64,000 nt of DNA from contig CAKRLG010000001.1 in the NCBI GenBank assembly GCA_934359255.1, positions 62,001 to 126,000 on the forward strand, given 5' to 3'. Position 1 is the first letter of the stretch; each line of letters opens with the position of its first letter. The position numbers were made by a program, and so were the translations under genes. Of the stretch, positions 1 to 64,000 are shown piece by piece. Under the pieces are notes generated by a model. The model had not been told where the DNA came from. It saw nothing but the letters and a program-made list of their open reading frames with translations, and searched no databases. Source of the DNA: an uncultured Ruminococcus sp. GTDB lineage: Bacteria > Bacillota > Clostridia > Lachnospirales > Lachnospiraceae.

Positions 1-1060
1 TCTTACCGCTCTTTGCAGACTCATAGATTGCTTCCAGTACACGGGTAACCACTGCAGCCTGTGCAGGTTTCACTACCTGTTCGGCTCCGTCTGCAACGAT
101 GTGGTAGAACAGTTCCTGTTCATAATCCCCTGCCGGTTTTTCTTCTCCTGAGAAGAATGCTACTCCTTCACCTGATAATGCCGGTTTCTCTACTACCTGT
201 TTGTTGTGGTGGATGTAGTTGATCCGCAGGCCGTCTTTCATGTCTGCTCCTGCTTTTGTTCCGCACAGACTTGTCTTGGCCTCGTCAACCTCCAGTGTGT
301 TCAGTGCCCAGGCTGCTTCCAGCTCGATCACTGCACCGTTTTTCATACGGATGAATCCGAAAGCGGAATCTTCTACACAGAATTCCTTCGGATCCCAGTT
401 TCCAAAGGCATTTCCCTGATTGGTCTGGTCAGCCAGTTTGTGGAAGGTCTGTCCTGTTACAGACTCTACTTCATAGTTGTCCATCATCCATAAAGTCAGA
501 TCCAGTGCATGGGTTCCGATATCGATCAGTGGACCGCCGCCCTGTTCTTCTTCATTTAAGAATACCCCCCAGGTAGGAACTGCTCTTCTTCTGAGGGCAT
601 GGGCTTTTGCAAAGTAGATCTCTCCCAGTTCGTCAGCCTTGCACATTTCTTTCAGATACAGGGAATCTGGACGGTAACGGTTCTGGTATCCGATGTTCAG
701 GATTCTTCCTGTTTTCTCTGAAGTCTCCACCATCTTCTGTGCTTCTGCATAATTCTTTGCCATCGGTTTCTCACACATAACATCTTTTCCTGCTTCCATA
801 GCTGCGATAGAGATCTCTGCATGGGAGCGGTTCGGTGTGGTTACATATACAACATCCAGGTCCTCTTTGATAAGTTCCTGATAGTCTTCAAATACTTTTG
901 CATCTTCTGTGCCATATTCTTCTTTTGCTTTCTCTGCACGGTCTTTGATGATGTCACAGAAAGCTACGATCTCATAGAGACCACTTTTCTTCATAGCCGG
1001 AAGGTGTTTTCCGTTGGCGATTCCTCCGCATCCTACGATTCCTGCTTTTAATTTTCTCAT
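1..1060 (-). CDS. Gfo/Idh/MocA-family oxidoreductase, C-terminus outside window
   Basis: The frame opens at ATG 1060, behind the ribosome site AAGGAGATAAT, and stays open for 353 codons to the window edge, so the protein is cut at its C-terminus. The N-terminus (AGIVGCGGIANGKH, residues 6-19) is the Rossmann NAD(P)-binding turn. Residues 97-99 are the family EKP motif, whose lysine is usually catalytic. GGGPLIDIGTHALDL carries the D-x-G-x-H motif of the active site. The family oxidises or reduces sugars, inositols and keto-sugars. It is probably the last gene seen of the leftward sugar operon that starts near 10.8 kb, separated from the TIM-barrel gene upstream by a 171-bp repeat. The family is certain; the substrate is unknown. 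Confidence 0.93.
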   Translation of the reverse strand, partial: MRKLKAGIVGCGGIANGKHLPAMKKSGLYEIVAFCDIIKDRAEKAKEEYGTEDAKVFEDYQELIKEDLDVVYVTTPNRSHAEISIAAMEAGKDVMCEKPMAKNYAEAQKMVETSEKTGRILNIGYQNRYRPDSLYLKEMCKADELGEIYFAKAHALRRRAVPTWGVFLNEEEQGGGPLIDIGTHALDLTLWMMDNYEVESVTGQTFHKLADQTNQGNAFGNWDPKEFCVEDSAFGFIRMKNGAVIELEAAWALNTLEVDEAKTSLCGTKAGADMKDGLRINYIHHNKQVVEKPALSGEGVAFFSGEEKPAGDYEQELFYHIVADGAEQVVKPAQAAVVTRVLEAIYESAKSGK

Positions 1061-1093
1061 GATATTATCTCCTTTTTCTTTATTCTAGATGTT

Positions 1094-1117
1094 GGGGTCA
1101 AAAGGGATTTTGACCCC
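1094..1117. repeat. Short perfect hairpin GGGGTCAAAA / TTTTGACCCC
   Basis: A perfect 10-bp inverted repeat with a 4-base loop, lying between the 171-bp repeat and the start of the oxidoreductase gene. The right arm resembles the TTTTGACCC near the 3' end of the repeat next door, so it may be a relic of the same element. There is no U-run, so it does not look like a normal terminator. Confidence 0.6.
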
Positions 1118-1120
1118 TTT

Positions 1121-1291
1121 GATACCGGATTGTTCCGTACTTCGTACTCTCACAATCCTCAAAAACATTCGCAATCCGCTCATTTTTCTTCGAAAAATGG
1201 CTACTTACTCATGTTTTTGGCGGGTCCCAAGTTCAGAAATCTTCTTGCAAGCAAGCTTGCGTCAGATTTCAGACCTTTTGACCCTGGTATC
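1121..1291 (+). repeat. 171-bp structured repeat, copy A
   Basis: This stretch is nearly identical (5 differences in 171) to 39665-39835. It is closed by GATACC (1121-1126) and GGTATC (1286-1291). Inside are three hairpins: GGATTGT/ACAATCC (1127-1133 / 1152-1158); AAAAACAT/ATGTTTTT (1161-1168 / 1211-1218) enclosing CATTTTTC/GAAAAATG; and TCAGAAATCT/AGATTTCAGA with one mismatch (1233-1242 / 1264-1273). In copy B the closing stem is GATATC/GATATC, so a C-G pair has become T-A. No convincing ORF is contained. It sits between two genes of one operon and would be transcribed from the minus strand. Confidence 0.85.
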
Positions 1292-1301
1292 TTATTCTAT
1301 A

Positions 1302-2222
1302 TTAAATCACAAACTGTTCCAGATATCTCTTGCTGAGGATCAGAGAATTCTCAACCTTTTCCTTGGAATCTTCAAAGGCCTTGTCCTCGACCTCAATGCA
1401 TGTATAGCCGTCATATCCGATATCCGTAAGTGCTGATACATATTTTCCCCAGTCCACATCTCCAAGTCCCGGGAGCTTCGGTGACATGTATTCCAGCGGA
1501 TATGCCATGGTGCCGCAGGATTCCAGCTTGTCTTTGTAGATCTTGATATCTTTGTAGTGGACATGGAAGATCTTATCTTTGAACTCATAAAGCGGGCGGA
1601 TATAATCGATCATCTGCCAGATAAAGTGAGATGGATCGTAGTTGATGCCCAGATGGTCACTGTCCAGGATCCGGAATACTTCTCTCCAGATCGGCGGTGT
1701 TGTCATCAGGTTCTGTCCTCCCGGCCACTGATCCTCTCCGAAAAGCATCGGGCAGTTTTCGATGGCGATCTTCACGTCACATTCCTCAGCCAGTTTTATG
1801 ATCGGCGGCCAGATCTCTTTTACCAGTTCCAGGTTCTCCTGTACATTTTTGGTCTGGTCCCTTCCGATAAATGTGGTGACCATGCCCACACCTAATTTCT
1901 TACTTGCAAGGATCACCTGTTTCAGGTGTTCCACAGCGGCTGCGCTTTTCTCTTTATCTGCCGCCATCACGTTTGGATAATAGGCCAGTGACGAGATCTC
2001 CACTCCTGATTTTTTTGCATATTCCACGATATGCTCTGCATATGTATCATCCTGGTTGACCCGTTCTGCATCGATATGGCTTACACCGGCATATCTTCTT
2101 TCTGCTTTTTCCTGTGGCCAGCATGCCACTTCCACACACTCAAATCCCTGCTCAGACGCAAAATCCATCATCTCTTCATAGGTCCAGCTGTCAAGGATCG
2201 CTGTAACAAACCCTAATTTCAT
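1302..2222 (-). CDS. TIM-barrel sugar phosphate isomerase/epimerase-like protein
   Basis: A 306-residue protein of the xylose-isomerase-like TIM-barrel superfamily (AP endonuclease 2 / IolE / sugar epimerase type). Visible metal-site style motifs are IAIENCPM, NYDPSHFIWQ, FHVHYKD and a final CIEVEDKAFED, giving the Glu-Asp-His-Glu pattern of divalent-metal epimerases. It follows the second TIM-barrel gene (2265-3143) by about 40 bp in the same direction, so the two are probably co-transcribed. It is similar in plan but not close in sequence to that neighbour, which suggests two different steps rather than a recent duplication. The gene context (two Gfo/Idh oxidoreductases, sugar ABC importer) points to sugar or polyol catabolism. 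The exact reaction cannot be read from sequence. Confidence 0.88.
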   Translation of the reverse strand: MKLGFVTAILDSWTYEEMMDFASEQGFECVEVACWPQEKAERRYAGVSHIDAERVNQDDTYAEHIVEYAKKSGVEISSLAYYPNVMAADKEKSAAAVEHLKQVILASKKLGVGMVTTFIGRDQTKNVQENLELVKEIWPPIIKLAEECDVKIAIENCPMLFGEDQWPGGQNLMTTPPIWREVFRILDSDHLGINYDPSHFIWQMIDYIRPLYEFKDKIFHVHYKDIKIYKDKLESCGTMAYPLEYMSPKLPGLGDVDWGKYVSALTDIGYDGYTCIEVEDKAFEDSKEKVENSLILSKRYLEQFVI

Positions 2223-2264
2223 AGGAATGTCCTCCTGTTTCTTCCTGTCTCTGTGATATCTGTA

Positions 2265-3143
2265 TTATTTCTCCCATGGAGTTGGTGTGAACTCTCCGCC
2301 TCTGCACCATTTCAGATAGTTCAGTGCGTGGAGCTGTCCGGTCATCTCCAGTTCTCCGTTGTATACCGGATCATGATATCCCTCGATACAGATATCATCC
2401 TCATATCCGTTGCTTCTCAGGATAGAAATGATATCTCTCCAGTTTGTGTCACCAAATCCAGGCATACGGTGCCATACGAACGGAACTGCTCCGGAGATAC
2501 CGCCGTGTCTTACTGCATCCCAGTCGATGGTCGCATCTTTTCCATGTACATGGACGATCTTTTTGCACCATTTTCTCAGTTCTGTCACAGGGTCGATCAG
2601 CTGTACCATCTGGTGGGTCGGCTCCCATTCCAGACCGAAGTTGTCATTCTTTACTTCCTCGAACATCACTTCCCAGGCTTTCGGGTTGAAACCGATGTTG
2701 CAGGTAGCATGTTCCCAGGTTCCATCCATCAGACAGTTTTCGATGCCCAGTTTCACGCCTTTTTCTTCTGCAAGGTCTGCCAGTTCACGGAACACTTTTC
2801 CAAACTCTTCGTATGCGGATTCTACCGGTTTTCCTTCCCAGGCTCCTGCAAAGGTGCTTACGTGGGTAGCTCCGAATTTTTCAGCAGTGCAGATCACCTT
2901 TTCCAGTGTCTTTCTGTGCTCCGGATACTGAATCGGGTTACAATAATATCCCAGGGTAGTGATCTTGGAATCTGTTCCTGCAAGGATTTTATCTGTGGTC
3001 AGTGCCAGTTTGTCAAGATCTGTTCCTTCCAGTGACATATGGAAATTAAGAGAAAATGTTTCGAATCCTTTTCCCACAAATCCTTTCAGCCATTCTTCTG
3101 CCACGGGTCCCGGAACGCAGGTTCCGATTTTAATCTGTTTCAT
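2265..3143 (-). CDS. TIM-barrel sugar phosphate isomerase/epimerase-like protein
   Basis: A 292-residue xylose-isomerase-like TIM barrel. The start is set at ATG 3143 (MKQIKIGTCVPG) because AGGAGG lies just upstream; the frame extends 20 codons further but those residues do not look like the family. Metal-ligand-like motifs are LGIENCLM, LEWEPTHQMVQ, VHVHGKDA and CIEGYHDP. The gene lies 67 bp after the Gfo/Idh gene at 3211-4275. Enzymes of this fold paired with Gfo/Idh oxidoreductases are known in inositol, keto-inositol and 3-keto-glycoside pathways. The substrate is unknown. Confidence 0.88.
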   Translation of the reverse strand: MKQIKIGTCVPGPVAEEWLKGFVGKGFETFSLNFHMSLEGTDLDKLALTTDKILAGTDSKITTLGYYCNPIQYPEHRKTLEKVICTAEKFGATHVSTFAGAWEGKPVESAYEEFGKVFRELADLAEEKGVKLGIENCLMDGTWEHATCNIGFNPKAWEVMFEEVKNDNFGLEWEPTHQMVQLIDPVTELRKWCKKIVHVHGKDATIDWDAVRHGGISGAVPFVWHRMPGFGDTNWRDIISILRSNGYEDDICIEGYHDPVYNGELEMTGQLHALNYLKWCRGGEFTPTPWEK

Positions 3144-3210
3144 ATTTGTTTCCTCCTGTTCTGTTACATGCACTCTCGGAGAACATGTACAACTGTTTTT
3201 CATTTTTATG

Positions 3211-4275
3211 TTATACCTGATCCTGAAATTCGATCACCTGGTTTGTCTCCGCTGACCGGAAGATCGCTTCCATCAGTTTCATCACGCGCATCACCTGGAA
3301 CAGTTTAATCTCAGGCTCTGCTCCGTCCCGGATCACTGCAACTACATTTCTGTGGAAATCTGCAATATCTCCGGATACTTTTGGTAAGTCCTCTTTCACA
3401 ATGGTATCTTCCCGTCTCGGTGCCATGGTTTTGGTCAGACCGGCTGCTGTCTTAACCGGTACTACCGTCTCTTCCGTCATACCGGTCTTACGGATGATCT
3501 CACCGTTTAACTGCCAGTCCCTGATCACTGCGGTACCGTCTTCTCCCAGTACATACCATCTCGGCAGGGAGATATAATTGTTGGTGCCGACTTCCACCAG
3601 GACTTCCGTTCCGCCTTCAAAAGTCAGGATGGCAGTGAATCCATCGTCCACTTCCTGGTTGGTAACATTGGTAAGTGATGCGTATACGGTCTCGATCTTT
3701 CTGTCACCGTACATATATAAGATCTGGTCCAGCAGATGTACACCCCAGTCCAGAACCATTCCACCACCATGTACTTTTTCTTTTCTCCAGTCACCCGGGA
3801 TTCCTCTTGAACCATGGACACGGCTCTCGATTCGGAAGACATGTCCCAGTTTCTGCTCCTCTACAAGCTTTTTGATGATCAGGAAATCATCATCCCACCG
3901 TCTGTTCTGGTGTACTGTAAGTAATTTTCCCGTCTCTTTGGCTGTATTTTCCATTTCCAGCAGATCTGCGGAAGATAATGTCACCGGTTTTTCCGATATT
4001 ACATTTTTTCCTGCATGCATGGCACGGATGGCGATGGGTTTGTGGCAGTCATTCGGAGTGGCGATCAGAACCACATCGATCTCCGGATCTGCCAGCATGG
4101 CTTCTTCTGTTTCATATACAGAAAAGCCCTTCTCCTTCGCTTCTTCTCTCTTTTCTTCCTTGATGTCATAGATGCCACCGATTACAGCTTCCGGAACATT
4201 GGAAAGGATCTCTGTATGCCATCTGCCCATTCCGCCATATCCGATCAGTCCGTAAACTACTTTGTTTTCCCTCAT
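3211..4275 (-). CDS. Gfo/Idh/MocA-family oxidoreductase
   Basis: A complete 354-residue member of the NAD(P)-dependent Gfo/Idh/MocA family. The N-terminal turn reads GLIGYGGMGRWH, then comes EKPVTLSSADL with the family EKP motif, and later GGGMVLDWGVHLLDQ with the active-site Asp and His. The start ATG follows GGAGG by a normal distance. It differs clearly from the partial family member at 1-1060, so the operon carries two distinct dehydrogenases. It lies directly downstream of the solute-binding protein gene, past a hairpin (4292-4323) that probably lowers read-through into the enzyme genes. It probably oxidises or reduces the imported sugar. Confidence 0.92.
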   Translation of the reverse strand: MRENKVVYGLIGYGGMGRWHTEILSNVPEAVIGGIYDIKEEKREEAKEKGFSVYETEEAMLADPEIDVVLIATPNDCHKPIAIRAMHAGKNVISEKPVTLSSADLLEMENTAKETGKLLTVHQNRRWDDDFLIIKKLVEEQKLGHVFRIESRVHGSRGIPGDWRKEKVHGGGMVLDWGVHLLDQILYMYGDRKIETVYASLTNVTNQEVDDGFTAILTFEGGTEVLVEVGTNNYISLPRWYVLGEDGTAVIRDWQLNGEIIRKTGMTEETVVPVKTAAGLTKTMAPRREDTIVKEDLPKVSGDIADFHRNVVAVIRDGAEPEIKLFQVMRVMKLMEAIFRSAETNQVIEFQDQV

Positions 4276-4291
4276 TTTGAACCTCCATTGT

Positions 4292-4323
4292 AAAAACAGC
4301 GGCTGATGAACACCATCAGCCGC
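4292..4323 (-). terminator. Hairpin with U-run between binding-protein and enzyme genes
   Basis: Read on the minus strand, GCGGCTGATG pairs perfectly with CATCAGCCGC around a 5-base loop and is followed by TGTTTTTA. It lies between the solute-binding protein stop (4332) and the next gene. It looks like a partial terminator or mRNA-stabilising hairpin inside the operon, as often found after binding-protein genes that need high expression. Confidence 0.7.
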
Positions 4324-4331
4324 CGCCTCTA

Positions 4332-6038
4332 TTACTTACTTAATTCTTCGTTGATTTCTTTAAGAATCTGGTCACCGCCCTGACTCTTCCAGTTCTCAAC
4401 AAAAGTATCGAATTCGCTGATATCTGCTTTTCCCATAACGATTTTTGAGAATGTTTCTTCTTCCATTTTCTTCAGATTGGCCCATTTTGTTTCCATGGTT
4501 TCTGTCTGACCGTTATATGCATTGTAAACCGGTACATATTCGTCATTTACAGAAGGAGCATCTCCGACCAGAATGGACACAAGTCTCGGAAGGTTGTTTT
4601 TGGCAATGTCACTGTCCAGATTCCATTTGTCCAGACTGAAGTCATCGTAAGGCTCTTTTTTCAGTTTTGTAACTGCTTCCATATCACTCTTTAACAGTTT
4701 GTGTGTTGAGAAGTCAACATCATCCATGGTGATTTCTCCTGCAAGATATTTGGTCAGAACATCATAAGATACTTCAATTTCATCTGCATTGTCATAGGTG
4801 TTGTACAGAGGATAGAAGTCCGCAGTACCCATTTCTGTGGTAGAAACACCTTCGTCTACCCATTTCTGCTCATTTTTGATCAGGTAATTGACAATCTTAA
4901 ATGCAGCTTCCGGATTCTTGCATGCTTTGCTTGCTACTACATATTGTGTTGTAGGCTCTGCCATATGAGTGTAATAGTTTCCATCCTCAGATAATGGTGT
5001 AAAATATGCCTGCCAGTCTGCCGCACCTGCCAGTGTAGCATCTGCTACGGTATAACCACACCACCATGGTCCAAAGAAGATTCCGACTTTACCGGACAGA
5101 AGAGGTTCTTTACTGTCACTTCTTACAAGCATTTCCGGATCGATCAGTTTATTTGTATACAGTTCTGAGATTTTTTCCAGAGCATCTCTGGTTTCCGGCT
5201 GGATAGAACCATACTCTACAGTTCCGTCCTCACCCTGCAGCCAGTACTGTGGATAAGACTGAAAACTGCTGAACAGCGGATCCAGACCATACTGATTTCC
5301 TCCGATTGCATTCATATGATCGGAATTACTTGGTCCGAGAATACCAATCGTATCATCCTCTCCGTTTCCATCCGGGTCCTGAGTAACAAACGCTTCTGCT
5401 ACTTTTACCAGTTCATCCCATGTTCTCGGAGCCTCCAGTCCGAGTTTGTCCAGCCAGTCCTGACGGATCCACATCTCGTTGATTCCACCTGCTGTTATGG
5501 CCGGAGCCGGAATCGCCATCAGTTCTCCATCTTCATTGGTGATACATTTCTGCAGCTCTTCACCGCCGGATTCCACATAGCTTTTCAGTGCATCTGAAGC
5601 ATAATCATCAAAATATTTATCCAGTGGCTGGATCATATCATATTTCAAAAGTGCTCTGTACTGTGTCGCATTTACGTTCATCAGTTCCGGAACTGTATTA
5701 CTTCCGATACACAGATTCATTTTCTCTTCAAAGTCTGTGGATGATGCAACCCAGTCATATACAACCTCAATATTAAGATCTTCTTTCAGAAAATCTATGT
5801 ATGGATTATCGTCATAAGTCATTCCATCCGGAAGCTTGGCATTTGGATTCAGAGAACCACCAAGATGAACCGTTACGGTTTCCGGATATTTGGACAGCGG
5901 CAGATCTTCTTTTGCTGTTCCTTCTGCCTCACTTACTGCCTCTTTCTGTGTACTCTCTTCTGATTTTCCGCATCCTGCCAGTGAGGTAACGGCCAATGCC
6001 ATTGCACTGGCAAATGCGATCAACTGTTTCTTTTTCAT
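4332..6038 (-). CDS. Sugar ABC transporter solute-binding lipoprotein (YtcQ/LipO type)
   Basis: A 568-residue extracellular binding protein. The N-terminus is a lipoprotein signal: a lysine-rich start, a hydrophobic stretch, then SLAGC with the lipid-modified Cys at residue 23. The rest has the features of family 1 carbohydrate-binding proteins, including WIRQDWLDKLGLEAPRTWDE. The ribosome site AAAGGAGG precedes the ATG. It forms a unit with the two permease genes upstream (6053-6937, 6950-7840). No ATPase gene is present; importers of this LplABC/YtcQP type usually share a common MsmK-like ATPase encoded elsewhere. It captures a saccharide or glycoside outside the cell; the ligand is unknown. 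Confidence 0.93.
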   Translation of the reverse strand: MKKKQLIAFASAMALAVTSLAGCGKSEESTQKEAVSEAEGTAKEDLPLSKYPETVTVHLGGSLNPNAKLPDGMTYDDNPYIDFLKEDLNIEVVYDWVASSTDFEEKMNLCIGSNTVPELMNVNATQYRALLKYDMIQPLDKYFDDYASDALKSYVESGGEELQKCITNEDGELMAIPAPAITAGGINEMWIRQDWLDKLGLEAPRTWDELVKVAEAFVTQDPDGNGEDDTIGILGPSNSDHMNAIGGNQYGLDPLFSSFQSYPQYWLQGEDGTVEYGSIQPETRDALEKISELYTNKLIDPEMLVRSDSKEPLLSGKVGIFFGPWWCGYTVADATLAGAADWQAYFTPLSEDGNYYTHMAEPTTQYVVASKACKNPEAAFKIVNYLIKNEQKWVDEGVSTTEMGTADFYPLYNTYDNADEIEVSYDVLTKYLAGEITMDDVDFSTHKLLKSDMEAVTKLKKEPYDDFSLDKWNLDSDIAKNNLPRLVSILVGDAPSVNDEYVPVYNAYNGQTETMETKWANLKKMEEETFSKIVMGKADISEFDTFVENWKSQGGDQILKEINEELSK

Positions 6039-6052
6039 TCTTTTTCCTCCTT

Positions 6053-6937
6053 TTATCCTTTTACTGATCCCAGTGTGATACCCTCTACAAAGTATCTTTG
6101 CAGGAACGGGTAAACGATCAGTACCGGTATCATAGCTATAAATATTTTTGCAGAATCCAATGAAAGGTTATTTAATTTCATTGCCTGCGCGATCTGATCC
6201 ACGTTCATCGTGGAATAATCCAGGGTTACTACCATCTGCTGGATGTAGGTCTGCAGTGGGTAACTGGTCTGTCTTGTACTTAAAACCATTCCCTGGAAGA
6301 ATTCATTCCAGTACATAACCATGGTGAACAGTGCAACTGTTGCAACCATAGGCTTTGCCAGCGGTACGTAGATAGATATCAGATTTCTCCAAGGTCCGCC
6401 GCCATCGACAAAACATGCTTCTTCCAGTTCTGTTGGAAGATTTTTGAAAAAGTTTACTGCAAGGATTACATTGAATACCTGAAGTCCTGTTCCCAGTACC
6501 AGTCCGAAAATGTTATCCATCAGATTATAATTTTTCATGGTGATATACCACGGAACCGTACCTCCGTTGAATAACATGCAGAATACGAAGATCCACATAA
6601 AGATATCTCTTTTCGGGAACTGTTTTTTCGTTCTGGATAACGGAAATGCCGCCATAAGGATACATACCATACTGATTCCTGTTCCCAGTAAAACCCTTTT
6701 AATAGATACCAGAAAGGAACCAAAGAATGCGGTCTCTCCCATGATCTTCTTATAGGAGAGCAGGTTGAAGCCAACCGGCCAGAGAGCAACCTGTCCCGCA
6801 TTGACTGCTTCCCTGCTGCTCAGGGATACACAGAGAACGTACCATACAGGTACAATACAGATCAAAGTAACTGCAATGAGAATCACTACATTTAAAATAT
6901 CAAAAATCTTTGATCCGAGGCTTTTATTCTCAATCAT
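6053..6937 (-). CDS. Sugar ABC transporter permease (YtcP/LplC type)
   Basis: A 294-residue inner-membrane permease with about six hydrophobic segments. The cytoplasmic EAA loop that contacts the ATPase reads EEACFVDGGGPWRNLISIYVP. The C-terminus ends FVEGITLGSVKG, typical of the CUT1 MalG-like partner. The ATG is preceded by AGGAGG. It lies 12 bp after its partner permease gene and 14 bp before the binding-protein gene, so the three are clearly one transport operon. Confidence 0.93.
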   Translation of the reverse strand: MIENKSLGSKIFDILNVVILIAVTLICIVPVWYVLCVSLSSREAVNAGQVALWPVGFNLLSYKKIMGETAFFGSFLVSIKRVLLGTGISMVCILMAAFPLSRTKKQFPKRDIFMWIFVFCMLFNGGTVPWYITMKNYNLMDNIFGLVLGTGLQVFNVILAVNFFKNLPTELEEACFVDGGGPWRNLISIYVPLAKPMVATVALFTMVMYWNEFFQGMVLSTRQTSYPLQTYIQQMVVTLDYSTMNVDQIAQAMKLNNLSLDSAKIFIAMIPVLIVYPFLQRYFVEGITLGSVKG

Positions 6938-6949
6938 AGTTACAACCTC

Positions 6950-7840
6950 CTAAAACAGTTTATAACCGGTAAATTTATCTGCCAGCCAGTAACCAAGCGT
7001 AATCAACACAAGACTGATCACAGATTTGAACAATCCAACAGCTGTTGCCAGTGAATACTGGAGATTCTGCAGACCGGCTCTGTATACCCACGTGTCAATA
7101 ATATCACCTGTTGAGTAAACCAGCGGGTTATACAGGTTATAAATCTGGTCGAATCCTGCATTCAGGATATTTCCAAGAGACAAGATAGCCAGAAGTGCTA
7201 CTGTTGTTTTGATACCCGGTAAAGTTACATGCCAGATTCTTTTGAATCGTCCGCAGCCGTCTACTGCCGCAGCTTCGTACAATGATCCATCCACGCCCAG
7301 GATCGCCGCAAGATAAACAACTGTGTTATAACCGAATCCTTTCCAGATATCCGTACCGATCACCAGAGGCTGGAAAAGCTTTGCTTCGCCAAAGAAGTTG
7401 ACTGCATCGCCTCCAAAGAATCCTATGATCTGATTCACCGGTCCTGTATAACCGAAAATATTCAGCACGATCTTCGCAAGAATAACCCATGAAAGAAAAT
7501 ACGGTAAATATACGATTGTCTGGATCGGACGTTTCATTTTTTTCACTGCCAGTTCATTTAATAACAAAGCAAAGACCAGCGGGATAATAATATTTCCGAT
7601 AATCTTGCCAACGGCAATGACAACTGTGTTACGTAAAACCTGTGCAATGTCACTCATCTGAAACATATACTCAAAATTAGCCAGGCCAACAAATTTTGAA
7701 TGGAGAATGCCCTGTCCCGGATTGTAATCCTGAAAAGCCATAACAATTCCGAACATTGGAACAATGCTGAAAAAGAACAGCCACAGTAATGCAGGGATCA
7801 GCATGATGTAATAGTGTTTCACAAATCTTTTGATGTACAT
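6950..7840 (-). CDS. Sugar ABC transporter permease (LplB/YteP type)
   Basis: A 296-residue permease of the CUT1 MalF-like class. It starts MYIKRFVKHYYIMLIPALLW and carries the EAA loop YEAAAVDGCGRFKRIWHVTL. About six membrane spans are visible. GGGAGG lies before the ATG. It is the first gene of the transporter group; the two-component genes upstream end in their own terminator (7937-7972), so a promoter is expected in the gap 7841-7940, but none with a good -35 box is evident. Confidence 0.93.
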   Translation of the reverse strand: MYIKRFVKHYYIMLIPALLWLFFFSIVPMFGIVMAFQDYNPGQGILHSKFVGLANFEYMFQMSDIAQVLRNTVVIAVGKIIGNIIIPLVFALLLNELAVKKMKRPIQTIVYLPYFLSWVILAKIVLNIFGYTGPVNQIIGFFGGDAVNFFGEAKLFQPLVIGTDIWKGFGYNTVVYLAAILGVDGSLYEAAAVDGCGRFKRIWHVTLPGIKTTVALLAILSLGNILNAGFDQIYNLYNPLVYSTGDIIDTWVYRAGLQNLQYSLATAVGLFKSVISLVLITLGYWLADKFTGYKLF

Positions 7841-7936
7841 GAGTAAACCTCCCTTCCTTTATGGATAGTTTATCCTGTTATCATATTTTCCACTAGACGA
7901 TATTGTTTCAGATTCCACAGGGGTTTTTTTGATTTC

Positions 7937-7972
7937 AAAAAAAATGTTCGAATTAAATCGAACATTTTTTTA
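7937..7972 (-). terminator. Intrinsic terminator overlapping the response-regulator stop
   Basis: TGTTCGA (7945-7951) pairs with TCGAACA (7958-7964), flanked by A- and T-runs on both sides, so it could work in both directions. The stop codon of the response regulator (7953-7955) lies in the loop, so the last codons of the gene form part of the terminator. Confidence 0.85.
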
Positions 7973-8963
7973 ACCTGCTTGCATATTCTGTTGGCGTACA
8001 TCCGTATTCCTTTGAAAATACCTTTGTGAAATAATAAAAATTGTCATATCCCAGATCCGATGCGATCTGGGTGATATTTTCTGTTCCTTTTTCCATCTTC
8101 CGGGCAGCCGCATGCATTTTTCTGCTGATCACATAGTTATGAAAGGTATCACCTGTTATCTCCTTAAATCTCGTGCTGAAATAACTTCTGCTCATTCCGA
8201 TCTGTGCTGCTGCCTCTTCTGACTTCAGATTTTCTTCTATATGCTCGTCTGTATACAGGATCACTCTTGCAAACATATAAATATCCTTTGTTTTATCCGT
8301 CTGCAGACACGTCTGATACAGATTTTCCTTCCAGTTCTTTACCCATTCCAGCATCTCGTCCACAGAAGATAAGGATGGAAATTCAAGTTCTTCTCCTGTG
8401 AGTTTCTGGAAGCTGTGGAAACTTTTTATAAAAACCCTTTCAGCAGTCCGCAGCTCCACGCCCCGGGTTATCTCGCACAGTCTGTTAAACTCACAGTCAT
8501 TAAAGATCCATCTGGTATTCGTCCACGCTTTTTCCAGCCTTTTCTGGAGTCCGGAATCCTCCTTCCGGGGTTCTTTTTTCGACTGATTTTCCTTATACTT
8601 TCTTTCTACAAGTTCCAGAATCTGGTCACACTCATCCCCATCAAAGCTTATTTTGGATATGTAATCCAGGGCTCCCAGTCTCAGGGCACTCTGTGCATAA
8701 CGGAAATCTTCATACATAGAAAAGACTACGAATTTCACCTCCGGATATTCTTTTTTACACATTTTCATCAGTTCAATTCCATCAATCTCCGGCATGTCTA
8801 TATCCGTGAATACAATATCCACTTCATTATCCTTCAGAAATTCCAGTGCTTTACGGCCATTCTGGACATCCCCCACAACTTCAAATCCATATTTGCCCCA
8901 ATCCATTATAGAAATCAAACCTTTTCTTGCCAGTTTATCATCATCTACAACCAATACCTTCAT
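7953..8963 (-). CDS. Response regulator, receiver plus AraC-type DNA-binding domain (YesN-like)
   Basis: A 336-residue regulator. Residues 1-120 form a CheY-like receiver: VLVVDDDKLARKG carries the acidic pocket, DIVFTDIDMPEIDG the phosphorylated Asp, and VVFSMYEDFRYAQ the switch region. The last 100 residues form two AraC helix-turn-helix units (AAAQIGMSRSYFSTRFKEIT and IASDLGYDNFYYFTKVFSKE). It starts inside the stop of the kinase gene (ATGA overlap), so the two are translationally coupled. It most likely activates the adjacent sugar ABC operon in response to the extracellular sugar. Confidence 0.95.
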   Translation of the reverse strand: MKVLVVDDDKLARKGLISIMDWGKYGFEVVGDVQNGRKALEFLKDNEVDIVFTDIDMPEIDGIELMKMCKKEYPEVKFVVFSMYEDFRYAQSALRLGALDYISKISFDGDECDQILELVERKYKENQSKKEPRKEDSGLQKRLEKAWTNTRWIFNDCEFNRLCEITRGVELRTAERVFIKSFHSFQKLTGEELEFPSLSSVDEMLEWVKNWKENLYQTCLQTDKTKDIYMFARVILYTDEHIEENLKSEEAAAQIGMSRSYFSTRFKEITGDTFHNYVISRKMHAAARKMEKGTENITQIASDLGYDNFYYFTKVFSKEYGCTPTEYASRLKKCSI

Positions 8964-10753
8964 TTCTCCATACCCTCTTTTTCCGTCTCAGATCCTGTGA
9001 ATTTGATTTTATTCCGAAGTTCTTCCTGAATCGGAATCAAAATTGTAATTTTGGTTCCATATCCTTTTTTGCAATTTACAAACAGGTTCGTCTCTCCTTC
9101 ATAAAAAGATTCCAGCATTGCTTTTACATAGCGCAGACCGATTCCTCTGTTTCCATGCTGCATTTTTTTCACATCATAATCAAACGGTTCATTGATCTGA
9201 TTGATCTCCTCCTGGGTCAGACCGTTACCGCTGTCCGATATAGTGATGATCGCCAATCCCCTGATATTATCCTCAAAGACCTGTATGGTGATCTTTTCAT
9301 CTTCTCCAAGTCCATACCGTATGGCATTTTCTACCAGCGGCTGCAGCAGCATCCGCACCGTTGGCTGTTCCAGATAACGCCCTTCTTCCACATTCATCTC
9401 GATCACAAAATCATATCGCATCTGCTCCAGTGCAATATAATCTTTCACAATATCGATTTCTGTTCGAAGTGTTGTCTGCATGCCCTCTTTTCCCAGATTA
9501 TACGACAACAGTCTTTTTAATCGCTGCACAAATTCCGTAATATTATCCTGTTTGCTCATTCTGGCCATCCACTGAACAGAATTCAGTGTGTTGAGCAGAA
9601 AATGTGGATTGATCTGATACAGAAGCTTTTCATACTCCGTTCGCTGGATATTTTTTTCTTTTTCCACAACGTCATCTATCAGATTCCTGATCTGTTCCTT
9701 CATCTGCTCCACTTCACGCATCAGATCATCGAATTCCTTGATCGCATATTCCTGTTTCGCCTCTTGTAAAGATCCATTTCCCACCTGAATCATCTGTTTT
9801 TGAAACTGATTGAGGGGTTTGCATATCAATCGGTAAAGGTAAAAAACAGAACTGGAAAAAATACCGAAAGCTGCCAGGATGATAACTACCAGTTTCAGTC
9901 TCCACATATTCATTTCTTTCTGATAGGTATTCTCCGGCAGTGCAATGGCATTGACATATCCGATGGGACTGCGATACGCCATGATTTTGTATCCTTCCTG
10001 ATTTGTCACAGCATATCCTTCTTTTTCCGGTAATTCCGACAAAAGCTTCTGTCCCCGGACGATTACCGGATTATTGCTGTACTGTACAATGCCATTTTCA
10101 TCCATCTCCATATAGGTATATGGCCATTTTTCTTTATTTAGCCGATCTGAAACACTCATATCCGGCTCAATTTCTGCATAAATATCCAGTACCCGTTTGT
10201 TTCCAAAGGAAACTCTCCGCATCACGGACAGTACCGGCGTCTCCTTGATTCCCAGATAGGATGCATGCATAGCCTGAATGATATTATCGGCACCCACTAT
10301 CACTTTAGAGATTGTCTGATATGACGGATCCAGAACCCTGACGTTAAAATTCCCAATCAGTTCTTTTTGCTCTTTTGGATCATAATACGCAATGCCAAGA
10401 AGCTTTGTGTTCACATATCCAAGTTTTATCAGTTCTTCTCTGAGAGATTTCTGTTCAAAATATCGATCATAGTTATCTTCCGCACTCAGATATCTTTCTG
10501 TCACACTTCCGATAAGTCCGTTGGGGCTCATCTGATTGACAATACCGATCATGTCATAATAATCACTGTCTAGCTCCCGCGTGATCTGCTCCAGATATAT
10601 CTGCATACTCTCCTGGATACTGTCGTTTTGGATCATTCGGATCGTCATATACGACACGATCACTACTGCAAGAATACATGACATTGCACAGAGCAGAAGA
10701 ATGCTCAGCATCTTTCTTTTAAGTGTCTGTTTCCCTCGTTTTCTTCTTTTCAT
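8960..10753 (-). CDS. Sensor histidine kinase (YesM-like)
   Basis: A 597-residue membrane kinase of the LytS/YesM class. The start is placed at ATG 10753 (MKRRKRGKQTLKRK) behind GGGAG; an ATG 36 bases earlier has no ribosome site. It has an N-terminal membrane span, an extracellular sensor region of about 250 residues, a second span near LVVIILAAFGIFSSSVFYLY, a HAMP-like linker and coiled coil, and the His_kinase motif INPHFLLNTLNSVQWMARM with the phospho-accepting His. The ATPase domain has ENAIRYGL (N box) and the glycine-rich motif GNRGIGLRY. It pairs with the overlapping response regulator. Confidence 0.94.
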   Translation of the reverse strand: MKRRKRGKQTLKRKMLSILLLCAMSCILAVVIVSYMTIRMIQNDSIQESMQIYLEQITRELDSDYYDMIGIVNQMSPNGLIGSVTERYLSAEDNYDRYFEQKSLREELIKLGYVNTKLLGIAYYDPKEQKELIGNFNVRVLDPSYQTISKVIVGADNIIQAMHASYLGIKETPVLSVMRRVSFGNKRVLDIYAEIEPDMSVSDRLNKEKWPYTYMEMDENGIVQYSNNPVIVRGQKLLSELPEKEGYAVTNQEGYKIMAYRSPIGYVNAIALPENTYQKEMNMWRLKLVVIILAAFGIFSSSVFYLYRLICKPLNQFQKQMIQVGNGSLQEAKQEYAIKEFDDLMREVEQMKEQIRNLIDDVVEKEKNIQRTEYEKLLYQINPHFLLNTLNSVQWMARMSKQDNITEFVQRLKRLLSYNLGKEGMQTTLRTEIDIVKDYIALEQMRYDFVIEMNVEEGRYLEQPTVRMLLQPLVENAIRYGLGEDEKITIQVFEDNIRGLAIITISDSGNGLTQEEINQINEPFDYDVKKMQHGNRGIGLRYVKAMLESFYEGETNLFVNCKKGYGTKITILIPIQEELRNKIKFTGSETEKEGMEK

Positions 10754-10834
10754 ATCAGATTCTCCCACTCCTGTTCTATCGCCTTCCATATCGCCGTAAG
10801 GCTGCAGAACAGTTAACCTTTTTATCCTGTTTAA

Positions 10835-10863
10835 AGAATATATAACTTTTTTCTGAAAGTCAA
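10835..10863 (-). promoter_or_regulatory. Promoter for the YesMN-like two-component operon
   Basis: On the minus strand TTGACT (10858-10863) and TATTCT (10835-10840) are separated by 17 bases, a good sigma-70-type arrangement about 80 bases before the kinase start. Confidence 0.65.
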
Positions 10864-10906
10864 CTGTTTACAACCTATCATTCTTACCGAAAAAACTAAG
10901 AACAGC

Positions 10907-10978
10907 AAAAAATCCATGGAGATCGTTTTCTTTTAGAATTGAGCAACTACATGTAATTCTAAAAAACATCTCCATGGA
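10907..10978 (-). terminator. Long nested terminator for the ribokinase operon
   Basis: TCCATGGAGAT (10913-10923) pairs with ATCTCCATGGA (10968-10978), and inside it TTTTAGAATT pairs with AATTCTAAAA, giving more than 20 base pairs. On the minus strand it is followed by TTTTTT. It lies about 90 bases after the ribokinase stop and separates that operon from the two-component genes. Confidence 0.85.
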
Positions 10979-11007
10979 CATTTTCAATTAAGATTATGAC
11001 AATTTAT

Positions 11008-11034
11008 GTAACTGTTCAGTACCTTCACAGTTAC
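11008..11034. repeat. 27-bp hairpin repeat (GTAACTGT/ACAGTTAC), copy 1
   Basis: GTAACTGT and ACAGTTAC form an 8-bp stem around an 11-base loop. The same 27 bases occur exactly, in the opposite orientation, at 25064-25090. Partial versions (GTAACTGTTC) are seen near 18078 and 21826. It looks like a small REP-type intergenic repeat. Confidence 0.75.
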
Positions 11035-11069
11035 GATAATGGCTACTGAATAGTTACCAATTTATTTAC

Positions 11070-11987
11070 CTATTCAGGTGCTTCCTCAAGTTCTTCAAAG
11101 GAAGGAATTGACGTCTGCGCACCCTTACGTGTTACTACAATATTAGAAACCTTGCTGGCCAGTTCTACTGCTTCGTCCAGAGAATCCCCTCGCGCCAAAG
11201 CAACTGCTAAACCAGCTACATAGCTGTCTCCGGCAGCTGTGGTATCTACCACATGGACTGTCTTATCAGCATACAGCCTTTTTTCCGTATGATCTTCTTT
11301 CAGAAGATAAGATCCTTCGCCTCCTAATGTAACAACTATGTTCTTTACACCCTTTTGTTGCAATAGCTTAGCATTTGCGCACAGATTTTCCTCATCGCTA
11401 CATTCCTGTAACAGAATAGCAAGTTCTGTTTCATTTGGCTTAATCACATCCACACAGGCGAACAATTCATCAGGCAGATCAGATACTGCAGGTGCCGGAT
11501 CCAGTATTACCGTTTTTCCTCTTTTTCGAGCTTCTTTCACCGCATACATTACGGTTTCCAGAGGAATTTCAAGCTGTACTACTATAATATCACTTGCTTC
11601 CAGCAAATCCATATTTTCCATGATATACGATTTGTCTACATGTGCATTTGCGCCCGGAATTACCAGTATGCTGTTGTCGCCTTCAGGTATCACGCCAATA
11701 ACAGCAATTCCTGTAGACACGCCACTCAATTTGCGTATACGAGAAACATCAACTCCAACACTCTCCAGATTTTCACACAATCTTTCGCCATATGTATCCT
11801 GTCCTACCATCCCGAGCATCGCCACGTTTCCGTGCATTTTTCCAATGGCATAAGACTGATTGGCACCTTTCCCACCAGGCACAAGTTCAAAATTTTCAGC
11901 TAAAATAGTTTCGCCTACCGTCGGTATGTGCGATACGTCGGCAACGAAATCCATATTCAGACTGCCAATCACGAGTATTTTTTTCAT
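11070..11987 (-). CDS. rbsK: Ribokinase
   Basis: A 305-residue PfkB-family kinase that phosphorylates D-ribose to ribose 5-phosphate with ATP. It begins MKKILVIGSLNMDFVADV, then PGGKGANQSYAIGKM, which is the substrate-closing motif, and near the C-terminus TTAAGDSYVAG, which carries the catalytic Asp and anion hole. The length is normal for ribokinase. It lies 8 bp after the ADP-ribosylglycohydrolase-like gene and no ribose transporter is near, so its ribose probably comes from intracellular glycoside cleavage by that neighbour. A related kinase for another pentose or nucleoside cannot be fully excluded. Confidence 0.9.
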   Translation of the reverse strand: MKKILVIGSLNMDFVADVSHIPTVGETILAENFELVPGGKGANQSYAIGKMHGNVAMLGMVGQDTYGERLCENLESVGVDVSRIRKLSGVSTGIAVIGVIPEGDNSILVIPGANAHVDKSYIMENMDLLEASDIIVVQLEIPLETVMYAVKEARKRGKTVILDPAPAVSDLPDELFACVDVIKPNETELAILLQECSDEENLCANAKLLQQKGVKNIVVTLGGEGSYLLKEDHTEKRLYADKTVHVVDTTAAGDSYVAGLAVALARGDSLDEAVELASKVSNIVVTRKGAQTSIPSFEELEEAPE

Positions 11988-11995
11988 GTTGCTTC

Positions 11996-14116
11996 TTACT
12001 CCCTTCCAGTTATTGCAATATCACGATACAAACAGTGACTTCCTTTCTCAACAGATATACCTGCACAACCGGTCAGCAGTGGCAAATCGGAATCTGTAAA
12101 TTTCAGATACTCTTTATCATTTACTGATACGCTGATTGTTGAACCATCAGCCGTTAACGAAATCTTATACTCCTCATCCACTTTCCACTCAAAGTCTGTC
12201 TCACACAGTGTCGTGTAACCGTAGTAATTTTTTCGTAAAACCAACTTATTGTTCCTGGAGAAACCGGCTGCATAACTACGCATAGCACCCTGCACTCGAA
12301 TGTTCACAAAATGCTCCGTACCGGTTACAGGTTTTAAGACGGCTGTTACCCGGTAATTGTTCCACAAGTGATGTCCTGTATACATTTCCGCAAAGTCTGC
12401 GCAGGAAAGACTCAGATACTGTCCATCCAAATAGCTATGTCCTTTGAGTTTTGCAAACTGCGGAACCTCCTGATGGGTAACATGCCAGCTGTCAAGCTTC
12501 ATTCTTCCAAAATCTAACCGATAATCCGGATTGCCATCAAAATACAGGTCGTCTATGTAAGCTGACACATCTCCCATAGCAAATCCCTTGGCTACACCAC
12601 AAAGAATAACACCAACCTCACTGATATGTCCAGTCTGTCCTCCTGGAATCCTCAAAGAAAGAGCATGCCACTCACCATCGCCTTTAACTTTTTCTCCGCG
12701 AATTACTTCTCCGGTCACCCCATTTTTTGCATAGATTTGCGCTGTGGTAGCCATTTCCTCTCCCGGAAGCGGCATTACACTCAAATGCACGGTCTGTCCC
12801 GGATAAACCAACGGAGCAAAGAATGGATCATAACGAGAATCGTCGAAATCCTCCGAACTATAATACGTCTGTTTATAGAAGAAACTCTCTTCTCCGGAAG
12901 ATGTCACTGCCGTCAATTTAAGAGAACGTTTTCCCGTATAAGCCTGTTCGTCTGTGTTGCGTATATAGCAGTTTCCCGGCGAACAACTTCTGATCGCATG
13001 AGTGCTGGTCGGATATTCAAAGTGACAACTATCCATTCTTTCATTCAAAATTGTATTCCAATTCTCCGGTATTTCCTCTCCAGCCAAAGCATAAGCCATT
13101 TTAGTGAAATAGCTGGCACCAAACGGAATATCAACTGCATTCAAAGAAGGTACCACATTAGAACATGCAAGGAAATCATTAATCGGTTTTACCCATTTGT
13201 CATAATCGATTCCATCGATACCTGCGAATACACCCATGATAGTTCCTACATTACCAACATTACAGTCGGTATCCCAACCACACATATTGCAAATATTGAT
13301 CGTATCTGAAAAATCTTCATGACCATACAGCATAGCCAGGATCATAACCGCAGCATTGGGTATGATATGACAGGTTCCCGGATACTTATCATAGCCAAAA
13401 TTCTCAAAAATGTAATCGAAGCAATCACGCCAGTTCTCCGGATGCTCATCATGAAACTTCATGACTGCCTTTACTATACGGGCATATTCACAATCCTCGG
13501 GAATGTACCCGAGCGCCTTCTCAAGAATATCGCGAATACTCTTTTCCACAAAAGCCAGACTGATACAACATGCAACATATATTCCACCATACACACCGTT
13601 TCCACCATGTGTAACACTGGCTGCCTGCCTGGCAAGTTTTTCTGCCTGCTCCGGATTTCCCGGAGAAACAAGTCCCCATGAATCAATAAAAATCTGACCG
13701 CCGATTTGTTCCGCCATCGTAGCACCGTTCTGTTCTATACTTCCACTCCTCGGCGCAGGAATACCACTTCTAAGGTTCAGATAAGCTGTATGCTCTGTTG
13801 AAACACCATAACCACCCCACCAGAAGAATCCGTGTTCATACGGTGCATAGTTTAATAACGCATTGGCTACATCTTTGGAAGAAAAGTTATTCAGATCTTC
13901 GCAGTCTTCCAATGCCCGAATAAAAAACAGCGGACCGTTGCTATCATCATCAGCGGCAAAGTTCTTATAATCAGCAGGATAAGACCACACTTCTCCGAAC
14001 ACATCGCGAATGCGCTGATATGTCCAACCTTCGATAGGTGCTCCCAGACGAATACCAATAATCTTTCCAAGCCAGCCTGCATAAACCTTTTCCATATAAT
14101 TCTCAGTAATTTTCAT
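11996..14116 (-). CDS. ADP-ribosylglycohydrolase-family enzyme with lectin-like C-terminal half
   Basis: A 706-residue protein. Residues 1 to about 345 are an ADP-ribosylglycohydrolase (ARH/DraG) fold: GWLGKIIGIRLGAP near the N-terminus, acidic residues D56-D58 in the position of the usual T-D-D motif, and WDTDCNVGNVG at 281-291 matching the second metal-binding DTD motif. Residues of about 345-706 look like two beta-sandwich domains, the last resembling LamG/concanavalin-type folds (for example DEEYKISLTADGSTISVSVN). There is no signal peptide, so it acts in the cytoplasm. GGGGG precedes the start. Paired with ribokinase, it probably hydrolyses an N- or O-riboside. Whether it acts on ADP-ribosylated protein or a small riboside is unknown. 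Confidence 0.85.
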   Translation of the reverse strand: MKITENYMEKVYAGWLGKIIGIRLGAPIEGWTYQRIRDVFGEVWSYPADYKNFAADDDSNGPLFFIRALEDCEDLNNFSSKDVANALLNYAPYEHGFFWWGGYGVSTEHTAYLNLRSGIPAPRSGSIEQNGATMAEQIGGQIFIDSWGLVSPGNPEQAEKLARQAASVTHGGNGVYGGIYVACCISLAFVEKSIRDILEKALGYIPEDCEYARIVKAVMKFHDEHPENWRDCFDYIFENFGYDKYPGTCHIIPNAAVMILAMLYGHEDFSDTINICNMCGWDTDCNVGNVGTIMGVFAGIDGIDYDKWVKPINDFLACSNVVPSLNAVDIPFGASYFTKMAYALAGEEIPENWNTILNERMDSCHFEYPTSTHAIRSCSPGNCYIRNTDEQAYTGKRSLKLTAVTSSGEESFFYKQTYYSSEDFDDSRYDPFFAPLVYPGQTVHLSVMPLPGEEMATTAQIYAKNGVTGEVIRGEKVKGDGEWHALSLRIPGGQTGHISEVGVILCGVAKGFAMGDVSAYIDDLYFDGNPDYRLDFGRMKLDSWHVTHQEVPQFAKLKGHSYLDGQYLSLSCADFAEMYTGHHLWNNYRVTAVLKPVTGTEHFVNIRVQGAMRSYAAGFSRNNKLVLRKNYYGYTTLCETDFEWKVDEEYKISLTADGSTISVSVNDKEYLKFTDSDLPLLTGCAGISVEKGSHCLYRDIAITGRE

Positions 14117-14141
14117 ATTATCAGCCCCCTAATATTCAAAT

Positions 14142-14162
14142 TTATCCTTTCATTCCACTCAT
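14142..14162 (-). CDS. Possible six-residue leader ORF before the ADP-ribosylglycohydrolase gene
   Basis: ATG AGT GGA ATG AAA GGA TAA (MSGMKG) is preceded by a strong ribosome site, AAGGAGGA, at a good distance and ends 25 bp before the ATG of the next gene. The SD is better than that of the real gene. It could couple translation, act as a leader peptide, or be the trace of a deleted gene; many sugar permeases end in a similar MKG or VKG tail. There is no direct proof that it is translated. Confidence 0.4.
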   Translation of the reverse strand: MSGMKG

Positions 14163-14309
14163 AACTATTCCTCCTTATAATTACCCGGATCAGAAATCAT
14201 AATCATCCTCAAAGAAGCGGTTCCTGCCTCTGTTCGCCGTATTATCCATTCAATTTAGTTATCTTCTATTATTTTCTTCTCTTTTTATAATATCATCTTA
14301 CAGCAAATG

Positions 14310-14338
14310 AATATACAAAAATCACAACATTTGACCAA
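14310..14338 (-). promoter_or_regulatory. Promoter for ADP-ribosylglycohydrolase-ribokinase operon
   Basis: On the minus strand TTGGTC (14333-14338) and TATATT (14310-14315) lie 17 bases apart, leaving a leader of nearly 190 bases before the ATG at 14116. Confidence 0.55.
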
Positions 14339-14363
14339 CTTTTTATAGCATGATGGTAACTAT

Positions 14364-14454
14364 CAGCAGCCACCGGGCAGAGACTGAGCAGCTGCCAATT
14401 TTGTATATAAATGCAAACATAACCGTTTTATGTTATTTTTTCTATGCTATACTG
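14364..14454 (+). repeat. 91-bp direct repeat, copy 1, left of the ATPase gene
   Basis: This sequence matches 16191-16289 with two substitutions and one short T-rich insertion. It begins CAGCAGCCACCGGGCAG and ends in CTATGCTATACT, which contains a -10-like hexamer. The two copies point the same way and bracket the ATPase gene, as would follow from insertion or duplication. Confidence 0.85.
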
Positions 14455-14641
14455 GTACAACGTTTCATAAATAACTATACCATGCACGCAGGATACGGAT
14501 TCGAGTGTGCAGGTTTAAAAACGCTATATTGTACTGATAGTGCCTATACATTCTCATTAAGGTATAAAAAAATCAAGGCAAGTGAAACGATGCAGAGTTT
14601 GGCTATTCCAAAATATCACTTTAGTTTAGACGTATTTTCCG

Positions 14642-14670
14642 TTGACGTTCTTACAAAATCTGGCTATAAT
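14642..14670 (+). promoter_or_regulatory. Consensus promoter of the ATPase gene
   Basis: TTGACG (14642-14647), 17 bases, TATAAT (14665-14670): almost a perfect vegetative promoter about 70 bases before the ATPase start. The region around it holds two related AT-rich segments (CTTTAGTTTAGACG and GTTTAGTTTGGACG), which may be regulator sites. Confidence 0.8.
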
Positions 14671-14742
14671 AAAATAACAGTTTAGTTTGGACGAATATTC
14701 TAGCTAACATTGACCATACTATAACCGAAGGGAGAGATTGTC

Positions 14743-16017
14743 ATGGCATATATCAAAAGAGCTGCCGAAGATACGATTGCGCGGGTGTCAAAAATGTTCC
14801 CCGTGTTGTTGGTAACCGGCCCAAGACAGGTAGGAAAAACAACTTTGCTGCAACGGCTGGCGGATATACAGAAAAGCGAAGGAATTGAGCGGAAATATGT
14901 TACTCTGGATGATCCCGATGTCAGATACCTGGCAAAGCACGACCCGGCTTTGTTTTTGCAACGGTATTCCCCACCGGTGCTAATCGATGAAATCCAGTAC
15001 GCGACAGAGCTGTTACCTTACATCAAAATGAGTGTTGACCGTTCCAAAAGAAAAGGCGATTTCTGGATCACCGGTTCGCAGGTCTTCCGTCTTATGAAAA
15101 ATGTCAGCGAAAGTCTGGCCGGACGGGTCGGAATCATAAATCTGCTTGGATTGTCTGATGCGGAGATTTACCAGGAACCAAGTGAGCCCTTTCAAACGGA
15201 TGCAGAGCAACTAATGAATCGGCTGTCTGTTAGAAGCAAAAAAGATTTGAATGAGATCTATCGCAGAATATTCAAGGGCTCTATGCCCGAACTCTATGCA
15301 GATGAATATGTGGATTGGGAAACGTATTATCGTTCCTATGTGGACACCTATCTGCAAAGAGATATTCGGGATTTGGCACAGGTTGCGGATGAAATGCAGT
15401 TTTATAATTTTATGACGATTGTGGCTGCTCAGACTTCAAAGCCTGTTGTCTATGAGGAACTTGCAAGTGCCGCAGGTATTTCAGCACCAACAGCGAAGAA
15501 ATGGCTATCTATTTTGGTGTCGTCTCATATCATCGCACTTGTACAGCCTTACCACAACAATGCACTCAAACGGGTGGTGAAGATGCCTCTTATCCATTTC
15601 CTGGACACCGGCCTTGCTGCTTACCTCTTAAAATGGGGAAATCCCGAAGCGCTGGAAAGAGGTGCTATGTCTGGAGCTTTCTTTGAAAGCTATGTTTTTT
15701 CGGAAATTTATAAGAGTTACCTGAACGCAGGAAAAGAACCTCCGATTTTCTATTACAGGGATAAAGACCAAAAGGAAATTGACCTGCTGATCTATCAAAA
15801 CGGTATACTTTCTCCGATAGAAATCAAAAAATCCGCATCACCGGGAAAAGCAGCGATTAAAAATTTTAATGTACTGAAACCCGTTACCAAAGAATCGGCT
15901 TTCGAGGGTCTAGAGTCCTTGAAGGTTGAAATCGGAACAGGAAGTGTAATCTGCATGGCTAGTGACCTTTTGCCTGTGGACGAAAGAAACTGGTATGTGC
16001 CGGTTTGGTTAATCTAA
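14743..16017 (+). CDS. AAA-family ATPase with DUF4143 C-terminal domain
   Basis: A 424-residue protein. Residues 26-34 (GPRQVGKTT) are the Walker A loop; VLIDEIQYATELLPYIK is the Walker B region; FWITGSQVFRLMKN the sensor segment. The C-terminal third, with EIDLLI and PIEIKKS, resembles the PD-(D/E)XK-like DUF4143 domain that follows such ATPases. These proteins are common stand-alone genes in anaerobes, often horizontally moved; their role is unknown. It is preceded by GGGAGAG and a strong promoter, and is the only gene between two 91-bp direct repeats, which suggests that it arrived as a unit. Confidence 0.93.
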   Translation: MAYIKRAAEDTIARVSKMFPVLLVTGPRQVGKTTLLQRLADIQKSEGIERKYVTLDDPDVRYLAKHDPALFLQRYSPPVLIDEIQYATELLPYIKMSVDRSKRKGDFWITGSQVFRLMKNVSESLAGRVGIINLLGLSDAEIYQEPSEPFQTDAEQLMNRLSVRSKKDLNEIYRRIFKGSMPELYADEYVDWETYYRSYVDTYLQRDIRDLAQVADEMQFYNFMTIVAAQTSKPVVYEELASAAGISAPTAKKWLSILVSSHIIALVQPYHNNALKRVVKMPLIHFLDTGLAAYLLKWGNPEALERGAMSGAFFESYVFSEIYKSYLNAGKEPPIFYYRDKDQKEIDLLIYQNGILSPIEIKKSASPGKAAIKNFNVLKPVTKESAFEGLESLKVEIGTGSVICMASDLLPVDERNWYVPVWLI

Positions 16018-16052
16018 TCTCGTGCAAGCACGGACTTTGGCTCGTTGCTTGC
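16018..16052. repeat. 35-bp dispersed repeat, copy 1
   Basis: The stretch TCTCGTGCAAGCACGGACTT and what follows to 16052 matches 38536-38570 in 34 of 35 bases. It starts at the ATPase stop codon. Its role is unknown. The other copy lies in the metG leader. Confidence 0.75.
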
Positions 16053-16060
16053 ATAAATCA

Positions 16061-16092
16061 GGGTCGCCGCACCAATATTGGTACGACGACCC
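16061..16092. terminator. Hairpin after the ATPase gene
   Basis: GGGTCG (16061-16066) pairs with CGACCC (16087-16092), and inside it ACCAATATTGGT is self-complementary. A weak T-rich stretch follows on the plus strand. It probably ends ATPase transcription, with reduced certainty because the U-run is not immediate. Confidence 0.5.
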
Positions 16093-16190
16093 AATTCAAT
16101 TTTTATAGATATGTAATATTCTGCGCATGATATTTCCTTCCCGCAACCAGACGAATCAGACATTCCAGTCCCATATTATTCATAACCATT

Positions 16191-16289
16191 CAGCAGCCAC
16201 CGGGCAGAGACTGAGCAGCTGCCAATTTTGTATATAAATGCAAACATAATCGTTTTATATTATTTTTTCCTTTTTTCTATGCTATACTA
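16191..16289 (+). repeat. 91-bp direct repeat, copy 2, with SulP promoter -10
   Basis: Second copy of the repeat at 14364-14454, with a 7-8 base T-rich insertion. Its end holds TATACT (16283-16288), about 37 bases before the SulP start, so it probably supplies the SulP promoter; a clear -35 box is not seen. The element contains a short stem GGCAG/CTGCC. Confidence 0.8.
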
Positions 16290-16325
16290 GATCAGCAAAA
16301 TTAATATGAAAGGTCTTATAATTCT

Positions 16326-17966
16326 ATGAATTCTTTAAAGCCAATGCTGTTAACCTGTCTGAAGTCCTATGACAAGTCACAATTTATCAAAGATGTGACT
16401 GCAGGTATCATCGTCGCGATCATCGCGCTCCCCTTATCTATTGCACTTGCGCTCGCTTCCGGAGTTGGTCCTGAAGCCGGTATCTTTACTGCCATTGTAG
16501 CCGGTTTTGTAATCTCAGCTCTTGGCGGAAGCTGCGTACAGATTGCCGGACCGACTGCTGCATTTGCAACCATCGTAGCCGGTATCGTAGCACGCGACGG
16601 AATGGATGGACTTATCATCGCCACTATAATGGCGGGTATATTTCTTATCCTGATGGGACTGTTCCACTTCGGAAGTCTGATCAAATTTATTCCATATACC
16701 ATTACAACCGGTTTTACTTCCGGAATCGCTGTGACCATCGTGATTGGCCAGTTGAAAGATTTTTTCGGAGTTACTTATCCGGATGGTGTAAAACCAATCG
16801 AGACAACGGAGAAAATGAAAGCCTTTGTCCAGAATATTTCTTCCGTAAATACCGATGCACTGATCGTTGGCGTTGTAAGTCTCGCAATCCTGATCATTGC
16901 TCCTTATGTTCTTAAGAAGGTTCCCGGTTCTCTGATTGCAGTTATCGTCGGAATCCTGATGGTTCAGTTTCTTCCACTGAAGGTATCCACGATTGGAAAT
17001 CTGTATACGATCAGCAACTCTCTTCCGAGTTTTCATATGCCGGCGATCAGATTCAGCACCATCAGTGCTTCTGTTTCAAATGCATTTACAATTGCAGTGC
17101 TTGCCGCAATCGAGTCTCTGCTGTCATGTGTAGTTGCCGATGGAATGATCAACAGCAAACACCGTTCGGATATGGAACTGGTTGCCCAGGGCGCAGGAAA
17201 TATCGCTTCCGCACTCTTTGGAGGTATCCCCGCAACAGGTGCCATCGCCAGAACTGCTGCAAATATCAAAAATGGCGGACGCACTCCCATCGCCGGAATG
17301 GTACACTCCGTCACACTCATCATCGTGCTGGTCGTTCTGATGCCTTATGCCGGAATGATTCCTATGCCGACCATTGCTGCGATTCTTTTTATCGTTGCCT
17401 ATAATATGTGTCAGTGGCGAACCTTCCGCGACCTGGTCAAGACAGCTCCTAAGAGTGACATTCTTGTACTGATAGTAACATTTGTACTGACAGTTATCTT
17501 TGATCTGGTTGTTGCTATCGAGATCGGTATGGTGCTTGCCTGTCTGCTTTTCATCAAGCGTATGAGCGAAGAAACCCATGCAGACAGCTGGGTGTACACA
17601 GACGATGACACTCCGGATATCGATGAACATCTGCAGAAATTACCGCTGCAGATCCGTGTTTATGAAATTACCGGACCACTGTTTTTTGGCGCCGCTGATG
17701 CCATTGAACATATCGTTGTCAAAGACTTTACCAGATGTCTGGTTCTCCGTATGAGAGGCGTCCCTGCACTTGACAGTACTGCCATGAATGCACTTCAGAA
17801 TCTGGTAAAAACCTGCGAGAACAAAGGAATTACACTTGTATTCTCCCATGTCAATGAACAACCCATGCACGTCATGGAAAAAGCCGGTTTTGTGGAACTT
17901 GTGGGAAAAGAAAACTTCCAGTCAAATATATCCGCTGCATTGAAAAGAGCTGAAGAGGTCATCTGA
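16326..17966 (+). CDS. SulP-family anion permease with STAS domain
   Basis: A 546-residue membrane protein. Residues 20-430 hold about 10-14 hydrophobic spans, starting GIIVAIIALPLSIALALASG, with the conserved ALGGSCVQIAGPTAAFATIVAG segment split over positions near 55-80. The last 100 residues form a cytoplasmic STAS domain (RGVPALDSTAMNALQNLV, with the Asp-Ser-Thr switch region). SulP proteins carry sulfate, bicarbonate, or dicarboxylates; the substrate here cannot be told. It has its own terminator (17944-17984), so it is a single-gene unit. GAAAGG upstream is a modest ribosome site. Confidence 0.94.
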   Translation: MNSLKPMLLTCLKSYDKSQFIKDVTAGIIVAIIALPLSIALALASGVGPEAGIFTAIVAGFVISALGGSCVQIAGPTAAFATIVAGIVARDGMDGLIIATIMAGIFLILMGLFHFGSLIKFIPYTITTGFTSGIAVTIVIGQLKDFFGVTYPDGVKPIETTEKMKAFVQNISSVNTDALIVGVVSLAILIIAPYVLKKVPGSLIAVIVGILMVQFLPLKVSTIGNLYTISNSLPSFHMPAIRFSTISASVSNAFTIAVLAAIESLLSCVVADGMINSKHRSDMELVAQGAGNIASALFGGIPATGAIARTAANIKNGGRTPIAGMVHSVTLIIVLVVLMPYAGMIPMPTIAAILFIVAYNMCQWRTFRDLVKTAPKSDILVLIVTFVLTVIFDLVVAIEIGMVLACLLFIKRMSEETHADSWVYTDDDTPDIDEHLQKLPLQIRVYEITGPLFFGAADAIEHIVVKDFTRCLVLRMRGVPALDSTAMNALQNLVKTCENKGITLVFSHVNEQPMHVMEKAGFVELVGKENFQSNISAALKRAEEVI

Positions 17967-17984
17967 CCTTTTCAGCTCTTTTTT
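17944..17984 (+). terminator. Intrinsic terminator of the SulP gene
   Basis: AGAGCTGAA and TTCAGCTCT with an inner AGGTC/GACCT form a strong hairpin followed by TTTTTT. The stop codon (17964-17966) lies within it. Confidence 0.9.
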
Positions 17985-18008
17985 GAACTCATTTGCAAAA
18001 TCTACGGA

Positions 18009-18038
18009 TTGACGAATCCTCTATTGACTTTATATAAT
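18009..18038 (+). promoter_or_regulatory. Promoter of the first MATE gene
   Basis: TTGACG (18009-18014), 18 bases, TATAAT (18033-18038). The transcript would begin near 18045, giving a leader of about 75 bases. Confidence 0.7.
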
Positions 18039-18081
18039 GAGTATATTATCAACATTTTAACCAATCAAAGGAGTGGAGTAA

Positions 18082-18123
18082 CTGTTCTATACGTTACAGT
18101 TTACAGATGAACCAACGACATGA
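18082..18123 (+). CDS. Possible 13-residue leader ORF coupled to the MATE gene
   Basis: The only good ribosome site here, AAAGGAG (18067-18073), lies 8 bases before CTG at 18082, not before the MATE ATG. From that CTG a frame runs 13 codons and its TGA overlaps the MATE ATG as ATGA. This could be a translationally coupled leader peptide with a rare CTG start. It is a suggestion only: CTG starts are uncommon. Confidence 0.25.
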   Translation: MFYTLQFTDEPTT

Positions 18124-19499
18124 AAAAAACATTTTTTACAAAAGATCCTTCTTTTTACCGTTCTTTTTTCAAATTAATGACAGTAATCGCGCTGCAAAAC
18201 CTGGTGGCCTACAGCGTGAATATGCTGGACAATATCATGCTGGGAAGTTATAGCCAGAATGCACTTTCCGGCGCTGCGACGGTAAACCAGATTTATTTTA
18301 TCGTAAATCAGATTGCACTGGCGATCGGCAATGCATTGATTGCAATCAGCTCCCAATATTGGGGAAGCCATCAGACAAAACCCATTCGAAAAGTAACAAA
18401 AGCCGCACTGTTATTCAGCCTGGCAATTGCTGCCGGAATTGTAGCTTTATGTATCAGAATCCCGGAAAAACTGATTGGTCTCTTTACGACTTCACCGGAT
18501 ATCATAAGAGAAGGTACTATTTACCTTCATATCATACAATGGACATTTTTATTTTTTATGATCAGTAACCTTTTACTGGCCATGCTCCGCAGTGTGGAGA
18601 CCGTAAAAATCGCATTCCTTATATCCGTCATATCCCTGCTGGTGAACGGCGGAATCAACTATATCCTGATTTTCGGAAGATTCGGTGCACCGGAAATGGG
18701 AATCAGAGGTGCCGCCATCGGAACTTTTGCAGCACGCATACTGGAACTTGGAATCGTTCTTTTCTATGTATGGAAAAAAGATACAAAGGTCAAATTGTTT
18801 GCTGAAAGATTCCGGGATGGTATTATCGGAAAAGGCAGTGGTAATGTCTGGAAAACCTTTTTTAAAGTGTGTATTCCCATCCTGACTTCCGGTTTGTTAT
18901 GGGCAGTTTCTCTTCCTATGCAGACAGCGATATTAGGGCATCTTTCTGCGGATGCAATTGCAGCCAATTCCGTATCAAGCACCTTTTTTCAGTATCTGAA
19001 AGTAATCGTCATTGCAATAGCCGGCGCTTCTGCTGTCGTGATCGGAAAAGATATCGGAAGCAATGATGAAGAAAAAGTACGCTGCAACGGGCGTACCCTT
19101 TCTGTGCTCTATCTGGTTATCGGACTCTTGCTTGGAACTGTATTATTCTTACTTCGAAGTCCACTATTATCCATGTACCGATTGACCCCACAAGCTACTT
19201 TGTATGCAGACCACTTCATGATTATTATGAGTGTGATCATGGTTGGAATGTCGTATCAGATGCCGGTCGGAGTCGGCATCATCCAGGGTGGCGGAGATAC
19301 CAAATTTTCGATGTATCTGAACCTGATTTCCGTCTGGTGCATCGTAATGCCATTGTCCTTTCTGGCTGCATTCTACTGGAAGCTGCCGGTAGAACTTGTG
19401 GTGATCGCTGTGCAATCCGATCAGATCTTCAAGTGTCTGCCCATATTCCTGCGCTTCAAAAGCTACAAATGGATCCACAAGCTGACAGCAATCGACTGA
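18120..19499 (+). CDS. MATE-family efflux transporter
   Basis: A 459-residue multidrug/toxin extrusion-type exporter with about 12 membrane spans in two halves; the first repeat begins ALQNLVAYSVNMLDNIMLGS and the second near LLWAVSLPMQTAILGHLSAD. The length is normal. A stop codon at 18108 in the same frame means the ATG at 18120 is the earliest ATG, although no Shine-Dalgarno motif is adjacent; the nearest good one is some 47 bases upstream, with a hairpin-prone GTAACTGTTC segment between. Its substrate is unknown. Downstream is a broken acetyltransferase gene. Confidence 0.92.
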   Translation: MKKTFFTKDPSFYRSFFKLMTVIALQNLVAYSVNMLDNIMLGSYSQNALSGAATVNQIYFIVNQIALAIGNALIAISSQYWGSHQTKPIRKVTKAALLFSLAIAAGIVALCIRIPEKLIGLFTTSPDIIREGTIYLHIIQWTFLFFMISNLLLAMLRSVETVKIAFLISVISLLVNGGINYILIFGRFGAPEMGIRGAAIGTFAARILELGIVLFYVWKKDTKVKLFAERFRDGIIGKGSGNVWKTFFKVCIPILTSGLLWAVSLPMQTAILGHLSADAIAANSVSSTFFQYLKVIVIAIAGASAVVIGKDIGSNDEEKVRCNGRTLSVLYLVIGLLLGTVLFLLRSPLLSMYRLTPQATLYADHFMIIMSVIMVGMSYQMPVGVGIIQGGGDTKFSMYLNLISVWCIVMPLSFLAAFYWKLPVELVVIAVQSDQIFKCLPIFLRFKSYKWIHKLTAID

Positions 19500-19554
19500 T
19501 GCAGTAACGGTAAAATTCTGCGGTATGGAAGCAGAACCGGATCACAACCCGATG

Positions 19555-19687
19555 ACCCGTCATACTTCTCGGCGGAAAAGGTAAGAACTTATGGATTACT
19601 GCTCCGTTTTATGTTGATTATGGTAACAATATTTATTTTGGGAATAACTGCGAAGTAACTATGAATTGCACGTTTCTTGATAATAAT
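19555..19687 (+). pseudogene. Fragment of a maltose/galactoside-type O-acetyltransferase
   Basis: Read on the plus strand from about 19555, the frame gives LLGGKGKNLWITAPF and then VDYGNNIYFGNNCEV and MNCTFLD. This matches the middle of hexapeptide-repeat O-acetyltransferases (Maa/LacA/NodL), where a conserved PPF-x-x-DYG-x-NI motif opens the left-handed helix. The frame closes soon after, upstream a stop blocks it, and neither the N-terminal part nor the hexapeptide coil remains. It is a decayed remnant of about 44 codons. Confidence 0.75.
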
Positions 19688-19691
19688 ATAA

Positions 19692-19745
19692 TAAACCTGC
19701 ATTATCACACGGCTTTTTCGTGAATAATTCAGGTTTATTTTTAAA
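19692..19745. terminator. Bidirectional terminator between MATE and thiH
   Basis: TAAACCTG, ATTAT and CACG pair in order with CGTG, ATAAT and CAGGTTTA, with single mismatches between blocks. On the plus strand it is followed by TTTTT. It separates the convergent plus-strand MATE unit and minus-strand thi operon. Confidence 0.75.
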
Positions 19746-19814
19746 TGCATATCTGAAACATCATCTCGAATCAGCTGATATACCTGGGAATGATAAAAGT
19801 CCGGCAATCATTCC

Positions 19815-21029
19815 CTACACATAAATATAATCACTCATCACCGGCTGCAAATGGTTAGAAAGCAGTGCATCATAGACTTCTTCTACATTTCTTCCGTCTG
19901 AGATCTCGAACTGGTCATCGCCCTTATCCTCGATGTCATCCACATGGCTTCCGATTCCGGTGCTGACTCCGGCGGAGATTTTGGTGGCTGCGATACCTAC
20001 AAGGTTGTCACGTACCCGTGCGCACTCTCTCGTGGACACTGTGATACTTGCAAATGGCATAAATAACCGATATGCGCACACTACCTGCAAAAGCTGCTTC
20101 TCATGAACATCCATGGGATTGATACGATCGTTATTGATGATCGGGCGCAGACGAGGGCAGGAAAATGCAATCTCTGCATGTGGGTATTTTCTCTGCAGAA
20201 GATATGCATGGTATCCGGTTGCAAATGCATCTTTTCTGAAATCATCCAGACCCAGCAGTGCACCAAATCCTACCCCGCGCATGCCACCTCTTATGGCACG
20301 CTCCTGAGCGTTGACACGATACGGGTAGATCCGTTTGTGGCCTGCCAGATGAAGTGTTTCATATTTATCGGAATTATAGGTCTCCTGGAAGACCGTTACA
20401 TAATCAACACCGCATGCATGCAGATACGCATATTCATCAGAGTTCACCGGATAGATTTCGAGACCGATCACTTTGAAATATTTTCTTGCGATCTTGCAGG
20501 CATTTCCGATATATTCCACTGTGGATTTGTTTCTGCTTTCTCCGGTCAGGATCAGAATCTCCTGCAAGCCTGTCTCAGCGATCGCCTGCATTTCTTTTTC
20601 GATCTCGCTTTCATTTAACTGGGCACGTTTGATCTTATTGTGACAGTTAAATCCACAGTAAATACAATAATTTTCACAATAATTTGCAATATAGATCGGC
20701 GTGAACATATAGACACTGTTTCCAAAATGCTTTCTCGTCTCCATCTGTGCCGCCTGGGCGATCTCTTCGATGAAAGGCAGTGCTGCCGGTGATAAAAGTG
20801 CCGCAAAATCTTCCGGCGTCCTGGAGCTGTGGGCGATGGCCCGTTTTACATCAGCCGCTGTATATTTGTCATAATCATATGCATGCATGGCATCTACGAC
20901 CTGATCCAGGATCTCAGAACCGATATCTTCCATCCCCGGCATATATTTCATATGATCGATTCTGTTTTTCTTCTGATCTTCCAGAATCTCTTCACTTAAG
21001 ATACTTTCATTGATATGCTGATTTTCCAT
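19815..21029 (-). CDS. thiH: 2-iminoacetate synthase ThiH
   Basis: A 404-residue radical-SAM enzyme that cleaves tyrosine to dehydroglycine (2-iminoacetate), the glycine-derived unit of the thiamin thiazole. Cys118, Cys122 and Cys125 (YCENYCIYCGF) form the CxxxCxxC site of the 4Fe-4S cluster. The N-terminus and overall length fit the clostridial form. It lies 3 bp after thiG, as the last gene of thiS-F-G-H. The presence of ThiH rather than ThiO fits an anaerobe. Confidence 0.97.
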   Translation of the reverse strand: MENQHINESILSEEILEDQKKNRIDHMKYMPGMEDIGSEILDQVVDAMHAYDYDKYTAADVKRAIAHSSRTPEDFAALLSPAALPFIEEIAQAAQMETRKHFGNSVYMFTPIYIANYCENYCIYCGFNCHNKIKRAQLNESEIEKEMQAIAETGLQEILILTGESRNKSTVEYIGNACKIARKYFKVIGLEIYPVNSDEYAYLHACGVDYVTVFQETYNSDKYETLHLAGHKRIYPYRVNAQERAIRGGMRGVGFGALLGLDDFRKDAFATGYHAYLLQRKYPHAEIAFSCPRLRPIINNDRINPMDVHEKQLLQVVCAYRLFMPFASITVSTRECARVRDNLVGIAATKISAGVSTGIGSHVDDIEDKGDDQFEISDGRNVEEVYDALLSNHLQPVMSDYIYV

Positions 21030-21032
21030 GGT

Positions 21033-21806
21033 CTAGTCCTCCAAAAATCCGGTCAGCGGTGAGGATGCGCTTGCCCCTCTTTCGATCTGTCTTCCCAGAC
21101 CGGAAAGGTAGGCGCTTCGTCCTGCTTCGATTGCCTTTTTAAATGCTTCTGCCATAACCGGCACATCTCCGGCTGTTGCGATCGCTGTATTTGCCATAAC
21201 GGCTGCCGCACCCATTTCCATAGCCTCACATGCCTGAGACGGGCGTCCGATTCCCGCGTCAACGATGATCGGAAGATCCATCTCATCGATGAGGATCTGG
21301 ATAAATTCTTTTGTTGCCAGCCCTTTGTTGGATCCGATGGGTGCTCCCAGCGGCATGATACAGGCCGCTCCGGCATCTTTCAGTGCCCTCGCCGCATTCA
21401 GATCCGGATACATATAAGGCATAACAACAAATCCTTCCTTCGCAAGGATTTCTGTTGCTTTGATCGTCTCATAGTTATCCGGTAATAAATATTTGGAATC
21501 GTGTACAACTTCGATCTTTACAAAATCCCCGCATCCCACTTCTCTTGATAATCTGGCGATTCGCACTGCCTCCTGGGCATTTCTTGCTCCGGATGTATTC
21601 GGAAGCAGGGTTACATTCTCCGGAATATAATCTAAAATATTGGCAAGTCCCCCTTCATTTGCACGGCGAAGTGCCAGTGTGATGATCTGTGCATCTGCTT
21701 TTTCAATGCAGGCTTTCACAAGATCCAAAGAAAATTTTCCTGATCCCAAGATAAATCTTGATGTGAATTCATGTCCTCCAAGGCTCCATGTATCTTTTGT
21801 ACTCAT
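21033..21806 (-). CDS. thiG: Thiazole synthase ThiG
   Basis: A 257-residue TIM barrel that joins deoxyxylulose 5-phosphate, ThiS-thiocarboxylate and dehydroglycine into thiamin thiazole phosphate. Lys97 in [11 protein letters not shown] is in the position of the Schiff-base lysine. The phosphate-binding segments [20 protein letters not shown] and NTAIATAGD are also visible. Length is typical. It lies between thiF and thiH in the same operon; a partial GTAACTGTTCAG repeat sits in the 38-bp gap before it. Confidence 0.97.
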
Positions 21807-21844
21807 ATGTTTCTTTCTCCTTATTCGTAACTGTTCAGTTCTTT

Positions 21845-22492
21845 CTATATTTCTTCTTCTCCAAGCAGCAAACGGGTGATCATATTGGCTTCATGGGCTG
21901 CGCAGATTGCAACCCGCGGCGCCATCAATCCATTGCCATAGGTCGGTTCCGTAACCTGGTCGCCACACAGATAGAAGTTTTTCATCAACCGCTTTGTAAG
22001 AATTGCATTGCTGCTTCCATACCCGGCCATTCCGGATGCGGACACCAGTTTTTTCTCCGGAAAATGTTCCAGAATCCCATTTACCAGCATGGCCTTTGCC
22101 TCCGGATTGTCAAATGCTTCACAGATAATTCCTGCATCTTCAAAAAGCGGAATCAGGTTGTCTTCTGTCACTTTGACACGATCCGTCTGAATGTCGATAT
22201 ACGGATTGATCCTTTGAAGCAGAGATTTCAAAGCATCTGTTTTGTACATACCGATATGTTCAATAAAATACTGCTGCCGGTTCAGATTCGTAATATCCAC
22301 CATGTCGAAATCAATAAGGTGAAGATGTCCCACACCGATACGCGCCAGTGCATATGCCACATTAGATCCCAGACCTCCGAGACCTGCGATCGTCACCCGG
22401 CCTTTGGACAGTTTCTTTTGCTTTTCCGGTGAATGACGTTCTTCAAGCGCAGCCTGTATTTCCTCTTTTGTCAAAATCTTCGTTGTCTCCAT
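21845..22492 (-). CDS. thiF: ThiS adenylyltransferase ThiF
   Basis: A 215-residue E1-like enzyme that activates the C-terminus of ThiS with ATP. The nucleotide-binding loop is [20 protein letters not shown] (about residues 32-51), followed by the acidic [17 protein letters not shown] that binds ribose and Mg. It is shorter than MoeB because it lacks the C-terminal rhodanese part. Its start lies 2 bp after the thiS stop, so the two are probably translationally coupled. Confidence 0.95.
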
Positions 22493-22494
22493 TT

Positions 22495-22698
22495 TCAGCC
22501 TCCTCCTACAAATGTCACTACCTCCATGCGGTCTCCGTCTTCTAACATCCTGTCCGCATACTCGTTTTTGGGAAGGATCTCGCCATTCAGTTCTACTGCA
22601 ATCCGCTTCATCTGGTATCCTGCGCTTTCAAGATACATTTCTACAGAAGCTGCCTTCTCCAGTTCGATTTCTTTTCCGTTTACTTTGATCATCTGCAT
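22495..22698 (-). CDS. thiS: Sulfur carrier protein ThiS
   Basis: A 67-residue ubiquitin-like protein ending VVTFVGGG, whose Gly-Gly tail is adenylated by ThiF and turned into a thiocarboxylate. The N-terminus MQMIKVNGKEIELEKA is the expected first beta hairpin. AAGGAGGTGAG precedes the ATG. First gene of the thi operon, behind a TPP riboswitch and two terminator-like hairpins. Confidence 0.95.
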   Translation of the reverse strand: MQMIKVNGKEIELEKAASVEMYLESAGYQMKRIAVELNGEILPKNEYADRMLEDGDRMEVVTFVGGG

Positions 22699-22715
22699 CT
22701 CACCTCCTTGGAACT

Positions 22716-22769
22716 AAAAAAGAGTCCACAAAGAAACGTACCCTAGGTGGTGCGCCCCTTCATGAACTC
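22716..22769 (-). terminator. Second terminator-like hairpin in the thi leader
   Basis: On the minus strand GAGTTCATGAAG (22758-22769) pairs along all 12 positions, counting three G-U pairs, with CTTTGTGGACTC (22722-22733) and is followed at once by TTTTTT (22716-22721). The 24-base loop contains GGGCGCACCACC. It lies after the TPP-controlled terminator and only 18 bases before the thiS ATG, so RNA polymerase must pass two hairpins. Not a recognised riboswitch class. Confidence 0.7.
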
Positions 22770-22805
22770 TCGCTCAATCTCATTCTTTTATACCCAGATT
22801 CGCAT

Positions 22806-22832
22806 AAAAAAGGAGATACCAAAGTATCTCCC
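22806..22832 (-). terminator. Terminator controlled by the TPP riboswitch
   Basis: On the minus strand GGGAGATAC-TTT-GGTATCTCC followed by TTTTTT. It lies about 50 bases after the aptamer, in the right place for the expression platform of a transcription-terminating TPP switch. Confidence 0.85.
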
Positions 22833-22884
22833 GTTAAATCTGTCATGACTTTTCTGTATCGTTACAGTTACAGACTCTCTTATA

Positions 22885-22970
22885 TAACGTTCCTACGTTG
22901 GCATTATCCAAATCAGGTATATGGGTCGAAGTTCTCAACTTCCTCTCAGCCTATCACATAAGCTCCCCGG
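22885..22970 (-). ncRNA. TPP riboswitch aptamer
   Basis: On the minus strand the conserved THI-box blocks occur in order: GGCTGAGAGG, then CTTCGACCC, ACCTGATTTGGATAATGCCA and ACGTAGG. These are the pyrimidine- and diphosphate-binding cores of the TPP aptamer. It sits in the leader of thiSFGH and should switch the operon off when thiamin pyrophosphate is plentiful. Confidence 0.97.
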
Positions 22971-22991
22971 TTCTATTCATTTGACAACCCA

Positions 22992-23020
22992 AGTATAATT
23001 ACTTTTTTCTGTTCTGTCAA
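22992..23020 (-). promoter_or_regulatory. Promoter of the thi operon
   Basis: On the minus strand TTGACA (23015-23020), 17 bases, TATACT (22992-22997), ending just before the TPP aptamer. A nearly consensus vegetative promoter. Confidence 0.8.
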
Positions 23021-23122
23021 ATATATTTTTATTTTGAATCAAAACTATAATTTCACACGGTTTCTTTTTCTGCACATTCCGTATATCGCTTAAGAGCTCC
23101 CGTAACAAGAGAATCTTATATT

Positions 23123-23857
23123 TTATGCTTTGCGGATGGTTTCTTCAATACCTGCGATCAATGTTTTCATTGTATACTCCAGTATCTCATTTCCGAACGC
23201 TTCAGAAGATTCTCTGACCGGATGACGTCCTGCGATTCCGATCAGATTGCTCTCATCTTCTTTTATCTGACCAAAGTCAACCAGCTCCGGCCGTACAGCC
23301 ATAACGATAGATGTCTCATTCGCTCCGGCATGATCGTACTGATATCTCAGTCTCTCATCTTCTGCAAAAGTCCATGCCGTAAAAATAGTCAGTCCATATT
23401 TTTCTTTTGCCTCTTCCTCCAGCTCCTGAAATGTATGGGTCGACGGACCATGTCCATGTCCTACAACAATACGGATCCCGGCTCTGGAAAGCTGAGCGAA
23501 AATACTGCGCAGATAGTCCTGGAACAATCCCTTCTCCTGCCAGTAAGCGCTGCCTTTCATCTGCTGGACATGATAGGTATTCAGTGCGCCTTCCGTGTTG
23601 ATATCCATTCCATAAAATGCTTTATCTCCGTCATTGAATACACGATCAGGTCCCATAAACAATACGGGAAGCACCACACCACCAACTTTTTCTGCTACCC
23701 GGATAAACAGTTCTTTTGACTGAATTCCGTCAGCACCAAGAGGCATATGTGGACCATGCCATTCCAGTGTGCCAAGCGGCAGGTAAGCAACCGGCATCTC
23801 CTTTATTCTCTGTACACATTCTTCCGGAAGTAATTCTTCATATAATACCTTCTTCAT
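23123..23857 (-). CDS. Creatininase-family amidohydrolase
   Basis: A 244-residue protein of the creatininase / MftE / FAPy-deformylase-like family. LPLGTLEWHGPHMPLGADG near residues 25-45 carries the E-x-H metal-binding motif, and IVVGHGHGPSTH and NETSIVMA supply further family positions. The start is placed at ATG 23857 with AAGGTG upstream; a GTG nine bases earlier is also possible. Family members hydrolyse cyclic amides or act in cofactor maturation; no mycofactocin genes are near. It lies downstream of a LacI regulator, past a hairpin without U-run. The substrate is unknown. Confidence 0.88.
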   Translation of the reverse strand: MKKVLYEELLPEECVQRIKEMPVAYLPLGTLEWHGPHMPLGADGIQSKELFIRVAEKVGGVVLPVLFMGPDRVFNDGDKAFYGMDINTEGALNTYHVQQMKGSAYWQEKGLFQDYLRSIFAQLSRAGIRIVVGHGHGPSTHTFQELEEEAKEKYGLTIFTAWTFAEDERLRYQYDHAGANETSIVMAVRPELVDFGQIKEDESNLIGIAGRHPVRESSEAFGNEILEYTMKTLIAGIEETIRKA

Positions 23858-23910
23858 CCCATTCACCTTAACCTTTCACCACCGGGAACCGGCAGTTCAT
23901 ATCATAATAC

Positions 23911-23936
23911 GGGGCTGTCTATTTCCCGACAGCCCC
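23911..23936. repeat. Perfect 9-bp hairpin between LacI and creatininase genes
   Basis: GGGGCTGTC and GACAGCCCC form a perfect stem with an 8-base loop. No U-run follows on either strand, so it may be a pausing or mRNA-protecting hairpin rather than a terminator. Confidence 0.6.
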
Positions 23937-23950
23937 TTCATGAAATCTTT

Positions 23951-24970
<1,020 letters not shown>

Positions 24971-25017
24971 TCAATACTTTCGAATCGCATCAGCTATGTC
25001 AGTGCATTTCATGGTTT

Positions 25018-25046
25018 ATCTTACCATATTGCCCCCAACCACGCAA
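25018..25046 (-). promoter_or_regulatory. Promoter of the LacI-family regulator
   Basis: On the minus strand TTGCGT (25041-25046), 17 bases, TAAGAT (25018-25023), about 75 bases before the regulator start. Confidence 0.5.
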
Positions 25047-25063
25047 CGAATTGTTACGACGCT

Positions 25064-25090
25064 GTAACTGTGAAGGTACTGAACAGTTAC
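25064..25090. repeat. 27-bp hairpin repeat, copy 2 (inverted)
   Basis: Exact reverse complement of 11008-11034. It begins 13 bases before the stop of the DMT transporter gene on the other side. The position directly after a gene end suits a REP-like element. Confidence 0.75.
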
Positions 25091-25102
25091 ACAACGCTGT
25101 CC

Positions 25103-25963
25103 TTATGCCATTGTTTCCTCCGTGGCTGAATTCGCCAGAATAACCGCCGCCAGAATAATGACACATCCCAATACCATGCGCAATGTGATACTTTCATGAA
25201 GAATCATAACCGAGAACAAAGTTCCAAAGACAGACTCCATAGACAGAATGATCGCCGCCTTTGTCTCATCCACATATTTCTGGCAGGCTGTCTGAAGAAG
25301 ATAGCAGACCGTTGTGCTGATAATGCCGAGATAGAGAACACTCCACCATCCTTTTGCAGTAACCTGAAAATGCACTTGCCCGGAAGCAATCATGAATATC
25401 AATGATAAAACACCTGCTGTACACATCTGAATAAAGTTCAACACAGATGCCCGGTACTTCTTTACAAAGATGCTTGTCAGAAAAATCTGAAAAGCAAAGC
25501 CCACTGCACATATAAGTGTCAGCCCGTCACCCAGTCCCAGTGACAGGTCCTTATCCAGGGACAGAAGCCCCACCCCTGCTATGGCCAGCACTGCTCCTAT
25601 TATACCTCTGAATCCTATTTTTTTTCGACAGATCAGAAAAGCAATAAAAGGAACAATCACCACATTTGTGGCTGTGAGGAACGCATTTTTTGACGGAGTC
25701 GTATATTGCAGTCCTATGATCTGAAGAGAAAATCCAGTAAAAAGAGCCGCTCCCATAAAAATTCCTGCAGTTACTTCCTCTTTTTTTATCCCTTTAAGAT
25801 TCCGGATACTTATTCCACCCATAAGCACGGAAGCCAACAGGAAACGAATGGTCATGATCTGAAAAGGCGACAAACTATCAAGAGCCATGTCACTGGCCAC
25901 AAATCCTCCTCCCCAGATAACAGTAACCAATACCAATCCGGCAATCGCCATATATTTTTTCAT
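25103..25963 (-). CDS. EamA/DMT-superfamily transporter
   Basis: A 286-residue membrane protein with ten hydrophobic spans in two EamA repeats. It starts MKKYMAIAGLVLVTVIWGGG, with the WGG motif of the first repeat, and the second repeat ends MESVFGTLFSVMILHESITL, the typical E-x-x-x-x-x-P/S segment. AAGGTG lies before the ATG. It follows the beta-galactosidase gene by about 35 bp and may be co-transcribed with it. Substrate unknown: members move amino acids, sugars or metabolites. Confidence 0.92.
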   Translation of the reverse strand: MKKYMAIAGLVLVTVIWGGGFVASDMALDSLSPFQIMTIRFLLASVLMGGISIRNLKGIKKEEVTAGIFMGAALFTGFSLQIIGLQYTTPSKNAFLTATNVVIVPFIAFLICRKKIGFRGIIGAVLAIAGVGLLSLDKDLSLGLGDGLTLICAVGFAFQIFLTSIFVKKYRASVLNFIQMCTAGVLSLIFMIASGQVHFQVTAKGWWSVLYLGIISTTVCYLLQTACQKYVDETKAAIILSMESVFGTLFSVMILHESITLRMVLGCVIILAAVILANSATEETMA

Positions 25964-25999
25964 AAATCACCTTATCCTTCCTTCTTTTCCCTTCCTTTC

Positions 26000-29300
<3,301 letters not shown>

Positions 29301-29637
29301 TTTCCCTAATACGTTTTAGTTAATGTTGTTTATATTTAGTAAATTTATTTTCATTCCTTATACCATCACATTACTTGAAATAACAGAATTTGTCAACAAC
29401 ATAATTAGTTCTTCTTCCGTTTTTTTGTGTATAATATATATTTTTATCACTTTTGTATAATTTATCATACCTGTTATTTAGTAAATTTTACATAAAGAAA
29501 ATGAACTGTTTCATCATAAGGCAGTCCATTTTTTTAACCTTTAGTTAATTTATTTACCAGAACAATTGCTGTCCCTTTCCTATTCTCAACGAACTTAAGA
29601 ACTCTCTATGCAATCACTCTGTAGGAATCTGTAGAAA
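29301..29637. other. AT-rich intergenic region with four TTTAGTWAA motifs
   Basis: No gene is seen. The hexamer TTTAGT followed by AAA or TAA occurs at about 29315, 29335, 29477 and 29540, all on the plus strand. These could be operator sites for the lost or the intact LacI regulator, or simply chance in AT-rich DNA. A small hairpin with T-run (around 29503-29537) is also present. The lacZ promoter must lie in here or in the stub but is not clear. Confidence 0.35.
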
Positions 29638-29683
29638 CCCAAAATAATAGCAAAAGAAAATTTTGGGCTATTTTTTCGGAACC
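29638..29683 (+). terminator. Terminator-like hairpin
   Basis: CCCAAAAT pairs with ATTTTGGG around a 14-base A-rich loop and is followed by TATTTTTTC on the plus strand. No plus-strand gene precedes it, so it may be a remnant, or it may stop antisense reading from the left. Confidence 0.6.
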
Positions 29684-29694
29684 GGTAAAAAAGT

Positions 29695-29802
29695 TTACTC
29701 TCCTTTTTGTCTAATATTCTTCTTTAATATCCGCAGCAGTTTCTCAACGTGAATCGACTTTGCTATAAGATCATTCATTCCGGCTCCACAAGTAAAACAG
29801 AG
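29695..29802 (-). pseudogene. Fragment of a response-regulator receiver domain
   Basis: On the minus strand the frame reads CGAGMNDLIAKSIHVEKLL and then RILKKNIRQKGE before TAA at 29695. GMND-x-x-AK-P/S is the hallmark C-terminal end of receiver domains in hybrid sensor kinases. Only about 35 residues remain; the rest has been replaced by a terminator hairpin and the AI-2E transporter gene. The Pro normally found after the conserved Lys is Ser here. Confidence 0.65.
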
Positions 29803-29846
29803 GGAGATAATCATAGCCAGGCGCTGTGATTATCTCCCTCTGTTTT
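29794..29846 (-). terminator. Perfect 20-bp terminator of the AI-2E transporter gene
   Basis: AAAACAGAGGGAGATAATCA (29794-29813) is exactly complementary to 29827-29846, with a 13-base loop that can itself form a 3-bp stem. It carries T-runs on both strands and lies 38 bases after the transporter stop. Confidence 0.9.
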
Positions 29847-29883
29847 TCCATTTTTCTGTTGAAAAAGATCCAAATTTGATTCT

Positions 29884-31089
29884 TTATATTTTCTCCGTAT
29901 CGGCAGTTTCCGTTTCTGTATATTCCTCTATGTCTGTCGCTGTCACCTGTTTAATATGTTGTTTTTTCAGTCGCAGATACACAACTTTCCGAAAAATAGT
30001 ATAGACCACTGACAGCAACGGAATAAAAACAAGCATACCTACAATCCCCATAAGATTTCCGCCGATGGTAACTGCTGCCAGCACCCAGATTGACGGAAGC
30101 CCTACAGATTCGCCAACAACATGAGGATAAATCAGATTTCCCTCAATCTGCTGCAGCACCAGAAATACAATTATGAATATAATTGCCTGCTTCGGACTTA
30201 CCATAAAGATCAAAAAACTTCCTACAGCACACCCGATAAAAGCACCAAAAATAGGAATCAATGCTGTAAATGCAATCAAAACTCCGATCAAAAGTGCATA
30301 TGGCATCCTCAGAATACTCAACGTAACAACAAACATACAGCCGAGAATCACAGCTTCCAGGCACTGGCCTGTAAGAAAGTTTGCGAATGTCCGATAAGTC
30401 AGAGAACAGACTTTAAGAAATGCATTTGCTTTTTGTTTTGGAAGAAAAGCAAAAAGTACTTTTCTGATCTGTACATGCAGCTTTTCTTTCTGAAAAAGGA
30501 CATAGCAGGCAAAGGAGAAAGCAATGAAAAAGGTTGCCAGCCCGCTGACTACGGATCCCACTGCTGACATTGTTGTATTCATCATGTTTCCCGCACCATT
30601 TCCAAGCAAACTTATTCCCCATCTGATTGCCTGATCCGGTTTAAACTGCACCTGGTCTACCAGCTTCATAATTTCCCGGTTATCGTGAAAAAAATCGCGG
30701 ATCCAGATTTTAATCTGCGGAATAAAATCTGTGATATTTATCATCAAACTTCCCATCGTCTTCGTAAGCTGAGGAATCACGCCAATCATCACCAGTGCGA
30801 TCACGCCAACCACCAATACGATCGTGAGAAGCAGGCTGACCGGTCTTGCCAGTTTTCTCATTGCCTTATTTTCTTTTTTTACATTTTCAAAAATTTTCTT
30901 TTCCAAAAAGCTCATTGGCACGTTGATCACAAATACAATCGCTCCACCAAGTATAAACGGAAATACAATCTGCCATATTGTTTTCAACACATCAAGTACT
31001 ACATCAAACTTCCACAGAGCAACAACAAGAAATGCTGTAAACACAATAAGCTCCCGTATTTTTTTAATAGATAAATTACTTAAATCCAA
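29884..31089 (-). CDS. AI-2E-family transporter (TqsA/PerM-like)
   Basis: A 401-residue membrane protein with about eight spans. The conserved C-terminal part reads FGAFIGCAVGSFLIFMVSPK, then LEGN-type LQQIEGNLIYPHVVGESVGL, which is the family signature. Members export AI-2 or exchange ions; several clostridial ones act as Na+/H+ antiporters. The start is TTG at 31089 (MDLSNLSIKKIREL), chosen because AGGAGG lies 8 bases upstream. The transcript carries a leader with a seven-residue ORF and a terminator-like hairpin, so expression is probably attenuated. Confidence 0.92.
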   Translation of the reverse strand: MDLSNLSIKKIRELIVFTAFLVVALWKFDVVLDVLKTIWQIVFPFILGGAIVFVINVPMSFLEKKIFENVKKENKAMRKLARPVSLLLTIVLVVGVIALVMIGVIPQLTKTMGSLMINITDFIPQIKIWIRDFFHDNREIMKLVDQVQFKPDQAIRWGISLLGNGAGNMMNTTMSAVGSVVSGLATFFIAFSFACYVLFQKEKLHVQIRKVLFAFLPKQKANAFLKVCSLTYRTFANFLTGQCLEAVILGCMFVVTLSILRMPYALLIGVLIAFTALIPIFGAFIGCAVGSFLIFMVSPKQAIIFIIVFLVLQQIEGNLIYPHVVGESVGLPSIWVLAAVTIGGNLMGIVGMLVFIPLLSVVYTIFRKVVYLRLKKQHIKQVTATDIEEYTETETADTEKI

Positions 31090-31156
31090 TATCTTTCTCC
31101 TCCTTTTTCCTTATATTTATTCCTTGAATTTTTCCGGATAGTTACAAAAAATCACA

Positions 31157-31198
31157 TTAAAAAAACTCTTATTGCATATCAAATACTGCAATAAAAGT
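31157..31198 (-). terminator. Leader terminator before the AI-2E transporter gene
   Basis: On the minus strand TTATTGCA pairs with TGCAATAA around a 10-base loop and is followed by GAGTTTTTTT. It lies between the leader ORF MFGNLRL and the TTG start, about 70 bases before the gene, so it can act as an attenuator. Confidence 0.75.
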
Positions 31199-31245
31199 CC
31201 CCCCATTTTCCTGAAGTACCGGATGGCTCCACCGTACTGACGACA

Positions 31246-31269
31246 CTACAAACGCAGATTTCCAAACAT
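31246..31269 (-). CDS. Seven-residue leader peptide ORF (MFGNLRL)
   Basis: ATG TTT GGA AAT CTG CGT TTG TAG with TAAGGAG at an ideal distance and a promoter 25 bases upstream. Between its stop and the leader terminator lies a stem (GTACGG / CCGGTAC) with GTGGAGCC. The layout (promoter, tiny ORF, structured region, terminator, transporter) is that of a ribosome-mediated attenuator. Confidence 0.5.
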   Translation of the reverse strand: MFGNLRL

Positions 31270-31294
31270 AGGTTACTCCTTATAATTAGGTTTG

Positions 31295-31324
31295 ATTGTA
31301 CAATAATCTCTGTCTCCTTGTCAA
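31295..31324 (-). promoter_or_regulatory. Promoter of the AI-2E transporter transcript
   Basis: On the minus strand TTGACA (31319-31324), 18 bases, TACAAT (31295-31300). Confidence 0.75.
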
Positions 31325-31359
31325 TATTCATTTTTTTGAATATATACCAAACAGACGGA

Positions 31360-31388
31360 TGGTCATCCACCTTATAATGAGTTATACT
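31360..31388 (+). promoter_or_regulatory. Promoter of the second MATE gene
   Basis: TGGTCA (31360-31365), 17 bases, TATACT (31383-31388), about 55 bases before the ATG. It diverges from the AI-2E promoter only some 36 bases away, so one regulator could act on both. Confidence 0.55.
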
Positions 31389-31444
31389 ATGAGTATGAAG
31401 AGAACCGCTTCCAAAATTTTACATCAAAAAGGAGTATAGCACTT

Positions 31445-32836
31445 ATGACCATCAAAGAACTTTTCGCGCCGTCCGATATGACGGTGGGAAAACCCTGGGA
31501 GAAGATTGTAATTTTTACAATCCCCATGCTGATCGGCAATATCGCTCAGCAGCTTTACAACACCGTGGACAGTATTGTCATCGGAAAATACGTGGGCGAC
31601 AACGCCCTGGCGGCAGTAGGAAGCGCCAGCCCGATCCTGAACCTGCTTCTGGTACTATTTGTAGGTATCTCGGTCGGTGCCGGCGTTATGGTGTCTCAGT
31701 ATTTCGGTGCAAGACAACGGGAAGAGCTGTCCATGACCATCGGTAACTGCGTCACACTTACCGCCATTTCTTCCTTGATCATTATGTTTCTGGGCGCCGT
31801 CCTCTCGCGGCCGCTTCTGGAAATGCTACATACGCCGGATTCCATCATTGACTGGTGTACCTCTTATCTGGTCATTCTGATGGTCGGCTGTATAGGAAGC
31901 GCCTATTATAATATCCTCTGCGGAATCCTTCGTGGACTCGGCGATTCCATCTCGGCACTGGTTTACCTTCTGGTGGCAACCGTGTTAAATATTGTTCTGG
32001 ATATCGTCTTCGTTTCCCACTTTCAGATGGGTGTCGCCGGCGTAGCCTATGCAACAGTCATCGCACAGGCAGTATCCGCGATTCTCTGTTTCTGGAAACT
32101 GCTGCGGATGACAGATATCTTTGATTTCAAACTCCGCCATCTGAAGATGAAAAAGAAATACACACTGGAGATCATCCGGCTGGGTCTTCCATCCGGTATC
32201 ACCCAGGCCATCTTTTCCATGGCCATGGTTATCGTACAGTCTCTCACGAACAGTTTCGGTGAAATGGTCATCGCAGCCAATGTCATCATCATGCGTGTGG
32301 ATGGTTTTGCGATGATGCCAAACTTTTCTTTCGGAACTGCCATGACGACCTACGCCGGACAGAATGTGGGCGCACATCGCATGGACCGTGTGGAGCAGGG
32401 AGCCCGTCAAGGAACCGCCATTGCACTGGGAACCTCCGCCGTGATCACTCTTCTGATCCTGGTCTTCGGCAAAAACCTGATGGCAATCTTTACCGATACC
32501 TCGGAACTGGTAACTCTCAGTGCCAATATGATGAAGATACTTGCCGTTGGCTACCTTGCCATGGCCATCACTCAGTCCCTCTCCGGCGTCATGCGTGGAG
32601 CAGGTGATACCATGACCCCGATGTGGATCTCCATGATCACCACCGTTGTGATCCGTGTACCTCTGGCTTACGGTCTTGCTTTCCTCACCAGAACCCCGGA
32701 ACTTCCAAACGGAAGATATCAGGTACTGTGGATCTCTCTGCTGGTATGCTGGTGTATGGGTGCACTGCTGACATCCCTCTTCTATAAGAGAGGAAACTGG
32801 AAAAAGAAAGCGCTGACAGCCAATACGAACGCATAA
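31445..32836 (+). CDS. MATE-family efflux transporter (NorM/DinF-like)
   Basis: A 463-residue exporter with about 12 spans. It opens with TVGKPWEKIVIFTIPMLIGN and QQLYNTVDSIVIGKYVGDNA, the typical N-terminal repeat of clostridial MATE proteins; the second half begins IRLGLPSGITQAIFSMAMVI. AAGGAG precedes the ATG. It is unlike the MATE protein at 18120-19499 in sequence, so the two are separate subfamilies. Base composition is more GC-rich than that of the neighbouring decayed genes. Substrate unknown. Confidence 0.94.
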   Translation: MTIKELFAPSDMTVGKPWEKIVIFTIPMLIGNIAQQLYNTVDSIVIGKYVGDNALAAVGSASPILNLLLVLFVGISVGAGVMVSQYFGARQREELSMTIGNCVTLTAISSLIIMFLGAVLSRPLLEMLHTPDSIIDWCTSYLVILMVGCIGSAYYNILCGILRGLGDSISALVYLLVATVLNIVLDIVFVSHFQMGVAGVAYATVIAQAVSAILCFWKLLRMTDIFDFKLRHLKMKKKYTLEIIRLGLPSGITQAIFSMAMVIVQSLTNSFGEMVIAANVIIMRVDGFAMMPNFSFGTAMTTYAGQNVGAHRMDRVEQGARQGTAIALGTSAVITLLILVFGKNLMAIFTDTSELVTLSANMMKILAVGYLAMAITQSLSGVMRGAGDTMTPMWISMITTVVIRVPLAYGLAFLTRTPELPNGRYQVLWISLLVCWCMGALLTSLFYKRGNWKKKALTANTNA

Positions 32837-32838
32837 AA

Positions 32839-33006
32839 AATCACATTGAAAATATCATATCTGCGAAATGCAAGAGTAGGCGTTGTCTGTGTTTTATCTT
32901 GTATTGCTCCATGTTTTGTGGTTGTTGCAATTTTTGCAACAACCACTTTTTCATCCAATTCACCTGTTTCAAATATTTTGGCAAGATGACGGCTGATACC
33001 CGACAT
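32839..33006 (-). pseudogene. Fragment of a RhuM-family protein
   Basis: On the minus strand about 56 residues read GISRHLAKIFETGELDEKVV, then AKIATTTKHGAIQDKTQ. This matches the N-terminal part of RhuM-family proteins, where a helix-turn-helix is followed by F-x-x-GELDE and a QHGAxxGKTQ segment. No start with a ribosome site and no C-terminal half remain; the frame then runs into the MATE gene. It is a remnant. The inverted repeat at 32919-32946 is coding sequence of this fragment (codons for VVVAKIATTT), although it could now end MATE transcription because TTTTT follows. Confidence 0.65.
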
Positions 33007-33033
33007 ATCCAGTTCTCTCTCACATACTCTTAT

Positions 33034-33501
33034 TTAATCAGATTCAAATTCTCCCACAAACCACACTTCAAATTGTTCTGTATCTACTCCCATACACACA
33101 TTAACATTCGGTATTTCATTTTCATGGATTGCCATCCAGGTATCCATTACCAGTGCACCTGCTACGATTCCTTCTGTTACCACCTCTACATATTTTTCTT
33201 CCGTCTGAAACAGTTCCGGTTTCATCAGGAACGTGATGGTACAGGCATCATGGAGCATCAGTCCGGCATCCATGCTTCCCCCTCTGTAATTCTCAAACAA
33301 TGCATACAGCATATTCCCGGTTTTTCCACTGTCTCTCATCTTAAGAATATTTTCCCGGTGAAGAAGTGCCTTCTCTGTCACATCCAGTCCCAACATATTA
33401 ATTTTCACCCCTGACTGAAAGACGATTATTTCTTCGATTTTTTCCTTCACTTCCGGATACATCCAGAACCAGTTACCGCCACCTTCTTCGAGTGATCCGC
33501 C
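33034..33501 (-). pseudogene. C-terminal half of an inosine-uridine-type nucleoside hydrolase
   Basis: The frame gives GGSLEEGGGNW, then KINMLGLDVTEKALLHRENI and MLHDACTITFLMKPELF, which fit the C-terminal half of nucleoside hydrolases (the G-L-D-V-T and HD motifs). The N-terminal half with the calcium-binding D-x-D-x-x-x-DD motif is absent, a stop lies at 33505 in frame, and no ribosome site precedes the first ATG (33462). An intact family member lies just upstream (33631-34560), but the sequences are not close, so this is probably not a recent partial duplication. Confidence 0.75.
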
Positions 33502-33568
33502 AGTTTATTTCTGACGGTATCCTCCTGCGCAGCAATCACCAGTACCGCATTCTTAACTATGAAAAATT

Positions 33569-33626
33569 AGAAAAAGCTACAGAAAAGACCTGATTTTCAC
33601 AGGAACGTATTTCTGCAGCTTTTTCT
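33569..33626 (-). terminator. Terminator of the nucleoside hydrolase gene
   Basis: AGAAAAAGCT-x-CAGAAA pairs with TTTCTG-x-AGCTTTTTCT with one mismatch. On the minus strand a T-rich stretch follows. It starts a few bases after the stop at 33631. Confidence 0.8.
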
Positions 33627-33630
33627 TGCA

Positions 33631-34560
33631 TTATTTTCCTAATTTTGCAAACAAATCCTCAAACAGATTATCTCTCTTAACATGATACACATATTTGATA
33701 AAATGTCGATTCTGGTCGACTGCATACCGGGCATCATATTCCGGAATCGGACTGTGAATCAGGCAGTCTTCCATGAAGTCTCCGTCCAGCAGCCAGGCTA
33801 CTGCTGTCACATCCCAGATTGCTCTTGTCCAGGCTTCTCCACCGCCGCAGGCTTTAGCTTCTTTTATTGTCACATCCACAAGATAATCACAGAGTTTATT
33901 TTTCCCCTTTAGATGATATTCCAGTTCCGGGCCGCTTGTTGAAAATGCAGATACCACTCCCATACACGGTAACTGCACGACCGGCACACCACAGCCGAAA
34001 ATGATTCTTGCCCCTGCAACATCCTGATCCAGATTAAATTCTCTGTTATCCGGCCAGTGAATGGCATTTCCCCCGAGCCAGACCACCACGATCCGGTCAA
34101 TGATCTCCGGGTTCATCCGGATCGCTGATGCAACATTGGTAATTGCAGCAATTGCTACTACATACAAAGGATGCTCCTGTGAATATTCCATCGCTCTTTG
34201 TGCCAGATCCCTGGCCGCATCCGATTCCACCGGCTGTTCTTCCGATGGCATATATTCTTTTGATCCTTTGTATACAACTTTTTTCAGATCATCCCGCCCC
34301 AGAAGTGTCAGTATATTCATGATCTCCTGATAGCTTTTCTCCATCCCATCTGCCGGGCTGTCAGACTTTTCGTTGAAAAATGGAGCTGCATAAATCGCCT
34401 TCAGATCCAGTTTTTCATCTGATCGAATCAGGTAAGATAGTGCATACTGATCATCAATTTCATTAAATGTATCCGTATCAATGACTACATCCACTCTTCC
34501 CTGTGGCTTTCTCAGTCGACGGATCATTTTTTCATGATCATTTCTGTCTGTTTTTTCCAT
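33631..34560 (-). CDS. Nucleoside hydrolase (inosine-uridine type)
   Basis: A 309-residue enzyme that splits the N-glycosidic bond of ribonucleosides to base and ribose. The start is ATG 34560 (MEKTDRNDHEKMIRRL) behind GAGGAG; the longer frame would overlap the HAD gene and lacks support. Residues near 25-38, VDVVIDTDTFNEIDDQYAL, hold the D-x-D-x-x-x-x-DD metal site in a slightly lengthened form. VAIAAITNVASAIR and WLGGNAIHWPDNREFNLDQD follow as in the family; AWTRAIWDVTAVAWL replaces the usual HDP segment, so specificity may differ from IunH. It follows the HAD phosphatase gene in an apparent operon. Confidence 0.88.
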   Translation of the reverse strand: MEKTDRNDHEKMIRRLRKPQGRVDVVIDTDTFNEIDDQYALSYLIRSDEKLDLKAIYAAPFFNEKSDSPADGMEKSYQEIMNILTLLGRDDLKKVVYKGSKEYMPSEEQPVESDAARDLAQRAMEYSQEHPLYVVAIAAITNVASAIRMNPEIIDRIVVVWLGGNAIHWPDNREFNLDQDVAGARIIFGCGVPVVQLPCMGVVSAFSTSGPELEYHLKGKNKLCDYLVDVTIKEAKACGGGEAWTRAIWDVTAVAWLLDGDFMEDCLIHSPIPEYDARYAVDQNRHFIKYVYHVKRDNLFEDLFAKLGK

Positions 34561-34615
34561 TTTGTTCTCCTCGTCAGAAAAATATTTTTGTATGCGGCAA
34601 ATGTAGTTTTGTTTT

Positions 34616-35428
34616 TTAAAGCCTAGCCTTAGCCAGCCATCTAGCCACACCATCCTCATCATTGCCTCCAATAATTTCTGTGGCCGCCTGTTTTAATTCA
34701 TCAGATGCATTCGCTACTGCATAGGCCTCATCTGATATTTGAAACATGTCGATATCATTTGCAGCATCTCCAAAGGATATCACTTTTTTACATCCTAACT
34801 TTTCTTTTAACTGTAAAACAGCATTTGATTTGGATGCCTCCCTAGGCATAATTTCCAGCCATTGCTCTTTCGTATAAATATCCTGTTGGAAAACAATATG
34901 ATACCTATCTTTATACTTTTCAAAAAAAGGTTCCAGTTTCTCTTTTTCATCAATACATGTTACATAAAACATATTTCCTCGTTTTAAGTCTTCCGTATTT
35001 TGAACTTCTCTCCATCGTCGATCGCCTTTTCTTGTATTTAAAAAATCTCGCATTCCTTTCTTGCACTTCATCGGAATGAATGAAAAATATTCTACAGCAT
35101 CGATGTAAGAATATACTATTGGATATATTTCATTGTCAAATAGTTCTTCTAAAACCTCATGGATATCATTACGAAAATAATTTGAAATCAGAACCTCTTC
35201 TGTCACATTGTCAATAACAAAGGCTCCATTGTATACAATCAAAGGAATCTTTGCATGTAATCCCTTTGTAACCTTCTTAGCCGTCACATAGGATCTTGCA
35301 GTTGCATAGGAAAACAAAACTCCTTTTTTCGTAAGCTGGTTGATCACCTCGCATGTATACCCGGATACTGTTTCATCGCTTCTGAGCAATGTTCCGTCTA
35401 AATCAGATACATATAGACATTTCTCCAT
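34616..35428 (-). CDS. Cof-type HAD-IIB hydrolase
   Basis: A 270-residue phosphatase. The N-terminus LYVSDLDGTLLRSDETV holds the DxDGT nucleophile motif; later VIVYNGAFVIDNVT, then CKKVISFGDAANDIDMFQIS with the GDxxND metal motif, so all four HAD motifs are present with a C2B cap. Such enzymes dephosphorylate sugar phosphates, FMN or pyridoxal phosphate. It is probably the first gene of the pair with the nucleoside hydrolase, 55 bp downstream. A TATAAT is seen at 35493-35498 on the minus strand, but without a good -35 box. Confidence 0.93.
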   Translation of the reverse strand: MEKCLYVSDLDGTLLRSDETVSGYTCEVINQLTKKGVLFSYATARSYVTAKKVTKGLHAKIPLIVYNGAFVIDNVTEEVLISNYFRNDIHEVLEELFDNEIYPIVYSYIDAVEYFSFIPMKCKKGMRDFLNTRKGDRRWREVQNTEDLKRGNMFYVTCIDEKEKLEPFFEKYKDRYHIVFQQDIYTKEQWLEIMPREASKSNAVLQLKEKLGCKKVISFGDAANDIDMFQISDEAYAVANASDELKQAATEIIGGNDEDGVARWLAKARL

Positions 35429-35601
35429 ATAAGCTCCTTTCTATTGCTGGCAGTACTAAATTTCCGAATTTTATTATTTTTCTAATCCTTTGATTATATC
35501 ATTAAAATTGTACTATATTCTGTGGTTTTTGCAACAGCCACTTTCTCAAGTTATCGCTGCATTCACTAAGGTCTCGTGTTAGTTCATTGCCCACGTAAAT
35601 C

Positions 35602-35629
35602 AAAAAAGGGATCGGACGCATCCAATCCC
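35602..35629 (-). terminator. Terminator of the metG-tatD operon
   Basis: On the minus strand GGGATTGGA pairs with TCCGATCCC (one G-T pair) around TGCG and is followed by TTTTTT. Confidence 0.85.
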
Positions 35630-35716
35630 CTCAAGTACGCTCCGTAGAAACGCACCGCTATTCACACCGATAGTATACAAGACCCTGAGAAAAATGCAAG
35701 TTCTTTATATAGCAAT

Positions 35717-36487
35717 TTATTTCACTTTTGAAAAGACCCGGAAACTGTTCTTCCAGGTGACTTCTTCTACCTCTTCCTGTGACACGCCCTTAATCTCGGC
35801 GATTTTCTCCACCACATACGGAATGTTCAGCGAAGAGTTTCGTTTTCCCCGGTTGGGAACCGGTGCCAGGTAGGGGCTGTCGGTTTCCAGTAACAGAGAT
35901 TCCAGTGGTGCATACTCTACGACTTCCACCAGTTTTCTTGCATTCTTAAAGGTCAGGACACCGCCGATACCGAGGGAAAGCCCCATATCCAGGTATTCCC
36001 TTGCCATCTCTTTTCCGTATGAAAAGCAGTGTACCACACCGCCGATATCCCCGGCATGAAGCCGTTTCATGGTATCCAGCGTATCTTTTGCCGCATCACG
36101 GCTGTGGATGATAAACGGGAGTTTCTCTTCCCGTGCTACCTCCAGCTGCCGCTCGAACCAGCAGATCTGTTTTGCGTGGTTTTCTTTATCCCAGTAATAG
36201 TCCAGACCAATCTCCCCTACGGCCACCGTCTTTTCCATCCGGCAGATCTGATGCATCCGTTCGATTTTTTCTTCGTCCAGTGCTCCCACATCATCGGGAT
36301 GGACACCTACAGCTCCGTAGATGTACGGGTACCGTTCCATCAGATCCAGAGTACGGTTCCAGCCTTCTACTTCCGCGCATACATTGATCACTCTGCCGAT
36401 GCCCTGCGCAGGCAGGGCATCCAGCAGTTCTTTTCGGTCTTCGTCAAAAGCCTCATCATCATAATGTGCATGACTTTCAAATATCAT
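35717..36487 (-). CDS. tatD: TatD-family metal-dependent hydrolase
   Basis: A 256-residue TIM-barrel nuclease of the TatD/YcfH family. It starts MIFESHAHYDDEAFDEDRKE, with the H-x-H metal site, then VAVGEIGLDYYWDK, PFIIHSRDA, GVVHCFSYG and LLLETDSPYLAP, all family ligands. It lies 15 bp after metG on the same strand. The metG-tatD pair is common in Firmicutes. TatD proteins act as Mg-dependent 3'-5' exonucleases. Confidence 0.96.
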   Translation of the reverse strand: MIFESHAHYDDEAFDEDRKELLDALPAQGIGRVINVCAEVEGWNRTLDLMERYPYIYGAVGVHPDDVGALDEEKIERMHQICRMEKTVAVGEIGLDYYWDKENHAKQICWFERQLEVAREEKLPFIIHSRDAAKDTLDTMKRLHAGDIGGVVHCFSYGKEMAREYLDMGLSLGIGGVLTFKNARKLVEVVEYAPLESLLLETDSPYLAPVPNRGKRNSSLNIPYVVEKIAEIKGVSQEEVEEVTWKNSFRVFSKVK

Positions 36488-36502
36488 GTCGGTTCACACT
36501 TT

Positions 36503-38455
36503 CTAGCAGATCTCTGCGCCTGCAGGCATCTTCTTTTCCGGAACCATCAGAGAGAGGTTGCCGTCCGCATCTTCTGCACATAACAACATACCTTCAGAAA
36601 GTACGCCTGCCAGTTTTGCAGGTTTCAGGTTCACCAGAACCATGACTTTCTTTCCTACCATCTCTTCTGCGGTATAGTGTCCCTTGATACCGGATACGAT
36701 CTGTTTTACCTGGCTGCCGATCTTCACCTGAGAACACAGCAGTTTTCTTGATTTTTTCACTTCTTCGCAGGCGATGATCTCACCAACCTGGAACTGCATT
36801 TTTCCGAAATCATCGAAGGTAATCTCTTCTTTTGCATCGATATCAATCACCGGCTCTTCCGGTACTTCCGGTTTTGCCTGTGCAGCTTTCATGGCTTCTA
36901 CTTTTTCCAGAATTTCTTTCAGATCCAGACGCTGGAACAGGATCTCCGGTTTGTCTGTTACTTTATTTCCTGACGGATACAGACCGAACTGATCCAGTTC
37001 TTCGTAAGATCTCTTTTCTCCGTTTAACTGAGCCAGGATCTTTTCTGTGGTTTCCGGCATGAAGGATTCCAGCAGAGAAGCACCGATGGTGATACTTTCT
37101 ACCAGGTTATACAGAACTTCTGCCAGACGGTCTTTCTTCGCTTCGTCTTTTGCCAGTGCCCACGGCATGGTCTCATCAATGTATTTGTTGCAGCGTTTGA
37201 ACAGGTTGAAGATCTCTGTGATAGAATCCGCCACACGCAGGTCTTCCATCTTGGCAGCTACTTTTGCCCTGGTTCCCGTTACAACTGCTTTCAAATCAGC
37301 GTCTACATCTTCTTCCACACCTGTTTTTGTTACCACACCGCCAAAATATTTGTTGGACATGGAGATGGTACGGTTTACCAGGTTACCCAGGGTGTTGGCC
37401 AGATCAGAGTTCAGTCTCTCTACCATCAGTTCCCAGGTGATCACACCGTCGTTTTCAAACGGCATCTCATGCAGAACGAAATAACGGACAGCATCTACAC
37501 CGAAGAAGTCTACCAGATCATCGGCATAGATCACATTTCCTTTGGACTTACTCATCTTGCCATCGCCCTGTAACAGCCACGGATGACCAAATACCTGTTT
37601 TGGCAGAGGCAGATCCAGAGCCATCAGGAAGATCGGCCAGTAAATCGTATGGAAACGGATGATATCTTTACCGATCAGATGCAGGTCTGCCGGCCAGTTT
37701 TTGTTGAACAGTTCGGAGCTGTTGCCGTCGCAGTCATAACCGATACCAGTGATGTAGTTGGTCAGCGCATCCAGCCATACATACGTTACGTGTTTCGGGT
37801 CAAAATCTACCGGAATACCCCAGCTGAAGGAAGTACGGGATACACACAGATCCTGCAGTCCCGGAAGCAGGAAATTGTTCATCATCTCGTTCTTTCTGGA
37901 TACCGGCTGGATGAACTTCGGATGTTCGTTGATATATTTGATCAGGCGCGGAGCGTATTTGCTCATCTTGAAGAAATATGCTTCTTCTTTCGCCGGTGTA
38001 CACGGACGTCCGCAGTCCGGACATTTTCCGTCTACCAGCTGAGATTCTGTAAAGAAGGATTCACACGGGGTACAGTACATTCCTTCGTAGTGTCCTTTGT
38101 AGATATCTCCCTGATCGTACAGTTTTTTGAAAATCTTCTGTACCTGTTTTTCATGATCTGCATCTGTGGTACGGATGAACTTGTCATAGGATGTATTCAT
38201 CAGATCCCAGATTCTCTTGATCTCTGTGGATACGTTGTCTACGTATTCCTTCGGGGTGATGCCTGCTTCTTCGGCTTTCAGCTCGATCTTCTGACCATGC
38301 TCGTCAGTACCGGTCTGGAAGAATACATCGTATCCCTGCTTTCTTTTGAAGCGGGCGATACTGTCTGCCAGTACGATCTCATAGGTATTTCCGATGTGGG
38401 GTTTACCGGATGTGTAGGCAATCGCCGTTGTCATATAAAATTTTTCTTTTGCCAT
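36503..38455 (-). CDS. metG: Methionyl-tRNA synthetase
   Basis: A 650-residue class I synthetase that charges tRNA-Met and the initiator tRNA. The HIGH-like motif is SGKPHIGNTYE; the zinc knuckle is YCTPCESFF and KCPDCGRPC; the KMSKS loop is GDGKMSKSKGNVIY. The C-terminus from about residue 545 is the tRNA-binding domain (FDDFGKMQFQVGEIIACEEV). AAGGAGG lies before the ATG. The transcript starts about 390 bases upstream and passes through a T-box, so expression rises when tRNA-Met is uncharged. Confidence 0.98.
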   Translation of the reverse strand: MAKEKFYMTTAIAYTSGKPHIGNTYEIVLADSIARFKRKQGYDVFFQTGTDEHGQKIELKAEEAGITPKEYVDNVSTEIKRIWDLMNTSYDKFIRTTDADHEKQVQKIFKKLYDQGDIYKGHYEGMYCTPCESFFTESQLVDGKCPDCGRPCTPAKEEAYFFKMSKYAPRLIKYINEHPKFIQPVSRKNEMMNNFLLPGLQDLCVSRTSFSWGIPVDFDPKHVTYVWLDALTNYITGIGYDCDGNSSELFNKNWPADLHLIGKDIIRFHTIYWPIFLMALDLPLPKQVFGHPWLLQGDGKMSKSKGNVIYADDLVDFFGVDAVRYFVLHEMPFENDGVITWELMVERLNSDLANTLGNLVNRTISMSNKYFGGVVTKTGVEEDVDADLKAVVTGTRAKVAAKMEDLRVADSITEIFNLFKRCNKYIDETMPWALAKDEAKKDRLAEVLYNLVESITIGASLLESFMPETTEKILAQLNGEKRSYEELDQFGLYPSGNKVTDKPEILFQRLDLKEILEKVEAMKAAQAKPEVPEEPVIDIDAKEEITFDDFGKMQFQVGEIIACEEVKKSRKLLCSQVKIGSQVKQIVSGIKGHYTAEEMVGKKVMVLVNLKPAKLAGVLSEGMLLCAEDADGNLSLMVPEKKMPAGAEIC

Positions 38456-38486
38456 TATTTATTTCCTCCTTGCTCACGCATACTAT

Positions 38487-38515
38487 GAGAAACACGCTCC
38501 GCGAGTTTCTCATGT
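38487..38515. repeat. Hairpin in the metG leader between T-box terminator and gene
   Basis: ATGAGAAAC pairs with GTTTCTCAT around ACGCTCCGCGA. Together with the 35-bp dispersed repeat next to it, it forms an insertion of about 85 bases between the T-box terminator and the metG ribosome site. Confidence 0.6.
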
Positions 38516-38535
38516 TACCGCGGCAGTCGCCAAGG

Positions 38536-38570
38536 TCTCGTGCAAGCACGGACTTTGGCTCGTTGCTCGC
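38536..38570. repeat. 35-bp dispersed repeat, copy 2
   Basis: Matches 16018-16052 in 34 of 35 bases and in the same orientation. It lies directly after the U-run of the T-box terminator in the metG leader. A weaker relative may be at about 35572-35596 (AAGGTCTCGTG). Confidence 0.75.
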
Positions 38571-38572
38571 GT

Positions 38573-38840
38573 AAAAAAACCGCCTTCTTACTGTTTGTAA
38601 GAAGACGGATATGATACCGTGTTACCACTTCTCTTCGTCTCTTTCTCACGAAAGAAACCTCGCCAAGTACTGCTATACTCTGCCGCTATAACAGGCGGAT
38701 CCTGTCGCAGCCTAACCTTCCGGCTCGGTGCGCCTCTCAGAAGCCATCTTCCATCCACCTTATCACATCCCTCTCAGCCTCCGGGAATTCTCTGTAATGA
38801 CAGTCGTGCATGTACTCTCTTCGTCACGGTGTTTTTGTTT
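38573..38840 (-). ncRNA. T-box leader with terminator, upstream of metG
   Basis: On the minus strand the T-box core AAGTGGTAACACGGT (38616-38630) is followed by the terminator hairpin CCGTCTTCTTAC/GTAAGAAGGCGG and TTTTTTT (38573-38608). Upstream are stem I elements (AGAGAATT, GGTGGATGG). An ATG at 38745-38747, in GAAGATGGCTTC just before CTGAG, is a candidate methionine specifier codon, which fits the downstream gene. Uncharged tRNA-Met should stabilise the antiterminator. Confidence 0.9.
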
Positions 38841-38853
38841 ATGACTATAGTTT

Positions 38854-38882
38854 ATCGTAGCATATACGTTTGTATTTGTAAA
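38854..38882 (-). promoter_or_regulatory. Promoter of the metG-tatD operon
   Basis: On the minus strand TTTACA (38877-38882), 17 bases, TACGAT (38854-38859), just before the T-box leader. Confidence 0.7.
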
Positions 38883-38893
38883 GTCTGTAAATT

Positions 38894-39610
38894 TTACTTC
38901 TTCAGATATTTTTTCACTTCTTCTGCTGAGCGGTTCAGCACCAGTTCTTCCGGAAAATCCAGCTTTGTCAGAAGTTCTCTTGCCATGTCAAATTCCCCGA
39001 TCAGTGCATCAAAGTGTGCATCGCTGTCCATAACGACCGGTACCTGGTATTTTTTGCAGTAGTTTAACATGATCGTATCGTTCTCGATCGCGTTGGAGCG
39101 GCTACAGTCCGGATCCATGGAGTGGTTGTTCAGTTCCAGGATCTTTCCGTATTCTTTTGCTCCCTGTACCAGTGCTTCGTAGTCCACCTCATATCTTCCG
39201 TCATCCGGATGACCGATGATATTGACGCATGGATTCTTCATGACGTTCAGATAGGCTTCTGTATTCTCCTGGCGGCTTCCCGGTTCCATGCATGGAGTGT
39301 GCAGACTTGCAATGATGATATCCAGTTTTTCCATCGTCTTCTGTGGGAGATCCACGGTTCCCTTCGCATCCAGAATATTAACCTCGGATCCCAGTACCAG
39401 TTCGATACCATACAGTTCTCTCGGTACAATCCGCAGATTGTCAAAATAAAACAGATGACAGGTTCCCGGCATCTTCGGTGCATGTTCCGTGATTCCCAAC
39501 AGCTCCAACCTTTTATCGGCTGCTGCCTTTGCCATCTCTCTTAAGGTACAGTAGGCATGTCCGCTGACAATAGTATGCGTGTGTAAGTCCAGGACAGAAT
39601 TGTATTTCAT
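38894..39610 (-). CDS. PHP-domain phosphoesterase (YcdX-like)
   Basis: A 238-residue PHP-superfamily hydrolase. The start is ATG 39610 (MKYNSVLDLHTHTIVSGHAY) with GAGGAAT upstream; earlier codons in frame belong to unrelated leader DNA. Metal ligands are visible in LDLHTHT, GITEHAP, IIASLHTP, IIGHPDDGRYEVD and VVMDSDAHFDA, the nine-histidine/acid pattern of PHP phosphatases. These proteins cleave phosphoesters with three metals; the natural substrate is unknown. A 171-bp repeat lies just upstream. Confidence 0.92.
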   Translation of the reverse strand: MKYNSVLDLHTHTIVSGHAYCTLREMAKAAADKRLELLGITEHAPKMPGTCHLFYFDNLRIVPRELYGIELVLGSEVNILDAKGTVDLPQKTMEKLDIIIASLHTPCMEPGSRQENTEAYLNVMKNPCVNIIGHPDDGRYEVDYEALVQGAKEYGKILELNNHSMDPDCSRSNAIENDTIMLNYCKKYQVPVVMDSDAHFDALIGEFDMARELLTKLDFPEELVLNRSAEEVKKYLKK

Positions 39611-39664
39611 AATGATAATTCCTCTTTTCTCTGTTTGTTTCCACAGGATTATAATGATGTTAAG

Positions 39665-39835
39665 ATATCGGATTGTTCCGTACTTCGTACTCTCACAATC
39701 CTCAAAAACATTCGCAATCCGCTCATTTTTCTTCAAAAAATGGCTACTTACTCATGTTTTTGGCGGGCCCCAAGTTCAGAAATCTTCCTGCAAGCAAGCT
39801 TGCGTCAGATTTCAGACCTTTTGACCCTGATATCT
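39665..39835 (+). repeat. 171-bp structured repeat, copy B
   Basis: Same length and 166 of 171 bases as 1121-1291, in the same orientation. The ends are GATATC and GATATC, which pair, while copy A has GATACC and GGTATC: two of the five differences are compensatory. Another change (GAAAAATG to AAAAAATG) costs one pair in hairpin 2. Located between yfhO and the PHP gene. Confidence 0.85.
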
Positions 39836-39920
39836 TATCATGTTCCGGTCTTTTCTACAACCTGTCATACACACACGTTGTCCACATTTACCAACATTTA
39901 TACCTGATTTTTTCCACATT
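39836..39920. other. Short gap between repeat B and yfhO with two DnaA-box-like 9-mers
   Basis: TTGTCCACA (39879-39887) and TTTTCCACA (39911-39919) each differ by one base from the DnaA box TTATCCACA. With no further boxes and no origin genes nearby, this may be chance. No gene is seen. Confidence 0.3.
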
Positions 39921-42494
39921 TTACAGAACTTTATTCACACCAGAGGCATATTCTGCAACTTCTTCATCTGTCTCTTTCTCTGCTTTTCTGCATTTCCTCG
40001 TCAGAAAACACATCGCTCCCCACAAAAAGACCCCCAGCAGGCTGATCCATTTTCCCGCGGAAAGTCCCGGGGTGTGGTAGGTGATCGTCACCCAGTGTTC
40101 CCCACTTACCAGCCGGCAGCCCAAAAACACCGTGTTGACTTTCTCCGTCACGACCTCTCTCCCGTCCACTTTGATCTCCAGATGACTGTCGTACGGGATC
40201 GATGTGATCAGATAGCCGTCCTGCTCCATCTCGATACTGCCGCTGATCTGGTTTCCCTTTGTTGCGTTCCAGTCCGGTGTGAACGTGGACTGGTACAGAG
40301 AATCATCTTCCAGTACCGTCGTATCACTGACATAACTTTTCAGGTTACAGATCCTATAAGTTCCCGCACCGAACGTCACTTTTATCTTTTCCTGATCTGT
40401 GGAAAGTTTCATCACATAAGTAAATGTCGTGTTGTCATTATAATACAGATGACTTTTTGCCGTCAGCTTATTTCTGATCCCGTTGATCACGATGCTCACA
40501 TCCCGGTTCGGATGGCCATTTTCCACATCAAATTGCAGATACAGGATTCTCTCTTTTCCCGATGTATCTTCGTCAAGAGAAAGTGTGGCTCTCTGCTCTT
40601 TTTTTGTCTTGATCTTCCAGGAATCGTCTTCCTTTGTCACTCCCTGCTTCGCCGTAAACATCACGTTCGTTTCCTGTATACCCTTCGTCTTTTCAACCCC
40701 TGCATCGGCAATCTTTTCATTTCCTGTTACCGCATACTGCATCAGCATGGTCTGATTATACGGGAATTTCATGGCCTGATACGTTTTTTCCGTAATCACC
40801 CGATTCGTTCCGTAGATCACCGGCGCAGCCGCCTCCTGTACCTCCGTCGTGAAGTTCTCCCCGTTTTCACTCCGTCCGATCACATATTTGACTCCCATAA
40901 ACTTCTGAAACAGCGGATTGGCCGAGGCGGGCTGCATCAGTCCGTTCCGAAACGGCTGTTCCACCTGAAAGACATTGTTCCGAAACTTCTGATACTCTGT
41001 ATTATAGGCGGAAGAGTATACCGAAGTCGTCCACTGGCGCATATCCCAGATCCGGTTTACGTTATCCTTTCGCTTCTTGGCAACTCCGCTTTGCTCCGTC
41101 CGGTACAGACCGGTTTCTCCGTCCAGCGCATCACGCACGGCATCCTGCCAGGCACTGTCTGTGATCTCCTGATAATCTTCTTTCTGAACCAGATTGCCTG
41201 CCTTTCCGTTCACCGCATGATTGATCAGCACCAGGCATACCAGTGCCGGAATCAAAAGCAGGAACGGGCGTTTCCACTTCTGAAAGATCAGGAAGAAAAA
41301 AAACAGTGCTGCGCTTTCGATCAGGATCAACTGATAATTCTGCGCCCTCGATCCGTTCCCCTGCTGATAAAGTGCCAGCAAACTGACACCCATCGTACCG
41401 CCAAATATGAATACTCCTTTCCATCTGCCTATCTCCCCGTTTTCCATACGGTTCAAAAACCCCGCCGTCAGATAGCAGAAAAACGGAAGAAACGGAATCA
41501 GCGATTTATACCGCACATACAGCATCCCGTTGAATCCCCAGGCAAATACGGGAACCGTCAGAAGTGCCACACAGACCACCGTTACCATCCGCTCCCGGAT
41601 CGTTCCACACACGATTCCGCCCAGTAAAACGGCCACCAGAATCACCGTCAGTCCAACACTGTACGCACCATACAAAGAAGTGTCCAGTTGCAGGTTCGGC
41701 ATCAGCAGTTCTTTCAGGTTTTGACTTTTTGAGCTTCCGCTTCTCTGCAGGATCGCATATGCCGTAGGAACCAGCAGCACCCCGGCTGATAGTATCGCCA
41801 CGATCATCGGAATCACAAACCCGAACAGTTTTCTCTTTCGGATGCCTTTTGGATAGCCGTACCAGCCGTATAAAAATATCGCTGCCATCCCTGCGATACT
41901 GAAATAAAAACTGGTCAGAATCATCAGAAACACGCCCAGGGTATACAGACCTGGTTTCCCTTTTTCCCAGTACCGATCCACACCCTGAAATGCCATCAGT
42001 AAGAAGGGCATATACTGTACAAACATGATCTGATGACAGGATTGGTAAATCATCGGTCCCGCCAGTAAAAACAGGACTGCCACGCCCAGCGCAATCTCTG
42101 TGGGAAATTCTCGTTTTTTCAGCCACCCATACAGCAGGCAGACGGAAGCCGCCAGACAGATCACACCGGCCGCCATCAGATAATCGCTCATTTTCACAAA
42201 AGGAAGCAGATAGGCGATCAGCACGATGGGATTATAAAGCCCGTAATAGGAAAAATTGTAAATATTCTGCCCGCCGCCGATATTGGACGCGTATTCCGAG
42301 AAAAACTGTCCTGTCTGATAAAACTGCTGCCGAAAATATTCCGGGAACACGCTGTGCTGACTGATCCAGTCCATATTTGCCCCGAAGACACCGTATCTTC
42401 CGGCAAAAAACCAGCAGGCCGCCACAGTCAGAACAGCCAGTGCAGCATAAGATGCCAGTCCGCAAATTTTCTCTTTTGCATTACTCTTTTTCAT
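39921..42494 (-). CDS. YfhO-family membrane protein
   Basis: An 857-residue integral membrane protein. About 12 hydrophobic spans occupy the first 420 residues, and a further span lies near the C-terminus (GKWISLLGVFLWGAMCFLTR); the region between is a large extracellular domain rich in beta strands. Early motifs MDWISQHSVFPEYFRQQFYQ and NIGGGQNIYNFSYYGLYNP are hallmarks of the YfhO family, which is GT-C-like. In Bacillus and Listeria YfhO glycosylates lipoteichoic acid together with a CsbB/GtlA-type GT2. Here the gene overlaps such a GT2 gene by 14 bp, so the pair probably decorates a surface polymer. Confidence 0.93.
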   Translation of the reverse strand: MKKSNAKEKICGLASYAALAVLTVAACWFFAGRYGVFGANMDWISQHSVFPEYFRQQFYQTGQFFSEYASNIGGGQNIYNFSYYGLYNPIVLIAYLLPFVKMSDYLMAAGVICLAASVCLLYGWLKKREFPTEIALGVAVLFLLAGPMIYQSCHQIMFVQYMPFLLMAFQGVDRYWEKGKPGLYTLGVFLMILTSFYFSIAGMAAIFLYGWYGYPKGIRKRKLFGFVIPMIVAILSAGVLLVPTAYAILQRSGSSKSQNLKELLMPNLQLDTSLYGAYSVGLTVILVAVLLGGIVCGTIRERMVTVVCVALLTVPVFAWGFNGMLYVRYKSLIPFLPFFCYLTAGFLNRMENGEIGRWKGVFIFGGTMGVSLLALYQQGNGSRAQNYQLILIESAALFFFFLIFQKWKRPFLLLIPALVCLVLINHAVNGKAGNLVQKEDYQEITDSAWQDAVRDALDGETGLYRTEQSGVAKKRKDNVNRIWDMRQWTTSVYSSAYNTEYQKFRNNVFQVEQPFRNGLMQPASANPLFQKFMGVKYVIGRSENGENFTTEVQEAAAPVIYGTNRVITEKTYQAMKFPYNQTMLMQYAVTGNEKIADAGVEKTKGIQETNVMFTAKQGVTKEDDSWKIKTKKEQRATLSLDEDTSGKERILYLQFDVENGHPNRDVSIVINGIRNKLTAKSHLYYNDNTTFTYVMKLSTDQEKIKVTFGAGTYRICNLKSYVSDTTVLEDDSLYQSTFTPDWNATKGNQISGSIEMEQDGYLITSIPYDSHLEIKVDGREVVTEKVNTVFLGCRLVSGEHWVTITYHTPGLSAGKWISLLGVFLWGAMCFLTRKCRKAEKETDEEVAEYASGVNKVL

Positions 42495-43416
42495 AACTGG
42501 AACTCCTTACGATATAGATCGGACGATGTTTGGATTCCAGATAGGTTTTTGAGAGATACTCTCCCATGATCCCCATGCAAAGCAGCTGAATGCCTCCCAT
42601 AAACAAGATCACGCAGACCATGGATGGCCAGCCCGCCACCGGATCGCCCCAGATCAGTGTCCGGATCACCAGAAACAATATCATTAAAAACGATACCCCA
42701 CAGAATACAACGCCAAGCACTGCCGCCACTGATAAAGGAGCCACTGAAAAACCGGTGATTCCTTCCAGGGAATACTGAAACAGCTGGCGCAGAGACCATT
42801 TCGTCTCTCCCGCGCTGCGCTCCACATTTTCATATTCCAGCCATTCGGTTCTGAAGCCAACCCAGCTGAAGATTCCTTTGGAAAACCGGTTATACTCACT
42901 CATCTGCAACACGGCATCTACCATTTTCCGGCACATGATCCGATAGTCTCTCGCTCCGTATACAAGCTGTGTTTTTGAAATTTTGTTAATAAATTTATAG
43001 AAGTTTTCCGATAAAAACGAGCGGATCACCGGCTCCCCGGTTCGGTCGGAACGTCTGGTAGCGACGCTGTCACAGGTTCCGTTTTTTACCATCTCATACA
43101 TTTTCGGCAAAAGCTCCGGCGGATCCTGCAGATCCACATCCATCACCACCACATAATCTCCCTTTGCCTTACAGAGTCCCGCGTAGATCGCCGCTTCTTT
43201 TCCGAAATTTCTCGAAAAAGAAAGATACTGGCAGCGCGCATCCTTCTCTGACAGTTTCTTCATCTCCGAAAGTGTCGCATCCTGTGATCCGTCATCCACA
43301 AAGATCAGTTCACAGTCCGCATCTATGACATCCATCACCGGACACATATGTTCATAATAAATCGGTATGGTCTCTTCTTCATTCCAACAGGGAACAATCA
43401 CTGATATCAGGTTCAT
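42481..43416 (-). CDS. GT2 glycosyltransferase (CsbB/GtrB-like)
   Basis: A 311-residue enzyme. The N-terminal half is a GT-A fold: SVIVPCWNEEETIPIYYEHM, ELIFVDDGSQDATLSEM and VVVMDVDLQDPPELLPKM with the DxD-type motif, then GVGFR-like KGIFSWVGFRTEWLEY. Two C-terminal membrane spans anchor it. Such proteins transfer a sugar to undecaprenyl phosphate for later use outside. With YfhO downstream and overlapping, it should load the lipid carrier and YfhO should transfer the sugar outside, as in the known CsbB-YfhO pair. Confidence 0.94.
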   Translation of the reverse strand: MNLISVIVPCWNEEETIPIYYEHMCPVMDVIDADCELIFVDDGSQDATLSEMKKLSEKDARCQYLSFSRNFGKEAAIYAGLCKAKGDYVVVMDVDLQDPPELLPKMYEMVKNGTCDSVATRRSDRTGEPVIRSFLSENFYKFINKISKTQLVYGARDYRIMCRKMVDAVLQMSEYNRFSKGIFSWVGFRTEWLEYENVERSAGETKWSLRQLFQYSLEGITGFSVAPLSVAAVLGVVFCGVSFLMILFLVIRTLIWGDPVAGWPSMVCVILFMGGIQLLCMGIMGEYLSKTYLESKHRPIYIVRSSSYEKE

Positions 43417-43537
43417 ACTCTCACTCCTCTTTCCGTCTCAGAACGTATATTACTCCATTTTGTTCCTTCAACTTTGCATTGTACCCTCTGTTTCTTAAAA
43501 TTAGCGAAAGATAAATCCTAAGATTTCTAAAGATTTT

Positions 43538-43565
43538 TTTACAATCCGTAAAATTCCTGTATAAT
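43538..43565 (+). promoter_or_regulatory. Promoter of the OmpR-type two-component operon
   Basis: TTTACA (43538-43543), 16 bases, TATAAT (43560-43565). Confidence 0.7.
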
Positions 43566-43578
43566 GAAAAGCAGAAAA

Positions 43579-43595
43579 ATGGTGTCAGGCACCAT
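43579..43595. promoter_or_regulatory. Dyad ATGGTG-tcagg-CACCAT just after the promoter
   Basis: A perfect 6-bp inverted repeat with a 5-base loop, beginning 14 bases after the -10 box. The position fits either an operator or a hairpin in the 5' UTR. The core GGTGTCAGGCACC recalls short REP-like dyads known from other genomes. Confidence 0.45.
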
Positions 43596-43623
43596 AAAAT
43601 TTTTATAAAATCGGAGGACAATT

Positions 43624-44337
43624 ATGAAACAGCTGCCTGCAAAGGTTCTTGTCGTAGACGATAACCCGGAAATTCGTGATATCATACATGTTTTACTGGA
43701 AGGAGAAGGTATCCGGGTGACAGAGGCTGCCGATGGCAGTTCAGCCCTTCATTTTCTGGAAAAAGACAGTTTTGATCTGATCATTCTCGATATCATGATG
43801 CCGGGGTTAAACGGGTACGAGACCTGCCAGAAGATCCGGCAGCTCACCAACGTACCAATCCTGTTTTTAAGTGCCAGAACTTCTGACAGTGATAAACTTA
43901 TGGGCTTTTCCAGTGGCGGGGACGATTACCTTGCAAAACCCTTTTCCTATACGGAACTTCTCGGACGCACCAGAGCGCTGATTCGCCGTTACCGCATTTA
44001 TCAGGGAAAATCCCCGACTGCCGGACACTCAGCATCCAATCTGTTGACCTGCGGTGATCTGTGCCTGGAGCCCCGGTCGGAAAAAGTAACCTTAAACCAG
44101 CAGCCGGTGGATCTCACTTCCACGGAGTATGAGATCCTGAAACTCCTGCTTTCCAACCGCAGACAGATTTTCTCTCCCCAGCGCCTCTACGAAGCTGTAT
44201 GGGAGGAACCTTATTATTACGGCGCCAGCAATACGATCACCGTCCATATCCGGAATCTGCGCCAGAAGATTGAAGCAGATCCGTCTAATCCGGTTTACAT
44301 AAAAACCACATGGGGAAGGGGGTATCACTGTGATTAA
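43624..44337 (+). CDS. OmpR/PhoB-family response regulator
   Basis: A 237-residue regulator. The receiver (residues 1-120) has VLVVDDNPEIRD, the phosphoacceptor in DLIILDIMMPGLNGYE and the PILFLSAR / DDYLAKPF switch positions. The winged-helix domain (about 140-237) has LTSTEYEILKLLLSNRRQIF and the recognition helix NTITVHIRNLRQKIE. GGAGGAC precedes the ATG. It overlaps the kinase gene by 8 bases, so the pair is co-translated. Targets unknown; the surface-glycan pair yfhO-GT2 lies divergent. Confidence 0.95.
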   Translation: MKQLPAKVLVVDDNPEIRDIIHVLLEGEGIRVTEAADGSSALHFLEKDSFDLIILDIMMPGLNGYETCQKIRQLTNVPILFLSARTSDSDKLMGFSSGGDDYLAKPFSYTELLGRTRALIRRYRIYQGKSPTAGHSASNLLTCGDLCLEPRSEKVTLNQQPVDLTSTEYEILKLLLSNRRQIFSPQRLYEAVWEEPYYYGASNTITVHIRNLRQKIEADPSNPVYIKTTWGRGYHCD

Positions 44338-45733
44338 GATCCGACACATCCGAACCAAACTGCTTTTTCTTCTTTTTGTCTCCACACTGCTCTGCCTCGG
44401 TCTTTTTCATACCCTGTGGGCAAACAAATGGTATGTGCTTCACCTGGTCACAGAAACAAATCTTCCCATAGCCCTCCCCATTCCTCAACCAGATGAAAAT
44501 TTCTGGACCATGCTCGGAACAGAAGCTTTGAACTACGATATTCCCGCTTCCGAAGCAGATACCGAAGCCGTAAAAAAACTACAGCCATTGTTTGATCAGC
44601 TGGATGATTACACCGGTCTCGCTATCTACGGTATGGAAGACGGTATCTACCGCGCCGGCCAGTATCCACGCTGTATGGATAAAGAACAGTTTCAGTCCTT
44701 CTTTGATATCGGATATCGTCTGACTGACGGGGTGATGGATCAACAACTTGAACGGAATACAAAGTTTAAAAATGGCTACGCAACCGTGATTGTCAACTTT
44801 TATCACAGTTCCGTATTTATCTTTCCTTACTTCCTGTTCTCTCTTTTTCTGTCGGTCGGTCTGTTTCTTCTGATCCTGCTGTTTTTTATCAACCGGAAAA
44901 TGAAGCAGGTGGTGCTTTTAAAGCAGGAGATTCTTCGCATGTCCGCCGGTGATCTCTCCACCCCGGTTGCGTCTTCCGGTGCAGACGAGATCGGTGTGCT
45001 CTCCCGGGAACTTGACCATCTCCGTCTCACCCTCGATCAGAATATCCGTCAGGAACAGGAAGCTCACCAGTCCAACCGGGAACTGATCGCCGCCCTCTCC
45101 CACGATCTTCGCACACCGCTGACCGTTCTTCACGGGTATCTGGACATCCTGCAATTAAACCGGAATCCCGAGATGCAGAATACCTATGTCACACGCTGCC
45201 TGCAAAAAACCGATGATATCCGCAGGCTCACCGACCGGATGTTTGAATATGCGCTGGTGTACGACGCGTCCGAGCCGGAACAGATCCGGATGATCTCTTT
45301 TTCGCTTTCCCGGCTTCTCGAACTTTTCCGGGAACAGATGGATTTTCTGGAACTTGCCGGGTTTCACACGGATATATCTTTTCCGGATGCTGACACTTCC
45401 GACATTACCACCCCGGACGCACTTACGATTCAGGCAGACCCGGAGCTTTGCAAGCGGGTCCTGAATAATCTATTTTCCAATATTCTGAAATATGGCAGCA
45501 AGCAGGAAACAGTCACCCTTTCCATGCAGCTTATGTCGGAAAGCGACGGAGATGCTGCGCTGTGTCTTATCTTAAAAAATACTGTGAAACCGGAACATTC
45601 TGCGGTAGAAAGCAACCGGATCGGTCTTAAGAGCAGTACCCGGAATATGGAACGGATGGGTGGAAGTCTTGTGGTCTGCCAGACAGATGCCTTCTTCGAG
45701 GTTACCCTTTCCTTCCCGGTCACCGCTCCGTAA
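44330..45733 (+). CDS. Sensor histidine kinase (HAMP, HisKA, HATPase)
   Basis: A 467-residue membrane kinase starting with GTG at 44330 inside the end of the response regulator gene. Two spans (near residues 8-28 and 160-185) flank an extracellular sensor of about 130 residues. A HAMP linker (MKQVVLLKQEILRMSAGDLS) leads to HisKA with LIAALSHDLRTPLTVLHGYL and the phospho-His. The ATPase domain has RVLNNLFSNILKYGS (N box), with a reduced G2 part (IGLKSSTRNMERMGGSL). Its signal is unknown. Confidence 0.94.
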   Translation: MIKIRHIRTKLLFLLFVSTLLCLGLFHTLWANKWYVLHLVTETNLPIALPIPQPDENFWTMLGTEALNYDIPASEADTEAVKKLQPLFDQLDDYTGLAIYGMEDGIYRAGQYPRCMDKEQFQSFFDIGYRLTDGVMDQQLERNTKFKNGYATVIVNFYHSSVFIFPYFLFSLFLSVGLFLLILLFFINRKMKQVVLLKQEILRMSAGDLSTPVASSGADEIGVLSRELDHLRLTLDQNIRQEQEAHQSNRELIAALSHDLRTPLTVLHGYLDILQLNRNPEMQNTYVTRCLQKTDDIRRLTDRMFEYALVYDASEPEQIRMISFSLSRLLELFREQMDFLELAGFHTDISFPDADTSDITTPDALTIQADPELCKRVLNNLFSNILKYGSKQETVTLSMQLMSESDGDAALCLILKNTVKPEHSAVESNRIGLKSSTRNMERMGGSLVVCQTDAFFEVTLSFPVTAP

Positions 45734-45774
45734 TCTCTGGCATCAGACACCTTTCATTCTTAATAAACTTTCAC

Positions 45775-45838
45775 AAAAAAGGCACGAAACCATCGGATTT
45801 CCCTGATTCCGACAGCTTCGTGCCCTTCTTTTTGTTTT
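45775..45838. terminator. Bidirectional terminator between kinase and symporter genes
   Basis: GGCACGAA and TTCGTGCC with an inner TCGGA/TTCCGA stem, A-run on the left and T-rich stretch on the right. It serves the convergent plus-strand kinase and minus-strand symporter. Confidence 0.85.
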
Positions 45839-45848
45839 TCTATTCTTT

Positions 45849-47132
45849 TCAGTCTTTATTAAATACTTCTCTGTTCAGACTGCCTTCCTGATGACATACG
45901 ATTGTTGTACATACAGCATCACCGGTGATGTTGACTGCGGTACGGATCATATCCAGGATACGGTCGATACCCATGATCAGGGCGATACCTTCGGTCGGAA
46001 GTCCTACAGAATTCAGTACCATCGCCAGAGTTACCAGACCAACACTCGGCACACCTGCAGTACCGATGGAAGCAAGCGTTGCCGTTACCACTACGGTTGC
46101 CAGATTGCCTATCGTAAGCGGGATACCGTACGCCTGTGCGATAAAGATTACCGCCACACCCTGCATGATAGAAGTTCCATCCATGTTGATGGTCGCACCC
46201 AGCGGAATCGTGAAGGAAGAAATCTGCTTGGATACACCCATTTTCTTGCTCAGTGTATCGATAGACATCGGGATCGTCGCATTGGATGTTGCCGTAGAGA
46301 ATGCAAATCCCATAACCGGCAGGAATTTTTTGATAAATTTGAACGGATTCAGTCTGGTAAATACAAACAACAAGATCTGATATACTACCAGACACTGGAT
46401 CGCCAGTGCCAGGGTTACGTTACCCATATATTTTAACATCGGAGCAAATGCGGAGAAACCAACCGTTGCAAAGGTACGTGCGATCAGACAGAACACTCCG
46501 ATCGGCGCGATCTTCATGATCGCCATGGTCATCTCCATCATAACATCGTTAAACTGGCTGAAGAAGTTTGCCACAACCGAACCTCTGGTTCCCAATTTTG
46601 CCAGCATGATACCGACGAACAGGGCAAATACGATGATCGGCAGCATATCGCCGTTTGCCATGGACTGTACCGGGTTTTTCGGGATGATATTTAATAGAGT
46701 ATCCACCAGGCTGGTGGCTTCTGTAGTGGAAGATACAGTTCCTTTCTGAACGGCATCCATATCCAGTCCGCGACCCGGATTGATCAGCAGGGCACTTCCC
46801 AGGGCCACGCATACAGCCAGGGCTGTGGTTACCAGATAGAATCCGATGGTTTTCACACCAACTTTTCCCAGAGTCTTGGTATCTCCGATGGCCATACTTC
46901 CGCAGATCAGTGAGCAGAATACCAGAGGTACAACCAGCATCTGCATCAGGCGGATAAATCCCTGTCCCACAACATAGAGAACACCTTCTACGATGACGGT
47001 ATCTTTGATATAGCTGGATGGAACCCAGTAATGGATCACAACTCCAAACAGGGCACCGATCAGCAGTGAAATAAAAATCTGTGTGGACAGACCTAATTTT
47101 TTCTTTGTTTTTTCTGTACTGTTTTTTGCCAT
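45849..47132 (-). CDS. Dicarboxylate/amino acid:cation symporter (DAACS family)
   Basis: A 427-residue importer of the GltP/GltT/SstT type with eight spans and two hairpins. The first hairpin motif is near STATSNATIPMSIDTLSKKM; NMDGTSIMQGVAVIFIAQA holds the NMDGT cation-binding motif; then SIGTAGVPSVGLVTLAMVL and MGIDRILDMIRTAVNITGDA with the substrate-binding Asp/Arg region. It moves glutamate, aspartate, serine or C4-dicarboxylates with Na+ or H+. Its ATG overlaps the stop of the RmlD-like gene (TAATG), so the two are co-expressed despite unrelated roles. Confidence 0.94.
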   Translation of the reverse strand: MAKNSTEKTKKKLGLSTQIFISLLIGALFGVVIHYWVPSSYIKDTVIVEGVLYVVGQGFIRLMQMLVVPLVFCSLICGSMAIGDTKTLGKVGVKTIGFYLVTTALAVCVALGSALLINPGRGLDMDAVQKGTVSSTTEATSLVDTLLNIIPKNPVQSMANGDMLPIIVFALFVGIMLAKLGTRGSVVANFFSQFNDVMMEMTMAIMKIAPIGVFCLIARTFATVGFSAFAPMLKYMGNVTLALAIQCLVVYQILLFVFTRLNPFKFIKKFLPVMGFAFSTATSNATIPMSIDTLSKKMGVSKQISSFTIPLGATINMDGTSIMQGVAVIFIAQAYGIPLTIGNLATVVVTATLASIGTAGVPSVGLVTLAMVLNSVGLPTEGIALIMGIDRILDMIRTAVNITGDAVCTTIVCHQEGSLNREVFNKD

Positions 47133-47977
47133 TATTCCAGCCCTCCTGTCTCATCCAGATATTCTTTCAGGGCTGCCTTCCAGTCTTTCGGCTCTTCGAT
47201 GCCGGTCAGGCGAAGCATCATATTGTCCAGAACGGAGTAGGTCGGGCGAGCGGAATCTTCGATCACAACCGGATACAGATCCAGTTCTCCGGCTTTTCCG
47301 GAATACTCAAGGATCGTTCTTGCAAATTCATATCTGCTGCAGCTTCCCGGGCAGACCACATGGTAAAGACCGTATTCTTCGTTGTCGATAAAATAGCGGA
47401 TCACCTTCGCCAGCTCTTTCGCGCTGGTCGGCGCCGCATACTGGTTGTTCGGCACTTCCATCATCTTTCCCTGTCCTACATTGCGAAGCACTTCATCTAC
47501 AAAATCTCTTCCGATTCCATAGATCCAGGAGCTTCGGATGATCACAAACCGATTTAACAGCTGGGTTAAAATCTTTTCTCCCGCTTCTTTTGATTTTCCA
47601 TAGATTGTTCTCGGATGCACGTTGTCAAATTCATTATACGGAACCCGCGATTCCTTATCAAAGACATCATCCGTGGAAATCTGTATCACTTTCGCATTAA
47701 CCTCATTGGCGGCCAGTGCCACATTTCTCACACCGATCGCATTGACACGATACGCTTCATCTACATTGTTCTCACATTCCTGCACATCGGTCATACCTGC
47801 ACAGTTGATCACAACATCCGGACGGTTGACATGTACAAACTGTGTAACCTCATCAATCTTTGTGATGTCCACTTCCTCGATATCCGTCGGCAATAACTGG
47901 TATTCCACACCCTCGAGCAGATCGAGCAGTGCGGTTCCGATATGCCCTTCCGCACCGGTAATCCATATTTTCTTCAT
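47132..47977 (-). CDS. rfbD: dTDP-4-dehydrorhamnose reductase-like (RmlD) protein
   Basis: A 281-residue short-chain dehydrogenase. The start is ATG 47977 (MKKIWITGAEGHIGTALLDL), with GAGAGG upstream; the longer frame lacks support. ITGAEGHIG binds NADPH; PDVVINCAGMTDVQECENNV and STDDVFDKESRVPYNEFD match RmlD, and YGKSKEAGEK supplies the Tyr-x-x-x-Lys catalytic pair. No other dTDP-rhamnose genes are near, so it may act on another nucleotide sugar. Confidence 0.88.
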   Translation of the reverse strand: MKKIWITGAEGHIGTALLDLLEGVEYQLLPTDIEEVDITKIDEVTQFVHVNRPDVVINCAGMTDVQECENNVDEAYRVNAIGVRNVALAANEVNAKVIQISTDDVFDKESRVPYNEFDNVHPRTIYGKSKEAGEKILTQLLNRFVIIRSSWIYGIGRDFVDEVLRNVGQGKMMEVPNNQYAAPTSAKELAKVIRYFIDNEEYGLYHVVCPGSCSRYEFARTILEYSGKAGELDLYPVVIEDSARPTYSVLDNMMLRLTGIEEPKDWKAALKEYLDETGGLE

Positions 47978-48163
47978 CTTGTTCCTCTCATTACTTTCCG
48001 GGTTTCCCCTGAGATGTCTGAACCTTTGTAACTGCACGCACTTGATTTCTGCAGATGTTCAGACGGGTTGCCTGTTTCCTGTTTCTTACGCTTCTCCCTG
48101 ATCGTGATTTTCACGGATTTCACATCCTGATTTTTCCCATTTTTTCCGGTCTGAAACCACGAA
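47978..48163. other. Gap without recognisable gene between RmlD-like gene and GH112 terminator
   Basis: No convincing gene or promoter is seen. A minus-strand frame passes through from the terminator into the RmlD-like gene but lacks a start with ribosome site. Confidence 0.4.
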
Positions 48164-48195
48164 AATAGCGGCCTGCCTCCCGGCAAGCCGCTAAA
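48164..48195 (-). terminator. Terminator of the GH112 gene
   Basis: On the minus strand TAGCGGC-t-TGCC pairs with GGCA-g-GCCGCTA around GGGA and is followed by TTTT. Confidence 0.8.
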
Positions 48196-48270
48196 CATAT
48201 TATTATTTTACCTGTATTCTGTTAGAAAGTCAAGATTTTGCAGTTTAGCATTTTGTCAAACAAAGGAACC

Positions 48271-50436
48271 TCAGATTTCTTTCCAGATAATCTCATTTGC
48301 TTCCATATGCAGGTCAAAACTGGTTCCGTCACCTTTGTATACAGTGGTATCCTGTGGTTCGTAGGTGTTGTTTACGATACAGTATTTTCCATTCTTTACA
48401 TAGGCATGAACTTCTACATTATAGTTCGTACTAAACCACCGGTGCAGATTTTCCTCATCGTGTGCAGCCCACAGGATCGCACGGTACAGCACACGGCTGT
48501 TCTCAAAGCTGTATGGCAGACCGCTGATGTAGACACCTCTTCCTTCTCCAAAAGAGTTGACTGCCATCTGCACTTCTTTATCGATCTGACGGATGATCGT
48601 AGTATCCGGCAGAGCATACATATTTTTCTTTCCTTCTCCGAAGTCCACATCTCCCTTGCAGTCCTCGGTGATAAAGTGGGTATGTTCTTCCCAGTTGTAT
48701 TTGTCTTTGTTCAGGTCAAATCCATTCTCACGTTCTACCCCCAATACGCTTCTTAACTGAATGTATTTGCCTTCCCACTGATGACCGGTCGGCTCACCGA
48801 TTCCGATAAATCCACCGCCATTGTATACAAATTCATTGATCGCAGAAACAATTGTCTCATCTGTCCAGTTATCTCCACCGGTATAGGCCGTATCGCCATC
48901 TCCCACGTTCAGGATGACATCGATATCTTTGAGCATCTCCGGATCCTTGCGGATATCATCAAAAGTGATAAACCGCACATCAAACGGTGCGCCGCTCAGT
49001 GCTTCCATGATGCCCGCATAAGAATAGTTCTGCTTATGGTAGATGGCATGATGTACCATATGATTTCCCCAGGCCCGCATCTTACCCCAGCAGTTTAATA
49101 CCGCTACGGTTTTTACACAGTACGGCGTAGTTCCCTTGATATTGTCATACAGGGTACGGAATTCCTTGCAGACACTTTCCACATAATCGATGAATTCCGG
49201 GAACTGTACCGCCAGTTTCAGATATCCACCGTAACCGATACGGTCGATCGGTTTTCTCAAGATCGCACGACGGGCAGTCACCCAGTTGACTTTCGCTTCT
49301 TTTACCGGATCTCCGCCCTCATGGAAGGTATCCGGGAAGAAATACGGAAGGAAACGTCCCTCGGTATATTTGACACCAGGAATATCACTGATCAGACGAA
49401 GGGTGGCTCCATTTCCCACAGAGCCTACCACAGCATCCAGCCCTACGGACTTAAACTCATCCATAAACGGCTCCATGCCGATCCAATGATCGCCGAGGAA
49501 CATCATGGCTTCTTTTCCATACTCATGCACGATATCCACAAACTCTTTTGCCAGTTTTGTAACTTCTCTTCTCTGGAATGCGGTAAAATCCATAAATTCT
49601 TTTGACGGAATCCGATACATGTTATTCATATAACCCTGATCGATGATAAATTCCGGACGGAACTTATACCCTACTTCCTGTTCAAATTGCTCCAGAATAT
49701 ACGGACTTACCGATGCGGAATAACCATACCAGTCTACATATTTTTCTCTCGCCAGTTCATCAAAGATCAGTGTGAACTGATGGAAAAATGTAGTAAAACG
49801 AACCACATCCACATACGGATGACTCTCCAGGAATTTTCTCAGACGTTTCTTTGAATACTCTTTAGTCTTCGGCTGACGGACATCAAATGTAATCTGTTTT
49901 TCCACACCCTGCCAGTCATTCGTCACCGCATTATACATATGAACCGGATCCCACATAATATAAGCCAGAAAACTTACCGTATAATCATGAAAAGCCTTCG
50001 CCGGTTTGATGGTCACATCACCGGTCTCCTCACTATAACTCCACTCTGTCACCGGAACCACTTTTCCTGTGGTACGGTCAATAACTTCCCACCATCTCTG
50101 GATATCATCATGCGAATTTACTTTTAACATATCCGGATACAGATGATCCATCAGATGAATCGACAGCTCACCCTTTGTCGCTGTATGGAACGATGTCATA
50201 ATATACATCTGCTGAATCTCATCCGGATTCGCCTTCGCCCATACATTATCTTTTCTGGTTGTATAATATGTTGCGTATACCTTCGCATCCACCTTCTTCA
50301 GTTCTTCCGGATAATCCGTTCCGTCACAGTCACGGATCGCATCCGCCCCCCACCGTTTCACCAGCTCCAGTGTCTCCGGTACGACATCCACATCAGTCGG
50401 AATCGTTACCCTACCTGTTGTACACTCTTTACCCAT
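48271..50436 (-). CDS. GH112 beta-galactosyl phosphorylase (galacto-N-biose/lacto-N-biose type)
   Basis: A 721-residue cytoplasmic enzyme. ATG 50436 (MGKECTTGRVTIPTDVDVVP) is chosen as start with AGAGG upstream; GTG 50445 is an alternative. It matches bifidobacterial lacto-N-biose phosphorylase through its length: RWGADAIRDCDGTDYPEELK, TVSFLAYIMWDPVHMYN, DVVRFTTFFHQFTLIFDE, MMFLGDHWIGMEPF (the Asp in GDHW is the likely acid catalyst), GVKYTEGRFLPYFFPDTFHE and RRAILRKPIDRIGYGGY. It breaks a Gal-beta-1,3-HexNAc or Gal-beta-1,4-Rha bond with phosphate, giving galactose 1-phosphate. Which acceptor it uses cannot be settled here. An AraC regulator is divergent. Confidence 0.93.
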   Translation of the reverse strand: MGKECTTGRVTIPTDVDVVPETLELVKRWGADAIRDCDGTDYPEELKKVDAKVYATYYTTRKDNVWAKANPDEIQQMYIMTSFHTATKGELSIHLMDHLYPDMLKVNSHDDIQRWWEVIDRTTGKVVPVTEWSYSEETGDVTIKPAKAFHDYTVSFLAYIMWDPVHMYNAVTNDWQGVEKQITFDVRQPKTKEYSKKRLRKFLESHPYVDVVRFTTFFHQFTLIFDELAREKYVDWYGYSASVSPYILEQFEQEVGYKFRPEFIIDQGYMNNMYRIPSKEFMDFTAFQRREVTKLAKEFVDIVHEYGKEAMMFLGDHWIGMEPFMDEFKSVGLDAVVGSVGNGATLRLISDIPGVKYTEGRFLPYFFPDTFHEGGDPVKEAKVNWVTARRAILRKPIDRIGYGGYLKLAVQFPEFIDYVESVCKEFRTLYDNIKGTTPYCVKTVAVLNCWGKMRAWGNHMVHHAIYHKQNYSYAGIMEALSGAPFDVRFITFDDIRKDPEMLKDIDVILNVGDGDTAYTGGDNWTDETIVSAINEFVYNGGGFIGIGEPTGHQWEGKYIQLRSVLGVERENGFDLNKDKYNWEEHTHFITEDCKGDVDFGEGKKNMYALPDTTIIRQIDKEVQMAVNSFGEGRGVYISGLPYSFENSRVLYRAILWAAHDEENLHRWFSTNYNVEVHAYVKNGKYCIVNNTYEPQDTTVYKGDGTSFDLHMEANEIIWKEI

Positions 50437-50445
50437 AACACACAC

Positions 50446-50687
50446 CTCTCTCTTTCTTTATTATCACTCTCGGAATCTTACGATTTCCGCATATATCCAA
50501 CCCCAAATCCTAAAACACCAGAAATAACTGCCGACAATGATCTTTTCCCCTATCTGTCTCTCACTGCCGGCAGCCCCATTCCAGTCTGCACCAGACAGGC
50601 GGCTGTTTCCCGTCCGCTGCACTAACTCCATTATATCCAATCCCCACCATTCTTTCTATGCTACTCTTGTTACAAACATTAGATATC
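50446..50687. other. Leader/intergenic region before the GH112 gene
   Basis: No sure gene is seen. TATAAT occurs near 50630 on the minus strand and may be the -10 box of the GH112 promoter, but the -35 box is poor. A very short minus-strand frame (SAVISGVLGFGVGYMRKS, about 50487-50545) looks like one membrane span but has only a TTG start. Confidence 0.3.
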
Positions 50688-50716
50688 TTGCGGTATATGC
50701 GATTCTTTGCTATACT
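50688..50716 (+). promoter_or_regulatory. Promoter toward the AraC gene
   Basis: TTGCGG (50688-50693), 17 bases, TATACT (50711-50716). A transcript from here would run through the 187-bp inverted-repeat element before the AraC start. Confidence 0.6.
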
Positions 50717-50829
50717 GATCTATATAAAATAAAAAATTTCATCTACGGTTTTTCCTCGGGTGAAATTGTACTTCATTTTCATACCAACGTTGTCCACCCG
50801 ACAGTAATGTTGCAGCATAACCGCTGTCA

Positions 50830-51016
50830 GAAATTGAGCACCTGCTTCTGGGAACAGACAGCCTTTTGCTGGTGCCCTTAGCAAAGATGAAATCCGGCAC
50901 TTACGCAGACTTTCACGAGGGTCCGCTGACCCTCGTGAACTATAGTCGGAGTTAGTGACTAGTTCAGATTTGCGTTACCAGCGGTTGTCTGTTCCCAGAA
51001 GCAGGTGCTCAATTTC
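50830..51016. repeat. 187-bp element with perfect 31-bp terminal inverted repeats
   Basis: The 31 bases 50830-50860 (starting GAAATTGAGCACCTGCTTCT) are exactly the reverse complement of 50986-51016. Inside are GCTGGT/ACCAGC and a perfect 9-bp hairpin CACGAGGGT/ACCCTCGTG (50913-50936). No ORF of note is contained. It looks like a miniature inverted-repeat element or a large structured RNA in the AraC 5' UTR. No clear target-site duplication is seen. Confidence 0.8.
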
Positions 51017-51052
51017 GTCCGTCTATCAACTAACCTACAAGGAGGCTTTCAT

Positions 51053-51889
51053 ATGTCCACCCTATCCTATTCCTTAACAGACCTATCCCCCGAACACCAG
51101 CCCCAGCAACACCTCCGCTATGTAACCTCCTCCTCCTTCGGTACCGACTGGAACGGCGTCCTCCACTCCCACGACTGCACCGAACTCTTCTACGTAACCG
51201 ACGGCGAAGGATGGCTGTGCACCGACGAAACCCAGATTCCCCTGCAAAAAAACACCCTCGTCATCGTCAACCCCAAAGTTCACCACACCGAACGCTCCTC
51301 ACAGGAAAAGAAAATGCACTATATTGTCCTTGGAATCGATAACCTTCAGTTCCGCTTCCACGAAGGAGAAACCTTCTCCCCCTTCCAGATCTTCCAGCTC
51401 TCCTCCCACCGGGAAATGATCCTCTCACTCCTGCACGCGATCCTGGAAGAACTGCAAAAAAAACAGACTTCCTATGAGGAAGTCTGCCAGCATTATCTGT
51501 CCATCCTGCTTCTGCAGCTCCACCGGATCACCGGGAAAGAATTCACCTTTGCACCGCCTACCGATATTCCATACGAATGTCAGCGCGCCAAAGCCTACAT
51601 CGAAGAACACTTCCACGAACCGGTAACACTCGAGCGGATCGCAGCCATCGTCCACTGGGACAAATACTACCTCTCCCATCAGTTTTCTGCTGCCTTCTCC
51701 GTCTCACCGATCAACTACCTGCTGCAACTGCGCATCGCCCACAGCAAACGATTGCTGTGTGACACCGATTACTCCATCACACAGATTGCCGAGTCCAGTG
51801 GATTTTCTTCGCAGAACTATTTTACACAGGCATTCAAAAAACTGGTAGGTGTCTCTCCACGAACCTATCGACAGGAACACCAGAAGTAA
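51053..51889 (+). CDS. AraC-family transcriptional regulator
   Basis: A 278-residue regulator. The start is ATG 51053 (MSTLSYSLTDLSPEH) behind AAGGAGG. Residues 1-140 are a cupin sensor (HSHDCTELFYVTDGEGWL, the sugar-binding AraC/RhaS type), residues 180-278 two helix-turn-helix units (LERIAAIVHWDKYYLSHQFS and ITQIAESSGFSSQNYFTQAF). It is divergent from the GH112 gene and probably controls it. The first 80 codons use C-ending codons far more often than the rest of the window, which may point to transfer. Confidence 0.93.
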   Translation: MSTLSYSLTDLSPEHQPQQHLRYVTSSSFGTDWNGVLHSHDCTELFYVTDGEGWLCTDETQIPLQKNTLVIVNPKVHHTERSSQEKKMHYIVLGIDNLQFRFHEGETFSPFQIFQLSSHREMILSLLHAILEELQKKQTSYEEVCQHYLSILLLQLHRITGKEFTFAPPTDIPYECQRAKAYIEEHFHEPVTLERIAAIVHWDKYYLSHQFSAAFSVSPINYLLQLRIAHSKRLLCDTDYSITQIAESSGFSSQNYFTQAFKKLVGVSPRTYRQEHQK

Positions 51890-51893
51890 AAAC

Positions 51894-51950
51894 AAAAAAA
51901 TCAGATGCATTACAGATTTCTCTGTATTCTGCATCTGATTTTCTGTTTTT
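51894..51950. terminator. Bidirectional terminator between AraC and malic enzyme genes
   Basis: AAATCAGATGCA pairs with TGCATCTGATTT, inside it ACAGA pairs with TCTGT; A-run before and T-runs after. Confidence 0.85.
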
Positions 51951-52017
51951 AAATCAATTTCCTGCCTGAGCAACTATACACACAGCCGCTCCATCGCCAC
52001 AGCAACTTCCGAATCCC

Positions 52018-53190
52018 TTAGATTCGTGCAACTCCCGTATCTCTTGCAGCCTTCGCAACTGCCTCAGCAACTGCCTTTGCCACCCGTTTATCAAATGGAT
52101 TCGGAATGATATACTCTGCATTTCTCTCCTCGTCCGTGATAATATTTGCGATCGCATACGCAGCGGCTACCTTCATCTCATCGTTGATATCGCTCGCTCT
52201 CACATCCAGCGCACCGCGGAAGATACCAGGGAATGCCAGTACGTTGTTGATCTGGTTCGGGAAATCACTTCTTCCGGTTCCGATCACGGCTGCACCTGCC
52301 GCCTTTGCTTCTTCCGGCATGATCTCCGGTGTCGGGTTCGCCATGGTAAAGAGGATCGGATTCGGAGCCATCGTGTGGATCATTTCCTGTGTCACCGTTC
52401 CCGGTGCGGATACACCGATAAATACGTCAGCCCCCTTGATCACATCTGCCAGACTTCCCTTTTCCATGTTCCGGTTGGAGATCTCAGCCATCTCTTCTTT
52501 TTCTTTGTTCAGTCCTTCACGGCCTTTGTAGATTGCACCCTTCCGGTCACACATGATCACATTTTTCAGACCCATGCTGATCAGCAGTTTGATGATTGCG
52601 ATACCCGCTGCACCCGCTCCGGAAGTTACTACTTTGATCTCGTCAATCTTCTTTCCGACTACTTTCAGCGCATTGATCATAGCTGCCATTGTTACCACTG
52701 CGGTTCCATGCTGGTCATCGTGGAAGATCGGAATATCACAACACTCTTTTAACTTGCGTTCGATTTCAAAACAACGGGGTGCGGAGATATCTTCCAGATT
52801 GACTCCACCGAAACTTCCTGCCAGTAGGCTGACGGTCTTTACAATCTCGTCCACATCTTTGGTGCGCACACACAACGGAAATGCATCCACATCGCCAAAC
52901 GCCTTGAACAGACAGCATTTTCCTTCCATAACCGGCATGCCTGCCTCCGGTCCGATATCACCCAGTCCCAGTACGGCACTTCCGTCTGTGACAACCGCTA
53001 CCATGTTGTGACGACGGGTATATTTATAAGAAAGATCTACGTCCTCTGATATTTTGATGCAGGGTTCTGCAACACCCGGTGTATAGCAAACAGCCAGATC
53101 TTCCGGAGTATCCAGTTTTGCACGACTGATCACTTCGATTTTTCCAGCCCATTTTTCGTGTTCCTGTAAAGCGAATTCTTTGTTATCCAT
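52018..53190 (-). CDS. NAD(P)-dependent malic enzyme
   Basis: A 390-residue short bacterial malic enzyme converting malate to pyruvate and CO2. VCYTPGVAEPCIKISED holds the first conserved motif with the catalytic Tyr, HDDQHGTAVVTMAAMINALK the metal/NAD site, VVTSGAGAAGIAIIKLLISM the dinucleotide fold, and FTMANPTPEIMPEEA a later motif. AGGAGG precedes the ATG. Single-gene unit by its spacing. It links C4 acids with pyruvate in fermentation. Confidence 0.96.
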   Translation of the reverse strand: MDNKEFALQEHEKWAGKIEVISRAKLDTPEDLAVCYTPGVAEPCIKISEDVDLSYKYTRRHNMVAVVTDGSAVLGLGDIGPEAGMPVMEGKCCLFKAFGDVDAFPLCVRTKDVDEIVKTVSLLAGSFGGVNLEDISAPRCFEIERKLKECCDIPIFHDDQHGTAVVTMAAMINALKVVGKKIDEIKVVTSGAGAAGIAIIKLLISMGLKNVIMCDRKGAIYKGREGLNKEKEEMAEISNRNMEKGSLADVIKGADVFIGVSAPGTVTQEMIHTMAPNPILFTMANPTPEIMPEEAKAAGAAVIGTGRSDFPNQINNVLAFPGIFRGALDVRASDINDEMKVAAAYAIANIITDEERNAEYIIPNPFDKRVAKAVAEAVAKAARDTGVARI

Positions 53191-53237
53191 GTTTCTCCTC
53201 CTGCATATATTATAATTTCATTTTTTCCATTAGTATT

Positions 53238-53309
53238 TTACTTTTTTTCCAAAAAAGATGCAATCAAAAACAGCAGAATGAGAAAAAATGTCAGAAACGA
53301 ATCCATCAT
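53238..53309 (-). CDS. Possible 23-residue membrane microprotein
   Basis: ATG ATG at 53304-53309 opens a 23-codon frame MMDSFLTFFLILLFLIASFL plus EKK, a single hydrophobic span with charged end, 19 bases after the stop of the OppC-like gene. It could be a small subunit of the transporter or chance. A clear ribosome site is lacking. Confidence 0.3.
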   Translation of the reverse strand: MMDSFLTFFLILLFLIASFLEKK

Positions 53310-53328
53310 ATCCGCGATTTCTTCCACA

Positions 53329-54219
53329 TTACAGATAACTCTCTTTCTTATTCAACTCTTTTCTCAGATAATCTCCTATCCCGGTAATAGCCAATAAGGT
53401 TATAACAAGAAACGCCCCGGGAATCAGAATGATCCACCAGCCATCGGTAAGCAGTGCTTTTTCCGACAGTGACAACATACTTCCCCAGGAAATAATTTCC
53501 AATGGCAGTCCTATACCCATAAAACTCAAAGTTGATTCTTCCACAATCGCACTTCGAACATTCATAACAACCATGAACATAATGGAAGACAAAAAGTTGG
53601 GGGCAAGATGTTTCCGGAGAATATAGAAAAAGCCGCCACCCATACATCTAGCCGCAACCACATATTCATTGCTTCTTAGCTGACGTACCTCTGTCCTTAC
53701 TACTTTCGCTATACTGGTCCAGCTTGTAACTCCTATGACCAGCGACAGACTCAGCACATTTGCCTTCCCCAGAATCGCCTGCAGAAAAATAACCAGAAGC
53801 AGATTGGGAATACTCAGCAAAATCTCTGTCATTCGCATGAGTATCATATCCAGCCATTCCGGTGCAAGGCCACTGACTGTTCCAAATATAATTGCAATAC
53901 CGGTGGATATTATCGTTGCCACGAATCCTATAAACAGAGACTGCCGTCCCCCATACCATATCATGGAGAAAATATCCCGTCCCATAGTATCTGTTCCAAA
54001 CAAAAACTCCTTGCATGGCGCAACAGTATAATTTTTCAGATCCATATAGGACGGATCTTTTGTCATAAACTTTTCACAAAACAGGCATCCCCCCACAATT
54101 ATCAGCAGAACAACAACAGAAAACCAGGGAATTGCCCGGTACCATCTGTTTTCTTGTTCCTCTATCTGATGATTCTGAAGTTCCCGCCTTATACCGACAA
54201 TTTCAAACGGATCATTCAT
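53329..54219 (-). CDS. Opp/Dpp-type ABC transporter permease (OppC/DppC-like)
   Basis: A 296-residue permease with six spans. The N-terminal region has the OppC_N-type segment, then GTDTMGRDIFSMIWYGGRQS, the hallmark of DppC-like subunits, and the EAA-like loop VAARCMGGGFFYILRKHLAP. Its start overlaps the end of the OppB-like gene by 8 bases. Last large gene of a five-gene importer operon. Confidence 0.93.
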   Translation of the reverse strand: MNDPFEIVGIRRELQNHQIEEQENRWYRAIPWFSVVVLLIIVGGCLFCEKFMTKDPSYMDLKNYTVAPCKEFLFGTDTMGRDIFSMIWYGGRQSLFIGFVATIISTGIAIIFGTVSGLAPEWLDMILMRMTEILLSIPNLLLVIFLQAILGKANVLSLSLVIGVTSWTSIAKVVRTEVRQLRSNEYVVAARCMGGGFFYILRKHLAPNFLSSIMFMVVMNVRSAIVEESTLSFMGIGLPLEIISWGSMLSLSEKALLTDGWWIILIPGAFLVITLLAITGIGDYLRKELNKKESYL

Positions 54220-55219
54220 CTTCCCTCACCTCCTGCATATCCGGCTGTCTGCTGATGCGGATTCTCGGATCAATTCGTTCATTTAGAATCTGTGCTGCCA
54301 TATTACAGACAATCACTATGATCCCGGACAGCAGGCTGACTACCATCAGCAGGTTATAGTCTTTATAGCGGGCACTTTCATATGCCAGTGTGCCGATTCC
54401 CGGATAGGAAAAAACCGTCTCCACCACGTACGTTCCACCCATAATATGTGCCACAGAAATTGCCATAATACTGAGATATGCCGGCATGATATTTCTCATA
54501 CAATGAAAAATCATGATCCGGGACTTTTTCATTCCTTTTGCTTTCGCCAGCAATACATACTCTGCCCGGATCTCATCCAGCATTTTATTCCGGATCATAT
54601 AGCCGTAATACCAGAGATGTTCTGTCACAATAACCGTCAGAGGAAGAATCATATGGACAATCCGATCCATAATATTATTTTCCTTGCCTACCGCATAAGC
54701 TCCTGAACTCGGAAGCCATCGAAGAGAAACAGAAAATACAAGAATCAGTACCAGAGCCAGCCAGAATTCCGGTACACAACTGATGACCGTTCCCACTTTA
54801 CAGATCATCCGGTCTGCCCATCCGCCCTCTTTCCATGCACACACCACGCCCAGAAACAACGATCCGAAAAATATGACCAGAAAGCCACTTCCTCCGAGAA
54901 TCAGTGTATTGCCGATTCTGCTTCTCAATACCTCCATCACATCCATTTTATATTTATAGGAAATTCCAAAATTTCCATGAAATGCCTGACGGATCCATCT
55001 TGCATACTGTACAGATATTTTTTCATTCAGACCCAGCTTCTCCTCTGCCCATTCCCTTTCTTCCGGACTCATCTTTTCCACGCGTTCTCCATAGTAAGAA
55101 ACCAGCGGATCTCCCGGTGCAAGTCTGGACACATAAAACGTTACAAGAGACAGTACCCATACACTGATTATAAAAATCAGCAATTTTTTTCCATAATATA
55201 ATACCCGTTCACCCCTCAT
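54212..55219 (-). CDS. Opp/Dpp-type ABC transporter permease (OppB/DppB-like)
   Basis: A 335-residue permease with about six spans. It begins VLYYGKKLLIFIISVWVLSL and has FYVSRLAPGDPL, the typical DppB N-terminus, and the EAA loop LLAKAKGMKKSRIMIFHCMR, followed by AHIMGGTYVVETVFSYPGIG. Its ATG lies within the 3' end of the OppF-like gene, so the genes are translationally coupled. Confidence 0.93.
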   Translation of the reverse strand: MRGERVLYYGKKLLIFIISVWVLSLVTFYVSRLAPGDPLVSYYGERVEKMSPEEREWAEEKLGLNEKISVQYARWIRQAFHGNFGISYKYKMDVMEVLRSRIGNTLILGGSGFLVIFFGSLFLGVVCAWKEGGWADRMICKVGTVISCVPEFWLALVLILVFSVSLRWLPSSGAYAVGKENNIMDRIVHMILPLTVIVTEHLWYYGYMIRNKMLDEIRAEYVLLAKAKGMKKSRIMIFHCMRNIMPAYLSIMAISVAHIMGGTYVVETVFSYPGIGTLAYESARYKDYNLLMVVSLLSGIIVIVCNMAAQILNERIDPRIRISRQPDMQEVREDE

Positions 55220-56033
55220 TGCACTTTATCACCCTTCTGTTTCGTTCTTCCCTCGGATCCGGTACGGGAATTGCTGCCAGCAATGCTTTTGTATATTCAT
55301 GTTCCGGATGTGAAAACACATCCTTTGTGGCTCCTTCTTCAACCAGTCCTCCATGATACATAACTCCGGTCCGATCGCACAAAAATTTCACCATCGAAAG
55401 ATCATGCGCGATAAAAAGGAAGGAAAATCCCTGCTCTTTCTGCAATTTTCGAAACAGATTGACCATCTGTGCCTGAATAGATACATCCAGCGATGCTATT
55501 GGCTCATCTGCCACGATCAGATCCGGTTTTGCGAACAGGGTCCGTGCAATTGCCACCCGCTGTCGTTGCCCACCGGACAGTTCATATGGATATTTTTCCA
55601 GATAACTTCCGTCAAGTCCCACCAGTTCCAGCTGTTTTTCTATTTTCCTTTTATCTGTACGGATTTTCCGGGACTGGATACGCAGCGGTTCCTCCACGAT
55701 ATCTCGGACTTTCATTCCCGGATTCAGACTCGAAGCCGAGTCCTGAAAAATTATCTGCCTCGTCATCTGCAACATTTTCCGATTTTTTTGGAATTCCCTG
55801 TTTTTACAAACAGGTATCCCTTTATAAAAGATTTCTCCTCCGGAAGGTTTGTATATATTCATGACACAGCGTGCCACTGTGGATTTCCCGGATCCGGATT
55901 CTCCTACCAGTCCGTAAATTTCTCCTTTTTTTATCCGAAAAGAAACATCGTTTACTGCTTTGACTTTTGTTTTCCGGTTCAGCCGGAAAACATGCGAAAG
56001 ATGCTGCACATCCAGTATAATATCATTTTCCAT
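55209..56033 (-). CDS. Opp/Dpp-type ABC transporter ATP-binding protein (OppF-like)
   Basis: A 274-residue ATPase. Walker A is GLVGESGSGKSTVARC, the signature is YELSGGQRQRVAIART, Walker B is DLIVADEPIASLDVS and the His switch FLFIAHDLS. The C-terminal oligopeptide extension is short (HPEHEYTKALLAAIPVPDPR). It starts 4 bp after the OppD-like gene with GGAGGATAAAGGG. It energises the importer together with OppD. Confidence 0.94.
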   Translation of the reverse strand: MENDIILDVQHLSHVFRLNRKTKVKAVNDVSFRIKKGEIYGLVGESGSGKSTVARCVMNIYKPSGGEIFYKGIPVCKNREFQKNRKMLQMTRQIIFQDSASSLNPGMKVRDIVEEPLRIQSRKIRTDKRKIEKQLELVGLDGSYLEKYPYELSGGQRQRVAIARTLFAKPDLIVADEPIASLDVSIQAQMVNLFRKLQKEQGFSFLFIAHDLSMVKFLCDRTGVMYHGGLVEEGATKDVFSHPEHEYTKALLAAIPVPDPREERNRRVIKCNEG

Positions 56034-56037
56034 CCCT

Positions 56038-57039
56038 TTATCCTCCCATCGGAACCTTCACCTTCGGTGCCCGCTCATCCAGCAGCCAGGTAGCCGCATA
56101 GTGAGTATCTGTAACCCGAAACATAGGAGGCTCTTTTTCATAGTCTATTCTCATTGCATATACATTTCTTTCCGCAAATGCATCACCCTTTGGCGGATGA
56201 ATCAGAGTAGGCGGCATGCCAGGCAGTGTCGGGAGCCATTCTTTTTCCTCTGACAGAATGGGAAGTGACTGTAGCAGCCCCCAGGTATACGGATGCCTCG
56301 GATCATAAAAAATTTCCTCTGCTGTCCCGATTTCCACAATCTTTCCCGCATACATAACCGCTACACGGTCTGCCACTCCTGCTACAACACCGAGATCATG
56401 ACTGATAAAGACGGTTGCCATCTCCATTTTTTTCTGGATTCGCCGGAAAACATCAAGAATCTGCGCCTGAATCGTCACATCCAGCGCAGTCGTAGGTTCG
56501 TCGGCAAACAAAATCTTCGGATCACCGGCAAGGGCAATTGCCATAACTGCTCTCTGACGCATACCCCCGGAAAATTCATGGGGATACTGACGGATCCTTT
56601 CCTCCGGCCTGTCTATTTCCACCAGCTGCATCAGTTCTATAACTCTTTGTCTGATTTGTCCTCTCGACATTTTTCTATTATGGATCCTCACCGCCTCTCC
56701 GATCTGTTTTCCCACCGTGATCGTCGGATTCAGAGATGTCATCGGGTCCTGAAAGACCATCGAAAAAAGTTCTCCACGCAGCCGTGACATATTCTTCTCC
56801 GTATAGTCCGTAATATCCGCTCCATTCACCAGTATTTTCCCGGACTTGATTTTTGCTGTCTTCGGAAGTAATTTCATAATACTTTTGCACAATGCACTCT
56901 TCCCGCACCCGGATTCTCCCACAATGGCCAGCACTTCCCCTTTTTTCACAGTAAAACTTACATCCCGAACCGCTTCCACTTCACCGGCATCCGTAAAAAA
57001 GCTTACCGACAGATGTTCTGCCTTCAGTAACTCATTCAT
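56038..57039 (-). CDS. Opp/Dpp-type ABC transporter ATP-binding protein (OppD-like)
   Basis: A 333-residue ATPase. ATG 57039 follows GAGG; a TTG two codons earlier is less likely. Walker A is AIVGESGCGKSALCKS, the signature HEFSGGMRQRAVMAIA, Walker B KILFADEPTTALDVT, and the His switch TVFISHDLGVV. The C-terminal region with RHPYTWGLLQSLP is the oligopeptide ABC-specific domain; its usual four-Cys iron-sulfur motif is absent. Confidence 0.94.
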   Translation of the reverse strand: MNELLKAEHLSVSFFTDAGEVEAVRDVSFTVKKGEVLAIVGESGCGKSALCKSIMKLLPKTAKIKSGKILVNGADITDYTEKNMSRLRGELFSMVFQDPMTSLNPTITVGKQIGEAVRIHNRKMSRGQIRQRVIELMQLVEIDRPEERIRQYPHEFSGGMRQRAVMAIALAGDPKILFADEPTTALDVTIQAQILDVFRRIQKKMEMATVFISHDLGVVAGVADRVAVMYAGKIVEIGTAEEIFYDPRHPYTWGLLQSLPILSEEKEWLPTLPGMPPTLIHPPKGDAFAERNVYAMRIDYEKEPPMFRVTDTHYAATWLLDERAPKVKVPMGG

Positions 57040-57061
57040 GATCAACCTCTCTAAACTGCAT

Positions 57062-57085
57062 AAAGAGACTGTTCCCAGTCTCTTT
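57062..57085 (-). terminator. Perfect 10-bp hairpin between binding-protein and OppD genes
   Basis: AAAGAGACTG pairs with CAGTCTCTTT around TTCC. No U-run follows, so it is probably an mRNA-stabilising or processing hairpin rather than a terminator; it parallels the hairpin at 4292-4323 after the other binding-protein gene. Confidence 0.6.
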
Positions 57086-57104
57086 GCAGCTCTTATCTTT
57101 CTTT

Positions 57105-58718
57105 TTATTTCACGATTTCCCAGTCCTGAATATTCCAGAAAATACCAACTCCGTGATGGCCAAGTACGGTCTTTTCAGAAATTCCTTTGATATCCGAATC
57201 CGCCACATAATTGGCATCAATATAACAGATAAATGCATATGCCGGATCCTTTGCCAGTTCTTCCTGGAAAAGATCATAATATTTCCCACGGATTTCCTGA
57301 TCTTCATACTGTCTTGCCAGGGTCAGATATTCATCCACTTTTTCATTGGAATAACCGGAATAATTGGCTCCTTTATCCGTTCCGAAAACTTTATAGGTAT
57401 GATCATCTGCATCAAACGGACTTCCCCAGCCGATCAGGCAGGCCATCTGTCCTCCCCAGTCCATCTGTGCCGGGATATCTACCGTACAGTTGATGCCGAT
57501 CTCCTGCAACTGCTGTGCCGCTGCCTGCGCAATGTCGATTCGATCCTGTTCACCGGACATAACGCTGATCACAAAGCCGATTTCTTCTCCGTTTCTCTCG
57601 TAGAAGCCATCATCGTCCATGGTACATCCCGCATTCTCAAGAATCTCTTTTGCCTTTTCCGGATTATAATCATAATGTTCCACATCTTCGTCATTGTAAA
57701 TATTTCTCTGTAACGGACCATATGCCGGCATTCCCTGACCCAGAAGCACTGCATCAATAATTGCCTGCCGGTCAATACCATAACATACTGCCGGAATAAT
57801 ATCTTTGTTTTCCGTCCAGTAATCGTTGCCGAAATTAAACATAATACCACGATAATCCGAAGTTGTCATATCATAGCAGGTATAATCATCTGCATCCTTA
57901 AAACTCTGTGCATTTTTCGGATCTAACAGAGCCATATCAATCTCACCGGACTGTAACTGTACTGCCTGTGTATTGTCATCCTCTACAATCTTAAAGATCA
58001 CTTTATCGATTTTCGGACTGCCAAGATAATAATCTTCATTTTTCACCATGACAATTGACTGCCCTGCATCCCAGCTTTCCAGTTTATACGGACCTGTTCC
58101 TATCGGATGACGGAAGAAATCAGATTCCTGCATATCTTCTCCATCCAGAAGATGTTTTGGTAAAATCGCCATTGTCATATATTCCAGAAATGCCACATTT
58201 GGTTCTGCCAGTTTAAAAGCAATCGTCTGGTCATCTGTTACTGTAATTTCCTCGATATCTTCATAATTCGGCGCATTTTCCGATCCGTTATCCGGATCCA
58301 TGATAGCTTCTATAGTAAACTTTACATCGTCTGCCGTAAACGGCTCTCCGTCATGCCATTTGATTCCATCACGGATATGAAATGTATAAGTACAGGTGTC
58401 TTCATCATAGTCCCAGCTTTCCGCAAGACCCGGCACTACCTGATCATCCGCATCATGAGCAGTCAGTCCGTTAAATAACAGCACATTAATCTCACAGTGT
58501 TCGTCCATCGCCGGATTGATCCGTGTATAATCTCCGGATCCGTAGACCAGCGTAGATTCTTCTGTATTTTCTGCTTCTTCTGCAGGTTCATCACCTGCTG
58601 TTTCCTCATTCTCCGTCTTCGCTTCCCCAGTGTTACCTGTTTCTGATGCACCCCCACAGGCTGCCAGCGATATCACCAGACCTGCTGCGAGCAATACCGC
58701 AACCATTTTCTTCTTCAT
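57105..58718 (-). CDS. Opp/Dpp-type solute-binding lipoprotein
   Basis: A 537-residue family 5 (SBP_bac_5) binding protein. The start is ATG 58718 (MKKKMVAVLLAAGLVISLAA), with AAGGGG upstream; 25 further codons in frame would spoil the signal peptide. The lipobox is LAAC, then an acidic linker. AWSYDEDT-like segments WDYDEDTCTYTFHIRDGIKW and HDGEPFTADDVKFTIEAIMD are family marks. First gene of the importer operon. The family carries peptides, nickel or oligosaccharides; the neighbouring GH42 gene makes a galacto-oligosaccharide possible. Confidence 0.93.
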   Translation of the reverse strand: MKKKMVAVLLAAGLVISLAACGGASETGNTGEAKTENEETAGDEPAEEAENTEESTLVYGSGDYTRINPAMDEHCEINVLLFNGLTAHDADDQVVPGLAESWDYDEDTCTYTFHIRDGIKWHDGEPFTADDVKFTIEAIMDPDNGSENAPNYEDIEEITVTDDQTIAFKLAEPNVAFLEYMTMAILPKHLLDGEDMQESDFFRHPIGTGPYKLESWDAGQSIVMVKNEDYYLGSPKIDKVIFKIVEDDNTQAVQLQSGEIDMALLDPKNAQSFKDADDYTCYDMTTSDYRGIMFNFGNDYWTENKDIIPAVCYGIDRQAIIDAVLLGQGMPAYGPLQRNIYNDEDVEHYDYNPEKAKEILENAGCTMDDDGFYERNGEEIGFVISVMSGEQDRIDIAQAAAQQLQEIGINCTVDIPAQMDWGGQMACLIGWGSPFDADDHTYKVFGTDKGANYSGYSNEKVDEYLTLARQYEDQEIRGKYYDLFQEELAKDPAYAFICYIDANYVADSDIKGISEKTVLGHHGVGIFWNIQDWEIVK

Positions 58719-58880
58719 ATGTTTCCCCTTTCTGATTTCTGTAAAAAGAAAGGAAAGGAATCTTTCCCGGATTTCTTTCCTCACTTCTGACATTATTTGC
58801 TTTCCAATCCATACTGCTTTTAGATGCGGAGGAGGCAGTACGGTCTGAGCGAACTTACAACCTTCTTCTGTTGTGTGCCT

Positions 58881-58909
58881 ATCATAACCTGTCTTTTCTC
58901 TCCTTGCAA
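58881..58909 (-). promoter_or_regulatory. Promoter of the Opp/Dpp-type operon
   Basis: On the minus strand TTGCAA (58904-58909), 17 bases, TATGAT (58881-58886), about 165 bases before the binding-protein start. The leader contains a stem CCGTACTGC/GCAGTATGG. Confidence 0.65.
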
Positions 58910-59002
58910 GCCCCCTGTGGGGTTATATTTTTATCCTTTTTCCAACCGATATTTTCGCACTTTTTTCCTCTTTATATCCTTATCCGGGGGATAGACAACA
59001 AT

Positions 59003-59044
59003 AAAAAAAGCTGTCCTCCATAGTTTTCATCCATGAAGGACAGC
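59003..59044 (-). terminator. Terminator of the GH42 gene
   Basis: On the minus strand GCTGTCCT pairs with AGGACAGC and TTTTTTT follows. Confidence 0.85.
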
Positions 59045-59053
59045 GCCCTTTCC

Positions 59054-61066
59054 TTACCGTTCCACAATCTTCAGATCCCAGCCCCCGATTTCCAAAACCT
59101 CTCCGTCAGCAACCGCAGCCTTTCCAAACAATTCCTCCCCATCAGCGCCATGATAGATCACGTTCCGCACTTCCGGCGAATAGTTCAGATAATACACGAC
59201 TTCTTTGCCAAGATCATTGGTCCCCTTCTTGATAATCACCGGGAACTCCACTTCCTGCTCCATACCCCACAGTCCTGCATCCTTCAACACATCCGTAAGA
59301 ATCTCCCGAAGCATCGCATCACTGGTCCAGCATCCCAGATAAGTAGCCGTTCCCTTTCCATACACATTTCTCGTCACTGCCGCATACCGCTTCCAGTTAT
59401 AATGATCATAAGAAGCCAGCACCTGTGCCCCTTCCGGGTTCACCAGTTCCATAAAATTTTTCAATTCATTATCTTCACAGTGATACGTCTCTCCTGACAG
59501 TTTTACCTGTTTCGGGAACGTAAAATGGCTGTAGGAAATACCCAGACACTGGTTCAGAATATGTGGCTGACTGTCATGGAACACCTTCAGATTCTCATCC
59601 GTGAAACCGGTCTTGAATGTGGTAAACAGATGACCGCCTGCTGCCACATAGTCATTGATCTTCTGAAGCAGGGCTTCCGGTGCTGCATACAGTGCCGGCA
59701 CTACCAGCAGATCATACTGCTCAAAACTCTCTGTTTCCGGCCACAGGAAATCGCATTCCACATTCAGTTTATATAACTGATCATAGACATATCGAACCAC
59801 ATCGTTGTATTTGCATCCGCCACCACCGCCTGCGGTTCCGTCAATCGGAAACCAGTCCAGCGCAGTCTGCGCTTCATTGCTCACAAAGAAACCGACTTTA
59901 TTGTGTTTTTTCAGATTCACCAGATGGCTTCCCAGCTCCGCAAACTCCTTACCAATCACTTTTGCCGAACGATATGTATCATTTTCCTTAAAATCGTGAC
60001 TCAACAGTCCTTTCCAGTATGTCTCGAAAGAATTATGGATCGAATGCCAGTGCCAGTATTCTACCATATTTGCCCCGGAAGCCAGATGACTGAATGCCTG
60101 CAGACGAAGCTGTCCGTCGTAAGGAACCCATCCCGGGAATCCCTGTGCCTCTGTCTCCAGAACAAAATAATTATCTTCTTTCAGTGAGCGGGTACTGTCC
60201 CCGCCATAGGAAATCTCTGCACCGGTCAGTTCGTCCTGAGTCGGATGATAGATATCCACCCCTGCTACTGTCAGTGCCTTTGCTGCATGTTTGTGATCTA
60301 CCATCGGCTGTACTCCGTAGGAATATCCCCGCCAGTCAAAATCGAAGTTATGGGTGATGAACTGATCTTCTCTCGCATACTCTTTCACAATATCCGCCTG
60401 CCACTGCAGATAATCATCCACCAGCGTTCTCTGAAACTTCTGGAACTCCGCACCAAGACTTCCGTTAATTGTTCCACGCACATCCGGAAAATCTTCCCAC
60501 GCATTGATCCGGTTGCTCCAGTAGTCCAATCCAAACGCCTGATTCATCGCCTCCAGATCATCGTTAAACTTTGTCCGCAGGTATTTTACGAACTGCTCCT
60601 GCACATTTTTTCCCGCAGTGTCATAATATTTTGTCTCATTATCCAGCTGGAAGCCGATCACACATTTTCTGTGTGCAGACACTTCCATCAGTTTCCGGAT
60701 CACCCGCTCACCATAATAACGATATACCGGATGTGTGATATCCATGATCTGACGTGCCCCGTAGATGCCAGGTCCCTTCTTTGTGGTTGCCAGTACATCC
60801 GGATGAGATTTTACCATCCAGGTCGGAATCGCATACGTAGGTGTTCCGATGATCACAGAGATACCGGCATCTTCCATTGCATCCAGTACCCGTATCACGT
60901 GGCTGAAATCAAACACGCCTTCCTGCGGTTCACAGGTACTCCAGGTAGACTCCGCGATACGGACCAGATTGATCCCCGCCGCTTTCATCATCGCTATATC
61001 CTTATCTAATCGATCACACGGCATATACTCATCATAATATGCCACCCCATACAACAATTTTTCCAT
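59054..61066 (-). CDS. Beta-galactosidase, glycoside hydrolase family 42
   Basis: A 670-residue cytoplasmic enzyme. ATG 61066 (MEKLLYGVAYYDEYMPCDRL) follows GAGAGGG; eight earlier codons in frame lack support. The TIM barrel holds VRIAESTWSTCEPQEGVFDF, the acid/base Glu in CVIGFQLDNETKYYDT and the nucleophile Glu in NYFVLETEAQGFPGW; a trimerisation domain and a C-terminal sandwich follow. GH42 enzymes cleave galacto-oligosaccharides, arabinogalactan side chains or lacto-N-tetraose parts. Single-gene unit with its own promoter and terminator, upstream of the Opp/Dpp operon. Confidence 0.96.
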   Translation of the reverse strand: MEKLLYGVAYYDEYMPCDRLDKDIAMMKAAGINLVRIAESTWSTCEPQEGVFDFSHVIRVLDAMEDAGISVIIGTPTYAIPTWMVKSHPDVLATTKKGPGIYGARQIMDITHPVYRYYGERVIRKLMEVSAHRKCVIGFQLDNETKYYDTAGKNVQEQFVKYLRTKFNDDLEAMNQAFGLDYWSNRINAWEDFPDVRGTINGSLGAEFQKFQRTLVDDYLQWQADIVKEYAREDQFITHNFDFDWRGYSYGVQPMVDHKHAAKALTVAGVDIYHPTQDELTGAEISYGGDSTRSLKEDNYFVLETEAQGFPGWVPYDGQLRLQAFSHLASGANMVEYWHWHSIHNSFETYWKGLLSHDFKENDTYRSAKVIGKEFAELGSHLVNLKKHNKVGFFVSNEAQTALDWFPIDGTAGGGGGCKYNDVVRYVYDQLYKLNVECDFLWPETESFEQYDLLVVPALYAAPEALLQKINDYVAAGGHLFTTFKTGFTDENLKVFHDSQPHILNQCLGISYSHFTFPKQVKLSGETYHCEDNELKNFMELVNPEGAQVLASYDHYNWKRYAAVTRNVYGKGTATYLGCWTSDAMLREILTDVLKDAGLWGMEQEVEFPVIIKKGTNDLGKEVVYYLNYSPEVRNVIYHGADGEELFGKAAVADGEVLEIGGWDLKIVER

Positions 61067-61102
61067 TTGATAACCCTCTCTTTTTCTCATTTTATTACTT
61101 TA

Positions 61103-61132
61103 ATTTTACCTGTTGTATGGTCGTCCGGTCAA
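61103..61132 (-). promoter_or_regulatory. Promoter of the GH42 gene
   Basis: On the minus strand TTGACC (61127-61132), 18 bases, TAAAAT (61103-61108). Confidence 0.65.
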
Positions 61133-61170
61133 CTGTCTCCATACATATTTCCAGAAAATAATGTCCGGAC

Positions 61171-61210
61171 AAAAAAAAGCTGCACCAACTTTCTCCGTCA
61201 GTACAGCTTC
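61171..61210 (-). terminator. Terminator of feoB
   Basis: On the minus strand AGCTG-t-AC pairs with GT-g-CAGCT and is followed by TTTTTTTT. Confidence 0.8.
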
Positions 61211-61217
61211 TTTCTCT

Positions 61218-61255
61218 GATACCGGATTGTTCCGGACTTCGCACTCTCACAATCC
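61218..61255 (+). repeat. Structured repeat, partial copy C (first hairpin only)
   Basis: GATACC and the first hairpin GGATTGT...ACAATCC match copy A in 36 of 38 bases; the rest of the 171-bp element is missing. The hairpin touches the feoB stop codon (61255-61257). Confidence 0.75.
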
Positions 61256-63597
61256 TATAAAACACTTCCCACCAGGTACACCACAAATGCAGCCACCCAG
61301 GCGATCACGCACTGGCCGATCACAACACCGGCCGCCCATTTGCTTCCAAGCTCCCTCTTAATGGATGCAATTGCCGCCACACATGGTGTATACAAAAGAC
61401 AGAACACCAGAAGGCTGGCTGCCGATACCGGTGTGATACAGCCAAGCAACGCCGCCGTCTGTCCAAACAATACGGACAGCGTAGATACCACACTCTCTTT
61501 TGCCATAAATCCAGTGATCAGTGCTGTGGATATCCTCCAGTCACCAAATCCCATTGGTGCAAAGACCGGTGCGATCACACTGGCCACAGTCGCCAGGATA
61601 CTCTCCTGGGAATCACTGACGATATTCAGATGACCATCAAAGGTCTGCAAGAACCAGATCACCAATGTCGCCATAAAAATCACAGTAAACGCACGCTGTA
61701 AAAAGTCCTTCGCCTTATCCCACAGAAGGTGTCCCACATTCTTTGCTCCCGGCATCCGGTAATTCGGCAGTTCCATCACAAACGGTACGGCGTTGCCTTT
61801 AAAAAGAGTCCCACGGAATACCAGTGCCATCAGGATACCCATCAGAATACCGCCAAAATACAAAGCGATCATCACCAGTGCGCCATGCTTCGGGAAAAAT
61901 GCCGCCGCAAAAAACGCATAGATGGGAAGCTTTGCCGAACAACTCATAAACGGTGTCAGAAGAATCGTCATCTTACGGTCACGTTCCGAAGGCAACGTTC
62001 TGCTCGCCATAACTCCCGGTACTGTACATCCAAAGCCTACCAGCATCGGTACGATACTTCTTCCGGAAAGTCCGATCTTTCTGAGCAGCTTATCCATCAC
62101 AAAAGCCACCCTTGCCATATATCCGCTGTCTTCCAGCATAGATAAAAAGAAAAACAGTGTAACGATGATCGGCAGGAAACTCAGGACACTTCCCACACCG
62201 GTAAAGATTCCATCCATTACCAGAGACCGAAGGACACTGTTGACATTCGCTGCTCCCATCCACTGATCCACCAGACCTCCCAGCGCATCGATACTTACTT
62301 CCAAGATATTCTGTAAAAAAGCACCGATTACTCCAAAAGTCAGGAAAAATACCAGTCCCATGATCCCGATAAAGCACGGAATCGCTGTGTATTTTCCGGT
62401 GAGTATCTTATCGATCTTCACACTTCGCAGATGTTCTTTACTCTCCCGTGGTTTGACCACTGTCTCATCACAGACATTTTCAATAAAATCAAATCGCATG
62501 TGTGCAATTGCCGCCGCCCGGTCAAGACCACGCTCTGTTTCCATCTGTTTCACGATATGCTCCAGCATCTCTTTTTCATTCTGATCCAGTTTCAATGCCT
62601 CGAGAATCAGCGTATCCCCTTCTGCCAGCTTCGCTGCCGCAAAACGGACAGGTATCTGTGCTGCCTTTGCATGATCTTCGATCAGATGCATGATCCCATG
62701 CAGACATCTATGTACCGCACCACCATCTTCATTGGCATCACAGTAATCAATCTCCCTTGGCCGTTCCTGATATTTCGCCACATGTAGAGCATGGGCTACC
62801 AGTTCATCAATACCTTCATTCTTCGCCGCCGAAATAGGAACGACAGGTATCCCCAGCATCTCTTCCATCTGGTTGACCAGAATCGATCCGCCGTTTTCCC
62901 GCACCTCATCCATCATATTCAGGGCAAGCACCATCGGAATATCCAGCTCCATCAGCTGCATGGTCAGATACAGATTTCTCTCAATATTGGTAGCATCCAC
63001 AATGTTGATGATTCCCTTCGGATGTTCATTCAACACAAAATTTCTTGTAACAATTTCCTCACTGGAATAGGGGGACATGGAATAGATTCCCGGAAGATCG
63101 GTCACCAGTGTATTTTCTTTTCCCCTGATAGTTCCATCTTTTCGGTCTACCGTTACCCCGGGAAAGTTGCCCACATGCTGACTGGATCCGGTCAGCTGAT
63201 TAAACAGTGTGGTTTTTCCACAGTTCTGATTCCCCGCAAGGGCAAACGTCAGTACCTCTGTATCCGGCAAAGGATGTTCTGTTTCCTTCTCATGATATTT
63301 TCCACCCTCTCCAAGTCCCGGATGGGGAATTGCTGTTCGTTCTTTTTTCTCCGGTTTTACCTGTCCGGCATCCCGTATATTTTCAATTTCGATTTTCTCC
63401 GCATCCGCAAGACGCAGTGTCAGCTCATAACTGTGGATCCGCAGTTCCACCGGATCTCCCATGGGTGCGTATTTCACCACCGTTACTTCTCCCTGGGGGA
63501 TCAGTCCCATATCCAGAAAATGCTGACGCAGTGCTCCCTCTCCGCCTACCGAGCGAATCGTTGCTGTCTTTCCTACCGGTAAATCTCTTAATGTCAT
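61255..63597 (-). CDS. feoB: Ferrous iron transporter, FeoA-FeoB fusion
   Basis: A 780-residue protein. Residues 1-75 are a FeoA SH3-like domain (LRDLPVGKTATIRSVGGEGA). From about 118 comes the FeoB G domain: AGNQNCGKTTLFNQL (G1, residues 121-135), FPGVTVDRKDG (G2), VTDLPGIYSM (G3) and ALNMMDE (G4). The membrane part has two Gate motifs, with CSAKLPIYAFFAAAFFP and LLYTPCVAAIASIKRE. It imports Fe(II). The G1 motif has Gln-Asn in place of the common Pro-Asn, as often in clostridial FeoB. A Fur box overlaps the promoter. Confidence 0.97.
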   Translation of the reverse strand: MTLRDLPVGKTATIRSVGGEGALRQHFLDMGLIPQGEVTVVKYAPMGDPVELRIHSYELTLRLADAEKIEIENIRDAGQVKPEKKERTAIPHPGLGEGGKYHEKETEHPLPDTEVLTFALAGNQNCGKTTLFNQLTGSSQHVGNFPGVTVDRKDGTIRGKENTLVTDLPGIYSMSPYSSEEIVTRNFVLNEHPKGIINIVDATNIERNLYLTMQLMELDIPMVLALNMMDEVRENGGSILVNQMEEMLGIPVVPISAAKNEGIDELVAHALHVAKYQERPREIDYCDANEDGGAVHRCLHGIMHLIEDHAKAAQIPVRFAAAKLAEGDTLILEALKLDQNEKEMLEHIVKQMETERGLDRAAAIAHMRFDFIENVCDETVVKPRESKEHLRSVKIDKILTGKYTAIPCFIGIMGLVFFLTFGVIGAFLQNILEVSIDALGGLVDQWMGAANVNSVLRSLVMDGIFTGVGSVLSFLPIIVTLFFFLSMLEDSGYMARVAFVMDKLLRKIGLSGRSIVPMLVGFGCTVPGVMASRTLPSERDRKMTILLTPFMSCSAKLPIYAFFAAAFFPKHGALVMIALYFGGILMGILMALVFRGTLFKGNAVPFVMELPNYRMPGAKNVGHLLWDKAKDFLQRAFTVIFMATLVIWFLQTFDGHLNIVSDSQESILATVASVIAPVFAPMGFGDWRISTALITGFMAKESVVSTLSVLFGQTAALLGCITPVSAASLLVFCLLYTPCVAAIASIKRELGSKWAAGVVIGQCVIAWVAAFVVYLVGSVL

Positions 63598-63682
63598 GAC
63601 TGCATTCCTCTTTTCTTTGTTTTCTTGCTGTCATCCGTCCGAAGGTTTCCAGAATCTCAAAATCCTCCCGACAACTATGTAG

Positions 63683-63711
63683 ATTTTATCCTTAATGATA
63701 ATATTTATCAA
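63683..63711 (-). promoter_or_regulatory. Promoter of feoB with overlapping Fur box
   Basis: On the minus strand TTGATA (63706-63711), 17 bases, TAAAAT (63683-63688). The sequence TGATAATATTTATCA (63696-63710) matches the 7-1-7 Fur box TGATAATNATTATCA at all but one fixed position and covers the -35 box and spacer, so iron-loaded Fur should block transcription. Confidence 0.85.
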
Positions 63712-63875
63712 TAGAAAACCCCAAAATATCTCCAAAAAGTATCTGAACCCTCCTTATTCTTGCTTCCTTTTTTTCTTTTCTCATGATATGATTGCATATG
63801 TCATGCTGTTTGGTATCTGTGTGTCTGTTGAACAGTTGTCTTTTACCGATATTACATATGAAGGGAAGGGGTTTC

Positions 63876-64000
63876 ATGAAAAAGACACAGCTTAAAAATT
63901 CTCTGCTTCTTCTGCTGACAGCCACTATCTGGGGTGTGGCTTTCGTAGCCCAGAGCGTTGGTATGGATCACGTAGGTCCGTTTACATTCAACGCTGTTCG
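63876..64000 (+). CDS. EamA/DMT-superfamily transporter, N-terminus only
   Basis: ATG 63876 follows GAAGGGAAGGGG and the frame MKKTQLKNSLLLLLTATIWG then VAFVAQSVGMDHVGPFTF is open to the window end. A first membrane span with the IWGxxF motif marks it as an EamA-family transporter, related in type to the gene at 25103-25963. The remainder is outside the window. Confidence 0.9.
   Translation, partial: MKKTQLKNSLLLLLTATIWGVAFVAQSVGMDHVGPFTFNAV

Follow-up and report, generated by a model that had tools for sequence, protein, structure and literature searches.

Among described repeat systems, bcr1-bcr18 of the Bacillus cereus group are by analogy the closest parallel to the repeat analysed here. 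They are dispersed repeats of 100-400 bp, with bcr1-bcr3 called MITE-like (PMC3446304, PMC6542083); about half of the copies are reported in mRNAs or other transcripts (PMC3446304), and their mobility has been tied to a TTTAT motif (PMC6542083). On the RNA side, Weinberg et al. (2010, PMC2864571) listed Clostridiales-1, from Clostridiales and the human gut, as a probable RNA that is probably not a cis-regulator. The word "mobile" is absent from the main text of that paper, supplements apart, and, judged by titles and the beginnings of abstracts, nothing among the papers listed in literature searches on this family (Rfam RF01699, type "Gene; sRNA") calls it a mobile element. Here we report that a repeat found twice in a Ruminococcus contig is a short mobile element from gut Clostridia with Clostridiales-1 inside it.

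The window, i.e., the whole 64,000-nucleotide stretch of DNA that was analysed, contains two 171-bp copies with exactly five differences, both on the minus strand and each flanked on either side by minus-strand reading frames (Table 1). Direct comparison thus bore out the number of differences and the shared orientation given in the original prediction, whose interval for copy 1 was also right, whereas that for copy 2 (39665-39835) was one base too high. Two of the five differences, at repeat positions 5 (C/T) and 167 (G/A), do fall on partners of the closing stem, as had been proposed, and the three hairpins described inside the repeat appear in the fold as three arms of a closed domain, with copy 1 having a fourth hairpin beyond the 171 bp. 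The family, which had gone unrecognised, is RF01699, and both copies match the whole model above its cut-off. A partial relic that was missing from the earlier list lies just past the end of a minus-strand frame; a terminator-like hairpin and its T run come next. The window also holds a TPP riboswitch (RF00059) at 22872-22979 on the minus strand (69 bits).

Table 1. Positions of the repeat copies and their parts in the window
Feature	Position	Strand	Basis
Copy 1, whole mobile element, 204 bp	1088..1291	-	empty site in G004; direct repeats on both sides
Copy 1, 171-bp repeat	1121..1291	-	direct comparison with copy 2
RF01699 Clostridiales-1 match, copy 1, model 1-166 of 166	1120..1292	-	136 bits, cut-off 48
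Left terminal inverted repeat GATACCAGGGTCAAAAGG	1274..1291	-	14/18 identical to right end
Right terminal inverted repeat GATGTTGGGGTCAAAAGG	1088..1105	+	comparison with left end
Target duplication TAGAATAA of copy 1, one side	1292..1299		direct repeats
Target duplication TAGAATAA of copy 1, other side	1080..1087		direct repeats
Closing stem P1, 5' strand GATACC	1286..1291	-	fold and covariation counts
Closing stem P1, 3' strand GGTATC	1121..1126	-	fold and covariation counts
Arm P2, variable long hairpin	1222..1284	-	fold; outside covariation count
Arm P3, conserved GA-rich internal loops	1161..1219	-	fold and covariation counts
Arm P4, conserved purine internal loop	1127..1159	-	fold and covariation counts
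Tail hairpin, right terminal repeat and its neighbour; outside Rfam model	1094..1117	-	fold, self match
Copy 2, 171 bp, 5 differences from copy 1, without tail hairpin	39664..39834	-	
RF01699 match, copy 2, model 1-166	39663..39835		138.6 bits, cut-off 48
Possible decayed duplication of copy 2, ATGATAA	39835..39841		6/7 against partner ATTATAA
Possible decayed duplication of copy 2, ATTATAA	39649..39655		partner of ATGATAA
Partial relic (P4 with 3' strand of closing stem)	61214..61264	-	90.2% over 51 bp, element positions 125-175

The mobility of this repeat, which the original prediction had not proposed, is well supported. Searching window positions 700-1720 in five genomes of the genus revealed a locus in G004 (C1:1680913-1681719) that consists of the copy 1 flanks without the element. 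Since TAGAATAA occurs once at this precise empty site and twice in the window, the inserted unit is the 204-bp element of Table 1, bounded by an 8-bp target duplication and by imperfect 18-bp inverted repeats. Its right end lies 32 bases past the Rfam match, so that the DNA unit is longer than the sRNA gene filed as RF01699 and ends in a terminal inverted repeat. The element is likewise absent from the copy 1 site in G001 and from a second G004 locus, with unrelated sequence in its place. Copy 2, which is without the tail hairpin and shows a duplication of only 6/7, has a counterpart at the same place in G001; in G004 it is absent, though with no clean empty site.

To these two copies we added 85 from the RF01699 matches listed in relatives, for a total of 87 copies with flanks. 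Under a fixed rule that allowed the right end no more than 5 mismatches in 17 positions, 38 copies passed and the other 49 were set aside before duplications were counted. Exact 7-8 bp direct repeats flank 22 of the 38 (19 of 7 bp and 3 of 8 bp, with neither in 16), whereas swapping right flanks among copies 2000 times left 1.07 such cases on average and never more than 6; a looser rule, picking among several right ends, gave a few more. The 22 copies come from the window and seven genomes. The duplicated target is AT-rich and typically ATnnnAT: in the 19 duplications of 7 bp, positions 1, 2, 6 and 7 are A, T, A and T in 18/19 each. This varying 7-8 bp target sets the element apart from the bcr repeats with their TTTAT motif, a distinction drawn from the published description. 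A REP-type origin, with a RAYT (Y1 transposase) as the mobilising enzyme, would also give a dispersed intergenic repeat with hairpins, but REP elements are expected to insert without target duplication, and Y1 enzymes are not known to produce terminal inverted repeats and duplications of 7-8 bp; because the insertions here duplicate 7-8 bp of target, such an origin fits badly and we regard it as very improbable.

The terminal inverted repeats have the end form GATnnnnGGGTCAAAAG, and GAnnnnnGnGTCAAAAG in Butyrivibrio. On plasmid pNP243 of Butyrivibrio fibrisolvens D1 we found three 188-bp copies with exact duplications (AAAATAT, ATATATAT and ATTTTAT), the first of which matches the whole RF01699 model at 110.6 bits, as well as a 37-bp element that consists of little but two ends and is flanked, by eye, by ATTAATAT. 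In the plasmid collection as a whole, the element occurs in one of 72,556 records. Scanning the collected loci for two matching ends bordered by a duplication returned 27 elements of 68 to 234 bp. Short elements of 68, 129 and 37 bp have duplications, which indicates that insertion does not require the core; as the ends seem sufficient, the transposase probably sees only DNA. The phage collection yielded 12 records, all of them faecal metagenome sequences; in one record ATTATAT flanks a full-length copy at either end (by eye), but the five records inspected, this one among them, are marked UNVERIFIED and unannotated, and we draw no conclusion on phages. The 2 and 6 stretches that matched in viral contigs were rejected, the 80 bases listed for them being unlike the element by eye.

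Other partial and compound forms were also seen. Repeats of about 74 bp in G001 and G004 (L071, L073, L074 and L077) contain only P4, the 3' strand of the closing stem and the tail; their right end is that of the element. At positions 2550-2626 of L081 (G001:C5), the left end and its P2 arm together make up a near-palindrome of 77 bp. With the T run that comes after it, this resembles a re-used terminator. Head-to-tail RF01699 copies occur at L135 (G008:C26), L142 (G033:C12) and L143 (G058:C1), with closing-stem letters common, or nearly so, at the joints.

A search of related genomes, as the original prediction had suggested, did recover the repeat: under strict filters, RF01699 matches with E 0.001 or better occur in 26/61 genomes and matches over the cut-off in 20/61, with 0 to 35 matches per genome and none in 14 control genomes. 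The closest of the genomes searched shares 31% of the window's sampled words. Copies are dispersed, numerous and in both orientations. Could this instead be a host small-RNA gene family that has multiplied within genomes, with its mobile features secondary? The Rfam type, the covarying structure with its conserved loops and the 2010 assessment as probably RNA and probably not cis-regulatory (PMC2864571) all favour that reading; we nonetheless hold it to be improbable in view of the empty site and duplications, the patchy spread over relatives and the presence of copies in both orientations. Because RF01699 rides on a jumping element, the family has the appearance of mobile-DNA cargo and not of a gene fixed in its hosts.

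The original prediction had pointed to a transposase gene matching the ends, and none was found in the genomes, loci and plasmid examined. Searches by end patterns for an autonomous partner in 15 genomes (for G032 and G012, among the matches listed) returned only short elements, as did stretches around isolated ends and pair scans requiring a duplication, in which no transposase was seen. End pairs 1.27 kb apart in G008 and 1.58 kb apart in G004 were discarded, each enclosing apparently ordinary host genes by eye, and two isolated left ends in G004 had no adjoining transposase frame, also by eye. Matches to PF00872 are present in 5/10 genomes, with none in G032 or G013, both of which have exact duplications; PF01609 is matched in 7/7 genomes and PF12762 in 1/7, below cut-off. 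Within about 1.5 kb on each side (or up to the contig end) of the transposase loci fetched for these three families, no two matching ends with a duplication lay 0.7-3.5 kb from each other. Two ISL3 copies on pNP243 were rejected as partners, their ends being different. In G019, contigs C15 and C28 (L171 and L176) carry a repeat with ends GATGCCGGGGTCAAAA and an unassembled interior. As ATAACAT lies on the outer side of each, the two ends may belong to one insertion, and this repeat, whose ends resemble those of the element, is a candidate autonomous partner. Searches for its ends (in 200 genomes, then 7, then genome contigs) returned the contigs of G019 itself and, in the last of the three, two other places, one of which is a short element.

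The element is thus like a MITE in being short (204 bp, with no room for a transposase), dispersed, and equipped with terminal inverted repeats and target duplications; it differs in its RNA fold, which has several covarying arms and conserved loops, and the searches above turned up no autonomous partner. Folding the 204-bp unit of copy 1 gives -86.4 kcal/mol, where shuffled sequences average -46.1 (z -9.9, with 0 of 200 shuffles as good); its opposite strand reaches -73.5 (z -6.5). Folding is better than chance on either strand, and better on the modelled one (minus in the window) than on the other. Covariation was counted in 49 of the 87 copies, those left after removal of near-duplicates and of lengths outside 145-190, in an alignment made from sequence only. 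Pairs were taken from the Rfam structure, leaving out P2 and those outer pairs in P1 and P3a whose alignment or pairing is poor (e.g., P1 positions 6-168, which pair in only 16/44). Four rows with other ends, misplaced by the aligner, were omitted from the P1 count; their ends pair by eye.

In all five helix segments, both the number of paired cells and the number of pairs changed on both sides exceed the best of 500 shuffles, a comparison that does not amount to a probability, as related rows are not independent. For P1, 179/180 cells are paired (best shuffle 158) with 30 changed on both sides (best shuffle 13), and the inner segments behave alike: 238/244 (215) with 31 (13) for P3a, 189/196 (154) with 48 (23) for P3b, 331/335 (295) with 44 (19) for P4a, and 186/189 (150) with 57 (29) for P4b. 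When each genome contributes a single row (17 rows, the window being treated as one genome), all five segments still beat every shuffle on both measures. The many copies therefore do carry an excess of compensatory changes, and the selection on structure originally proposed is supported. Beyond the paired letters, 11 of 17 positions in the internal loops of P3 and P4 keep a single purine in 45 or more of the 48-49 rows. G-U pairs outnumber A-C pairs 33 to 6 over all rows and 7 to 3 with one row per genome, where the excess is not significant and the strand argument is accordingly suggestive only.

These features bear on whether the structure matters as RNA or as DNA. Were this a plain MITE, its hairpins would matter only as DNA (as a cruciform or in transposase binding) and the RNA fold would be incidental, in keeping with the inverted repeats and duplications, with the folding of both strands and with the core-less short elements that still have duplications. 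We judge this unlikely. Conservation extends to unpaired letters in the loops, and the core survives together with other ends, as in seven compared copies of a G034 subfamily (L240-L246) that remain recognisable in the core but differ in their ends (TTACTATAAAAGCCC and GGAAGTTTA) and in the tail hairpin, with no duplication seen. In the fold, the left terminal repeat pairs with the internal GGTATC, and both change together, while the right terminal repeat pairs with its own neighbour; given these separate partners, the covarying closing stem is not simply the two terminal repeats pairing. The G-U excess also argues for the RNA in the full set of rows, but not when each genome is limited to a single row. 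Selection at the RNA level is likely, and we conclude that the repeat is probably a MITE that is moved by a transposase in trans and carries an RNA whose fold is selected.

On this mobile-cargo reading, a DDE-type transposase would act in trans on the ends with a staggered cut of 7-8 bp, and the core would be retained through selection on its fold, acting in RNA read from the strand modelled by Rfam (minus in the window). A promoter scan near copy 1 found none. Cis-regulation of neighbours is unsupported: 34 of the 87 copies are sense to both neighbouring genes and 24 antisense to both, by a crude gene calling that got the gene downstream of copy 2 wrong, and such near-even orientation gives no sign of a cis role and argues against a dedicated cis-regulator. 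As a tentative guess, the RNA may serve the element itself, as a compact insert that neighbouring transcripts tolerate, with terminal repeats kept in local hairpins and perhaps a protein at the GA-rich loops. It is rather unlikely, in our estimation, that Clostridiales-1 is instead a selfish RNA that spreads on the ends of different transposons and needs its fold for its own proliferation, e.g., by binding a mobilising enzyme or a host factor; if true, this would account for the retention of the core and its GA-rich loops despite the replacement of ends, tails and closing-stem letters between lineages.

With Clostridiales-1 as cargo of a mobile element, an RNA family described in 2010 without a function would be re-read, and its many copies and patchy spread would be accounted for. 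Caution would be needed in annotation, as not every RF01699 copy should be entered as a host sRNA gene. The finding also raises the question of why a MITE would retain a covarying RNA fold that is dispensable for insertion.
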